44,402 bases of DNA, from assembly GCA_019118465.1 (NCBI GenBank), contig DWYX01000057.1, forward strand, positions 1 through 44,402, written 5' to 3'. The translations under genes and the position numbers were made by a program. Position 1 is the stretch's first letter; each line of letters begins with the position of its first letter. The stretch is from Candidatus Limosilactobacillus faecipullorum. GTDB taxonomy: Bacteria; Bacillota; Bacilli; Lactobacillales; Lactobacillaceae. Positions 1 to 44,402 of the stretch are shown in pieces. The notes under the pieces were generated by a model. The model made no database searches. It was not told the origin of the DNA and saw only the letters and a list, made by a program, of their open reading frames with translations.

Positions 1-1
1 T

Positions 2-88
2 TCTTGTGGAGCTAAACAAGGACGGATTTATCTGGATGAAGCAACAAGTAGACCACTTGGTCAATTGGTAAAAAATTTAAGACTCTAA
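2..88 (+). CDS. C-terminal end of an unidentified protein (partial)
   Basis: An open frame runs in from the left edge and stops at TAA 86-88, giving the last 28 residues of a protein ending in LVKNLRL. It contains no motif I can recognise and I cannot name the family. In related genomes a helicase or other housekeeping gene often precedes alaS, but nothing visible here proves that. The frame could also be chance, as it is short; the independent promoter and T-box of alaS begin about 60 bases after its stop, which fits a gene end. Confidence 0.35.
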   Translation, partial: SCGAKQGRIYLDEATSRPLGQLVKNLRL

Positions 89-145
89 AAGTGCATATAT
101 ACGGGTTGCCCCCAAAACCTTGACAGATACCCTTTTTATCCAAAC

Positions 146-174
146 TTGATTTCGGGTGAAGCCTTTTGTATAAT
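146..174 (+). promoter_or_regulatory. Promoter of the alaS T-box transcript
   Basis: TTGATT at 146-151 and TATAAT at 169-174 are separated by 17 bases. Transcription would begin near 181, just before the T-box leader. Confidence 0.7.
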
Positions 175-202
175 GTTAGCGTATTTGGGACATGACCTAA
201 GT

Positions 203-371
203 TGGACCAAATTTCAGCGAGCCACGGGAAGATGAAAAGTGGTAATTTGGGATTTAGGTTGCTACCCAGTTTGAAAATAAAAATAATTTGCTTAAAGTGG
301 CTACGAAATCCATCGTTGCAAGCAGAGTGGTACCGCGTCTTGGCGTCTCTGTTCCGACGGTGGATTTTGTT
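203..371 (+). promoter_or_regulatory. T-box riboswitch, alanine specifier, controlling alaS
   Basis: The leader carries the T-box hallmark AGAGTGGTACCGCG at 324-337, whose family consensus is AGGGTGGNACCGCG and which pairs with the free NCCA end of uncharged tRNA. A stem I-like block (CAGCGAGCC near 215, AAGATGA near 229) precedes a candidate specifier codon GCT at 261-263 followed by A, matching alanine and the gene downstream. Terminator arms are 308-318 and 355-365, followed by a T-rich run to about 376; the T-box sequence lies between them and would form the competing antiterminator. Expected behaviour from the family is readthrough when tRNA-Ala is uncharged. The specifier position was assigned by eye; a second GCT at 300-302 is less well placed. 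Confidence 0.88.
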
Positions 372-391
372 TTTTATAAGAAAGGATGAGA

Positions 392-3043
392 ATGGTGAAA
401 GAATTAAAGAAGCTTAATAGTGCCCAAGTTCGGCGGATGTACTTGGACTTCTTTATTCAACACGGTCACACGGAAATGCCAAGTCGTTCCCTTGTGCCAG
501 TTGATGACCCAACTTTACTCTGGATTAACTCTGGGGTGGCAACAATGAAGAAGTACTTTGACGGACAAGTTGTTCCAAAGAATCCGCGGATGACTTCTTC
601 CCAAAAGAGTATTCGGACCAATGATATTGAAAACGTGGGGAAGACAGCCCGGCACCACACGATGTTTGAAATGTTGGGGAACTTCTCCGTTGGGGATTAC
701 TTCAAGGACGAAGTAATCCCTTGGGCCTGGGAACTTTTGACCAGTGATGAATGGTTTGGCTTTGATCCCGAACGGCTCTACATTACTTACTATCCAAAGG
801 ATGAAGCGGCTAAGAAGAATTGGCTGAAGGCTGGGGTTAAGGAAGACCACTTGATTGCCGATCAAGACAATTTTTGGGATATTGGTCAAGGTCCTTCGGG
901 TCCAGATACGGAAATTTTTTACGATCGGGGACAAGAATTTAATAACTTACCAGAAGATGATCCCGAAAGTTACCCAGGTGGTGAAAATGAACGGTACCTT
1001 GAAATCTGGAACATCGTCTTTTCCCAATTCAACCATACCCCAGAAGATACTTATGAACCATTGCCACATAAGAACATTGATACGGGGATGGGGCTTGAAC
1101 GGGTCGTTTCCATTTTTGAAAACGCCCCAACCAACTTTGAAACCGATCTCTTTATGCCATTAATCAAGCAAGTTGAAAGCTTCAGTGATGGTAAGAAGTA
1201 TAGTGAAAACAAGACTGACGATATCCAATTTAAGATTATCGCTGACCACATCCGGTCAATTACCTTTGCCATCAATGATGGTGCTTTGCCATCCAACATG
1301 GGCCGGGGTTACGTCATTCGGCGACTTTTACGGCGGTCGGTTGTTGCTGGTAAGAAGCTTGGAATTGACGAACCGTTCTTGGCTAAGATGGTGCCAACGG
1401 TTGGTGAAATCATGAAGGACTACTACCCAGATGTTTTGGAAAACGCTGATTACGTGGCCAAGGTTATCAAGTCTGAAGAAGACCGGTTCAGCGCAACTTT
1501 GAACGGTGGTTTGAGCCTCTTGAACCAAGTGATCGCAGAAGCGAAGACCTCTGGCACCAAGCAAATTGATGGGGAAACAGCCTTCAAGCTTTACGATACT
1601 TATGGCTTCCCAGTTGAATTGACCGAAGAATACGCCGCTGACGAAGGCTTAACGGTTGATGATAAGGGCTTTGCGGCTGCCATGACGGAACAACAAAACC
1701 GGGCCCGGAATGCCCGTGACATGGATAACGGGATGGGTGTTCAAACGGACCTCTGGACCGATTTCAAAGATGAAAGCAAGTACGTTGGTTACACCGACCT
1801 TGAAGTTGAAAACGCCAAGGTAATCGGTTTGGCTAGTGATGGTCAACACGTTGAAAGTGCTGAGCCTAGTGCTGAAGATGTCGAAGTAATCTTTGACCAA
1901 ACGCCATTCTACGCCGAAATGGGTGGACAAGTGGCCGATACTGGTGACATCATCGATAACTACGGCAAAGTTGTTGGTCGGGTGGTTGATGTTCAACACG
2001 CGCCAAACCAACAAAACTTACACCGGGTTCAACTAAATGAACCATTGAAGTTAGGTGCTCGTTACAAGTTAGTTGTTGACCGGGCGCGCCACTTGAAGAT
2101 TGAAAAGAACCACACGGCAACCCACTTGCTTGACCAAGCTTTGCGGAACGTCCTTGGTGGTCATACTCAACAAGCGGGTTCCTTAGTGGAAGCCCACTAC
2201 CTCCGGTTTGACTTTAACCACTTCGGCCAAGTAACGGCGGAAGACTTAAAGAAGGTTGAAGACATGGTTAACGAACAAATCTGGAAGGAAATTCCAGTGA
2301 CGACCGTTGAAACCGATATTGATTCTGCTAAGAAGATGGGGGCGATTGCCCTCTTCTCTGACAAGTACGGTGACACTGTTCGGGTTGTTAAGATCGGTGA
2401 CTTCAACACTGAATTCTGTGGTGGGGATCACGTTAAGAACACTAACGAACTTGGCCTCTTCAAGATTGTTTCTGAAGGTGGGGTTGGTGCTGGTGTTCGG
2501 CGGATCGAAGCCGTTACCGCAAGCGACGCCTTCAAGTTTATGCAAGAACGGCTTGACTTGCTTGACCAAGCTGCTAGTGAAGTTAAGGCCGTTCGGGTTA
2601 AGGATGTGCCGCACCGTTTAACTGAAATCCAAGCTGATTTGAAGGAAACTAAGAAGGCTAACGAAGCCTTACAAGCTAAGGTAGCTGCTCAACAAGCCGG
2701 TGCTGTCTTTGACAAGGTCGAAGCCACGGCTAAGGGTTCCTTGATTGCGGCAGTTGTTAAGGTTGCTGGAATGGGTCAATTACGGCAAATGGCTGACGAA
2801 TGGCGGCAAAAGAACTTGTCTGATGTCTTGGTTCTTGGGACGGCAGTTGATGACAAGGCTAATTTGTTAGTTGCCGTCAGTGATGCTAAGAGCAAGGAAT
2901 TAAAGGCTGGTGACTTGATTAAGGCTATTGCCCCAGCAATCAACGGTGGCGGTGGTGGTCGTCCAACCCTTGCCCAAGCTGGTGGAAAGAATCCTGCCGG
3001 TCTTCAAACAGCAATCGACCAAGCGAAGGAATGGATGAAGTAG
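392..3043 (+). CDS. alaS: Alanine--tRNA ligase
   Basis: Cytosolic class II synthetase that charges tRNA-Ala. The 883-residue length is normal for bacterial AlaRS. The N-terminal part holds the catalytic core (TARHHTMFEMLGNFS near residue 85), followed by the tRNA-recognition region, the editing domain with HTATHLLDQALR, the Zn-binding CGGDHV motif, and a C-terminal DHHA1-type region ending in NGGGGGRPTLAQAGG. An ATG at 386 is possible, but the AAAGG at 381-385 would then touch the start codon; ATG 392 has normal spacing and gives MVKELKKL. The alanine T-box upstream independently supports the assignment. Confidence 0.98.
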   Translation: MVKELKKLNSAQVRRMYLDFFIQHGHTEMPSRSLVPVDDPTLLWINSGVATMKKYFDGQVVPKNPRMTSSQKSIRTNDIENVGKTARHHTMFEMLGNFSVGDYFKDEVIPWAWELLTSDEWFGFDPERLYITYYPKDEAAKKNWLKAGVKEDHLIADQDNFWDIGQGPSGPDTEIFYDRGQEFNNLPEDDPESYPGGENERYLEIWNIVFSQFNHTPEDTYEPLPHKNIDTGMGLERVVSIFENAPTNFETDLFMPLIKQVESFSDGKKYSENKTDDIQFKIIADHIRSITFAINDGALPSNMGRGYVIRRLLRRSVVAGKKLGIDEPFLAKMVPTVGEIMKDYYPDVLENADYVAKVIKSEEDRFSATLNGGLSLLNQVIAEAKTSGTKQIDGETAFKLYDTYGFPVELTEEYAADEGLTVDDKGFAAAMTEQQNRARNARDMDNGMGVQTDLWTDFKDESKYVGYTDLEVENAKVIGLASDGQHVESAEPSAEDVEVIFDQTPFYAEMGGQVADTGDIIDNYGKVVGRVVDVQHAPNQQNLHRVQLNEPLKLGARYKLVVDRARHLKIEKNHTATHLLDQALRNVLGGHTQQAGSLVEAHYLRFDFNHFGQVTAEDLKKVEDMVNEQIWKEIPVTTVETDIDSAKKMGAIALFSDKYGDTVRVVKIGDFNTEFCGGDHVKNTNELGLFKIVSEGGVGAGVRRIEAVTASDAFKFMQERLDLLDQAASEVKAVRVKDVPHRLTEIQADLKETKKANEALQAKVAAQQAGAVFDKVEATAKGSLIAAVVKVAGMGQLRQMADEWRQKNLSDVLVLGTAVDDKANLLVAVSDAKSKELKAGDLIKAIAPAINGGGGGRPTLAQAGGKNPAGLQTAIDQAKEWMK

Positions 3044-3044
3044 G

Positions 3045-3342
3045 AAAAGGCTCCATCGGAATCGTATGATGATAAGAGAAAAGAATCGCGAACGCTGGCG
3101 CTAGCCAGGTTTGAGATTCTAGAGTACAGATCCCGAAGTGGAGCTGGATTACGTGGATACAAGGTTGATCTGCTAGCTAATCCATAACTCCTTGTATTGA
3201 ACCTATGATATAGAAAAGGTCGGGAGCAAACCTTCTCGACTACCTGGCAAGGCCAAGGAGGATCGTGCCGACTGGAGGGAAGGCAATATTCACTTAGCTA
3301 CTGCCTCAACCATAGTTTCTGTATGATGTTCGGAGGTACGAG
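3045..3342 (+). repeat. Interspersed intergenic repeat, copy downstream of alaS
   Basis: This noncoding stretch shares blocks with other gaps in the window. GATGATAAGAGAAAAGAATCG (3068 onward) recurs near 20706. The following hairpin CTGGCGCTAGCCAG recurs in altered form (CTGGCGTTAGCTAG) with wobble pairs keeping the stem. The block around 3265-3310 resembles the GTGCGACCGTTAGGGAAG...ATTCAGCTACTG block at 24986 and in the reverse complement near 29435. The end, TAGTTTCTG...TTCGGAGGTACGA, recurs near 16497. No protein frame is convincing. It may be a long 3' untranslated region of alaS or an independent element. Confidence 0.65.
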
Positions 3343-3385
3343 AGCGGCTGGAAAGAAACACAATTTTCTTTCCAGCCGCTTTTTT
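3343..3385 (+). terminator. Rho-independent terminator after the alaS repeat region
   Basis: AGCGGCTGGAAAGA pairs with TCTTTCCAGCCGCT across a short loop, followed by a run of T. It belongs to the recurrent GGCTGGGAAG-type terminator found after several genes in this window. Confidence 0.85.
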
Positions 3386-3440
3386 AATCAAAATAATAGA
3401 AAATCACCATAACAAGGACTAAATCCGGCATAATATGCGC

Positions 3441-3841
3441 TTGGCGAAACGTTGGCGGCACTTTACCAAAGGCTTCTATAGCTCAGTGGAGAGTGATGCC
3501 AATGAAAAAGGTTAGAAAATTATTGTGGCATGGACCTCCCACATTTTGGAAAGGAACAACCAATCATGTATCGGTACGATGCGTACCATCTCATCACTGA
3601 CCAAGCTAGTGACGATGCTTGGAAAGCTAACTAATCACAAGTACGATTCGTTGCTTGGGTTTGTACTCACGTTGCAGTATCACGGGTCTTTGTTTTATTA
3701 CCAAGTACGGCCCGCGTCGATAGAATTAGAGCAACAAAAACCGTCCGGAGTTTGGAGTCTCCGGACGGTTGCTAAAACAGATGTTTAAGCGCCGTCAATT
3801 TCTCGACGCAGCTACGGAGTTCCAGCTCTGTAGCCTTTTTC
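3441..3841 (+). ncRNA. Candidate structured noncoding RNA, unassigned
   Basis: About 400 bases with unusually dense pairing. The ends pair: GTTGGCGGCACTT (3451-3463) with AAGCGCCGTCAAT (3787-3799), 12 of 13 positions including wobbles. Inside are hairpins 3497-3503/3522-3530, 3573-3577/3583-3587, CCAAGC 3601-3606/GCTTGG 3617-3622, 3640-3646/3661-3667, and a very strong CCGTCCGGAG 3741-3750/CTCCGGACGG 3759-3768 extended by AGCAA/TTGCT. A terminator, GCTACGGAG 3811-3819/CTCTGTAGC 3826-3834 plus T run, closes it. A weak -10 (CATAAT 3429-3434) precedes it. I looked for RNase P, tmRNA and SRP signatures and did not find them. The only reading frame across it (3525-3788) overlaps the hairpins and has no recognisable protein. 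Function unknown. Confidence 0.5.
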
Positions 3842-3921
3842 TATTTCTAGTTATATTGGATTGTCAGTATTTTGCAATGACAACACAAAAAGTTTATTTA
3901 AGCCGAATTGAAGGCTGAAAA

Positions 3922-3950
3922 TTGTACTTTTAGGGTGGATAATGTAAAAT
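3922..3950 (+). promoter_or_regulatory. Promoter of the ireB-ruvX-DUF1292 operon
   Basis: TTGTAC at 3922-3927 and TAAAAT at 3945-3950 with a 17-base spacer, about 30 bases before the ireB ribosome binding site. Confidence 0.75.
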
Positions 3951-3982
3951 AGATAATTGATAAACTTGTGGAGGTGACCAAA

Positions 3983-4243
3983 ATGGCTAGCGATGAAACA
4001 ATGTTTTTTGATTTTGGTCAAAAGCATCAAAAAGACGTTAAGGAAACGTTGAAAACGGTATACGAAGCCTTAGAAGAAAAGGGCTATAATCCAATTAACC
4101 AAATCGTGGGGTATCTATTATCTGGGGATCCAGCTTACATTCCGCGGCTTAACAATGCTCGGAACTTAATCCGCCAACACGAACGTGATGAAATTATCGA
4201 AGAGCTGGTTAAGGATTACTTGAAGCGAAATGGTGAACACTAA
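3983..4243 (+). CDS. ireB: IreB family regulatory phosphoprotein (UPF0297, YrzL)
   Basis: Small cytosolic protein of 86 residues, typical of the family, with the conserved [10 protein letters not shown]-terminus and [19 protein letters not shown] core. In enterococci IreB is a substrate of the Ser/Thr kinase IreK and affects cephalosporin resistance; the function here is inferred from family membership. An in-frame GTG at 3968 exists, but GGAGGTGA at 3970-3977 is correctly spaced for ATG 3983, giving MASDETMFF. It is the first gene of a three-gene operon and its stop overlaps the ruvX start by one base, suggesting coupled translation. Confidence 0.95.
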
Positions 4244-4680
4244 TGCGGTTAATGGGTTTAGATGTCGGTTCAAAAACCGTGGGGATTGCCGAAAGTGACC
4301 CCTTAGGTTGGACGGCGCAAGGGATCGAAATCATTCCAATTGATGAAGACGAGGAAGTTTTTGGCCTTGATCGGGTAGCGGAACTAATGAAGGGCCGGCA
4401 GATTGCTGGCTTCGTGGTTGGCTTACCCAAAAATATGAATAATACGGAAGGTCCCCGGGTCGAAGCAGCCCGCCGTTATGGAGCAATGCTAGAAGAAAGG
4501 TTTGGGTTACCCGTTGACTACCAAGACGAACGGTTAACAACGGTCCAAGCTCACCGGATGTTGGTGGAAGAGGCCGACATTTCGCGACGGAAGCAAAAGA
4601 AAGTCATTGATGAATTAGCGGCGAGCTTGATTTTACAAAATTACCTTGACCGAAAGGGAAAATTAACCGCCAGATTGTGA
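4243..4680 (+). CDS. ruvX: Holliday junction resolvase-like RNase (YqgF/RuvX)
   Basis: RNase H-fold protein of 145 residues. The N-terminal [12 protein letters not shown] supplies the first acidic residue, [14 protein letters not shown] is the central family motif, YQDERLTT carries the conserved DER, and [15 protein letters not shown] near the C-terminus carries the last acidic residue. YqgF proteins are linked to pre-16S rRNA 5'-end maturation and are also annotated as putative Holliday junction resolvases. The ATG overlaps the ireB stop by one base. The alaS-ireB-ruvX-yrzB order is conserved in Bacillota and supports the call. Confidence 0.95.
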
Positions 4681-4689
4681 GGAAGAAAA

Positions 4690-5001
4690 ATGGCAGAAGA
4701 GATTAAACCAATTCAAGACGACGGCGAAGTGTTTACGCTCGTTGACGAAAAAGGCAATGAAGAACTTTATAAGGAAGCAATGCGCTTTCAAAACCCGGAA
4801 ACCGGTAAGTGGTACATTTGTCTTTACCCACTAGACCAAGAAAACGACGACGAAGTTGATATTCAAGCCTTCGCTTTCAATGAACCGGCAGATGATAGCG
4901 AAGAACTTCAACTGCTCCCGATTGAAAGTGATGAAGAATGGGACATGGTCCAAGAAGTAATGAACACCTTTATTGATGATGAAGGGAACTTGAACTTGTA
5001 A
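4690..5001 (+). CDS. DUF1292 protein (YrzB family)
   Basis: Acidic cytosolic protein of 103 residues, rich in Asp and Glu, with the family pattern of a short beta-rich domain (FTLVDEKGNEELYKEA, followed by YICLYPLDQE). It belongs to DUF1292, for which no firm function is known to me. It begins nine bases after the ruvX stop with a GAGGAAG ribosome binding site and is the last gene of the ireB operon; a terminator follows directly. Confidence 0.92.
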   Translation: MAEEIKPIQDDGEVFTLVDEKGNEELYKEAMRFQNPETGKWYICLYPLDQENDDEVDIQAFAFNEPADDSEELQLLPIESDEEWDMVQEVMNTFIDDEGNLNL

Positions 5002-5017
5002 TTTTAGATACTAAAAA

Positions 5018-5066
5018 GGCTGCCAATGTGAGGTTGGGTAAAACCTCTTGATTGGTAGCCTAAATT
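5018..5066. terminator. Bidirectional terminator between DUF1292 gene and rnhC
   Basis: GGCTGCCAAT (5018-5027) pairs with ATTGGTAGCC (5051-5060), with an inner GAGGTT/AACCTC stem; A run on one side and T run on the other serve the two convergent genes. Confidence 0.85.
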
Positions 5067-5078
5067 TTTAGTTTTAAT

Positions 5079-5975
5079 TTATTTAAGAGCTCGCTTAACT
5101 TTTTTCGTGTTAGCAAAGTGAAGTTTGGCGAAATGATCAAGATCCTTGCCGGCTTTAACCAGTTTAATCGCTACTTGGTCAACCGTGCTACCAGCTCCGA
5201 TGGGGAGGGTCATCCCGGCTTCATCAGAAAGGCGGTTCATGGTTGCAAGCGAGTAGGCCCGGGCAATAATTGAAGCAGCTGCGACAGCAACGTGATAACT
5301 TTCACCTTTTTCTTTGAAGTACACTTGATCTTTTAAGATCCGGTCCTGTCCCTTTAAATAGTTAAAGTAGGTCTTAGCCTGGACAAACTGATCGATGAGG
5401 ATTGAATCGGGTTTAGTGGGGGCAATTTTATCCAAGACTTTTAACAAAACAAAATTATGGCAGAGAGCCTTTAATTGAGCCTGATTGTATTGGTTAATTA
5501 AGCGGTTATAGTCATGCGGAGCAAGGTCTAAGACGTGGTAGGGACAACGTTGTTCGATGGCCTTTGCCAGTTCTAGAATCTTGGGGTCAGTTAGTTTTTT
5601 TGAATCTTTCACCCCAAGTTTGATGAGTTCATCAACTTGATCTGCTGGTACAAAAACGGCAGCGGTCGTTAAGGGACCAAAATAAGCACCAGTTCCGACT
5701 TCATCCGAGCCTAAAACGGCCAAGTGAGCAAAGTTAGCAGGAAGGTCGGATGCTACTTTCTTTGGTGAATGTGGCGTTGAATTGGTGCCCCAACGGCCGG
5801 CTTCTTTTTCTGCTAGCGGTCCTTGAAAGAGAACTTTGCCGGATTTGTATCCCGTGATCGTAACACCGGTAATCTTACTGGCGAAAACCGCCCCATTCGG
5901 GAGCTTGCGGTTAGCCGGGTAGGTTGCGGCTATTTCATCTAATTGGCTAGGAGTAACTTTGATAACAGCTTGCAT
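5079..5975 (-). CDS. rnhC: Ribonuclease HIII
   Basis: Type 2 RNase H that degrades the RNA strand of RNA-DNA hybrids. The 298-residue protein has the N-terminal TBP-like domain typical of RNase HIII (residues 1-80, basic and glycine-rich) and the catalytic core starting at GSDEVGTGAYFGP, where the DEVG supplies the first acidic residues. LIDQF and VAAASIIARA are further core motifs. The start has GAAAGG seven bases upstream. It is transcribed away from cvpA-mutS2, an arrangement common in lactobacilli. Confidence 0.96.
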   Translation of the reverse strand: MQAVIKVTPSQLDEIAATYPANRKLPNGAVFASKITGVTITGYKSGKVLFQGPLAEKEAGRWGTNSTPHSPKKVASDLPANFAHLAVLGSDEVGTGAYFGPLTTAAVFVPADQVDELIKLGVKDSKKLTDPKILELAKAIEQRCPYHVLDLAPHDYNRLINQYNQAQLKALCHNFVLLKVLDKIAPTKPDSILIDQFVQAKTYFNYLKGQDRILKDQVYFKEKGESYHVAVAAASIIARAYSLATMNRLSDEAGMTLPIGAGSTVDQVAIKLVKAGKDLDHFAKLHFANTKKVKRALK

Positions 5976-6001
5976 TTCAATTTCCTTTCACATTGAGAGT
6001 G

Positions 6002-6007
6002 TATAAT
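6002..6007 (+). promoter_or_regulatory. Likely -10 element for cvpA-mutS2
   Basis: TATAAT at 6002-6007 sits 32 bases before cvpA; the -35 region is weak. It lies next to the rnhC start, so the divergent promoters are very close. Confidence 0.5.
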
Positions 6008-6039
6008 TAATCTTACCAAATTTTCAAAGAGGATCGCTT

Positions 6040-6567
6040 ATGATTTTAACAACCGCCATCTTAGTGCTCCTGTTGGGCTGTTTTATTAATGGCAAGGAAC
6101 GGGGCTTAGTTCAAATCTTACTTTCAACCATCACCTATTTCTGTGGGTGGTTTTTAGCGCACTTTGCGGCGGAACCTTTAGGAAATGCCCTGGCTAGCAT
6201 GCTCCCAGCAATTGGTGACCATGGGAGTGCCGCTAGTTCTACTAGTCTAGTCACGACTAGTACCAATACTTTCTTTTACCATGGTATAGCCTTCATGGTG
6301 ATTTTTTGGGGGACTAGTTTTTTAGGCCGATGGTTGATGCGGACACTGCGGTTTATTAAGAAGGTTCCGGTGGTTGGCACCGTTAATCGTTATGGGGGCG
6401 CAGCTTTGAGCTTCTTAGTTGGTTACGTAATTATTTTTATGTTACTAGTAGTCTTTCAATACTTACCAGGAACCTGGTGGCAAAACCAATTGGCTGAATC
6501 AGGGCTTGCTCAGCTAATGATCCAAAAAACGCCTGGCCTAGCCCGGGCAGCTTTAAGTTGGCTGTAG
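6040..6567 (+). CDS. cvpA: CvpA family membrane protein
   Basis: Integral membrane protein of 175 residues with about four hydrophobic segments (residues 1-12, 22-42, 80-100, 125-145). GLVQILLSTITYFCGWFLA at the N-terminus and GAALSFLVGYVIIF near the third to fourth segment match the CvpA/colicin V production family. The true role in Bacillota is not settled. It is directly upstream of mutS2 (21 bases), a conserved pairing. The ribosome binding site is AGAGGAT. Confidence 0.88.
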   Translation: MILTTAILVLLLGCFINGKERGLVQILLSTITYFCGWFLAHFAAEPLGNALASMLPAIGDHGSAASSTSLVTTSTNTFFYHGIAFMVIFWGTSFLGRWLMRTLRFIKKVPVVGTVNRYGGAALSFLVGYVIIFMLLVVFQYLPGTWWQNQLAESGLAQLMIQKTPGLARAALSWL

Positions 6568-6588
6568 AACGATAGGGGGAGAAATTTG

Positions 6589-8961
6589 ATGAATGATAAA
6601 ATTCTAGCCACACTTGAATTTGATAAAATTAAGGGTCAATTAATTCCGTACCTCGCTTCCGCGGCGGGCCAACGGGAAGTTCAGGCCCTAGTCCCAGCAA
6701 CCGATTTAACAACCATCAACCATTGGTTAGCTGAAACTGAAGACGGGGCTGATATTCTGCGGCTTGAAGGGGGGATTCCCCTCCCCAGTTTGGCCGACGT
6801 TACCTCGCAATTAAAGCGGCTGAAGGTGCAAGCTAGTTTAAATGGGACGGAATTGGCTCAGATTGGTCAAGTTTTACGGGCTAGTATGGCTGTCCAAAAC
6901 TTCTTTGACCAATTGGCTGAAAAGAAGGTCCGCCTCCGGACAATTACTAATTCAGTTGGTCGTTTGGTGACGATTCCCAACATTACTAAGCGCCTCTTAG
7001 TGGCAATTGATCCGGACGGCCGGGTAACTGATGAGGCTTCTTCCAAGCTCCATGGCTTACGCCAATTAATCACTCAGACTGAAGGTGAAATCCGCCAATC
7101 CCTGGAACGCTATACCCGAGGAAAGGCGGCCAAACACCTGTCAGAACCAATCATCACCATCCGGGACGACCGGTACGTAATTCCGGTAATTGCTAAATAT
7201 CGGAATCAATTTGGCGGAATTGTCCATGATCAATCAGCTAGTGGTCAAACCTTGTATATTGAACCAGCAAGTACCATGGAATTAAATAATCGTCTCCGGA
7301 CGGCTCAAATCGAAGAACGACAAGAAGTCCGGCGAGTTTTAGCCGAACTTTCCAAGTTAATTGCCCCTTACCGGCAAGAAATTGGTGAGAACGAAAAGAT
7401 CTTGGGGCACTTAGACTTTATCAATGCCAAGGCTAAATTAGCCGCAGCAACCAAGGCTAGCTTACCGCTGGTAAATGACCACGGGGAAGTTTACTTACGG
7501 CAAGCGCGCCACCCGTTGATTGATCTAAAGCAGGTGGTTGCCAATGACATTATTTTAGGCAAAGACTACCAAGCCATTGTGATCACAGGTCCCAACACTG
7601 GTGGGAAGACGATTACTTTAAAGACTTTAGGGACGATTCAACTAATGGCGCAAGCCGGACTTTTCATCACGGCCAACGAAAATTCAAAAGTGACCGTTTT
7701 TGATAATATTTTTGCGGATATTGGGGATGAACAATCGCTTGAACAAAACCTCTCAACCTTCTCGGGTCACATGGAAAACGTCAAGCAGATTTTAGAAGCC
7801 ATGACGGCAAAATCCTTAGTCTTGTTAGATGAACTTGGTGCCGGAACGGATCCAAAAGAAGGGGCCGCTTTGGCAATAGCTATTTTGGATCAGATTGGAA
7901 CGGTTGGGGCGGAAGTTGTTATTACGACCCACTATCCAGAATTAAAGGTTTACGGTTATGATCGGGAGCAAACGATCAATGCCTCCATGGAATTTGATCA
8001 AGAAACCCTTAAGCCAACCTACCGGTTACTCCTTGGGATCCCTGGGCAATCAAACGGGATTGCGATTGCTAAGCGCTTGGGCCTTGATCAAGCCGTAACT
8101 CAAATGGCTGAATCACTGGTTGAGGATGATAGTCAAGAACTTAACGCCATGATTGGGGACTTGGTTGAACAACGTAAGGAAGTCCGTGAGAAGAATGAGG
8201 CTTTAACGAAGACCTTAGCGGATAGTGAAGCTAAGAATGCGGAATTAACTCAGAAACTGGATCGCTTCAATGAACAACGGGATAAGCTTTATGAAGATGC
8301 TCGCAAGAAGGCTAATCATGAAGTTTCACAGGCTAAGCGGAAGGCGGACCAAATTATCCATCATTTGCGGCAACTGGAAATGCAACAAGGGCGGTCAGTT
8401 AAAGAACACGAGTTAATTGATGCCCAAGGGGCTTTGAATGCCCTCCACCAAAACCCGCGGTTGAAGCACAATTCCGTGTTGCAACGGGCCAAAGCTAAGC
8501 ATGATCTTCATGTTGGGGATGCAGTACTGGTTAAATCCTATGGCCAACAAGGGGAGTTAATGAGCAAACGTGGTCACCACAAATGGGAAGTTCAACTTGG
8601 TATCTTGAAGATGGAAATTGATGAAGCCGACTTGGAAAAGCTTTCCAAGAAACAACTGCAAAAGCAAACTGACAAAGCGCCGAAACGGATGCGAGTCCGG
8701 ACCGTTCAAACCCGAAAGACGGGGGCACGGCTTGATCTTCGGGGCCATCGTTATGAACAAGCCCACAGTGAGCTGTCTGACTTTGTTGATCACGCTCTCT
8801 TAAACAATTTACCAAGCGTTACGATTATTCACGGGAAGGGGACCGGCGCTCTTCGGAAGATGACCCAAGAATACTTGCAAAGTAACCGGCGGGTGAAGTC
8901 CTTTTCTTATGCTTCACCAAGCAATGGTGGGGATGGGGCCACAATTGCTTACTTTGAGTAA
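6589..8961 (+). CDS. mutS2: Endonuclease MutS2 / ribosome rescue factor
   Basis: 790-residue MutS-family ATPase without the mismatch-recognition domain. The lever/clamp region comes first; the Walker A motif GPNTGGKT lies near residue 334, Walker B LLDELGAGTDP near 415, a coiled coil spans roughly 515-620, and a C-terminal Smr domain begins at LDLRG (about 715) with HGKGTGALR. Family members suppress homologous recombination and, in Bacillus, split collided ribosomes. An upstream TTG (6586) is possible; ATG 6589 has better spacing from AGGGGGA. Confidence 0.97.
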   Translation: MNDKILATLEFDKIKGQLIPYLASAAGQREVQALVPATDLTTINHWLAETEDGADILRLEGGIPLPSLADVTSQLKRLKVQASLNGTELAQIGQVLRASMAVQNFFDQLAEKKVRLRTITNSVGRLVTIPNITKRLLVAIDPDGRVTDEASSKLHGLRQLITQTEGEIRQSLERYTRGKAAKHLSEPIITIRDDRYVIPVIAKYRNQFGGIVHDQSASGQTLYIEPASTMELNNRLRTAQIEERQEVRRVLAELSKLIAPYRQEIGENEKILGHLDFINAKAKLAAATKASLPLVNDHGEVYLRQARHPLIDLKQVVANDIILGKDYQAIVITGPNTGGKTITLKTLGTIQLMAQAGLFITANENSKVTVFDNIFADIGDEQSLEQNLSTFSGHMENVKQILEAMTAKSLVLLDELGAGTDPKEGAALAIAILDQIGTVGAEVVITTHYPELKVYGYDREQTINASMEFDQETLKPTYRLLLGIPGQSNGIAIAKRLGLDQAVTQMAESLVEDDSQELNAMIGDLVEQRKEVREKNEALTKTLADSEAKNAELTQKLDRFNEQRDKLYEDARKKANHEVSQAKRKADQIIHHLRQLEMQQGRSVKEHELIDAQGALNALHQNPRLKHNSVLQRAKAKHDLHVGDAVLVKSYGQQGELMSKRGHHKWEVQLGILKMEIDEADLEKLSKKQLQKQTDKAPKRMRVRTVQTRKTGARLDLRGHRYEQAHSELSDFVDHALLNNLPSVTIIHGKGTGALRKMTQEYLQSNRRVKSFSYASPSNGGDGATIAYFE

Positions 8962-8986
8962 GACTTACAAAAAGTAGGCAGATTAT

Positions 8987-9014
8987 TTGAACTATCCCCT
9001 AAGTTTGCTAAAAT
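8987..9014 (+). promoter_or_regulatory. Promoter of trxA
   Basis: TTGAAC 8987-8992, 16-base spacer, TAAAAT 9009-9014 preceded by TGC (extended -10). This places transcription start near 9021 and excludes the in-frame ATG at 9013 as the trxA start. Confidence 0.75.
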
Positions 9015-9063
9015 GAGAACTATAGAATTAAAGACTTTTCGTTTAGTTAGAGGAGGAAATCGT

Positions 9064-9378
9064 ATGGCTGTAGCAGTTACGACTGATCAAACTTTTGAAC
9101 AAGATACCCAAAATGGGGTAACCTTAACTGACTTCTGGGCAACTTGGTGTGGTCCTTGTCGGATGCAATCACCAGTAGTCGAAGCATTATCCGAAGAAAT
9201 GGGCGACCAAGTTACCTTCAACAAGCTTGACGTTGATGCTAATCCTGAAACTGCTCAAAAGTTCCGGATCATGAGTATTCCGACCTTACTGGTTAAGAAG
9301 GATGGAAAAGTTGTCGACCAAGTAGTTGGTTACCACAGTAAAGAACAATTGAAGCAAGTCTTGGAACAATATCTATAA
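9064..9378 (+). CDS. trxA: Thioredoxin
   Basis: Cytosolic disulfide reductase of 104 residues, the usual thioredoxin length. The active site WCGPC (Cys29, Cys32) and the cis-proline loop in MSIPTLLV are intact. The start at ATG 9064 follows AGAGGAGGAAAT; a longer frame from 9013 overlaps the promoter and is rejected. The gene has its own promoter and terminator although it follows mutS2, as is common in lactobacilli. Thioredoxin reductase (19751-20683) is its expected electron donor. Confidence 0.97.
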   Translation: MAVAVTTDQTFEQDTQNGVTLTDFWATWCGPCRMQSPVVEALSEEMGDQVTFNKLDVDANPETAQKFRIMSIPTLLVKKDGKVVDQVVGYHSKEQLKQVLEQYL

Positions 9379-9385
9379 TCGATGC

Positions 9386-9426
9386 GAGTTACGGAAGTTC
9401 ACGTTGAACGTTCGTAACTCTTTTTT
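9386..9426 (+). terminator. Rho-independent terminator of trxA
   Basis: GAGTTACG...GTTCA pairs with TGAAC...CGTAACTC ending at 9420, followed by TTTTTT. Confidence 0.88.
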
Positions 9427-9721
9427 ACTAAATATACATCACAAATTTTGCCTTAAATGATCAAAATCAATTTTGAGCACAGTTTACATTATTTGACTTG
9501 TAATGTTGAAACGTTATTTTTCATAAAGTTACAAAAATCATTTATAATGGGAATAACTTAATTTTGTAAGTGCAATCGGTTGCTTGAAATTAAAAAAAGA
9601 TTGTTTAGTGAGTCGCTTTCTTAAACTGACTTACTTAACTTCTTATAAAAAATGAACAAAGTGAGTTTTAGGAAGTGAAATTTGCTATAATCTTAGTTAT
9701 TAAAGGATGGGAGAGTGTCAA
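9427..9721 (+). promoter_or_regulatory. AT-rich upstream region of the EAL gene with promoter
   Basis: Nearly 300 bases without a gene. An extended -10, TGC plus TATAAT at 9686-9691, lies 30 bases before the EAL start. A second TATAAT occurs at 9543-9548 with only a weak -35. A short inverted pair (AGTGAGTC/GACTTACT-like, about 9607-9634) is visible. No repeat-family block is seen here. Confidence 0.5.
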
Positions 9722-10432
9722 ATGGGAAGTTCAATAAATGACCAACTAGTATTGTACTGTCAACCCATCTGTCGGATTGATAAGGCTCTTGGCCACCAAG
9801 TTACCGATTATGAGATTCTGCTTCGTGATAAGCATACAGGTGGTTTCCCGGCCCAGTTTTTCCAAGCTTTAAAAACTCAAGTCTCAGTTCGGAAGGAACT
9901 TGAAGACTGGATGATTGGCCAGTTAACTAATTTGACCCAACGTTGCGATGCTAATTTTGCAATTAATATTGATCCTTGGCAATTAGCATATTCAGATACT
10001 TGGAACTACTTAAAACGGTTGCGGGCAATTTCTTCCCGATTAATAATCGAAGTTACGGAACGGGTAGCGGAATTAAATAATCAAATCGATCAATTTTCTG
10101 ATTATATTGCTCGTTTACGAGAGCTTGGCTTTAAGATTTCCTTTGATGATGTTTCGAGTGGGCAATTTTCACTTCAAGTGGTAGCACAGAATATGGCTTA
10201 CATTGATCGGGCCAAAATTTCCTTAATCGATTTTCGAAACTTGTCACCAGACCAAATTAAAAAATTATTAAATCTATGGGCTAAATTTGCCGAATCAGTT
10301 AAACTTGAATTTGTGGTTGAAGGGATCGAAACGGAAGCAATTGCGGCCGAGTTAGTAAAGCAAAACTATGTCCTTCAGCAAGGCTACTACTGGCAAAAGC
10401 CATTTCCGGTGAGTCAATTAGTAGTTGCATAA
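9722..10432 (+). CDS. Stand-alone EAL domain protein (c-di-GMP phosphodiesterase-like)
   Basis: 236-residue cytosolic protein made of one EAL domain and nothing else. The signature EAL is EIL (residues 31-33, YEILLRD). Other positions are recognisable: NIDPWQL, IIEVTE, FDDVSSG with Asp142-Asp143, DRAKIS, VVEGIETE and QGYYWQKPF. The loop usually reading DFGTG is DVSSG, so hydrolysis of cyclic di-GMP is plausible but not certain; a regulatory role or other ligand is possible. There is no GGDEF protein in the window. ATG 9707 is rejected because AAAGG would abut it; ATG 9722 follows GGGAGAG. Confidence 0.85.
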   Translation: MGSSINDQLVLYCQPICRIDKALGHQVTDYEILLRDKHTGGFPAQFFQALKTQVSVRKELEDWMIGQLTNLTQRCDANFAINIDPWQLAYSDTWNYLKRLRAISSRLIIEVTERVAELNNQIDQFSDYIARLRELGFKISFDDVSSGQFSLQVVAQNMAYIDRAKISLIDFRNLSPDQIKKLLNLWAKFAESVKLEFVVEGIETEAIAAELVKQNYVLQQGYYWQKPFPVSQLVVA

Positions 10433-10441
10433 GAATAAAAG

Positions 10442-10471
10442 AGTTTAAGGTAATCTGCCTTGAACTTTTTT
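10442..10471 (+). terminator. Terminator of the EAL gene
   Basis: AGTTTAAGG (10442-10450) pairs with CCTTGAACT (10458-10466), followed by T residues. Confidence 0.82.
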
Positions 10472-10666
10472 ATTCTTTTATCCAACTTTAAGGCACTTGA
10501 TTTAGATAAAGCAAAATAATTTTCACTCCAATCGGCACCGCGATTGTTTAACTGCTTGATTGTAAACGTATTGTGGCGTAAGCAAGTTTGATTACGCTCA
10601 TTTTTATGACCATAGTTGTCATTAACCTGCTTAAAGTGGCAATAGCAGAGTGAACAATTGACGACG

Positions 10667-10725
10667 AAAAAACGCAACTTGTTAAGGAGACCGAGTTTGG
10701 GTTCCTTAACGAGTTGCGTTTTTAG
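10667..10725. terminator. Large terminator hairpin after yslB
   Basis: A near-perfect stem of about 18 pairs (AACGCAACT...GTTAAGGA with TCCTTAAC...AGTTGCGTT) flanked by A and T runs on both sides. It starts at the yslB stop on the minus strand and could also stop plus-strand readthrough. Confidence 0.85.
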
Positions 10726-11363
10726 TTTTGTTTAGCTTGTTTTTTCGCCTTTTTAGCGGCTAACTTAGCAGCTCGGGCTTCAGCTTTTTGTTGGCGTTTT
10801 TCGCTCCGGGTTAGCTTACGGGGCTTCTTTTCAGTTGGCTTAGGAGAAGTTTTTTCATTAACTTCGGAATTATTATCTAAAGCTGATGCTTGATCAGCTA
10901 ATTTAATGAAGGTAACTAATTCGACTTCGCTTTCATCAGTTACGGCTTCACTTTCGGTAATAATGGTAACCCGGTCTTTTTTGAGCTCGGTTACTTTGGC
11001 TTCGGTTAAGCGGCTAAGTTGAAACTCAATTTCCTTAGCTAGGAAACCAGCTTCGAGGGTAAAAGAGGTATTTTCTTTTTTGATTCCCACTCGTTCTTCA
11101 ACCACTGGGCCAGTGAGTTCCCAAATCCGGGTGTTATTTTTCTCGGTCACTAACTTTAAGTTGCCAAGACCAAGTTGCCGGGTCAAAGTGACTAACTCTG
11201 ATACTGAGGCAATTGGAAATTGCCGGGCCAGATCTTTACCAATCCAGTAAAGAATCCCGTTAGTTTCGTTCCCTAAAATTAGGGGTAGCAAAACATCACG
11301 CATCGTTGCTGCATTGATTCCCCGAACACTATTTGATAGTTGATCATAAAGTTTTTGGGTCAT
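10722..11363 (-). CDS. yslB: YslB family protein (DUF2507)
   Basis: 213-residue cytosolic protein. Residues 1-135 match the DUF2507/YslB fold (VLLPLILGNETNGILYWIGK, then GFLAKEIEFQLSRL). The tail from about 160 is an unusual Lys/Ala/Glu-rich segment ending in repeated KAKKQ-like residues, likely disordered or helical and strongly basic; it makes the protein longer than a usual family member of about 150 residues. Its neighbour murI is divergently transcribed, as expected from Bacillus-type synteny (yslB near racE-rph-ysnA-ysnB). Molecular function unknown. Confidence 0.85.
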   Translation of the reverse strand: MTQKLYDQLSNSVRGINAATMRDVLLPLILGNETNGILYWIGKDLARQFPIASVSELVTLTRQLGLGNLKLVTEKNNTRIWELTGPVVEERVGIKKENTSFTLEAGFLAKEIEFQLSRLTEAKVTELKKDRVTIITESEAVTDESEVELVTFIKLADQASALDNNSEVNEKTSPKPTEKKPRKLTRSEKRQQKAEARAAKLAAKKAKKQAKQN

Positions 11364-11396
11364 TTAATTTACTTCCTTATTTGTCAATCGTGTCTT

Positions 11397-11402
11397 ATTA
11401 TA
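11397..11402 (-). promoter_or_regulatory. Likely -10 element of yslB
   Basis: On the minus strand TGTATAAT gives a TATAAT at 11402-11397, about 34 bases before the yslB start. No clear -35. Confidence 0.45.
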
Positions 11403-11442
11403 CAAAAAAGCTGGTCGTAAACCTAGTGAATTTAACGAAAAC

Positions 11443-11470
11443 TTGCAAAAGTGATTAGAAAAGATAATAA
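11443..11470 (+). promoter_or_regulatory. Likely promoter of murI-rdgB-ysnB
   Basis: TTGCAA at 11443-11448 and TAATAA at 11465-11470 with a 16-base spacer, 45 bases before murI. Confidence 0.5.
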
Positions 11471-11515
11471 TGTAGTTTCAAGCAAAAAACGATTAAAACG
11501 AAAGAGTGTGAAACA

Positions 11516-12313
11516 ATGGATAAGCGACCAATTGGGGTAATGGATTCTGGTTTGGGCGGCCTGTCAGTTGCTCGAGTTCTACAAGAAGAGCTTCCACATG
11601 AATCCTTAGTTTTCGTGGGTGATCAAGGCCACTTTCCTTATGGAACGCAGACGCCAAGTGATATTCAACAGTTAGCACTTGCAATCGGCCGGTTTTTAGT
11701 CACTCAAGATGTTAAGATGATGGTGGTGGCATGTAATACGGCAACGGCAACGGCCTTACCAAACTTACAAGCGGCCTTACCAATTCCAGTGATTGGGATG
11801 ATTATTCCCGGAGTCAAAGCGGCCCTGGCTCAAAAAAAGCATGCCCGGATTGGGGTAATTGCGACGACAGCAACCACTAGTGATGGGGCCTATGTTAAAG
11901 AGATTAAGCACCAGGCTCCGGCAACAACGGTGATTACCAAGGCTACGCAACCCTTAGTAAGTATCGTCGAACATCATTTAACTGGAACACCAAAAGCTCA
12001 AGTAGCGGTTGATGAACAGTTAGCTAGTTTTAAGGCTGAGAAAGTAGATACCTTAATTCTAGGTTGTACTCATTTTCCATTTTTAGCGCCAGAAATTCAC
12101 CAGACCTTGGGAGCAGTTCCGTTGGTTGATCCGGCAGTCGAGGTTGTTGCGACTGTGAAGAAGCAGCTAACCCAACAAGACCAATTAAATCCAGCTGGGG
12201 GTGAAGTAACCTTATACACGACTGGTGAAATTGCTGACCTAAAGCAAGGGGCTGATCAATGGCTAGCCCCAGTACCAATGACCTACCATCAATTAAATTT
12301 AGGAGGGATTTAA
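11516..12313 (+). CDS. murI: Glutamate racemase
   Basis: Cofactor-independent racemase that makes D-glutamate for peptidoglycan. The 265-residue protein has the N-terminal GVMDSGLGGL with Asp10, the first catalytic cysteine in VVACNTATA (Cys73) and the second in LGCTHFPF (Cys184), all intact. It abuts rdgB: its TAA is immediately followed by the rdgB ATG. The adjacency of racemase, nucleotide pyrophosphatase and YsnB phosphoesterase is conserved in Bacillota. Confidence 0.97.
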   Translation: MDKRPIGVMDSGLGGLSVARVLQEELPHESLVFVGDQGHFPYGTQTPSDIQQLALAIGRFLVTQDVKMMVVACNTATATALPNLQAALPIPVIGMIIPGVKAALAQKKHARIGVIATTATTSDGAYVKEIKHQAPATTVITKATQPLVSIVEHHLTGTPKAQVAVDEQLASFKAEKVDTLILGCTHFPFLAPEIHQTLGAVPLVDPAVEVVATVKKQLTQQDQLNPAGGEVTLYTTGEIADLKQGADQWLAPVPMTYHQLNLGGI

Positions 12314-12907
12314 ATGGCAACGATTGTAATTGCAACTAAGAATCCGGGAAAAGCTCGGGAATTTAGTGAAATGTTGACCCCAAAAGGAATTGAAGTAAAA
12401 ACTTTGGCTGATTTTCCGGCGTTTGCGATTGATGAAAATGGGACAACATTTGAAGAAAATGCCACGATTAAAGCCCAAACCGCTTGTCAACAATTAGGGC
12501 TCCCGGTACTGGCTGATGATTCGGGACTAGTAGTGGATGCGTTAAATGGAGCTCCAGGTGTCCATTCGGCCCGGTACGCTGGTGATCACGATGACGCGGC
12601 TAATAATGCTAAGCTTCTTCGTGAATTAGCGGATGTGGCGCCCGAAAAGCGGACGGCTCATTTCCACACAACGATTGTGGGGATGAAACCAGATGGAACT
12701 AAGTTAGTCGCAAATGGGGAAGTTAAAGGCCACATCTTAATGGAATTAACTGGAACCCATGGCTTTGGCTATGACCCATTATTTTACGTCGACGAACTTG
12801 GCACTTCGATGGGGAACTTGACCGCTGACCAAAAGAATGCAATTAGCCATCGAGGGCGGGCCCTCCGTCAGTTCATGGAAAACTTTAATAATTGGTGGGA
12901 AGATTAA
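12314..12907 (+). CDS. rdgB: XTP/dITP diphosphatase (RdgB/HAM1)
   Basis: Cleans the nucleotide pool by hydrolysing dITP, ITP and XTP to the monophosphate. The 197-residue protein shows IATKNPGKAREF at the N-terminus, FEENATIKA, the ADDSGLVVDAL signature, GVHSARYAG, and GFGYDPLFY, all positions expected of the Ham1 family. AGGAGGG of the preceding murI end serves as ribosome binding site. Its stop overlaps the next start by one base. Confidence 0.96.
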   Translation: MATIVIATKNPGKAREFSEMLTPKGIEVKTLADFPAFAIDENGTTFEENATIKAQTACQQLGLPVLADDSGLVVDALNGAPGVHSARYAGDHDDAANNAKLLRELADVAPEKRTAHFHTTIVGMKPDGTKLVANGEVKGHILMELTGTHGFGYDPLFYVDELGTSMGNLTADQKNAISHRGRALRQFMENFNNWWED

Positions 12908-13431
12908 TGAAAGTCTTATTAGTTAGCGATAATCACGGGGATGCCCAAATCCTACAAACCATTCATGATCACTTTGAAGGAAAAGTGGATGCCTTTTTTC
13001 ATTGCGGGGATTCAAATTTGCCAAGCAATGACCCAGTGATGGCTCCTTACCAAACGGTGATTGGCAATACTGATTGGGGATTTACTTATCCCTCGATTGT
13101 TCAAAAAGAATTTCCAGCTGGCAAAGTGGTAATTACCCACGGGCATAAGTATCAAGTCAATACTAGCTTGACACCATTATTGATGCTTGCCAGAGAAAAG
13201 CAAGCTTTGATCATGGGTTTCGGTCACACTCACCAATTAGGATGCGAAGTAGTTAAGGGAACCCTTTTCATCAATCCAGGAAGTATTAGCCAACCGCGGG
13301 GAGAATATACCCGTTTAGGGGGGACTTTCGCAACAGTCGAAGTTACCTCAAATACTTTTGAAGTCCAATACTACACCCGGGATTGCCACCCGGTTAATGA
13401 GTTGAAGTTTAGTTTAAAACTGACTCACTAG
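12907..13431 (+). CDS. YfcE/MJ0936-type metallophosphoesterase (YsnB)
   Basis: 174-residue calcineurin-like phosphodiesterase. Metal-binding motifs in order: VSDNHGD, HCGDSN, GNTDW, THGHKY and GHTHQ, followed by INPGSISQPRG. The usual DxH is DNH here, as in the YfcE group. Substrate is unknown; relatives hydrolyse phosphodiesters in vitro with Mn. ATG 12907 overlaps the rdgB stop; an upstream in-frame TTG at 12892 would overlap rdgB by 16 bases and lacks a ribosome binding site. Confidence 0.92.
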   Translation: MKVLLVSDNHGDAQILQTIHDHFEGKVDAFFHCGDSNLPSNDPVMAPYQTVIGNTDWGFTYPSIVQKEFPAGKVVITHGHKYQVNTSLTPLLMLAREKQALIMGFGHTHQLGCEVVKGTLFINPGSISQPRGEYTRLGGTFATVEVTSNTFEVQYYTRDCHPVNELKFSLKLTH

Positions 13432-13502
13432 AATATGTAAAGAGGGTAGAAAGTAAGCTAAGTTGGTTAGCATACTCCAAGTCTGTTTCTTATAAATAAA
13501 TT

Positions 13503-13549
13503 AAGCGGAGTAAAGTTCGTGGATCGAATTTACTCCGCTTTTTCTTTTT
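13503..13549. terminator. Bidirectional terminator between ysnB and the metalloprotease gene
   Basis: AAGCGGAGTAAA (13503-13514) pairs with TTTACTCCGCTT (13529-13540), with an inner TTCG/CGAA stem and T run. Confidence 0.88.
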
Positions 13550-13584
13550 ACAAGACTACTTAATAGTTCACACTGACTTACTTC

Positions 13585-14292
13585 TTAATTGTCATTTACC
13601 GTCGTTTGCTTAGTGCTAGTAGTTGGTGCCTTAGCATACAATTGTTGGACGGCGGTAATGTCAAGTTGTTGAATGCCGTAGTTGGAGCCAGCCGGTTGCA
13701 TCACTGAAATTTGATTAGTATGGCTGAGCCCAATGGCGTGGCCGAGTTCGTGCTCAGCAGTGTTAACGATCCGTTCGTGAGTATAACCGTACTCCGGGTT
13801 CAAAAGGTAGGCGGTGTTTAAATAAACGTGCCCATCGGTGAAGTAGCCGGTGGCAGTATTAACGGACATATCGGTTAACCCCGCAGCTTGGTCTTGATTA
13901 TTTTGCATGGTGGTCGCAATTAAATTAGCTGATTTTTTATTATTCACGATTTGAAAGGTGAAAGCACCGGTAGCGTTCCAGGCATTAATGGCTTCGCGCA
14001 TGGCGCTATCCAGGGACTGATTTTGAAAATCAAGGTAGATGGTTGCTTTAGCGCTTGTCCACCGACCGTTGGTATCACTGTCGGTTTTTGTAGTTGCTTT
14101 CGTAGTTTGTTTAGTCGTTTTGGTGGTTGAAGGATCATCAAAGCTTGCTTGGAAGCGATTGATGTAATCCTTAACGGCGGCGATCCCGATATTAACTCGA
14201 GTTTGGAAATTTGAGTTGGTTTGATAAAAATGCATCCCGCCCACAAGTAAGATTAAGTAAAATAAAAGCGAGATTAACCGTCGAAACTGCAT
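13585..14292 (-). CDS. Membrane-anchored matrixin-family zinc metalloprotease
   Basis: 235-residue predicted extracellular protease. Residues 6-20 form one hydrophobic anchor without a lipobox; a Thr/Lys-rich linker occupies about 53-72; the catalytic domain follows from about 78. The zinc motif HELGHAIGLSH (181-191) fits HExxHxxGxxH and SVMQP shortly after fits the Met-turn, as in matrixins (peptidase M10). The substrate is unknown; surface or cell-wall protein processing is a guess. GTG 14301 lies right on AGGAA, so ATG 14292 is preferred. Confidence 0.85.
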   Translation of the reverse strand: MQFRRLISLLFYLILLVGGMHFYQTNSNFQTRVNIGIAAVKDYINRFQASFDDPSTTKTTKQTTKATTKTDSDTNGRWTSAKATIYLDFQNQSLDSAMREAINAWNATGAFTFQIVNNKKSANLIATTMQNNQDQAAGLTDMSVNTATGYFTDGHVYLNTAYLLNPEYGYTHERIVNTAEHELGHAIGLSHTNQISVMQPAGSNYGIQQLDITAVQQLYAKAPTTSTKQTTVNDN

Positions 14293-14330
14293 CGGGGTCA
14301 CTTCCTAACTTAGACATTTTTATAGTTTTC

Positions 14331-14345
14331 CTGGAAACGATTGCA
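14331..14345 (+). promoter_or_regulatory. Candidate catabolite-responsive element
   Basis: CTGGAAACGATTGCA matches the CcpA consensus WTGNAANCGNWNNCW except at the first base. It lies between the protease gene and the TIM-paralogue operon and could affect either. Confidence 0.45.
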
Positions 14346-14427
14346 AAATTGATTCAAAGGTAATAGTAATATGATACACTTAAGCTATGAAAATTAAAAT
14401 CAATTTATCTAAAATGGAGGATCTAAC

Positions 14428-15231
14428 ATGCGAAAGCCTTTTATTGCGGCAAACTGGAAAATGCATAAGACGGTTGATGAAGCTTTACAATTTGTCGAAG
14501 AAGTTAAGCGGCGCTTACCAAGTGAAGAGGTCGTAACTTGTGGGCTTGCGGCGCACTTTTTGGCCTTATACCCGATGGTCCAACAGACGAAAGGGATTAA
14601 TTTAGGAATCATCGCGCAAAATTCTTATGACCAATTTTCTGGACCCTTCACGGGTGAAGTAAGTCCTCGGGCTCTTGCGGCAGCCGGAGTTAAGTATGTA
14701 ATGTGCGGCCACATTGAGCGGCGGACGATCTTCCATGAAGATAATGACCTGGTGGCCAAAAAAGTTACCGCTGTTTTACAAGCCGGAATGACGCCGATTA
14801 TCTGTACCGATGAAACGATGGTCCAAAAAGAATTTAACGGTGAAGTTCATTATGTTTTTGCCCAACTAATGAACGTTTTGCACGGGGTTTCCTTTGACCA
14901 GGTTAAAAATGTGATCATTTCCTATGAACCAAGTTGGGCCGTTGGGGTTGGTCAACATGCTAATCCGACCCTTGCGGAAGAAGGATGCCGATTAATTCGC
15001 CAAAGCATCGCTGATACTTACTCTTATGAAGTGGCCGACAAGATTCGAATCCTGTATGGTGGGAGTGTTAACCCCGATAACATCCAAAAGATCATGGATA
15101 AACGTGATATTGATGGCGTTCTAATTGGACGGGCTAGTTTGGATGCTGATAATTTCTTAACGATGGTCAACCGGGTGGCGGAGTTGTATGCCCCGAGGGA
15201 AACAAAACCAATTGAGACCAAGAAGAAGTAG
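14428..15231 (+). CDS. Triosephosphate isomerase paralogue
   Basis: 267-residue TIM-barrel protein clearly of the triosephosphate isomerase family: AANWKMHK at the start (Asn9, Lys11), catalytic His95 in CGHIERR, Glu167 in SYEPSWAVG, and GGSVNPDN for phosphate. It deviates at conserved places: the Ser after His95 is Ile96, the flexible loop reads GVGQHAN instead of GTGKTA, and CIGE is CTDE. A Lys-rich tail extends it. It is not beside gap or pgk, so it is probably not the main glycolytic enzyme; it may accept another sugar phosphate. Good GGAGG site before ATG. Likely co-transcribed with the next gene (28-base gap). Confidence 0.85.
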   Translation: MRKPFIAANWKMHKTVDEALQFVEEVKRRLPSEEVVTCGLAAHFLALYPMVQQTKGINLGIIAQNSYDQFSGPFTGEVSPRALAAAGVKYVMCGHIERRTIFHEDNDLVAKKVTAVLQAGMTPIICTDETMVQKEFNGEVHYVFAQLMNVLHGVSFDQVKNVIISYEPSWAVGVGQHANPTLAEEGCRLIRQSIADTYSYEVADKIRILYGGSVNPDNIQKIMDKRDIDGVLIGRASLDADNFLTMVNRVAELYAPRETKPIETKKK

Positions 15232-15259
15232 TTTAGTTTAACCCTAAAAGGAGGGGGAA

Positions 15260-16381
15260 ATGGCCAATTTAAAAGTGATGATCCCCCTCAGTACTCGGGC
15301 GGGAGTCATTAAATTTGCACCTGTGATTAAGGCGATGCAAGCTGATCAAGTTAATTTTGAACCAGTGGTGGTGGTTGCTTCGCAAAGATATCAGCAACTC
15401 CACTCCGTTTTAGCATACTTTGGTTTAAAACCTGATTTTGAACTCAATGTCGATCCGGTAAATGAACGGGGACAGTTGGATGAACTAAGTCGCTTATTGC
15501 ATAATCTTCAGACAGTGATTAATGCGGCCCAGCCAGATATCATGTTAACTTTAGGAGATACAATTGCAACTTTGGCCGCTAGTTTGAGTGCCTTTTATTG
15601 TCATTTACCAGTTGCCCACATTGAAGCTGGTTTGCGGACCTTTGATAAGCACGAACCATTTCCGGATGAAATGCATCGACAACTTACTGATGCGTTGGCC
15701 GATCTTTATTTTGCCCCAACTGAAGCTGCAAAAGAGAATCTGCTGTTTGAACACCAAGAAGAAGCCCAAGTTGTGGTAACGGGGAATCCAATCGTTGACG
15801 TGGTTCAAAACGAATATGATCCGCAATACGCCAGTGCGCTATTAGCAGGATTACCGGATCATTGCCGGATAATTTTGTTAACCATGGGGCGGGTGGAAAA
15901 TACAGGCCTCCCAATGGAACGGGTGCTTCGGACAGTGCGCGATATTGTCGAAACAAATCCCGATGTGGAGTTAATCTGCCCATTGCCAGTTGATTTCCAA
16001 AGCTTTTCGCTAGCAGAACAGCTATTAGCCAACCATCAGCGGATCCATTTAATGCCGCTAATGACCTTGGGAGATTTTATTAATACTGCGGCGCGGAGCT
16101 ATCTGATTTTGACTGACTCAGCGGGGACGGTTGAAGAAGCCACCGTTTTCCATCGTCCAGTCCTATTACTTCGCCAAAATACCGAACGTCCCGAAGCCTT
16201 ATTTGCCCAAACAACCAAAATTGTGGGGACCGATCCAACCAGTATTCAACAAGCAGTATTCGATCTTTTAAATGACAAGCACCTTTACCGGACTATGGTG
16301 AGTGAAAGTGCTGATATTTTCGGGGATGGTCACGCAGCCGAGCGGATTGTTGCGGAATTGAAGAAACGATTTGTTGATTGA
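15260..16381 (+). CDS. UDP-GlcNAc 2-epimerase-like protein, catalytic residues altered
   Basis: 373-residue GT-B fold protein of the WecB/MnaA family, full length. Conserved parts are LGDTIAT (Asp100), HIEAGLRT (Glu122), PFPDEMHR (Glu137), VTGNPIVD, DSAGTVEEA and NTERPEA. Differences are marked: GTRPEAIK is STRAGVIK, the catalytic THRRE-type His is Gly210 in TMGRVENTG, and the YPVHxNP motif is CPLPVDF. Compared from memory with E. coli WecB, two histidines used in catalysis or UDP binding are gone. It may bind a nucleotide sugar without epimerising it, or do another reaction. AGGAGGGG precedes the ATG. Confidence 0.82.
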   Translation: MANLKVMIPLSTRAGVIKFAPVIKAMQADQVNFEPVVVVASQRYQQLHSVLAYFGLKPDFELNVDPVNERGQLDELSRLLHNLQTVINAAQPDIMLTLGDTIATLAASLSAFYCHLPVAHIEAGLRTFDKHEPFPDEMHRQLTDALADLYFAPTEAAKENLLFEHQEEAQVVVTGNPIVDVVQNEYDPQYASALLAGLPDHCRIILLTMGRVENTGLPMERVLRTVRDIVETNPDVELICPLPVDFQSFSLAEQLLANHQRIHLMPLMTLGDFINTAARSYLILTDSAGTVEEATVFHRPVLLLRQNTERPEALFAQTTKIVGTDPTSIQQAVFDLLNDKHLYRTMVSESADIFGDGHAAERIVAELKKRFVD

Positions 16382-16382
16382 G

Positions 16383-16527
16383 GTAGGGAGAAATATTTGG
16401 CGATGCAAAATTGAGGTCGTGGTTTGGCTCGAACTAGCCAACTTGCTTGGCGTTTGTGAGCCCACACAAGGCCAAGTAGGATAATGCCTCGATTGTAGTT
16501 TCTGTGTAATATTCGGAGGTACGAAAA
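16383..16527 (+). repeat. Interspersed intergenic repeat, short copy after the epimerase-like gene
   Basis: Contains the small hairpin block GCCAACTTGCTTGGCG (16437 onward), present in identical form near 24947, then GGCCAAGTAGGATAATGCC, related to 24611, and TAGTTTCTG...ATTCGGAGGTACGA, related to 3313. No coding potential. Confidence 0.65.
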
Positions 16528-16566
16528 AGGCTGGGAAGAAACACAAGTCTCTTCCCAGCCTCGTTC
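16528..16566. terminator. Terminator shared by the epimerase-like gene and the GtrA gene
   Basis: AGGCTGGGAAGA pairs with the CTTCCCAGCCT ending at 16561; same hairpin type as at 3343, 28212 and 37113. Confidence 0.85.
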
Positions 16567-16586
16567 TTTTGATCTTAGTATAGTCG

Positions 16587-17021
16587 TCATTTTTTCATCA
16601 TTCCCTCATTTGACTTGAAAATCAGCCATTTAGAGAAGACGTAGTTGGCAATGACAACGAGGACGTTATCAATTACCTTAACGATAAACTGGCCAAGTGG
16701 TGACCGGAAACCTAATAGTGAAACCCCAACGTAGACGATTAACATGTCAAGTAGGAGAGTGAGTCCTCGGTAGAAGAAAAATTGGATTAATTCAACAAAG
16801 AAGGCTTTAACAGTCGTGTAGTGGGAGCCAAATACCCAAACCTTGTTGGTAAAGTAGGCAACCAAAACCGAAAGGAGCCAAGCGATAACGGTCGCAATTT
16901 CAAAGTTCCAGTGAAGGCCAGTGCTTAACCATTGGTATGAAGCTAGGTTAACGATCGTGGTTACAACACCCCAAAAGAGGTAAGCAATGACCGATTTATA
17001 CTTTTGCCAAAGAGCTTGCAT
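16587..17021 (-). CDS. GtrA family membrane protein
   Basis: 144-residue integral membrane protein with four hydrophobic segments (about residues 12-32, 38-58, 75-97, 110-130) and a basic C-terminus. VTTIVNLASYQWL and VAYFTNKVWVF fit the GtrA family, whose members take part in moving lipid-linked sugars or wall-glycan precursors across the membrane. ATG 17021 follows GGTGGAG; GTG 17033 is rejected as it directly joins the preceding stop. It is encoded directly after flavodoxin, likely in one transcript, with no obvious functional link. Confidence 0.88.
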   Translation of the reverse strand: MQALWQKYKSVIAYLFWGVVTTIVNLASYQWLSTGLHWNFEIATVIAWLLSVLVAYFTNKVWVFGSHYTTVKAFFVELIQFFFYRGLTLLLDMLIVYVGVSLLGFRSPLGQFIVKVIDNVLVVIANYVFSKWLIFKSNEGMMKK

Positions 17022-17033
17022 AAACGACTCCAC

Positions 17034-17483
17034 CTATTTTTCGGCTTGCTTAACTAATTCGGCAGCGAAAGCATCAATCGCCTTCACGTCGTCAGCTTCA
17101 GGGGCTAAATCAATGTGGAGGTTTTCAGCTCCCTTGGTAGCGTTAGCGTCTTCAAAGGCTTGACCAAAATCGTCAACAGCCCGGCAGTAATCATCGGCGT
17201 AGAAAGTATCACCAGAGCCAGCAACTCCGTAAATCTTACCCTTCAAGTCGGCTTCCCGTAAGTCATCATAGAAGTCTAACCCTTCTTCTGGTAAGGCTCC
17301 TTCATCATAAGTGTATGGGCAAACGACACAGATATCAGCGTCGTCAAAATCAGCAACATCAGCCATGGTAATTTCTTTTTCGTCCACTTCGACGCCGAGG
17401 TTTTCCAAAGCGTCAGTTACCAAGTCAGCAACGTCTTCGTTGTTTCCAGTAATGGTTGCGTAAACTACAACTGCTTTCGTCAT
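17034..17483 (-). CDS. Flavodoxin
   Basis: Acidic FMN electron carrier of 149 residues. The phosphate loop YATITGNNEDVA near the N-terminus and the flavin-stacking region PYTYDEGALPEEG and GSGDTFYADDYC match short-chain flavodoxins. It would pass low-potential electrons to partner enzymes, which cannot be identified here. ATG 17483 with AGGTGA at proper spacing gives MTKAVVVY; the GTG nine bases upstream overlaps that site. Confidence 0.93.
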   Translation of the reverse strand: MTKAVVVYATITGNNEDVADLVTDALENLGVEVDEKEITMADVADFDDADICVVCPYTYDEGALPEEGLDFYDDLREADLKGKIYGVAGSGDTFYADDYCRAVDDFGQAFEDANATKGAENLHIDLAPEADDVKAIDAFAAELVKQAEK

Positions 17484-17518
17484 TTTTTTCACCTATTTTC
17501 TCAATAATAATCAAAATA

Positions 17519-17559
17519 CAGTATATCACACTCTTAAGTCCCAAACTGGTGATATACTG
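17519..17559. promoter_or_regulatory. Mirror-image -10 elements of divergent flavodoxin and map promoters
   Basis: CAGTATATCAC (17519-17529) and GTGATATACTG (17549-17559) are a perfect 11-base inverted repeat. Each arm contains TGA plus TATACT, an extended -10, reading outward: one toward map, one toward flavodoxin. -35 elements would fall inside the other arm or spacer and are weak. Confidence 0.6.
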
Positions 17560-17589
17560 GAGAGTGAGATTTTTTAATGTAAGGAGTTA

Positions 17590-18456
17590 ATGAACGGAAT
17601 GATTAGTTTAAAGTCACCACGGGAAATCCGTGCGATGGAAAAGTCCGGGGCCGTTTTAGCTGGGATGCATCTTGGAATTCGCCAAATTATCAAACCTGGC
17701 ATTTCAAGTTGGGTAATTGAAGAATTTGCCCGGAAGTACTTTAAAGCTGCTGGTGCCATTGCGGCTCAAATTGGTTTTGAAGGTTACAAGTACGCTACCT
17801 GCGTAAGTATCAACGATGAAATTTGTCATGGTTTTCCACGGAGAAAGTTAATCCTAAAGGAAGGTGACTTAGTTAAGGTCGATACGGTTGTAAACCTTGA
17901 TGGTGCTTTTTCCGATTCTTGCTGGTCGTACGTAGTTGGCAAGGCGACGCCAGAAGTTGCTAAGCTAATGGACGTTACCAAAAAGTCTCTCTACATGGGA
18001 ATTGATCAATGTAAGGTTGGTAACCGAATTGGTGATATTGGAGCTGTTATCCAACATTACACTGAAGATGAAAATGGTTACGGAGACGTGCGTGAATTTG
18101 TTGGTCACGGGATTGGACCAACGATGCACGAAGATCCAATGGTTCCCCACTACGGTGAAGCTGGTCACGGGATCCGGCTTCGTAAGGGGATGACAATCAC
18201 GGTTGAACCCATGATTAATACTGGAACTTGGAAGGCTGATACTTCTGATCCAAGTGGTTGGTTAGCTAAGACGGCCGATGGTGGTCTTTCTTGCCAATAT
18301 GAACATACCTTGGTAATTACTGAAGATGGACCAAAGATTTTAACCTCCCAAGATCCAGAAGCGGATAGGGATTACCTTTACGATGATGAATACGCTGGCT
18401 TCTTAGATCACTACGCTAAGATTGCGGATGAAGTTGTGAAGGAACACTTTGCTTAA
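17590..18456 (+). CDS. map: Methionine aminopeptidase, type I
   Basis: Removes the initiator methionine from nascent proteins. 288 residues; metal ligands are seen in VKVDTVVNL and FSDSCW (two Asp), GHGIGPTMHE (His), VEPMIN (Glu) and QYEHTLVIT (Glu). ATG 17590 is three bases after AAGGAG; ATG 17599, giving MISLKSPREI, is also possible and resembles relatives more. It is somewhat longer than E. coli MAP owing to an insert (GTWKADTSDPSGWLAK) and an acidic C-terminal extension. Confidence 0.95.
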   Translation: MNGMISLKSPREIRAMEKSGAVLAGMHLGIRQIIKPGISSWVIEEFARKYFKAAGAIAAQIGFEGYKYATCVSINDEICHGFPRRKLILKEGDLVKVDTVVNLDGAFSDSCWSYVVGKATPEVAKLMDVTKKSLYMGIDQCKVGNRIGDIGAVIQHYTEDENGYGDVREFVGHGIGPTMHEDPMVPHYGEAGHGIRLRKGMTITVEPMINTGTWKADTSDPSGWLAKTADGGLSCQYEHTLVITEDGPKILTSQDPEADRDYLYDDEYAGFLDHYAKIADEVVKEHFA

Positions 18457-18465
18457 AATATGAAT

Positions 18466-18506
18466 AACCTCCTAATGAGTTGTTAGGCTCACTAGGAGGT
18501 TTTATT
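18466..18506. terminator. Bidirectional terminator between map and the metal-receptor gene
   Basis: AACCTCCTA (18466-18474) pairs with TAGGAGGTT (18493-18501), followed by T residues. Confidence 0.85.
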
Positions 18507-19412
18507 TTATTGCTCTTCTTGAATCATTGCCAGTGCTTGATATTGATCTAGCATCCATTGGACGTAAGTTTTGCCATCGGGTTTGGTTTCGGTTACGTTG
18601 AGGACGGGAATGTCGTTTTCTTTAGCGGTTTTAAGCAGATTTTTAATAACAGGACTGCTTTCTTGGGGGTTGTTAACAAAAAAAGTAATCCGATGGTTTT
18701 GCATATCTGCTTTCATTTCTTGAATATCCTTTGGGGAAGGGTCAGTCCCATCTTCAATCGCTTTAGCGAAGTGGTGGTTATTGATCTGGTAACCCAAGTT
18801 AGCTAAGGCATAATTAAAAACTGGTTCACTTACGTCCACGCGGCTATTATTTGCTTTAACCTTTTGCTTGCTAGCTTGGATAACTTTGTCCAACTTGTTA
18901 AGCTTCTTTTGGTAGGCCTGGGCGTTTTGTTTAAATTCGGCTTTGTGTGCGGGATCAAGTTGACCAAATCGTTGGGCCAGGACATCGGCGAGCTTAGCCA
19001 TGGTTTGAGGTTGGTACCAGACGTGTTCGTTTGCACCCATTTTCTTTTTGGCTACCGTTGTACCAACTACAATTTGTTGCTTTTCTTTTCCCGCCGATTT
19101 GACTAATTTAGTTAGCCATCCATCATAACCGAGACCGTTTTCAATAATAACATTAGCTTGGCTAACTTCTTTTGCTTCCTTGGTTGTTGCTTTGAAATCA
19201 TGGGGATCGGTTGCTTCACTATTGATGATCGATGTAACCTGTCCATGTTTTCCTGCAACGGCTGAAGCAACTTCACCATAAAAGTTCAGACTTGTAGCGA
19301 CCCGAATAGGGGGCTGTTTGGCATCTGTTACTTGTTGATGATGAAAGTAAAATAGTGCTCCTAGGATGATAAGGCAAAAGCTAATTATTCCGAGTGTAAT
19401 TTTTTTGGACAT
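18507..19412 (-). CDS. Metal ABC transporter substrate-binding protein (ZnuA/PsaA family), orphan
   Basis: 301-residue extracellular receptor of the cluster A-I family. An N-terminal hydrophobic segment (residues 5-26) lacks a usable lipobox, so it is probably held by an uncleaved anchor. Likely ligands: His in DPHDF, His in NEHVWY, Glu in SEPVFNY (Mn-type receptors have Glu here); the usual last Asp seems to be Glu in VTETKP. No His-rich loop is present. Zn or Mn is possible; the Zur-like box upstream favours zinc. No ABC ATPase or permease gene is adjacent. ATG 19412 follows GGAGGGA. Confidence 0.88.
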   Translation of the reverse strand: MSKKITLGIISFCLIILGALFYFHHQQVTDAKQPPIRVATSLNFYGEVASAVAGKHGQVTSIINSEATDPHDFKATTKEAKEVSQANVIIENGLGYDGWLTKLVKSAGKEKQQIVVGTTVAKKKMGANEHVWYQPQTMAKLADVLAQRFGQLDPAHKAEFKQNAQAYQKKLNKLDKVIQASKQKVKANNSRVDVSEPVFNYALANLGYQINNHHFAKAIEDGTDPSPKDIQEMKADMQNHRITFFVNNPQESSPVIKNLLKTAKENDIPVLNVTETKPDGKTYVQWMLDQYQALAMIQEEQ

Positions 19413-19439
19413 GAAAAAATCCCTCCTAAATTCCATTCA

Positions 19440-19458
19440 AATAGTAATTATTACTATT
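19440..19458. promoter_or_regulatory. Zur-type operator before the metal-receptor gene
   Basis: AATAGTAATTATTACTATT is a perfect 9-1-9 palindrome. Its core GTAAT-N-ATTAC is the same as in the Bacillus Zur box TCGTAATNATTACGA. It lies 28 bases before the receptor start. Binding by another Fur-family protein (PerR, Fur) cannot be excluded. Confidence 0.65.
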
Positions 19459-19750
19459 AAGGCAGAAAGAATATACATGATTGTCCAGAAAAAAGCAAGA
19501 CAAAATTTAAAATTCGTTTAATTTACGGTCTAATCCCGGAAATGGTTATAACAGTGGAACGATAATAAACGGCATTGCTTTTGGACGATAGGTAAAGATA
19601 TTCGTCTTTCCTGGACCTAATTTATCTTGATTACCATAACATGGTAGTGCAAGAAGGTTGGGTACTAAAAGTAAGCAAGATGATGGACAGAAAGCTAAAA
19701 AGCAAGTATCATTACGATAATACTTAGAGAAATTAAAGGAGCGCATCAGA
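19459..19750. other. Noncoding gap between the metal-receptor gene and trxB
   Basis: About 290 bases without a convincing gene. It must hold both divergent promoters; GATAAT at 19715-19720 near trxB is a weak -10 candidate. No block of the interspersed repeat family is recognised. A 75-residue frame on the minus strand (19546-19773) lacks family features and overlaps trxB. Confidence 0.4.
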
Positions 19751-20683
19751 ATGAGTGAAGAAAAGAAAACCAACTATGATGTAATTGTGATTGGCGCTGG
19801 TCCTGGTGGGATGACGGCCGCTATGTACGCTTCCCGGGCAGATCTTTCCGTTTTAATGCTCGATCGGGGGATCTACGGTGGAAACCTAAATAATACTTCA
19901 GAAATTGAAAACTACACTGGTTTTAAGTCAGTGCAAGGGCCAGACTTGGCTAAGCAAATGTATGAAGGGGCAACTCAATTTGGAGCTGACTACGCGTACG
20001 GAGCTGTTGAAAAGGTCGAATTAGTTGGTGACACAAAGCAAGTTACAACTGATATGGGTGAAACTTTCACGGCGAAGGCCTTGGTCATCGCCACTGGTTC
20101 TGATCAACGGAAACTTGGCGTTCCAGGAGAAAGTGAATTTTCTGGCCGGGGGGTTTCTTACTGTGCAGTTTGTGATGGGGCCTTCTTTAAGGGAAAGAAC
20201 TTGATTGTTGTCGGTGGGGGTGACTCTGCTGTTGAAGAAGGGGCGTTTTTAACGCAACTAGCCGCCAAAGTAACGGTTCTTGTTCGGCGTGATAAGTTGC
20301 GGGCTCAACCAATTGTGCAAGATAAAGCCTTTAAGAACCCAAAGATGGAATTTGTTTACAACACGAGTGTCACGGAAATTCTTGGGGATCAAATGGCGGT
20401 AACCGGAGTTAAGACCATTAATAATCAAACTGGTGAAACTGGAGAAATCGCTGCTGACGGGGTCTTTATCTACGTTGGGAATGTTCCAATGACCGAACCA
20501 TTTAAGGATCTTGGCATCCTTAACGAAAAGGGCTGGGTTGAAACCGACGAAAAGATGGCTACGAAGATTCCTGGTATCTTTGCCGTTGGTGACGTTCGGA
20601 ATACCGTTCTTCGTCAAGTCGCAACTGCCGTTGGTGACGGTGCCATCGCCGGCCAACAAGTGTATAAGTATTTGGAAGATTAA
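19751..20683 (+). CDS. trxB: Thioredoxin reductase
   Basis: FAD-dependent NADPH:thioredoxin oxidoreductase of 310 residues. GAGPGGMTAAMYASRA is the FAD motif; the redox-active CAVC is at residues 138-141; GGGDSAVEE is the NADPH-binding motif; and GIFAVGDVR closes the second FAD site. All are intact. AAGGAG lies upstream of the ATG. With trxA at 9064 it forms the main thiol-reducing system. Confidence 0.97.
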   Translation: MSEEKKTNYDVIVIGAGPGGMTAAMYASRADLSVLMLDRGIYGGNLNNTSEIENYTGFKSVQGPDLAKQMYEGATQFGADYAYGAVEKVELVGDTKQVTTDMGETFTAKALVIATGSDQRKLGVPGESEFSGRGVSYCAVCDGAFFKGKNLIVVGGGDSAVEEGAFLTQLAAKVTVLVRRDKLRAQPIVQDKAFKNPKMEFVYNTSVTEILGDQMAVTGVKTINNQTGETGEIAADGVFIYVGNVPMTEPFKDLGILNEKGWVETDEKMATKIPGIFAVGDVRNTVLRQVATAVGDGAIAGQQVYKYLED

Positions 20684-20813
20684 AAATCTCTACCCGTAAT
20701 TACACGATGATAAGAGAAAAGAATCGTAAAAACTGGCGTTAGCTAGTCTCAAGGCGGTCTTACTTATCTCGAGTGCTAGCTTTTAAGCGCAAATGATTAT
20801 CTAAAATATCAGT
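20684..20813 (+). repeat. Interspersed intergenic repeat, partial copy after trxB
   Basis: GATGATAAGAGAAAAGAATCG (20707 onward) followed by the hairpin ACTGGCGTTAGCTAGT, matching the copy at 3068 with stem-preserving changes. The rest diverges. Confidence 0.6.
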
Positions 20814-20866
20814 AAAAGGAGAGTGGAATCCGAACGCAATTGGGCATCGGTTCACTCTTTTCTTGT
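20814..20866 (+). terminator. Terminator of trxB
   Basis: AAAAGGAGAGTG...CCGA pairs with TCGG...CACTCTTTT with a two-base bulge; T-rich tail follows, just before the HAD gene. Confidence 0.65.
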
Positions 20867-20885
20867 ATTTTTTAGGATGAGAAAA

Positions 20886-21656
20886 ATGCCATATTTAATT
20901 AGTGATTTAGACCACACTTTGTTAAACGAAAAAGGTAAAGTTTCGGAGCTAACAAAAAAGGTGATCCGTCAAAGTGATTGGCAGGTGCTCTTAGCTTCCG
21001 CTCGGATGCCTAGTCAAATGCTTGATCTAATTATAGATTTGAAATTGACGGGTCCGCAATTAGCTTTGAATGGGGCGATTATTTTTGAGTATCAAGCTGG
21101 TCAGATAAGGATTCTTCAACGGCGATCGGTTCCCAGTAAATTAGCTCGACGATTATTTCAATTGGTTCATGAACAACTGAAACTTCCCCTTCAGTGGGTT
21201 ACCGACGATAAATTTTGGTCAACCGAATGGACACCCCAAGTTCAAATGGAAATTGATTATACCGGGATTGAAGTCCACTACGCTTCGCAATTACCGCCAG
21301 CCACGATTGATGACTTTTTAGTTCAGATTCCAGACCCAGAGCAATTTGAGCACGTTCAAAAGCAAATCCATGAACAATTGCCAAGCTTAACTCTGGCAAA
21401 TTCGGGTGACGGCTACCTTGTCATAACCGCCCCTGGTGTTAACAAAGCCCAAGCGATTCAGTATTTACTGGATCAAGGAATTTCAAGGCGTGAAATTGTT
21501 GCGGTTGGCGATGATTTAAATGATTTACCAATGTTGAAAGCAGCGGGGATGCCATTAGTGGTTGCCAATGCTAAGCCAGCCCTTAAAGCGATTGCTAAAG
21601 CAGTTCTTCCAGATAATGAAAATGATGGGATTGCTTATTTTCTTCAACAATCTTGA
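20886..21656 (+). CDS. HAD superfamily (Cof-type) phosphatase
   Basis: 256-residue cytosolic hydrolase. Motif I is SDLDHTLL (nucleophile Asp7, second Asp9), motif II LLASAR, motif III the Lys of NKAQAIQYLL, and motif IV GDDLNDLPML. The large insertion between motifs II and III is a C2B cap, placing it in HAD subfamily IIB with Cof/YkrA-like phosphatases of sugar phosphates or pyridoxal phosphate; substrate unknown. ATG 20886 is chosen because AGGA lies nine bases upstream; ATG 20877 would touch it, and the longest frame (20823) lies inside the terminator. Confidence 0.9.
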   Translation: MPYLISDLDHTLLNEKGKVSELTKKVIRQSDWQVLLASARMPSQMLDLIIDLKLTGPQLALNGAIIFEYQAGQIRILQRRSVPSKLARRLFQLVHEQLKLPLQWVTDDKFWSTEWTPQVQMEIDYTGIEVHYASQLPPATIDDFLVQIPDPEQFEHVQKQIHEQLPSLTLANSGDGYLVITAPGVNKAQAIQYLLDQGISRREIVAVGDDLNDLPMLKAAGMPLVVANAKPALKAIAKAVLPDNENDGIAYFLQQS

Positions 21657-21665
21657 ATTCGTGTA

Positions 21666-21694
21666 TTTTCACACAATTAGCCATGCGGTATACT
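21666..21694 (+). promoter_or_regulatory. Promoter of pgm
   Basis: TTTTCA at 21666-21671, 17-base spacer, TATACT at 21689-21694. Confidence 0.6.
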
Positions 21695-21742
21695 ATGAAT
21701 TGTGAGAATTGATAAATCGACTTTTAGATAGGAGATGTTTCT

Positions 21743-23455
21743 TTGAGTTGGAAGGAAACTTACCAAGCTTGGGTAGATGAACCACGTTTGGTTGCTGATT
21801 TAAAGCAAGAATTAACGACAATGACGGACGAAGAAAAGGAAGATGCTTTCTACGGTCCACTTTCGTTTGGGACCGCTGGGATGCGGGGCTTAATGGGTCC
21901 AGGGACTAACCGGATGAACATTTACACGGTTCGCCAAGCAACGGCGGGTTTGGCTGCTTTGATGGAATCACTTGGTGACGAAACGAAGCAACGCGGGGTT
22001 GCGATTGGTTATGACTCTCGGCATCATTCCGCTGAATTTGCGCATGATTGTGCTCGGGTACTTGGAGCGCACCAAATTCCTGTTTTCATTTATGATAACG
22101 TACGGCCAACGCCAGAATTATCCTTTGCGGTTCGTTACAACCATGCTTACGCTGGGATTATGATTACGGCTTCCCACAACCCTAAGGAATACAATGGTTA
22201 CAAGATTTACGGGGAAGATGGGGGGCAATTACCACCAAAAGAATCTGACCAAATGACGACTTACATTCGCCAAATTGACGATATCTTTGACATTGAATTA
22301 GCCGATGAACAAGCGATGCTAAATAATGGTCTTGAAACTTTGATGGGTGAAGATGTTGACCATGCTTACCTTGAAGAAGCTAAGGCCGTTACGATTAACA
22401 ACGAACTTGCTAAGGAATATGGCCGGGACATGAAGTTTGTCTTTTCCCCACTTTGCGGGACGGGACGGATGCTTGGCGAACGGGCTTTGCGGCAAGCAGG
22501 GTTTGTTAACTTCGTGATTGAACCAACTGAAGCCCAACCAAATGGTGATTTCCCAGGTTTAAAGAATCCAAATCCTGAATTTGCGGAAGCCTTTACCCGT
22601 TCAATTGCCCTCGGTAAGCAAGTTGATGCTGACGTTTTGATTGCAACTGACCCGGATGCTGACCGGTTAGGTTGTGCCGTTCGGCAACCAAATGGTGAAT
22701 ACCAACTTTTAACTGGGAACCAAATCGCTTCCTTGATGTTGGCTTACATTCTTGAAGCCCACAAGCAAGCTGGGACTTTGCCAGAAAATGCCGCTGCGGT
22801 TAAGTCAATTGTCTCAACTAACTTTGCCGCTAAGATTGCGGAAAGCTACGGAGTTAAGATGATCAATGTCTTAACTGGGTTCAAGTGGATTGCTGATCAA
22901 ATTCACCAATATGAAACTAAGCACAACCATACCTTCATGTTTGGATTCGAAGAAAGTTATGGTTACCTAGTTAAGCCATTTGTTCGTGATAAGGATGCTA
23001 TCCAATCCTTAACCTTGTTGGCTGAAGTGGCTGCTTACTACCGGAGCCGGCAAATGACCCTCTACGATGGGGTTCAAGAACTGTTCAAGAAGTACGGTTA
23101 CTTCAAGGAAAAGACGATTGCTAACGTTTACGCCGGGGTTGATGGGCCAGCTAAGATCAAGGCTTTGATGAAGAAGTTCCGGGAAGAATCACCAAAGGAA
23201 TTTGCGGGTCACAAGGTGATGGCCTTAGAAGACTTAGCAAAGGGAACTAAGACTTTGGCTGACGGAACGATTGAAAAACTCGATATCCCAGAATCCAATG
23301 TTTTACGTTACGTTCTCGATGATGAAACTTGGATTGCGGTCCGGCCTTCAGGAACGGAACCAAAGCTGAAGTACTACATCGGAACTTCCGCAGCAACTGA
23401 AGAAGAAGCTAGTCAAAAGTTAGCTGATTTTGAAGCTGCCTTAGCTGAATTCTAA
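21743..23455 (+). CDS. pgm: Phosphoglucomutase (alpha-D-phosphohexomutase family)
   Basis: 570-residue enzyme interconverting glucose 1-phosphate and glucose 6-phosphate, supplying UDP-glucose for cell envelope and galactose use. Phosphoserine loop TASHNPKEYNGYK, metal loop DPDADR, sugar-binding FGFEESYG and phosphate-binding RPSGTEPK are all present; the size fits the PgcA-type group, which may also act on mannose phosphates. It starts with TTG, eight bases after TAGGAG. Confidence 0.95.
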   Translation: MSWKETYQAWVDEPRLVADLKQELTTMTDEEKEDAFYGPLSFGTAGMRGLMGPGTNRMNIYTVRQATAGLAALMESLGDETKQRGVAIGYDSRHHSAEFAHDCARVLGAHQIPVFIYDNVRPTPELSFAVRYNHAYAGIMITASHNPKEYNGYKIYGEDGGQLPPKESDQMTTYIRQIDDIFDIELADEQAMLNNGLETLMGEDVDHAYLEEAKAVTINNELAKEYGRDMKFVFSPLCGTGRMLGERALRQAGFVNFVIEPTEAQPNGDFPGLKNPNPEFAEAFTRSIALGKQVDADVLIATDPDADRLGCAVRQPNGEYQLLTGNQIASLMLAYILEAHKQAGTLPENAAAVKSIVSTNFAAKIAESYGVKMINVLTGFKWIADQIHQYETKHNHTFMFGFEESYGYLVKPFVRDKDAIQSLTLLAEVAAYYRSRQMTLYDGVQELFKKYGYFKEKTIANVYAGVDGPAKIKALMKKFREESPKEFAGHKVMALEDLAKGTKTLADGTIEKLDIPESNVLRYVLDDETWIAVRPSGTEPKLKYYIGTSAATEEEASQKLADFEAALAEF

Positions 23456-23471
23456 AATTAATTAATCAAGC

Positions 23472-23513
23472 AAGCCGTCTGGCTAGGATTCCTAGTTTGA
23501 GACGGCTTTCTTA
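23472..23513 (+). terminator. Terminator of pgm
   Basis: AAGCCGTCT (23472-23480) pairs with AGACGGCTT (23500-23508), with an inner CTAGG/CCTAG stem and T residues. Confidence 0.85.
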
Positions 23514-23539
23514 TAACCAAAAGAAATGGGGAAGAGTAA

Positions 23540-24175
23540 ATGGGGATGCACGAATATTTAAAAAGTTTAAGTGACTTGGAAATGATTAACCGGGCACCAG
23601 GTTATTTTAAGTTTGAACAACACAATGTGGCGGCGCACTCTTTTAAGGTGACCCAAGCAGCTCAAATGTTAGGAGATATTGAAGAAGCCGCAGGGAACGA
23701 AATTGATTGGCGGTCGCTATACGAAAAAGCACTTAACCATGATTATACGGAACGATTCATTGGTGATATTAAAACGCCCGTTAAGTATGCGACGCCGGAG
23801 TTACGATCAATGTTAGCCAAAGTCGATCGTTCGTTAACGGAAAACTTCATTCAAACTGAAATTCCCGCTGAATACCGGGCAGCTTATGAACGGAGACTAG
23901 GTGAAGGCAAGGATAATTCACTTGAAGGGAAGATTTTGTCAGTTGCTGATAAAGTTGACCTGATGTATGAATCCTTTGGTGAAATTCAAAAAGGCAATCC
24001 GGAACCAGTTTATATGGATATATATAAGTCGAGCCTGGAAGCTATCATGAACTTTAAGCAAATGGCTAGTGTTCAATATTTCTTGAAGAAGATTCTGCCA
24101 GAATTATTGAAAGATAATGCTACCTCGAATAGTCAACAATTAGCGATTATCACTACCCAAATTATTCAAAAGTAG
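23540..24175 (+). CDS. HD domain protein, YfbR-like 5'-nucleotidase
   Basis: 211-residue cytosolic HD-domain hydrolase. HNVAAHSFKV gives the first metal His, LNHDYTE the His-Asp pair, and SVADKVDLM the last Asp, the order found in YfbR-type deoxyribonucleoside 5'-monophosphatases. The substrate is inferred from this resemblance only. A GGGGAAG site precedes ATG 23540; ATG 23546 is an alternative. The next small gene follows after eight bases and is probably co-transcribed. Confidence 0.85.
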   Translation: MGMHEYLKSLSDLEMINRAPGYFKFEQHNVAAHSFKVTQAAQMLGDIEEAAGNEIDWRSLYEKALNHDYTERFIGDIKTPVKYATPELRSMLAKVDRSLTENFIQTEIPAEYRAAYERRLGEGKDNSLEGKILSVADKVDLMYESFGEIQKGNPEPVYMDIYKSSLEAIMNFKQMASVQYFLKKILPELLKDNATSNSQQLAIITTQIIQK

Positions 24176-24183
24176 GTGATCCT

Positions 24184-24390
24184 ATGAAATATGACGGAGT
24201 GATTATTCTCAATGCGATTGGGAACCTGGGAATATTTGCGGCCGGAGCGGCAATGATGGTTAAGGCCTGGATCATTTTTGTGATTAGCTTAATTATCTTT
24301 TTGGGAGCAACAATGGCCCATGCCTGGTACTTAGCCAATTTACGTCAGCAAGTAAAAAAAGAAGTCGAAAAAGAAGAACAAACAAACTGA
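24184..24390 (+). CDS. Small membrane protein of unknown function
   Basis: 68 residues with two hydrophobic helices (about 5-25 and 28-50) joined by a short turn, and a charged KKEVEKEEQTN tail. I recognise no family. The AGGTGATCC ribosome binding site overlaps the stop region of the HD gene, suggesting translation from the same message. Confidence 0.7.
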   Translation: MKYDGVIILNAIGNLGIFAAGAAMMVKAWIIFVISLIIFLGATMAHAWYLANLRQQVKKEVEKEEQTN

Positions 24391-24790
24391 GGATGGGAGG
24401 AAATCCTAGCCATTAGCCAGGGAACGTGGTGGAGAGCCTCAAAAGAGTCTCAAAACCCACTCTTGATGTAGGCTTACGTAGTTCGCTAACATCAATTTCG
24501 CCACTTCTGGCATGACTGGTTGATGACTTAAAATATAACTAAAAGGCCACTAATAAAGGTTAAGTTGCGGTGAGCTGGTGTCGTTCGTGAACCATTGCGA
24601 GGGCCAAGTAGGGTAGTACCGACTTCAAAGCAGACAATATCCACTTGGCTACTGTAGCCAAATTATCGTTAGCAGCTTGGCTAATCCGGCTCCATTAAGG
24701 AATCTTCCTCTAGATAAGAGCTACAACCTTGAATCTAACTAAAGTTAGCTTCCATGGTTGTTTACTTTTATCATCGTAAGATTCCTAGTG
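24391..24790 (+). repeat. Interspersed intergenic repeat, long mosaic copy upstream of the gluconate cassette
   Basis: Noncoding. It opens with a GGATGG...CCATTAGCCAGGGAACG block also at 39205 and 42236, then ACTCTTGATGTAGG...GCTAACATCAATTTC, a hairpin block also at 42411. GCCAAGTAGGGTAG...CCACTTGGC (24611-24649) is an inverted pair related to 3251 and 16480. The last part is a large hairpin: GGCTCCATTAAGGAATCTT (24689 onward) pairs with AAGATTCCTAGTGGAGCC (24778-24795) and ends in TTTTT, so it can terminate the upstream operon. Confidence 0.65.
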
Positions 24791-25118
24791 GAGCCTTTTT
24801 GCTTACGATGAGACCCAGCTTTGAAAAGTGAGTCGGCAAGAAAGCTTTCAAACGGTCCTATAAGATAAGGAACAGCCGGAGTGAAATTTGCAAAGCAAAT
24901 TTTCTCCGGCTGACTTATCTATAAGAACTGTGCTTAAAGAGAGCTAGCCAACTTGCTTGGCGTCCGCGAATCCATGTAAAGCTGGTGCGACCGTTAGGGA
25001 AGTGATTGCCATTCAGCTACAGCTTCTTGCCACGATATCTGAGTAATAGAGATGCTCTCAAAATCGCGTTGGCTAGGTTCCAACCTTCAAATTAGTGGCC
25101 TTGTTAGTTTCTTTCCAG
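24791..25118 (+). repeat. Left arm of an inverted repeat flanking the gluconate cassette
   Basis: About 330 bases whose reverse complement recurs at 29334-29674, roughly 80-85 percent identical by hand alignment, with an 11-base insertion in the right copy. It includes a strong hairpin CAGCCGGAG...CTCCGGCTG (24873-24912), GCCAACTTGCTTGGCG, GTGCGACCGTTAGGGAAG and CCAACCTTCAAATTAGTGGCC. A related copy in the same orientation lies at 42290-42510. Confidence 0.85.
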
Positions 25119-25179
25119 CATCTTAAAAAAATTTTAACCTCCATAAAATGTTGGTCTCATGCAATTTTTGTAACCGTTT

Positions 25180-25197
25180 TAGGGAAACGTTTCCCTA
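25180..25197. promoter_or_regulatory. Operator palindrome of the gluconate operon
   Basis: TAGGGAAACGTTTCCCTA is a perfect 18-base palindrome with the central CG typical of LacI-family operators. The likely binder is the LacI-type regulator at 28317. It overlaps a TATAAT at 25196-25201 and lies 17 bases upstream of the main -35. Confidence 0.75.
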
Positions 25198-25214
25198 TAA
25201 TGACGAATCTATGG

Positions 25215-25243
25215 TTGACACACCACCTGTTTTTGTAGATAAT
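25215..25243 (+). promoter_or_regulatory. Promoter of gntK
   Basis: TTGACA at 25215-25220, exactly 17 bases, GATAAT at 25238-25243. ACACCA/TGGTGT arms flank the spacer and -10. Confidence 0.8.
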
Positions 25244-25260
25244 ACTTGGTGTATCGATAA

Positions 25261-25275
25261 ACGTAAGCGATTGCA
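25261..25275 (+). promoter_or_regulatory. Catabolite-responsive element of the gluconate operon
   Basis: ACGTAAGCGATTGCA fits WTGNAANCGNWNNCW except for one base. It sits between the promoter and the ribosome binding site, a position where CcpA would block transcription when preferred sugars are present. Confidence 0.6.
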
Positions 25276-25290
25276 AAAGAGGAGAGGAAC

Positions 25291-26829
25291 ATGGATTACT
25301 TAATTGGAGTCGATGTGGGAACAACGTCAACAAAGGCGGTTCTCTATAATCAAAAAGCAAAAGTCTTAGCAAGTTTTAAAGCGGGCTATACCTTATACCG
25401 GGATGCGAGTGGGATGGCAGAACAAGATCCGGATGTCATTGTCTCAGCGGTCAAGCAAGTGATTAAACAAGCCGCCCAAGAAGCTGATTTAACAACCGGA
25501 AAATTGTTAGCGGTATCATTTTCGAGTGCAAACCAAAGTCTGATCTTATTAGACGAAAATCATCAGCCTTTAACCCGGTCAATCACCTGGGCTGATACCC
25601 GGGCAAGTAAGGTCGCTGAGGATTTGCGGCGGCAATTAGTTTCTAAAACCTTATTTGCACATACTGGGACACCAATTCATCCGATGTCACCCTTGGTGAA
25701 GTTAATGTGGTTGAATCAGACCCAACCAGAATTGATGGCGAAGGCAACCTATGTAGCAGATATCAAGTCCTACTTATTCTGGGAGTTATTCCAAACCTTC
25801 AAAGTTGATATCTCAATTGCCTCCTGTACGGGACTCTTTAATTTACAAACGAGTACTTGGGATGAAGAAGCTTTGACACTTGCTAAAGTTAGCAAAGAAC
25901 AACTTCCTCAAATTGTAAAGAGCACTAGTCAAGCCCACGGCCTTGTACCAACGGCTGCCCAAGAAATGGGAATTCCAGCTACAACGCCATTTGTTTATGG
26001 GGCCTTTGATGGAGCCTTGTCGAACCTTGGGGTTAGCGCCTTAAAGCCGGATACGGTTGCAATTACGATTGGGACTTCAGCAGCGGTTCGGGTTGCGACG
26101 ACTAAGCCGGTCATTGATCCCCAAGAGCGTCTTTTCTGCTATGCCATTGATGAAGGAATGTATGTCGTTGGGGGACCGATTAATAACGGGGGCGACGTTT
26201 TCCAATGGGCAGTTGAACACCTCGTGGATAACTCAGCCGTTAAACAAAACGGTGGAAATGCTTTTGACCTAGCTAATGAAGTGATTGCAAGTGCGCCAGC
26301 TGGAGCCCATGGCTTAATTTTCCATCCTTTCCTTGGTGGAGAACGGGCACCACTTTGGGATGCCAATGCTCGGGGTTCCTTCTTTGGTTTAACGCCACTT
26401 CATACTCGGGCAGACATGCTTCGGGCGGTAATGGAAGGGATTAACTTCAACATCGCCACTGTTTTTGCGGCAGTGCGTGATTTGATTGGTGAACCAACCA
26501 GTGTTACCGCAACGGGAGGATTTGCCCAGTCAGCAGTTTGGAAACAAATGATGGCCGATATCTTAAACGTTACTGTCAATATTCCTGAATCATTTGAGTC
26601 TGGTTGCCTTGGTGCAATTACGATGGCGATGCAGAGCCTCGGCTTGGTTAAAGACTATGAAATCGTAAAGGACTTTATGGGGCCAATTGAAAGTTATAAT
26701 CCTAATCCTAAAGTAGTTCTAACCTATCAAGAATACTTACCGCTTTTTAAGCAAGTTGAAGAATTATTGTCGCCAGCTTATTCAGTTGTTGCTCAACTGC
26801 AGGCTAAACAAAAATCAAAGGAGGATTAA
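25291..26829 (+). CDS. gntK: Gluconokinase (FGGY family)
   Basis: 512-residue sugar kinase that phosphorylates gluconate to 6-phosphogluconate, which enters the phosphoketolase pathway. GVDVGTTSTKAVLY is the first ATP-phosphate motif, ITWADTRAS the sugar-binding region, ITIGTSAAVR the second phosphate motif, and TATGGFAQSAVWKQMMADIL the C-terminal FGGY signature. The neighbouring GntP-type permease gene supports gluconate over xylulose as substrate. AGAGGAG precedes ATG. It is followed after three bases by the permease gene. Confidence 0.9.
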   Translation: MDYLIGVDVGTTSTKAVLYNQKAKVLASFKAGYTLYRDASGMAEQDPDVIVSAVKQVIKQAAQEADLTTGKLLAVSFSSANQSLILLDENHQPLTRSITWADTRASKVAEDLRRQLVSKTLFAHTGTPIHPMSPLVKLMWLNQTQPELMAKATYVADIKSYLFWELFQTFKVDISIASCTGLFNLQTSTWDEEALTLAKVSKEQLPQIVKSTSQAHGLVPTAAQEMGIPATTPFVYGAFDGALSNLGVSALKPDTVAITIGTSAAVRVATTKPVIDPQERLFCYAIDEGMYVVGGPINNGGDVFQWAVEHLVDNSAVKQNGGNAFDLANEVIASAPAGAHGLIFHPFLGGERAPLWDANARGSFFGLTPLHTRADMLRAVMEGINFNIATVFAAVRDLIGEPTSVTATGGFAQSAVWKQMMADILNVTVNIPESFESGCLGAITMAMQSLGLVKDYEIVKDFMGPIESYNPNPKVVLTYQEYLPLFKQVEELLSPAYSVVAQLQAKQKSKED

Positions 26830-26832
26830 AAA

Positions 26833-28175
26833 ATGCCATTATTGATTGTTTTAATTGGGGTTGCTCTCTTAATCTTTATGATTATTAAGTTGAAGCTGAA
26901 CACCTTTGTTTCCTTGGTTGTTACATCCTTCTTAATTGCCTTAATGCTTCAAATTCCAATTGCCAAAATTCCAACAACGATTGAAACTGGGATTGGGGGT
27001 CAATTAGGTCACTTGGCTGTCATCTTTGGTTTTGGTTCCATGCTGGTCAACTTGTTTCCGACTCTGGTGGTGGATATCGGATCGCTACGACTTTGATTGA
27101 AAAGTTTGGGCGGCGTTGGATCCAAGTTGCCGTAATTTTAGCTTCCTTTATCATTGGGTTGTCCTTATTCTTTGAAGTTGGTTTGGTCGTTGTTCTTCCA
27201 ATTATCTTCATTATTGCCCGGGAAATGGACATGCCATTGATTTATCTGGGGATTCCAATGGCGGCAACTTTGAATGTTACCCACGCATTCTTGCCACCAC
27301 ACCCAGCGCCAACGGCAATTACAGATATCTTAGGGGCTAACTTAGGCCACGTTCTTTTACTTGGGATTATCGCAGCGATTCCAACGATTATTGTTGCCGG
27401 TCCGCTATACAACTACTGCTTACACAAGTTCTACCCAAAGGTTTACCGGAATAATATGGACATCTCGGTCTTAGGGGAATACAAGGAATTTAAGCTTGAA
27501 GAAACGCCTGGTTTTGGAATTTCTGTTTTAACGGCGATGTTACCGGTCATTTTGATCGCGGTCGCAACGATTTGTTCCTTTATTTTGCCAAAGGGTAACC
27601 CCGTTAATGAATTTATCCAATTTATTGGGGCACCGGATGCCGCAATGTTAATCTCGCTTCTGTTCGCCGTCTTTACAATGGGCTTGATGCGGAACAAGAA
27701 GATGGAAGAAATTTCCAACTCAATGGTCACTTCCGTTAAGCAAATTGCCATGATGCTCTTAATTATCGGTGGTGGGGGTGCCTTCAAACAAGTTTTGGTT
27801 GATGGAGGGATTTCCAAGTACGTTTCCGCTTTATTTGCTCACACCAGTTTGTCTCCAATCGTAGCCGCTTGGTTAATTACAGCCATTTTGCGGATTGCCT
27901 TAGGTTCATCAACCGTTTCTGCTATGACGGCTGCTGGTTTAATTGCGCCAATGGCTCACCAATTTGGGGCTAACTCCACGATGGCAGCCTTGATGGTTCT
28001 TGCCGTCGGTGCGGGTTCCGTCTTTGGTGGTCACGTTAACGACGCTGGTTTCTGGATGATTAAGGAATACTTTGGTTTATCGCTAAAAGAAAACTTCATT
28101 GCTTGGACAACCTTAACATGTGTGCTTGCTCTAGCTGGGTTAGCAACAGTCCTTATAATGGCAATGTTTGTATAA
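26833..28175 (+). pseudogene. gntP: Gluconate permease (GntP family), frameshifted
   Basis: Two adjoining frames together encode one 12- to 14-segment gluconate:H+ symporter of about 447 residues. The first frame (26833-27096) follows the family to GFGSML, then reads out of frame and stops; the second frame resumes as DSGGGYRIATTLIEKFG and runs to 28175. Adding a single G at about 27045 (CTGGTC to CTGGGTC) restores GSMLGQLVSDSGGG, the expected conserved region. No slippery heptamer is visible, so this is a true one-base deletion or a sequencing error. If real, the cassette lacks its own uptake. Good AAAGGAGG site before ATG 26833. Confidence 0.85.
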
Positions 28176-28211
28176 GATAATTTCTGGGTTAATTTCAGAG
28201 ATACGAATAAG

Positions 28212-28246
28212 GCTGGGAAGGCACAAAATTCCTTCTCAGCTTTTTT
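28212..28246 (+). terminator. Terminator after the gluconate permease gene
   Basis: GCTGGGAAGG (28212-28221) pairs with CCTTCTCAGC (28231-28240), then TTTTTT. It separates gntK-gntP from the regulator gene. Confidence 0.85.
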
Positions 28247-28316
28247 GAACTTGTTTTTTTAATTTCCTTGGGGGTATGATAATTGTTACTAGTTTGGAAA
28301 GCGAGAGAAGAGGTAA

Positions 28317-29324
28317 ATGCGGCAACACGTAACAATTAAAGATGTAGCGAAAGCGGCGGGCGTTTCGGTTACCACCGTTTCTCGGTATTTGAATGGTCGA
28401 TATGATCGGATGGGGAAGGAAACCAAAGAACGGATCACTACTACCATTAAAGAGTTAAATTATGCGCCAACAGCTTCTGCCCGACGATTACGCCAAAGTC
28501 AGAGTCATTTGGTAGGTTTGCTAGTGGGAAATATGGCTAATCCCTTTTCATCTTTGCTAGCGAAGGGGATTTACGATGTTTTACAACCAGCTGGTTATGA
28601 TGTTTTGTTAATGAATACCAACGATTCAGTGGCAAATGAGGCCCGGGCATTAGATCGGTTATATACCCAACAAGTAGATGGAATTATTGTGCAACCAAGT
28701 GCGGGGAAATTTAGTCAATTTCAGTCAGTAACTGATCATGAAATTCCCTTAGTCGTTGTTGACCGGGAAATTCATGATCAGCCAGCAACGGTGGGGAAGG
28801 TAACTAGTACTAACCAAACTGCCTGTTTTGACTTAGGAAAATACTTAGCTGAGCGGGGCTACCAGAATATTATTTCGGTAAGTGCTAGGTATGCGGAAGC
28901 TTCTGGCCAGATTCCCCGAATTGCGGGATTGAAAAAAGCGGCCGAACAAATTGGGTTTAATTACCTTAACATCGCAACTAAAAAGAGCGATACCGTTACC
29001 GACTTAGCACCGAAGATCAAACAATGGGTTCAAAGTTTGCGCGGAAAGACGGTCATCGTTTCGCTGATGGGCCCGATTCTATTTGATTTATTAGATGTTT
29101 TTAAAATGTTAAAGTGGCAATTTCCAGACGATGCTGGCCTCGTTAGTTTTGATGACTGGGCGTGGTCACGGTTTGTGGGAGATGGGATTTTTTTGGTTCA
29201 ACAAGATATGGAAACAATGGGCCAATTAGCTGCCCAAAAGTTACTCCAACAAGTTGAGACTGGGTCTGATCAATCTTGGCCAAGTTTTGTCCCAGTTAAG
29301 ATGGTGCCGGCACCGTCAATTTGA
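28317..29324 (+). CDS. LacI family transcriptional regulator of the gluconate cassette
   Basis: 335-residue repressor-type protein. The N-terminal helix-turn-helix is TIKDVAKAAGVSVTTVSRYLNG with hinge helix ASARRLRQ, followed by a periplasmic-binding-protein-like effector domain (VGLLVGNMANPFSSLLAKGI, DGIIVQPS, LVSFDDWAWS). Its position and the LacI-type palindrome before gntK point to control of the gluconate operon, with gluconate or 6-phosphogluconate as likely effector (inference). GAGAAGAGG precedes ATG 28317. Confidence 0.92.
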   Translation: MRQHVTIKDVAKAAGVSVTTVSRYLNGRYDRMGKETKERITTTIKELNYAPTASARRLRQSQSHLVGLLVGNMANPFSSLLAKGIYDVLQPAGYDVLLMNTNDSVANEARALDRLYTQQVDGIIVQPSAGKFSQFQSVTDHEIPLVVVDREIHDQPATVGKVTSTNQTACFDLGKYLAERGYQNIISVSARYAEASGQIPRIAGLKKAAEQIGFNYLNIATKKSDTVTDLAPKIKQWVQSLRGKTVIVSLMGPILFDLLDVFKMLKWQFPDDAGLVSFDDWAWSRFVGDGIFLVQQDMETMGQLAAQKLLQQVETGSDQSWPSFVPVKMVPAPSI

Positions 29325-29333
29325 TTAAAAAAT

Positions 29334-29674
29334 AGGTTGGGAAGAAACTACAAAGACCATTAATTTAAAGGTTGGAACGTAACCAACACAACTTTGAGAG
29401 TAGCTCTGTTAGACAACTATCGTGGCAAAAAGCAGTAGCTGAATGGCAGTTGCTTCCCTAACGGTCGCACCAACCTATTCAGCCTTGCATGGGTTTGCGG
29501 ACGCTAAACAAGTCGGCTAGCTCTCTTCAAGCACAATCCTTATAGATAAATCAGCCGGAGAAGATTTGTTTTGCAAATTTCACTCCGGCTGTTTTTTTAT
29601 CTCACAGGACAGTTTGAAAACTTTCTTGCTAATTCACTTTTCAAAGCTGGGTCTTATCGTAAGCAAAAAGGCTC
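29334..29674 (-). repeat. Right arm of the inverted repeat flanking the gluconate cassette
   Basis: Reverse complement of 24791-25118 with scattered substitutions and an extra 11 bases. Block order on the minus strand is the same as in the left arm. Confidence 0.85.
29552..29599 (+). terminator. Terminator within the right arm, after the LacI gene
   Basis: CAGCCGGAG (29552-29560) pairs with CTCCGGCTG (29583-29591), with an inner ATTTG/CAAAT stem, then seven T. The left copy has the hairpin but no T run in the matching direction. Confidence 0.8.
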
Positions 29675-30031
29675 ATTCTAGATCCATCTAGGATCGAAAG
29701 GATACATTTATAATTTTGCAAAACGGGTTGTTTAATTATCTAAACGATTTTGGAGTTCAATTTGGCACTGATCACGATCATTAAAATGGAGATCTTTAAA
29801 CGTTTGTATGCAATCTGATTTTTCCTCAGATAACAATCAAAGGCGATAATAATTAGTCAATCTTCCCCTTGAGAAATTCTTTTTTGATTATAAAATCCGT
29901 GGTATCCTTAAGTTAAAAGTGGTAGTGTTTACAATCTTTTTATAACTTGAAAACCAATTTAGCTTAAAGTTTGATAAACGATACCTAGATTGAAGATTTG
30001 CCAAGCGAAAATTTAGAAGGGATTGAGTGAT
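29675..30031. other. Noncoding gap before the polyphosphate operon
   Basis: About 350 AT-rich bases. The start still resembles the repeat family (GGATCGAAAGG near 29691); the rest shows no gene. Promoter of the ppx-ppk-ppx operon should lie here; I see no clean -35/-10 pair, only scattered candidates such as TTGAAA at 29948. Confidence 0.4.
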
Positions 30032-31525
30032 GTGACCAAAAAAACTGTCGGGATTATCCTATTACGGCCGGACCGCCTGACCTTAACCATTCAAGATGAA
30101 AATCAAAAGGTGGTCACACAGGTTCGGTCTGGAGCGCTCCGGGTTGGGGATGAATTGGTTGCCAATTATTTGGAAAATATGGATGCCATTACTACTAACT
30201 TGGTTGGGTTCCAACGGGTGTTGAAGGAATATGATGTAAAAGAAGTTGCTTGTTTTGGTGATTTAGATGATTTGGATGATGTTTCGGCCCAATACGTGGC
30301 CGACCAAATTGAGGTCCGAGTGGGATTGAAATTACGTTGGCTCAACAAAAATCAGCTGTTAGCTCAAACCTTAGTACAAACGTGGCCACGGTTTAAGCAT
30401 GAACTTGGTGACCAGCAATTAACGGGATACGTTCTGTGTGTTGGGCTTTCAACTAGTACCTTGTCCTACTTTAACCAGGGACAATTCATGAATTGCTGGG
30501 ACATTGACCTTGGGAAGGCAAGGATTAATCAGTTAGCGGAAAACCTTCGGCAAACAACGGCGACTCCAAGTGATATCATTACCGACTTTATTAGTTCCAA
30601 ACTGGAATACTTGGTTCCGGAATTAAGTGGTCAATCTGCCCCAGTTTTGCTTGTCCAAGGGGTCGAAACCTTAGCCCAACGGTATATCCAAGCTCCAAAC
30701 GTGATTGCCCAGGTGGATACGGACTCCTTCAAGCAACGGTTCCGGCAGATTCTTTCCTCATCTGACCAGTACATCATTCATCAATACGACGTCGATGAAC
30801 AAAGTGTAGATTGGGTCTTACCAAGTTATTTGGTTGTCCGGCAGACGATGCGGCTATTGAAAGCCCGGAAACTTTACGTAACGAGCTTAGCTCAACCAGA
30901 TGGTTTACTGGCGGACTACGCGAATAAGTTACCGGTAAATGACCTTGTGCGGAGTGCTGCTGATAAGATGGCCCAACGGTATGGAATTGATGTTTATCAT
31001 AAAGAATTTGTTACCAAAGTCGCCATGCAACTCTTTGATGCCTTAAAACCAATTCACCGTTTGAATAATCATTACCGCTTGCTGTTGGAATTAGCATGTA
31101 AGGTTGATGATATTGGGAACTTCATTAATCCCCAAGGTCACTACCGCCATTCAGCCTATATTTTAGAAGCTAACCCCTTGATTGGAATTTCGGATGTGGA
31201 TAATTTAATCATTGCGGAAGTTTCGCGGTACCATTCCTCAGAAGCGCCAGAGATTGATCAACACCACTTCAAGGAGTTGCGGAGTCGGCTCCGGTTGCCA
31301 ATTGCTCAGCTAGCTGCGATTTTGCGGGTAGCCGATTCACTCGATGATTCGCGGCAACAAAAGATCTCCGAAATTAGCTTGAAGTTGAGGGGAGATCGGT
31401 TACTGATTAAGGCAAAGGCGAAAGATGATTTGGTTTTGGAAAAATGGGCCTTCTTGCGGAAGAATAAACTCTTTACCCAGGTCTATGGTTTGCAACCGGA
31501 ATTGATTGCGAAGGGGGCAAAGTAA
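30032..31525 (+). CDS. Ppx/GppA-like protein with degenerate catalytic motifs
   Basis: Nearly 500-residue protein: an N-terminal ASKHA-type domain and a C-terminal HD-like helical domain, as in long exopolyphosphatases. The N-terminal phosphate loop is not DxGSNS but ILLRPDRLTLT, and the HD motif is VDDIG instead of LHDIG, so the metal-binding His is lost although RHSAYI and EVSRYHSS remain. Catalysis is doubtful; a regulatory or partner role to the second Ppx is more likely (inference). It is first in a ppx-ppk-ppx operon. GTG 30032 has better ribosome-site spacing; TTG 30023 is possible. Confidence 0.82.
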   Translation: MTKKTVGIILLRPDRLTLTIQDENQKVVTQVRSGALRVGDELVANYLENMDAITTNLVGFQRVLKEYDVKEVACFGDLDDLDDVSAQYVADQIEVRVGLKLRWLNKNQLLAQTLVQTWPRFKHELGDQQLTGYVLCVGLSTSTLSYFNQGQFMNCWDIDLGKARINQLAENLRQTTATPSDIITDFISSKLEYLVPELSGQSAPVLLVQGVETLAQRYIQAPNVIAQVDTDSFKQRFRQILSSSDQYIIHQYDVDEQSVDWVLPSYLVVRQTMRLLKARKLYVTSLAQPDGLLADYANKLPVNDLVRSAADKMAQRYGIDVYHKEFVTKVAMQLFDALKPIHRLNNHYRLLLELACKVDDIGNFINPQGHYRHSAYILEANPLIGISDVDNLIIAEVSRYHSSEAPEIDQHHFKELRSRLRLPIAQLAAILRVADSLDDSRQQKISEISLKLRGDRLLIKAKAKDDLVLEKWAFLRKNKLFTQVYGLQPELIAKGAK

Positions 31526-31526
31526 A

Positions 31527-33779
31527 ATGAATGAAACTGATTTTTACCAACCAAGTAACTATGTAAATCGGGAACTTTCTTGGATTGACTTTAACGGCCG
31601 GGTGCTTGAAGAAGCAGTTGCTCCAGAGAATCCTTTGCTTGAACGGGCTAATTTCCTTGGAATCACCCAAAGTAATGTTGATGAATTCTTTATGGTCCGG
31701 GTGGCATCTCTTCATAAGTTATCAGCTTTTAATGTCACTACAACGGATGCTTCGGGGATGACGCCAGCCGAACAGTTGGCAGCGGTTAATGAAAAAGAAC
31801 ACCGAATGGTAGAAAAGCGTTACCAAGTTTATAACGATTACTTACTACCAGAATTAGCTAAGCAAGAAATTTACATCAAGCACGTCAATGACCTTGATGA
31901 ACGGGAATATGACTTCATTAGCCGGTACTTTGAAGATGAATTAATGCCAGTTTTGACGCCAATGGCGGATGACTCTTCCCGGCCCTTCCCGTTTATTGCC
32001 AATAATTCCTTGAACGTAGCGGTTAAGCTAATCCGGGATCTTTCCCAAATCGAAGACCGACCGCGGAAGGTTCTTGAAGGGGATCAAGAAGTGACTGAAA
32101 ATAACCAGGAAATGCATGAACACGGTGAGAAGCCGGAAGATAAGTTTGCAACGATCCGGGTGCCAGAAATTTACAAGCGCTTGATTAAGTTGCCAACGAA
32201 AAATTCCTTTGTTTTAATCGATGATGTGATTAAAGAATTTATTGCTAAGCTTTTCCCTGGCTATAAAGTTTTAACCACCGGGACATACCGGGTCATGCGG
32301 GATATGGACTTGGACGTGGCTGAAGAAGACACTTCGGATCTGCTCCGGGCGGTCCAACATCAATTGCGGGCCCGGGAACACGGGAGTGTCATGCGGCTCG
32401 AAATCGAAGAAGACTTTGATAGCTGGCTGGAGAACCACTTGATTGACCGGCTTAAGGTTGATGAAGCTTGGGTTTACCGGGTAAACGGTCCAGTTGACTT
32501 AACCTTCTTAAAGAAGTTAAGCGGGATGGTCGATGGTCATGATGATCTGCGTTACCCATCGTACCAAGCTTACCAGGATCCAGCGCTCGATATGGATCAC
32601 AATATTTTTGCGGCCATTCGGGAAAAGGATCACTTGTTGCAACATCCATACGATAACTTCCAATCCGTGGTTAACTTCATCCATCAAGCGGCTGAAGATC
32701 CGAAGACCTTGGCGATCAAGATGACCCTGTACCGGGTTTCAGGAAATTCACCAATTATTAAGTACCTTGGTCAGGCGGCCCAACAAGGGAAGCAAGTTAC
32801 CGTCTTAGTTGAAGTTAAGGCCCGGTTTGATGAACAAAATAACGTTCGTTGGGCCCGGCGACTTGAACAAATGGGTTGCCACGTTATTTACGGGTTAGTT
32901 GGCCTAAAGACTCACTGTAAGATTGCCTTAGTAATCCGACGGGATGATGACGGCATCCGTCGTTACATGCACCTAGGGACAGGGAACTACAATGATGTCA
33001 CAGCTCACTTCTACACGGACATGGGCCTTTTAACCTGTGATTATGAACTTGGTGAAGACTTAACGAATCTCTTCAATGCCTTATCTGGCTTTGCCCGGAC
33101 CAAGTACTTCCATAAGCTTCATGCTTCCCCAGATGGGATTCGGGACTTTATCAATGCCAAAATTGATCAACAAATTGCCATTGCTAAGCGAGGGAATCCA
33201 GCCCGGATTAGCATGAAGATGAACTCACTTTCTGATAAGCAAATCATTGCCCACCTTTACGAAGCTGCAGCGGCTGGAGTTAAGATCCGCCTGCTAATTC
33301 GGGGGATTACTTGTTTACGGAATGACTTACCAGTTTTGAACGGGAACATTGAAGTTCACTCCATCTTAGGACGGTTCCTTGAACACTCTCGGATTTACTA
33401 CTTCGAAGGAGAAGGACACGAAGAAATTTACCTAGCAAGTGCCGATATGATGACCCGGAACTTAAACCGGCGGGTGGAAGAACTTTATCCAGTAACCGAA
33501 GAAGATACGAAAGCACAAGTAATTAATATTTTCGAAAATATGTGGCGGGATAATGTTAAGACCCGGATCCTGAAAGGGACGGTTTATGAAAAGGTAACGC
33601 CAGAAGGCAAACGCTTTGATTCTCAAGCCTACTTCATTAAGCAAGCCCAAAAGCAACTTAGTGATTTAAACCGGGAAAAAAAGAACCATAAGCGGCTCTC
33701 GAATGTTTTTGAAACCTTAACCCGTCACGTTTCAAATTTACACTTAGACAACACTGGAAAGGATAGCAAGCATGACTAA
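31527..33779 (+). CDS. ppk: Polyphosphate kinase 1
   Basis: 750-residue PPK1, which reversibly transfers ATP gamma-phosphate onto polyphosphate. NRELSWIDFNGRVLEEA is the N-terminal signature. The histidine that becomes phosphorylated is His463 in KTHCK and the second catalytic His is His620 in EHSRIYY, with the same 157-residue spacing as in E. coli. The ATG two bases after the preceding stop uses AAGGGGG; it ends inside the next gene (8-base overlap), so the three genes are translated as one unit. Confidence 0.97.
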   Translation: MNETDFYQPSNYVNRELSWIDFNGRVLEEAVAPENPLLERANFLGITQSNVDEFFMVRVASLHKLSAFNVTTTDASGMTPAEQLAAVNEKEHRMVEKRYQVYNDYLLPELAKQEIYIKHVNDLDEREYDFISRYFEDELMPVLTPMADDSSRPFPFIANNSLNVAVKLIRDLSQIEDRPRKVLEGDQEVTENNQEMHEHGEKPEDKFATIRVPEIYKRLIKLPTKNSFVLIDDVIKEFIAKLFPGYKVLTTGTYRVMRDMDLDVAEEDTSDLLRAVQHQLRAREHGSVMRLEIEEDFDSWLENHLIDRLKVDEAWVYRVNGPVDLTFLKKLSGMVDGHDDLRYPSYQAYQDPALDMDHNIFAAIREKDHLLQHPYDNFQSVVNFIHQAAEDPKTLAIKMTLYRVSGNSPIIKYLGQAAQQGKQVTVLVEVKARFDEQNNVRWARRLEQMGCHVIYGLVGLKTHCKIALVIRRDDDGIRRYMHLGTGNYNDVTAHFYTDMGLLTCDYELGEDLTNLFNALSGFARTKYFHKLHASPDGIRDFINAKIDQQIAIAKRGNPARISMKMNSLSDKQIIAHLYEAAAAGVKIRLLIRGITCLRNDLPVLNGNIEVHSILGRFLEHSRIYYFEGEGHEEIYLASADMMTRNLNRRVEELYPVTEEDTKAQVINIFENMWRDNVKTRILKGTVYEKVTPEGKRFDSQAYFIKQAQKQLSDLNREKKNHKRLSNVFETLTRHVSNLHLDNTGKDSKHD

Positions 33780-34728
33780 CCTGGCAATTATTGATCTTGG
33801 TTCCAATTCCTGTCGGCTACGGATCAGTGAAATTTACCCTAATGGGAAGCACCAACTAGTAAAGTATGAAAAGGAATTTGTCCGCCTGTCAGAAAATATG
33901 GGACCGGAAAAGATTTTGAAGCCGGAACCAATCGAACGAACGATTACCGTCTTGAAAAAGTTTGCGGTTGAATGCCAAGCTTTAAAAGATGTCCGGTTAA
34001 TTGCGGTCGCAACGGCCGCGGTGCGGCAAGCAACCAACCAAGACGAGTTTTTAAACCGCGTTAAAAAAGAAGTGGGTATTGAAATCAATATTATTTCCGG
34101 CGAACGGGAAGCTTATCTCGATTATGTTGGGGTTTCCCGGACCTTGCCGATTCAAAACGGCCTAATTATCGATACTGGTGGGGCTAGTATGGAACTAATT
34201 TTGGTGGATGAAGGTCAAGCCGAAGAAGTGGTTAGTCTTCCAATTGGGTCAGTTCTTTTGTCCCAACAATACAATTTAGGGGATGTTATCAATCCGGCTG
34301 ATTTGTATGATGCCGTCATCAAGGTCGATGAGGTATTGACCAGTCAACGCTGGCTTAACCGGGCCCGTCATACCCGGGTGGTTGCCCTTGGTGGTAGTAA
34401 CCGGGCCTTAGCAAAGTTATTCCGGTGGAAGCTGGCTTCTTCGCCAACGCACGTTCAACCAGTTCATGGTTTAAAGATGCAAAGTCAAGATGCCTTTGCT
34501 CTAATGCACAGTCTCGTGGCTGCTAACAAAGTTGAACGGACAAAGATGCGGGGAATCGCCGCAGCCCGTGCCGATGTGATTGTTGGTGGATTATTGCCAT
34601 TGATGGCCTTGCTCCGGCAACTTTCCATGCAAGAAGTGATGTTTAGTAATAATGGCTTACGGGAAGGACTATTGTTTGAATATCTGGACCATCAATTAGA
34701 AGGAGTAGCAATTCAAAAGCTTGACTAA
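33772..34728 (+). CDS. ppx: Exopolyphosphatase (Ppx/GppA family)
   Basis: 318-residue protein with intact family motifs: IIDLGSNSCRLRI for phosphate binding, SGEREAYLDYVG with the catalytic Glu region, LIIDTGGASMELI, LPIGSVLL, and VALGGSNRALA. It is the short form without the HD domain. It removes terminal phosphate from polyphosphate and so opposes Ppk encoded just upstream. The ATG overlaps the ppk end by 8 bases. A terminator follows. Confidence 0.95.
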   Translation: MTNLAIIDLGSNSCRLRISEIYPNGKHQLVKYEKEFVRLSENMGPEKILKPEPIERTITVLKKFAVECQALKDVRLIAVATAAVRQATNQDEFLNRVKKEVGIEINIISGEREAYLDYVGVSRTLPIQNGLIIDTGGASMELILVDEGQAEEVVSLPIGSVLLSQQYNLGDVINPADLYDAVIKVDEVLTSQRWLNRARHTRVVALGGSNRALAKLFRWKLASSPTHVQPVHGLKMQSQDAFALMHSLVAANKVERTKMRGIAAARADVIVGGLLPLMALLRQLSMQEVMFSNNGLREGLLFEYLDHQLEGVAIQKLD

Positions 34729-34736
34729 TTGGAAGG

Positions 34737-34778
34737 AGGTCGGGAAGAAGCTTTAATTTCTCCCTGACCTTATTTTTT
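34737..34778 (+). terminator. Terminator of the polyphosphate operon
   Basis: AGGTCGGGA (34737-34745) pairs with TCCCTGACCT (34761-34770, one bulged T), followed by TATTTTTT. Confidence 0.82.
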
Positions 34779-34801
34779 AATGATTTATCATAATTTTTTG
34801 T

Positions 34802-34827
34802 TTGTAAACGTTTTATTGTGATATAAT
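34802..34827 (+). promoter_or_regulatory. galE promoter with overlapping cre-like site
   Basis: An extended -10, TGA plus TATAAT at 34822-34827. TTGTAAACGTTTTAT (34802-34816) matches the CcpA consensus with one mismatch and covers the -35 position, so catabolite repression of galE is likely. Confidence 0.6.
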
Positions 34828-34882
34828 TTAGCGTGAAAAGTTTGTTTACTAAAATTTTAGTTAAAAGAAAGGGTGGCAAATT

Positions 34883-35893
34883 ATGGCAATTCTTGTCGCA
34901 GGTGGTGCCGGTTACATCGGTTCTCATATGGTAAAACGCTTAGTTGAAAAGGGGGAGGACGTGGTTGTCGCCGATAACCTTTCAACTGGGCACCGGAAGG
35001 CCATTGCTAAGGAAGCCAAGTTCTACTACGGTGATATCCGGGATCGGCAATTCTTGGATCGGATTTTTACAAATGAAGATATTACGGCGGTTGTTCACTT
35101 CGCTGCCTTTTCAATTGTCCCTGAATCAATGGCTAAGCCATTAAAGTACTTTGACAATAATACTGGTGGGATGATTACTTTACTTGAAGCCATGCATGAT
35201 TTTGGGGTTAAGTACATTGTCTTCTCATCTACGGCGGCAACTTATGGGATTCCTGAACATATGCCGATTAAGGAAACTGATCCGCAAAAGCCAATTAACC
35301 CATATGGTCTTTCCAAGCTGATGATGGAACACATGATGGCTTGGGCTGATAAGGCATACGGAATTAAGTTTGTTGCTTTGCGGTACTTCAATGTTGCTGG
35401 GGCAGCTCCTGATGGAACGATTGGGGAAGATCACGGTCCTGAAACCCACTTAGTTCCAATTATTATGCAAGTTGCTCAAGGTAAGCGGGACGAACTGAGT
35501 ATCTTCGGGGACGACTACAACACGCCAGATGGGACCAACGTCCGGGATTACGTTCACGTTATGGACCTGGCTGATGCGCACATCTTAGCAATCAAGTACT
35601 TAAAGGCTGGTAACGAAAGCAACGCCTTCAACCTTGGTTCTTCCACTGGTTTCTCCAATAAGCAAATGTTGGAAGCAGCCCGGGAAGTTACTGGTAAGGA
35701 AATTCCAGCGAAGATGGCACCACGGCGTCCAGGGGACCCAGATTCCTTGGTCGCTGCTAGTGACAAGGCCCGCGAAGTCCTTGGCTGGAAGCCACAATAC
35801 GATGATGTCCACGATATCATTGCGACAGCTTGGAAGTGGCACTCAACCCATCCAGCTGGCTACAATGACCGTGGTGAAGCAACTTTATATTAA
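34883..35893 (+). CDS. galE: UDP-glucose 4-epimerase
   Basis: NAD-dependent short-chain dehydrogenase-type epimerase interconverting UDP-glucose and UDP-galactose. 336 residues; [10 protein letters not shown] is the dinucleotide-binding motif, SSTAATYG holds the catalytic Ser/Thr, [11 protein letters not shown] the Tyr-x-x-x-Lys pair, and NVAGAAPDG and MDLADAH follow as in GalE. Other gal genes are absent here, so it may mainly serve envelope sugar supply. GAAAGGGTGG precedes the ATG. Confidence 0.96.
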
Positions 35894-35935
35894 AATTTAT
35901 TAGAGGTTGGGAAAAAGCTTTTTGTCGGCCTGATT

Positions 35936-35980
35936 AGCGACTAAAGAGAACTTTTTTGGGTTCTTTTTAGTCGCTTTTTT
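35936..35980 (+). terminator. Terminator of galE
   Basis: AGCGACTAAAGAGAAC (35936-35951) pairs with GTTCTTTTTAGTCGCT (35960-35975), then TTTTT. Confidence 0.88.
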
Positions 35981-35989
35981 CGTTTTTCA

Positions 35990-36017
35990 TTGACAAAATT
36001 CGGAACAGTGTTATATT
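35990..36017 (+). promoter_or_regulatory. Promoter of hicD
   Basis: TTGACA 35990-35995, 16-base spacer, TATATT 36012-36017. Confidence 0.75.
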
Positions 36018-36088
36018 AATGACACACATATTAAAATTTTCTAATTTGTTTATAATCAGAAAATTTAAAACTTGAAAGGATGATACAT

Positions 36089-37048
36089 ATGACAAGAAAA
36101 GTAGCAGTTGTTGGGATGGGCCATGTTGGGGCCACGGTCGCACATTATTTAGTTTCTGGTGGTTTTGTTGACGACTTGGTTTTATTTGATACTAATGAAG
36201 CTAAGGTTAATTCGGATGCATTAGATTTACGGGATGCAATGGCTAATTTGCCAACGCATACTAATCTTTACGTTAATGACTGGTCACAAGTTGCTGACTG
36301 TGATGTAGTGGTTTCAGCCCTCGGGAAATCAAAATTGGTTGACACTCCAGATCATGACCGGTTCGCAGAATTCAAATTTACCCGGACGCAAGTTCCGGTA
36401 GTTGGAAAGAAGTTAAAAGAAAACGGCTTCCATGGAAATATGGTCGTTGTTACGAACCCATGTGACGTAATGACCTCAATGTACCAAGAAGCAACTGGAT
36501 TACCAAAGAACCAAGTTGTTGGGACTGGGACTTTGCTCGATTCGGCACGGATGCGGGCAACTGTTGGTGAAGCTTTAGGTCTTGATTCACGCTCAGTTGT
36601 TGGTTATAACTTAGGTGAACATGGAAACTCACAATTTACTGCTTGGTCAACTGTCCGGGTCTTCGGTAAGCCATTATTAACGTACCTAAAAGAAAATCCC
36701 GAGGTTAAAGTTAACCTTGACGAAATGGAAGAAAAGGCTCGCCAAGGTGGCTATACTGTTTACAAGGGGAAGAAGTATACGAACTATGGGGTTGCAACGG
36801 CGGCCGTGCGGCTTACCTTGGCAATGCTAAACGATGCCATGACGGAATTGCCGGTTTCTAATTACCGGGAAGAACTGGGGACCTACTTATCATATCCAGC
36901 AGTCGTTGGCCGTAAAGGGGTAGTTAAGCAACTTCAACTTAACTTAACGGCTGAAGAACAAAGCAAACTTGAAACAACCGCCAATTACATCAAGGAACGA
37001 TTAGCTAAGGAACGGGAACGGGCCGCAGCAGAAGGACAAGCTGGATAG
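36089..37048 (+). CDS. hicD: L-2-hydroxyisocaproate dehydrogenase (LDH/MDH family)
   Basis: 319-residue NAD-dependent 2-hydroxyacid dehydrogenase. GMGHVGATVAHYL is the NAD motif; the catalytic His178 lies in YNLGEHGNSQF; GTGTLLDSARM holds a substrate-binding Arg region. The mobile loop LGKSKLVDTPDHDRFAE is longer than that of lactate dehydrogenase and resembles the L-HicDH of Weissella confusa, as do the GYNLGEHGNSQF and STVRV stretches. It would reduce branched 2-oxo acids from amino acid transamination and regenerate NAD. ATG 36089 is eight bases after GAAAGGA; ATG 36080 overlaps that site. Confidence 0.88.
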   Translation: MTRKVAVVGMGHVGATVAHYLVSGGFVDDLVLFDTNEAKVNSDALDLRDAMANLPTHTNLYVNDWSQVADCDVVVSALGKSKLVDTPDHDRFAEFKFTRTQVPVVGKKLKENGFHGNMVVVTNPCDVMTSMYQEATGLPKNQVVGTGTLLDSARMRATVGEALGLDSRSVVGYNLGEHGNSQFTAWSTVRVFGKPLLTYLKENPEVKVNLDEMEEKARQGGYTVYKGKKYTNYGVATAAVRLTLAMLNDAMTELPVSNYREELGTYLSYPAVVGRKGVVKQLQLNLTAEEQSKLETTANYIKERLAKERERAAAEGQAG

Positions 37049-37112
37049 GAAAAATCCTTTGTGGTCGTAGCTTAACTTGAGTTTCTGGGTAATATTTGAG
37101 TTAAAAAAATGA

Positions 37113-37155
37113 GAGGCTGGGGAGAAAGTCAACTTTCTTCCCAGCCTCGTTTTTG
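37113..37155. terminator. Bidirectional terminator between hicD and the DXS-like gene
   Basis: GAGGCTGG...GAAAG pairs with CTTTC...CCAGCCTC ending at 37148, followed by T residues; same hairpin type as at 16528. TTTCTGGGTAATATT just upstream (37082) resembles the tail of the interspersed repeats. Confidence 0.85.
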
Positions 37156-37195
37156 ATGTCCATAAGAATTGATTTATTGGTATTATATTGAGGTA

Positions 37196-38971
37196 CTATG
37201 AGTTAAGTTCAGCTAATTTTGCTTTAACGTCAGTAACGATTTGAGCTGGCGTCAAGTGGTAACGTTCGTAAAGGTCGGTAACTGGTACCACATCGGTGAA
37301 TTCTTTTTCGGCCCCAAAGTTAAGAACTGGGGTCCCAGTTGGTGCAACCAAGCGGTCGAGATGTTCACCAAAACCACCAGACATGGAAGCATCTTCCAAG
37401 GTAACGATCAAATCATGATTGTCAGCTACTTTTAAGAAGGTGTCTTTGTCTAAGGTGCTTGCTGAAACCGGATTAATCAAGGTAGCTGTAATTTTGTTCT
37501 TTGCCAATTCGGCAACGACCTTTTGACCTAAGGCGAAGAAGTCACCAAGACCAACAATGGCAACTTGATGACCAACTTGGGCAACTTGGGCCTTAATCGT
37601 TGAGTAATCATTCGTACTTGCGGCACCATGAACAACTGGACCAGCTGGTTCCCGGATAATTACTGGCTTGTCGGTTTGCTTCAATGCCCATTGCAACATT
37701 GAAACTAATTCTTCTGCATTCGTTGGTGCAAGGTATTCAATGTTTGGAATGTTGGAAAGCATTGCCAAGTCCCAGTCACCTTGGTGGGTACTGGATTGGT
37801 CAGAAATCATCCCGTTTTTAACAATCGTTACAACCGGGTAGTGGTTCAAAGCCATGTCGTGAATTACTTGGTCGTAAGCCCGTTGGAAGAAGGTGCTGTT
37901 TTGGAATAATACTGGCCGAGCGCCATTTTCAGCTAATCCGGTAGCGTAGGTTACGGAGTATTGTTCCGCAATATCAACGTCATCGTAGTTGTTTGGGTAC
38001 TTTTCCTTCATTTCATCAAGGCCAAAGACCCCAGGTACAGCTGCCGTAATGACCATCAATGGCTTACCAGCTTCAATTTGGTTACCAAGTTCATCCTTGA
38101 TAATTTGATCATAATTTTCAGTTGCAGTAGCGGGTGCTTTATCACTGCCGTCTTCAATCTTAAATGGAGAGTGCCAGTGCCAAGTTTCTTCATCCTTGAT
38201 GGCTGGTTCGTATCCCTTCCCCTTAAGGGTATTTACGTGAAGAACGATCGGGTGGTCAATCCCCTTAACGTCCTTAAGCGCATTGATCATCGTTTCAACG
38301 TCGTTTCCATCAGCAATGTAACGATAATCAAGCCCCATTGCTTTAAAGAGGTTATTTGGTGCTTCACCGTTGCTTTCCCGCAGGGTGGTTAATTGATCAA
38401 ACATCCCCCCATTAACGTCATCAATTGACATTTGGTTATCGTTAAAGATGATAATTAAATTACCATGGTACTTTCCGGCGTTGTTTAGACCTTCGAGGGC
38501 CATTCCGCCACTTAAAGAACCGTCACCGATGACCGCAACAATATCACCACTTTGGCCGGTTAAATCGCGGGCCTTTGCCATCCCAACAGCGAGGGCGACA
38601 GAAGTTGAGGTGTGACCAACCCGGTAAAAGTCGTGGGGGCTTTCATCTTGGTTGGAGTAAGGGGTGACATCATTGTAACGATCAGGATCTAAGAAACCAT
38701 AGGCCCGCCCAGTGAGCATTTTGTGAGGATAGGATTGGTGAGAAATGTCCCAAACCACCTTATCATGAGGGGAGTCAAAAACATAGTGGAAGGCCAACGT
38801 TGCTTCCACAATCCCCAGGTTTGGTCCTAAGTGACCACCAACGGCTGCATCCTTTTCAATCACCAAGTGACGAATTTCATCGGCAACTTGATGGAGTTGG
38901 TCAAGGGACAACTTTTTAACATCAGCTGGACCTTGGATCTTGTTCAGTAAGTAATCTGGATGTAAGTTCAC
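37196..38971 (-). CDS. DXS-like thiamine diphosphate enzyme
   Basis: 591-residue transketolase-type enzyme of the 1-deoxy-D-xylulose-5-phosphate synthase family. GGHLGPNLGIVE, GHTSTSVALAVGMA, the diphosphate motif GDGSLSGG...NNAG and IFNDNQMSIDD match DXS region by region but differ at residues normally constant (SSNLG to GPNLG, GALTGG to GSLSGG). No other methylerythritol pathway gene is in the window and lactobacilli normally use mevalonate, so the true product may be deoxyxylulose phosphate for thiamine or pyridoxal, or something else. GTG 38971 follows GAAGGAGGAA; a longer frame to 39022 has no better site. Confidence 0.85.
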   Translation of the reverse strand: MNLHPDYLLNKIQGPADVKKLSLDQLHQVADEIRHLVIEKDAAVGGHLGPNLGIVEATLAFHYVFDSPHDKVVWDISHQSYPHKMLTGRAYGFLDPDRYNDVTPYSNQDESPHDFYRVGHTSTSVALAVGMAKARDLTGQSGDIVAVIGDGSLSGGMALEGLNNAGKYHGNLIIIFNDNQMSIDDVNGGMFDQLTTLRESNGEAPNNLFKAMGLDYRYIADGNDVETMINALKDVKGIDHPIVLHVNTLKGKGYEPAIKDEETWHWHSPFKIEDGSDKAPATATENYDQIIKDELGNQIEAGKPLMVITAAVPGVFGLDEMKEKYPNNYDDVDIAEQYSVTYATGLAENGARPVLFQNSTFFQRAYDQVIHDMALNHYPVVTIVKNGMISDQSSTHQGDWDLAMLSNIPNIEYLAPTNAEELVSMLQWALKQTDKPVIIREPAGPVVHGAASTNDYSTIKAQVAQVGHQVAIVGLGDFFALGQKVVAELAKNKITATLINPVSASTLDKDTFLKVADNHDLIVTLEDASMSGGFGEHLDRLVAPTGTPVLNFGAEKEFTDVVPVTDLYERYHLTPAQIVTDVKAKLAELNS

Positions 38972-39014
38972 GAAGCTTCCTCCTTCACAATTAAACTTAA
39001 ACAACAAAAAAGTT

Positions 39015-39083
39015 CCTGTCAAACAGGATTATGACAAAAAGTAAGTACACTTATATTATAAGCAGTCTAAAATTGAAAACAAT
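39015..39083 (-). promoter_or_regulatory. Promoter and leader hairpin of the DXS-like gene
   Basis: On the minus strand TTGTTT (39083-39078), 16 bases, TATAAT (39061-39056). About 20 bases into the transcript, TCCTGT/ACAGGA (39029-39015) forms a six-pair hairpin followed by ACTTTTTTG, which looks like a small intrinsic terminator before the gene. No known riboswitch aptamer fits in this short leader. Confidence 0.55.
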
Positions 39084-39119
39084 CCGGTACATTTTTGAAC
39101 CTAGGGAACTAAAAGGTAA

Positions 39120-39273
39120 CCAAAATTAGGTAGGAAGAAAACTCATCGATGGCCTGAAAAGGATAACGAGAATAAAGGAGGATTTTGTGTAAAAATTAAA
39201 GAGGATGGAAGAAAAGTCTCAACCATTAGCTAGGGAACGCTAGAATGACTATTAAATAACCTTAATTATAACA
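39120..39273 (+). repeat. Interspersed intergenic repeat, partial copy near hxlR
   Basis: GGATGGAAGAAAAGTCT followed by CCATTAGCTAGGGAACG (39205-39239) matches blocks at 24391 and 42236. The rest of the gap shows no gene. Confidence 0.55.
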
Positions 39274-39338
39274 AAAAGGCCACTAAAGAAGGTTGAGTGT
39301 TGGCTGCGTTCCAACCTTCAAATTAGTGGCCTTAGTAG
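39274..39338 (-). terminator. Terminator of hxlR
   Basis: On the minus strand AAGGCCACTAA...GAAGGTTG pairs with CAACCTTC...TTAGTGGCCTT, followed by TTTTTG. The same CCAACCTTCAAATTAGTGGCC arm occurs in repeat copies at 25079 and, reverse complemented, 29350. Confidence 0.8.
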
Positions 39339-39347
39339 TTCACTTGT

Positions 39348-39809
39348 TTATCTTGCTTGATCTTCTTTATCAGCGTCTCGGAAATAGTCGGCTAAGTAGT
39401 CTAGACGGTGTTGCTTTTCCGCGATGACATCTGGGGTGGGTTCACAAGTCCGGTGGATAACTTCGTATTGGTCATTTCCATTGACAAAGCCCCATGCACA
39501 CATCATTTCAAGTAAGGGATAGAGAGTCATCCCGTGCTCCGTAACTTGGTATTGTACTTGCACAGGCGAAGTATTTAAAACCTGGCGATCAACAATCCCA
39601 TCGGCCATCAGTTCTTTAAGTTGAGCCGTTAACGTTTTTTTCGGGGCGGACTTTAAATAACGAAAAATAGCGGAATAACGTTGGGGACCAGCGTGCATTA
39701 AATAGTGCAAGATCAATGGTTTCCATTTACCACCAATCACTTGTAGGGTAATTGCCACTTCGCTTTGAACAGCTTTTTTAGGTGCCTTGTTGCTTGTCAA
39801 AGTTGTCAT
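39348..39809 (-). CDS. HxlR family winged-helix regulator
   Basis: 153-residue DNA-binding protein. VIGGKWKPLILHYLM and RYSAIFRYLKSAPKKTLTAQLKELMADGIVDR form the helix-turn-helix and wing of the MarR-like HxlR family. The N-terminal Cys used as redox or aldehyde sensor in HxlR and relatives is Ser here (VQSEVA); other cysteines are in MMCAWG and RTCEP. Target unknown; neighbours are the DXS-like gene (same strand, downstream) and tsaD. ATG 39809 abuts AAAGG, so TTG 39800 may be the actual start. Confidence 0.85.
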   Translation of the reverse strand: MTTLTSNKAPKKAVQSEVAITLQVIGGKWKPLILHYLMHAGPQRYSAIFRYLKSAPKKTLTAQLKELMADGIVDRQVLNTSPVQVQYQVTEHGMTLYPLLEMMCAWGFVNGNDQYEVIHRTCEPTPDVIAEKQHRLDYLADYFRDADKEDQAR

Positions 39810-39834
39810 CCTTTCTCTAAAGCAGTTAGGAAGA

Positions 39835-40872
39835 TTATAGGGTCAAATTAGTTGCCCGGTCAAATGACAAGCCAGGAACGGCATTTAAATCCCAGCTAGC
39901 TCGGTCGCCATGTTGGTAATTGACATATCCAGCGGCACCGATCATCGCTGCGTTATCACCACAAAGCTTTAAGGGTGCGAGGAGCAATTTAACTTCCGGA
40001 TGAAATTTGGCAAGATCTTTTTCAAGGCGGGCCCGGACACCGGAGTTAGCTGCTACCCCACCGGCAAGTACAAGTTGTTTTACTGGGTATTGATCAAGTG
40101 CCCGCATCGTTTTTTCGCCTAGAATATCAACGACGGCGGCTTGAAAACTAGCAGCGAGGTCATTCTTATTAAGTTCTTGCCCCCGTTGATGAGCGTTGTG
40201 GACGGTATTAATAAAAGCGGATTTTAAACCACTAAAGGAGAAATCGAGATTATCTTCTTGAACCATTGCCCGTGGAAATCTAAAGGTGTCATGGCCTTGA
40301 TGAGCCCATTCATCAACCGTTTTTCCAGCAGGATAGTTGATTCCTAATACTCGTCCAATTTTATCGTAAGCTTCACCAACGGCATCATCGCGGGTTTCAC
40401 CGATAATTTCATATTCGTGTTCGGCTTTCATATAAACAAGTTCGGTATGCCCGCCAGAAACTAAAAGGGCCATCATTGGGTAAGTAAATTCACCAACATA
40501 CCGGGCCGCATAAATGTGGCCGACCATGTGGTTAACTGGAATTAATGGTAAGTGGTGCGCCCAAGCAATGACCTTCGCCGCCGTAACCCCGATTAAGAGG
40601 GAGCCGACTAGACCAGGACCGTAAGTTACTGCTACTCCTGCTAATTGATCATAGGTCACGTCCGCTTCAGTCAAGGCTTCATTGGTGCACTTAGTAATTT
40701 GTTCGATATGGTGGCGACTAGCGACTTCGGGAACGACGCCACCGAACCGTTGGTGACTAGCGATTTGAGTGGCAACAATATTACTTAGGATCTTAGTCCC
40801 GTTTTCAATAACAGCCACACTGGTTTCGTCACAACTACTTTCAAAAGCTAAAATATAGGTTGGTTCTACCAT
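39835..40872 (-). CDS. tsaD: tRNA N6-adenosine threonylcarbamoyltransferase
   Basis: 345-residue ASKHA-fold enzyme that, with TsaB and TsaE, transfers threonylcarbamoyl to A37 of ANN-decoding tRNAs. [11 protein letters not shown] is the phosphate motif, [12 protein letters not shown] holds the metal-binding His pair, [11 protein letters not shown] and [12 protein letters not shown] are further conserved blocks. It lies two bases downstream of rimI on the same strand and ends the tsaB-rimI-tsaD operon. AAAGGA precedes ATG. Confidence 0.97.
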
Positions 40873-40873
40873 A

Positions 40874-41434
40874 TTAATATCCTTTCAATTTTAGGTTGTT
40901 CACCATCGTATAGGCATCTTCGCCATCTTCAATATAGTAATGATGACGGGTACCTTGGATTTTGAAGCCAAAGTGTTCATAAAGATGTTGCGCAGTTAAA
41001 TTACTAGCGCGCACTTCCAAACTCATTGTTAATAAGTGCTGGCCAATGGCAACTTGCATTAGTGAACGTAAAAGAGCGGAGGCTAAGCCGCGTTGCTGAA
41101 AAGCGGGGTGGGTAGCAACGTTAGTTAGGTGAGCGTCTTTAGCTGCATAGTTAACTGCCATTCCCGCATAAGCTAGGACGGTATCATGGTCTTTGGCTAC
41201 TAAATACAAGCAATTTGGCCGGTGTAAATCATAATAAAAGGCAGTCTCATCCCATGGTGGAATGTGATAGATAAGACGTTCAATTTCAACAAGTTCGGGA
41301 ACTTCGACTTCTGTTACTTGGGAAATCAAATATGGCCGTTGATTAATTACGATTGTTCGGGGTGTAAACTGCAAGTGATTTTCATACTGCATCCCAAAGT
41401 AAACTTTTAGCCAAGAGTTAAACTTCTTTAACAT
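40874..41434 (-). CDS. rimI: Ribosomal protein alanine N-acetyltransferase-like GNAT protein
   Basis: 186-residue GNAT acetyltransferase. The acetyl-CoA loop is [13 protein letters not shown], followed by [19 protein letters not shown] as in RimI, which acetylates ribosomal protein S18. An N-terminal extension of about 40 residues ([13 protein letters not shown]...) is longer than E. coli RimI. ATG 41434 lies within the last codons of tsaB (17-base overlap) and has AAGGA nearby; the much longer possible frame to 41521 overlaps tsaB needlessly. Confidence 0.9.
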
Positions 41435-42137
41435 ATTCAATCGGTCCTTGGTTAGGATGGGTCTTTTGCCAATTAGCTTCAGCTTCGGTAATCCGTAAGT
41501 AGGTCGGGATAAAGTGATCAATGTCAGAAACTGGTTGAGCTTTGGCGCCTAATTTGGCTAAGGCAAAGGTTGATACCATCGCCGCCGATTGGATTACTTG
41601 AACATTGGCAGGTAAATTAGGAACGGCAGCCTGGAGCTTTTTAGTTAGTTCACCAAGTAAGTATACCGGTTCGTTGCTTGGCAATTGGTCAACTAAATCT
41701 TCAAAGGTAAGGTGACCATCGGGTAAGACATTAATTAATAGATGATCTTGATAGCGATATTCTCCCGCAAAAACATTGCCTCGGCGGGCATCAAAGAAAG
41801 GTACTAACAGCGCATCGGTTACCGATGGAATTCCTGCGGCGACGGTTTCAAGACTTGAGATCCCAACTAAATCAATGCCTAAAGTCATCGCTAAAGTTTT
41901 TGCAGTGGTGACGGCGATCCGGATTCCAGTATAAGAACCGGGCCCTTTGGCTACTACCACTCGATCGAGATCTTCAGGTTTCCAATTAACCCGGTGCATT
42001 AATTCATCAATCGTTGGGAGAACATAGATACTATGGTTTCTAACAGTATTCAAAGTCGTAGTCGCCTTTAGTTGGTCATCTTCGACCAAGGCAATGCTCA
42101 TGGGATGATTTGAAGTATCAAGTGCCAAAATCTTCAT
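41418..42137 (-). CDS. tsaB: tRNA threonylcarbamoyladenosine biosynthesis protein TsaB
   Basis: 239-residue TsaD paralogue that dimerises with TsaD and is needed for t6A formation. ILALDTSNHPMSIALV at the N-terminus and VAKGPGSYTGIRIAVTTAKTLA in the middle are family signatures. It is first in tsaB-rimI-tsaD, a common Bacillota order, with overlapping ends to rimI. AAAGGATGG precedes ATG. Confidence 0.96.
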   Translation of the reverse strand: MKILALDTSNHPMSIALVEDDQLKATTTLNTVRNHSIYVLPTIDELMHRVNWKPEDLDRVVVAKGPGSYTGIRIAVTTAKTLAMTLGIDLVGISSLETVAAGIPSVTDALLVPFFDARRGNVFAGEYRYQDHLLINVLPDGHLTFEDLVDQLPSNEPVYLLGELTKKLQAAVPNLPANVQVIQSAAMVSTFALAKLGAKAQPVSDIDHFIPTYLRITEAEANWQKTHPNQGPIEYVKEV

Positions 42138-42199
42138 TATTATTCCATCCTTTCGTGTTACAACTTCTTATCTTAACACAATGTTAATGCAGGTGAGTG

Positions 42200-42540
42200 A
42201 GGTGGTCGGGTTTTTAAGTAATATTCGAAGGCTGAGGATGGTGAAAAGTTCTATCCATTAACAAGGGAAGCTTGGAGCAAATCAGCCAACTTACTTGGTG
42301 TCTGTGCCATACAAGACTGAATAAGTTGGTGCGACTGGTTAGGGAAGCAACTGCCATTCGGTTACGGTTGTGAAGTTGATTTTGAGCCTCTATTGAATCT
42401 CAAAAATCACTCTTGATGTAAGCTCATTTCATTAGCTAACATCAATTTCAAAGTTGTGTCGGCTACATTCTAACCTTTAAATTAGTGGCTAAATTAGTGG
42501 CTTTAGTGGTTGTTCAGTCTCTCTCCAAATGTTATACAGA
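42200..42540 (+). repeat. Interspersed intergenic repeat, copy between tsaB and the permease gene
   Basis: Blocks in order: GGATGG...CCATTAACAAGGGAAG, GCCAACTTACTTGGTG, TGGTGCGACTGGTTAGGGAAG...CTGCCATTCGGTTACGG, ACTCTTGATGTAAG...GCTAACATCAATTTC and CTAACCTTTAAATTAGTGGC. These occur in the same orientation in the left arm of the gluconate repeat and at 24391. No gene is seen in the 450-base gap. Confidence 0.7.
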
Positions 42541-42586
42541 AACTTAAGCCGGTAAGCAGATTTTCTCCTTGCCGCTTACAATTAAC

Positions 42587-44023
42587 CTAACGCAACTTAA
42601 CCTCTTTCAAAGGAATTAAGTGGCTCTGGTATTTAATCTTGTAGTACAAGAAAAGAATTACGAAGAGGGGAACACTCATGTAAGTAATTAAGATGCTTTC
42701 CCAGTCCCAGTGAATAAAGGCATCAATGTTTTGTCCACCTACGGCAATTAGACACAGGATAAAGGCAAAAATTGGTCCAAATGGGAACAAGAGAGCTTGA
42801 TATTTAAGCTCACTTAATAGGTGTCCTTGTGCTAAAAAGGCTCGCCGGAACCGATAATGAGCAATCGCAATCCCGAGCCAAGCAATGAATCCACTTAGTC
42901 CAGAAGCGGCGATTAAGTAGTTATAGGCTTCTTTCCCTAAGAACTGGGTTAGAAAGACTAGTAGTGAGATAGTCAAGGTACCAAGCATGGCATAAATTGG
43001 AATCCCCCGTTTATTAACATAGCCGAAAATCGACCAGGCATAACCTTCTTTGGCTTGAGTGTAAAGCATCCGAGTTGAGGCGTATAGCCCGGAATTAGCA
43101 GCTGAAAGCAAGGCCGTAAAGACAACGGCATTCATGACACTGGCAGCGGCCGCTAATCCAGCCCGTTTAAAGACAATCGTAAAGGGACTCATTGAAATAT
43201 CTTGCACGTTTTGGCTTAATAAGTTTTTATCAGTGTATGGTAAAATACAAGCCATTACGAAAATTGACAGCAAGTAAAAGACCAAAATTCGCCAGAAAGT
43301 CGACTTAATTGATTTTGGAACATCTTTACGAGGATTAGCGGATTCACCAGCGGTAATCCCCACCATTTCAGTTCCTTGAAATGACATCCCCGCAACTAAG
43401 AAGACGGCAAACATACTTGGGAACCCACCTACGAAAGGTGCTTGCTTATAGGTGAAGTTTGAAAGCCCGACGGCAGAATGACCACCCATGATCCCTAAAA
43501 TAATGGCTAACCCAACAATAACGAAGATGGCGATGGTAACAATCTTGATCAAGGATAACCAATACTCCATTTCACCATAGGAACGGACTGATAACCAGTT
43601 AATGATGGTAATAAATACAAAAACCCCTAAGGTAAAAATCCAACTTGGGACGTGAGGAAGCCAAAAGTTCAAGACAACTCCACAGGAGACGGCATCAACA
43701 GTAATTGTGATGGTCCAGTTAAACCAATAATTCCAACCCATTGCGAATCCAAGAGCGGGGTCAACGTAATCACTTGAATATTGGACAAAGGAACCAGTTG
43801 TTGGACTGTAAGTTGCCATTTCGCCTAAACTAGTCATTAAGAAGTAAACCATAATCCCCATAAGGGCGTAAATGAGAAGGGCACCTCCAGGACCAGCTGT
43901 TGAAATTGCCGAACCTGAAGCAATCAAAAAACCTGTTCCGATGGAACCACCAAGGGCAATCATCGTTAAATGCCGAGTTTTTAGACTCCGTTTTATGTGA
44001 CCTTGATCATCTGCGTTTGACAT
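42587..44023 (-). CDS. Amino acid permease, LysP-like (APC superfamily)
   Basis: 478-residue transporter with 12 predicted membrane helices. ARHLTMIA-type start (TRHLTMIALGGSIGTGF), AGPGGALLIYALMG, YFLMTSLGEMATYSP and GWNYWFNWTITI closely follow lysine permease LysP; AGESANPRKDVPKSI is the conserved loop of the family. Lysine is the best guess for the substrate, not proven. Monocistronic by position. AGAAGGATC precedes ATG. A perfect cre site lies upstream. Confidence 0.9.
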   Translation of the reverse strand: MSNADDQGHIKRSLKTRHLTMIALGGSIGTGFLIASGSAISTAGPGGALLIYALMGIMVYFLMTSLGEMATYSPTTGSFVQYSSDYVDPALGFAMGWNYWFNWTITITVDAVSCGVVLNFWLPHVPSWIFTLGVFVFITIINWLSVRSYGEMEYWLSLIKIVTIAIFVIVGLAIILGIMGGHSAVGLSNFTYKQAPFVGGFPSMFAVFLVAGMSFQGTEMVGITAGESANPRKDVPKSIKSTFWRILVFYLLSIFVMACILPYTDKNLLSQNVQDISMSPFTIVFKRAGLAAAASVMNAVVFTALLSAANSGLYASTRMLYTQAKEGYAWSIFGYVNKRGIPIYAMLGTLTISLLVFLTQFLGKEAYNYLIAASGLSGFIAWLGIAIAHYRFRRAFLAQGHLLSELKYQALLFPFGPIFAFILCLIAVGGQNIDAFIHWDWESILITYMSVPLFVILFLYYKIKYQSHLIPLKEVKLR

Positions 44024-44302
44024 GAAGATCCTTCTTTCTAAAGTTAATAATCAATTATAAAGTTATGAGAAGTTAATTATTATACTAAGTATACCATAGA
44101 GAATTTATAGCAATCGCTTTCAAAATAAATAATTATAAGAAATAGCAAATGCTAAAATTAGCGGCTTCTTTCTAGAAAGTTAATTTTGTAACAAATCAGC
44201 AGATTGATTTAAAGGGGTGGCCGAATATTGAATGCATATTTAAGGGGGTGAAAGTAAATAAAATTAAATTAACATACGCGATTTGCTAGTTCGTAACATT
44301 TA
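44024..44302 (-). other. Upstream region of the permease gene
   Basis: About 280 AT-rich bases without a gene. Apart from the cre site, TATACT and TATAAT are both present on the minus strand around 44070-44090 and could be -10 elements; no riboswitch or T-box signature is visible. Confidence 0.4.
44109..44123 (-). promoter_or_regulatory. Catabolite-responsive element upstream of the permease gene
   Basis: On the minus strand TTGAAAGCGATTGCT matches WTGNAANCGNWNNCW at every defined position. It lies about 86 bases before the permease start; TTGAAA or TTGCTA within it may serve as -35. Confidence 0.7.
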
Positions 44303-44369
44303 ACAAAAAAAGCCTAACAAGGTTAGACTCAAAGTAGACTAAAAAAGGAGTCTTTGCCTTGTTAAGCTA
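44303..44369 (-). terminator. Terminator of a gene entering from the right edge
   Basis: On the minus strand AGCTTAACAAGG...AAGACTC pairs with GAGTCT...CCTTGTTAGGCT, ending in seven T. The stem includes the stop codon TAA at 44364-44362. Confidence 0.8.
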
Positions 44370-44402
44370 CTTTAAGTCTAGTTATGATCGCCATGATTTT
44401 CA
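44362..44402 (-). CDS. C-terminal end of an unidentified protein (partial)
   Basis: Minus-strand frame KIMAIITRLKVA followed by TAA, directly before the terminator. Too short to identify; the frame is inferred from the stop lying at the terminator base. Confidence 0.3.
   Translation of the reverse strand, partial: KIMAIITRLKVA

Follow-up and report, generated by a model that had tools for sequence, protein, structure and literature searches.

The window, by which we mean the whole 44,402-nt stretch of DNA analysed here from the gut lactobacillus Candidatus Limosilactobacillus faecipullorum (GCA_019118465.1, contig DWYX01000057.1), carries hairpin-forming repeats in the gaps between its genes. 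Our analysis confirmed that these interspersed hairpin repeats are genuine, and three interlocking element types, A, B, and C, were recognised. The elements in the window are the following.

3045-3151, plus strand: type C hairpin element (AAAAGGCTCC...GGAGCTGGATT), immediately 3' of the alaS stop codon.
3205-3387, plus strand: type B with short core, linker, and terminator; the linker-terminator model matches at 3306-3383, itself a training sequence of the model.
13464-13551, plus strand: block A7-like terminator hairpin within a convergent gap.
16400-16575, plus strand: type B with core hairpins, linker, and terminator; R1 match at 16489-16566, 97.9 bits, an R1 training sequence.
20684-20790, plus strand: degraded type C element, closely 3' of a Pyr_redox_2 gene.
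24391-25125, plus strand: type A, the longest in the window; a single branched hairpin of 735 nt (minimum free energy [MFE], -261.5 kcal/mol) with a terminator-type outer stem.
24683-24800, plus strand: type C inside the P4 apical loop of the type A element at 24391-25125, with ends AATCC...TTTTT.
28171-28247, plus strand: type B linker and terminator without the long hairpin, 49.9 bits.
29318-29674, minus strand: right part of type A, blocks A6b to A10.
34737-34777, plus strand: terminator hairpin of the sequence type found in the repeats.
37072-37152, plus strand: type B linker and terminator, 71.5 bits, an R1 training sequence.
39190-39345, plus strand: minimal type A, with outer arm, A1 start, and a self-closed A2/A10 stem.
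42272-42500, plus strand: mixed element that joins a type B core to the A1 hairpin and A10.

The initial annotation had named shared blocks in seven gaps, and these blocks are present in all seven; its list of copies was right for those gaps and missed the elements at 28171-28247, 37072-37152, 34737-34777, and 13464-13551. We also noticed that the copy at 29334-29674 lies on the minus strand, which corrects that annotation. At a stem said to stay paired although bases differ (3095 versus 20727), only one side is altered, from G-C to G-U, and two-sided changes do appear when many copies are compared. The 24391-25125 element folds better than its shuffled counterparts (z = -8.9, from only 20 shuffles), as do 3045-3387 (z = -6.4), 16400-16575 (z = -5.9), and the minus strand of 29318-29674 (z = -4.0), whereas 42200-42520 is no better folded than shuffles (z = -1.4; 9 of 100 shuffles equally good). 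The alaS site is common to L. alvi, but the core there is different and the upstream side rearranged, and a type C match was not found in the L. alvi alaS gap. A clean empty site was not obtained, and the gap after the gene at 9707-10432 could not be aligned.

A profile search yielded 101 loci, short ones included, across 683 kb of the Limosilactobacillus genome. With 24391-25118 as the query, 79 matches were obtained in the same genome at E ≤ 1e-3, the best paralogue at 7.5e-99, and 3044-3436 gave 37 matches. The genome search that had been named as a possible refutation thus recovered many copies, and their comparison bore out the claim that each copy has its own combination of blocks, the order of blocks being mostly preserved among copies of types A and B.

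Type B is a long hairpin, bulged on its 5' side, followed by a conserved linker and usually by a terminator, about 180 to 190 nt in all and often with a GAGA motif at its start. The linker, approximately CGTTT.CTGTGTAATATTCGGAGATA, is unpaired in the consensus and ranks among the best-conserved stretches, its bases being conserved across genera. A GC-rich hairpin with a T run near the gene 3' end, as in an intrinsic terminator, was found in the second hairpin only, and this hairpin is absent from some copies (L282 and L331).

In the genus, the first DNA query had returned the source genome as the sole positive of 50 because that query was limited; a type B query and covariance models matched other genomes. 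Model R2, which lacks the terminator and recognises the long hairpin and linker, matched type B in 32 of the 50 genomes and had no match in the remaining 18. One genome of the genus holds at least 65 type B copies, and many hold tens. Across the order, model R3 matched 39 of 395 sampled genomes, in 19 of 80 genera. No match to the type A gap query was found in phages or plasmids, plasmids queried with elements of three other genomes gave none, and the linker pattern was not found in viral contigs; one element, from genome G190, matches a single plasmid record, Aerococcus tenax CP127381. The repeats are an interspersed family with many genome copies, type B being spread through the genus, and to that extent they agree with the REP/MITE-like option raised in the initial annotation. 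Among the top-listed titles and abstract openings from searches of an open-access library, no such repeat was found described in Limosilactobacillus.

The elements lie downstream of genes, as had been stated for most copies. In their own genome they occupy 37 of 79 convergent gaps, 40 of 222 tandem gaps, and 1 of 71 divergent gaps, and tandem copies stand at a median of 17.5 nt from the upstream stop codon, 35 of 40 being closer to the 3' end. Among 58 loci of other genomes, picked by score, an upstream ORF was present at 56 and two were divergent; at 47 loci the element follows a co-oriented gene, the long hairpin beginning a median of 14 nt past the stop codon. Orientation to the nearest gene is biased for type C (13 versus 1), and no significant bias was seen in the source genome for type A (7 versus 11) or type B (15 versus 8).

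In the R2 alignment (27 pairs by 14 sequences), 69 two-sided cells were counted versus 25.2 in shuffles, and 95.1% were paired versus at most 53% in slid controls; further pair types were not above shuffles (59 of 500 equally high). A wider alignment of 38 pairs by 32 sequences gave 266 two-sided cells versus 83.6 shuffled, with 33 of the 38 pairs covarying and 91.1% paired versus at most 47.6% slid. Covariation thus exceeded both kinds of control, and the random drift that had been held out as the refuting outcome was not what we observed. G-U wobbles outnumbered A-C wobbles by 130 to 23, and still did so, by 50 to 20, when only pairs predicted on both strands were counted; MFE was lower on the sense than on the antisense strand in 31 of 32 sequences. 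The wobble bias was gone from the core hairpin of the source genome when the count was restricted in this way (14 versus 14) and was not seen in the terminator (12 versus 10 and 11 versus 12). From the strand-asymmetric covariation we argue that it is as RNA, at the ends of mRNAs, that the long hairpin is maintained. The putatively transcribed 3' RNA module, the other option of the initial annotation, is likewise supported by the location at gene 3' ends, the usual terminator, and the covariation stronger on the sense strand.

The variable modules are closed helices: in a crossing-pairs test, 160 inserts at 44 loci had 16.8 crossing bases versus 27.9. Type C, whose ends are identical in different hosts, has a fixed position between the P4 loop and the 3' arm in all five readable filled sites of type A, and 15 distinct type A P4 sites are without it. 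Type A flanks resemble terminator arms, since 10 of 23 right flanks reach at least 12 of 15 (null 99th percentile, 10). In a loop-depth test, insertion sites were no different from random positions in the same hairpin-rich sequence (P = 0.67). Within a locus, pairing of one flank with the other was marginal in the source genome (12 type A copies, P = 0.043), and at 76 loci of other genomes it did not reach significance (P = 0.24). Flank complementarity is striking at the single loci L330, L332, L298, and L347, which we do not count as proof.

With regard to known systems, no Rfam family exceeded its gathering threshold in the window (0 matches), and no sense match to the type B element was obtained at 33 loci of relatives, where Rfam reported tRNA, 16S, and the L21 leader outside the element and a weak plastid match on a tRNA. 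T-box matches in relatives failed to reach the gathering threshold, and one of these runs antisense across the element at L262; a T-box likeness noted by eye was unsupported by Rfam on the window. Enterococcus sRNA_1300 (RF02862) was rejected as a relative, the window match being weak and none being found in this genome; across the order, 35 of 395 genomes match it, each once or twice.

EFAR repeats were reportedly described by Venditti and colleagues in 2007 as 42 to 650 bp long and variably assembled from 16 sequence types, with stem-loops as targets; they are said to insert in stem-loops and to leave parts of the target stem at both ends. We guess that the names Efa-1 and EFAR denote a single repeat. 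A passage of PMC2267715 describes Efa-1 of E. faecalis as intergenic, 163 nt long, present in 65 copies, and consisting of 'a pair of adjacent SLSs'. The traits of Efa-1/EFAR, an adjacent stem-loop pair of about 160 to 170 nt in multiple intergenic copies, recur in kind in type B, and the variable assembly of modules, as reported for EFAR, recurs in the repeats here; spread across genera, stop-codon spacing, and sense-strand bias are findings on type B from the present analysis. Likened by description, type B is perhaps related to Efa-1/EFAR.

BOX is defined by boxA-boxB-boxC modules, terminal inverted repeats, and target duplication. Its main variation is the number of boxB, whereas here modules are swapped and nested in loops, and the repeats are set apart from BOX by description. 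According to passages of PMC3049150, BOX, RUP, and SPRITE of Streptococcus pneumoniae form hairpins and are commoner between convergent genes, BOX being modular and SPRITE resembling a terminator, and a passage of PMC10969869 has one pneumococcal repeat inserting into another. REP/BIME sequences are also palindromic and extragenic, but REPs measure 20 to 40 bp (PMC3733652), whereas the repeats here reach 735 nt.

Taken together, these results indicate that the repeats are probably a portable 3'-UTR/terminator RNA element of the Lactobacillales, elaborated here by hairpin exchange. Type B, starting about 14 nt past the stop codon, would be the ancestral form. A transcript from the preceding gene would carry the element, which would thereby become the 3' end of the mRNA; the terminator would halt transcription, in convergent gaps from the opposite side too, and the long hairpin is probably a barrier to 3'-5' exonucleases. 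In the window's own lineage, entire helices may have been swapped, lost, or inserted and copies enlarged by hairpins within hairpins, type C entering loops of type A and type A settling within terminator-type hairpins. Copies could move via non-autonomous transposition or gene conversion.

Bacterial interspersed palindromes are commonly regarded as parasitic DNA. A purely parasitic, non-autonomous mobile palindrome of the BOX/RUP/EFAR kind, tolerated only behind genes, is the strongest alternative, albeit a rather unlikely one; pairing would then be preserved for mobility or repaired via template switching between the arms. Copies are mostly more alike within genomes (mean identity, 0.73 to 0.99) than between them (0.63) among the high-scoring loci compared, and they form genome-specific clades, although between some very close species the likeness of shared copies equals that inside one genome. 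Such clades speak for a parasite, as do copies of 138 nt in genome G005 that are identical although their loci differ (L218/L269 and L215/L270), five copies of G408 that are near-identical by eye, the constant ends of type C in different hosts, and the preference for convergent gaps shared with the pneumococcal repeats. However, a palindrome acting at the DNA level is not expected to give strand-asymmetric wobbles or sense-strand stability, and linker conservation across genera and the tight stop-codon spacing also argue against it. A further point against it is that searches of three families (RVT_1, IS110, and Y1) turned up no parent transposase; the check for an IS-derived MITE raised in the initial annotation thus gave no parent IS in these families. 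A MITE has terminal inverted repeats in common with an autonomous IS of its genome, and a REP/RAYT system has a RAYT-type Y1 transposase with REPs on both sides. Neither RVT_1 reverse transcriptase nor IS110 was found in the assembly, which is 88% complete, and four Y1 transposase matches (L156 to L159) have repeat blocks in none of their loci; the best, L156, has tnpA (142 amino acids) beside a 473-amino-acid ORF that is tnpB-like by eye. A group II intron or retron origin was set aside on the absence of RVT_1 from this assembly.

An improbable reading is a trans-acting or protein-binding 3'-UTR RNA, such as a sponge or an sRNA processed from the mRNA 3' end, with the linker as the working part; the unpaired, well-conserved linker agrees with it, but tens of copies are unusual in a regulator, and both target and binding protein are hypothetical. 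Very improbable are ordinary intrinsic (Rho-independent) terminators, alike through similar terminator sequences across lactobacilli: the second hairpin, followed by a T run, is of this type, and a simple hairpin is seen by eye in most of 33 alaS gaps, but here the terminator follows a far larger hairpin and a linker, both conserved, which are recognised alone by the terminator-free R2, whose matches therefore contradict this reading, and copies match each other at E-values down to 7.5e-99 with block order mostly kept in types A and B.

For the portable 3'-end element, a more specific proposal, which we hold tentatively and which may or may not prove right, is an unclassified Lactobacillales RNA that serves as a portable mRNA 3' end, selected on the sense strand, homogenised within species, and growing via hairpin modules accepted in its loops. 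A single element can be traced through many genera by a covariance model, and the lineage of the window offers a natural gradation that starts with a simple element of two hairpins and reaches nested hairpins of 735 nt. Thus, the old question of whether such repeats are parasites or parts of transcripts can now be tested in lactobacilli, which are harmless and tractable.

The draft genome that contains the window (contig C32, 1-44402) comprises 1.52 Mb and is 88% complete. The initial annotation had described seven intergenic gaps sharing mosaic hairpin repeat blocks, possibly a REP/MITE-like element or a transcribed 3′ RNA module, and we found the named blocks in all seven. Further copies exist in the same genome, where the gap at 24391-25118 matched 79 places and that at 3044-3436 matched 37. 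Thirty-nine stretches around such matches were extracted, giving 683,065 bases together with the window; they were selected because of their matches, and repeat densities in them therefore differ in meaning from genome averages. Self-comparison of this set yielded 113 clusters of repeats, of which 101 are non-coding and some represent contig-end overlaps, and profiles of 20 blocks returned 101 loci, some short and weak, with block B2 matching itself only. Repeats of about 128 to 134 nt are shared between contig ends (window 44269-44402; extracted loci L123, L129, L131, L132, L135, L137, L143, L145, L149, L151, and L153) and probably reflect overlaps in the assembly where a multicopy element lies.

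Three elements are built from these blocks. Type A comprises A1-A2-A4-A6b-A10 in fixed order with optional inserts, type B is B3-core-B5-B6 with a terminator at its end, and type C (block B1) is a single long hairpin with the ends AATCC[G/A]GCTCC...GGAGCCTTTTT or similar. A 735-nt type A copy was predicted to fold at −261.5 kcal/mol (z, −8.9; 20 shuffles); the composite at 42200-42520 folded no better than its shuffles (z, −1.4).

To place the elements relative to genes, we counted gaps of at least 30 nt separating ORFs of 100 codons or more (simple ORFs, not annotation; 185 shorter gaps excluded) and repeat loci of at least 60 nt. A repeat locus was present in 37 of 79 convergent gaps and 40 of 222 tandem gaps versus 1 of 71 divergent gaps. 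The tandem-gap repeats lay nearer the 3′ end in 35 of 40 cases, with median distances of 17.5 nt to the stop codon of the preceding gene and 142.5 nt to the start of the following one. Of 14 informative standalone type C copies, 13 point their T-run end at the stop codon, and a further 2 are convergent on either side; orientation bias was not significant for type A (7 versus 11) or type B (15 versus 8). In other genomes, 58 loci with high scores were examined, among them two orthologous pairs; an upstream ORF was found at 56 and was co-oriented at 47, with a median stop-to-hairpin distance of 14 nt, and 30 loci are convergent and 2 divergent.

The exchanged modules form closed helices. Aligning the loci with one another gave 254 gapped alignments, which cover 97 distinct sites and yielded 160 distinct inserted segments in 44 loci. 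These inserts interrupt less base pairing than length-matched random segments do (16.8 versus 27.9 crossing bases; per-locus mean rank, 0.29; p = 8e-7). A first test, on the depth of insertion points within local hairpins, was negative (p = 0.67). The clearest insertion case is P4, a hairpin of type A that is empty (loop of 7 to 8 nt) in 15 distinct loci and carries type C exactly between the loop and the 3′ arm in 5 loci; two more P4 sites are without a readable 3′ arm (L119 at 5818, where the start of C is present, and L126). Another type A hairpin holds four further C copies, some incomplete, as judged by eye, of which the automatic table scored two as filled. Type A is also flanked by sequences resembling the two arms of the B6 terminator: 10 of 23 right flanks agree in at least 12 of 15 positions (99th percentile of the null, 10; p = 2e-10), and the left flanks show the resemblance as well (p = 5e-7; 16 copies). 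Pairing between the flanks of the same locus beyond this resemblance was weak (p = 0.043; n = 12). The type B model aligned full-length over blocks A7-A9 at 47.9 to 55.1 bits (L122 9895-10030, L129 16257-16392, and L130 9220-9359), suggesting that type A harbours a nested B-type hairpin.

The search of related genomes proposed in the initial annotation returned type B copies. A sequence query detected the element in 17 of 50 genus genomes, including its own, and elsewhere mostly the linker and terminator. The covariance model R1 (linker plus terminator, 26 sequences) matched 34 of the 50, and matched the own genome 92 times; since the model includes a terminator, a weak R1 match may reflect nothing more than that. 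In other species, the sequence upstream of R1-type matches contains a long hairpin with homology to the B core. R2, which models hairpin plus linker without the terminator (14 sequences), matched 32 of 50 genus genomes (28 of 41 good ones), with 32 matches in the own genome and at least 65 in genome G012 (65 of 65 scored candidates). Type B is genus-wide. With 10 candidates scored per genome, R2 matched 24 of 301 genomes in the family sample, 13 of these outside the genus. The broader R3 (32 sequences; 7 candidates scored per genome) matched 39 of 395 order genomes at E ≤ 1e-4, covering 19 of 80 genera; 9 of the 39 lie outside the family, where matches are weaker and the same fold was seen in 13 inspected loci from 6 genomes. 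No Rfam family reached threshold on the type B element.

In several genomes the type B element comes in two versions, one containing a CGACGCGGAGC-AGCCTATT module and one lacking it (L214, L216, L228, and L229 versus L215 and L218), and little beyond its outer stem is left in L219. Near-perfect hairpins of the type B kind were seen by eye in L336 and L263, from genomes outside the genus. In G012, GC-rich sequence preceding the element (L230 10-514) gave three extra weak R2 matches, which may represent additional hairpins or protein-coding DNA. The element of genome G190 matches three places in CP127381.1 (257977-258142), a 592-kb Aerococcus tenax record from the plasmid collection.

The alaS site was compared among relatives. 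Among 47 loci found, the closest AlaRS to that of the window was from Limosilactobacillus alvi An810 (98% identity, best segment), and the window and L. alvi are 84 to 90% identical at the nucleotide level across the long stretches that they share. In L. alvi, alaS is followed by a type B element with a different core, and the gap gave no type C match; in L. kribbianus, the gene is followed by a complete type B element whose hairpin starts 13 nt past the stop. R3 matched 3 of the 47 neighbourhoods: L. kribbianus, L. alvi (partial), and L. viscerum (elsewhere in the locus). Most of 33 alaS gaps inspected by eye, unscored, contain a simple hairpin instead of type B. Upstream of alaS, L. alvi and the window cease to be similar beside an L. 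alvi type C element (L041 9646-9750 versus window 1-142).

Fifty-four elements group by genome or very close species, with mean identities of 0.73 to 0.99 within genomes versus 0.63 between them (0.91 to 0.99 between some close species), and G005 holds identical copies at different loci. This within-genome likeness fits bursts of mobility and gene conversion alike. Searches for Y1, IS110, and reverse transcriptase revealed no candidate enzyme in the 88% complete assembly, IS110 and reverse transcriptase being absent from its matches. Four Y1 matches were obtained; the best, L156 61-1911, combines a tnpA-like ORF (142 aa, Y1_Tnp match) with a 473-aa ORF resembling tnpB by eye and is probably an IS605-type element, and the three others lie elsewhere in the genome.

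Compared by description, the nearest printed account we met is that of Efa-1 of E. faecalis, described as having 163 nt, 65 copies, and paired adjacent stem-loops (PMC2267715). BOX, RUP, and SPRITE, as presented in PMC3049150, have hairpins and a preference for convergent gaps in common with the present elements, and BOX also modularity. We met no earlier account of the order-wide spread, stop-codon spacing, or strand asymmetry in the open-access literature searched.

The covariance test likewise proposed at the outset gave two-sided changes in excess of shuffles, which ignore sequence relatedness. In the R2 alignment, 95.1% of cells were paired versus 77.5% after shuffling and at most 53% in slid controls, over which structures derived from the same alignments have an advantage; 69 cells were two-sided versus 25.2, and further pair types were within shuffle range (59 of 500 as high). 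Corresponding values for R3 were 91.1% versus 69.0% (slid, at most 47.6%) and 266 versus 83.6, with two-sided change in 33 of 38 pairs. In the own genome, the linker-terminator gave 27 two-sided cells versus 4.2 (38 sequences of 76 matches, those left out being short, repeated, or the other strand of the palindrome). The core hairpin gave 27 versus 10.3 (26 of 30 matches used), its pair types being within shuffle range (21 versus 19.7).

G-U pairs outnumbered A-C pairs in the long hairpin (130 versus 23 in the R3 set and 40 versus 9 in the R2 set), and the terminator gave 12 versus 10 and 11 versus 12. Since structure prediction favours G-U, it was rerun on the reverse complement; pairs predicted from both strands gave 50 versus 20 and 7 versus 1, and those of the own-genome core had no G-U excess (14 versus 14). 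The sense strand had the lower MFE in 31 of 32 R3 sequences, 13 of 13 R2 sequences (one with N excluded), 19 of 26 own-genome cores, and 28 of 38 own-genome linker-terminators. We read these data as pointing to a long hairpin under selection on the transcribed strand and to a terminator that would work from both sides.
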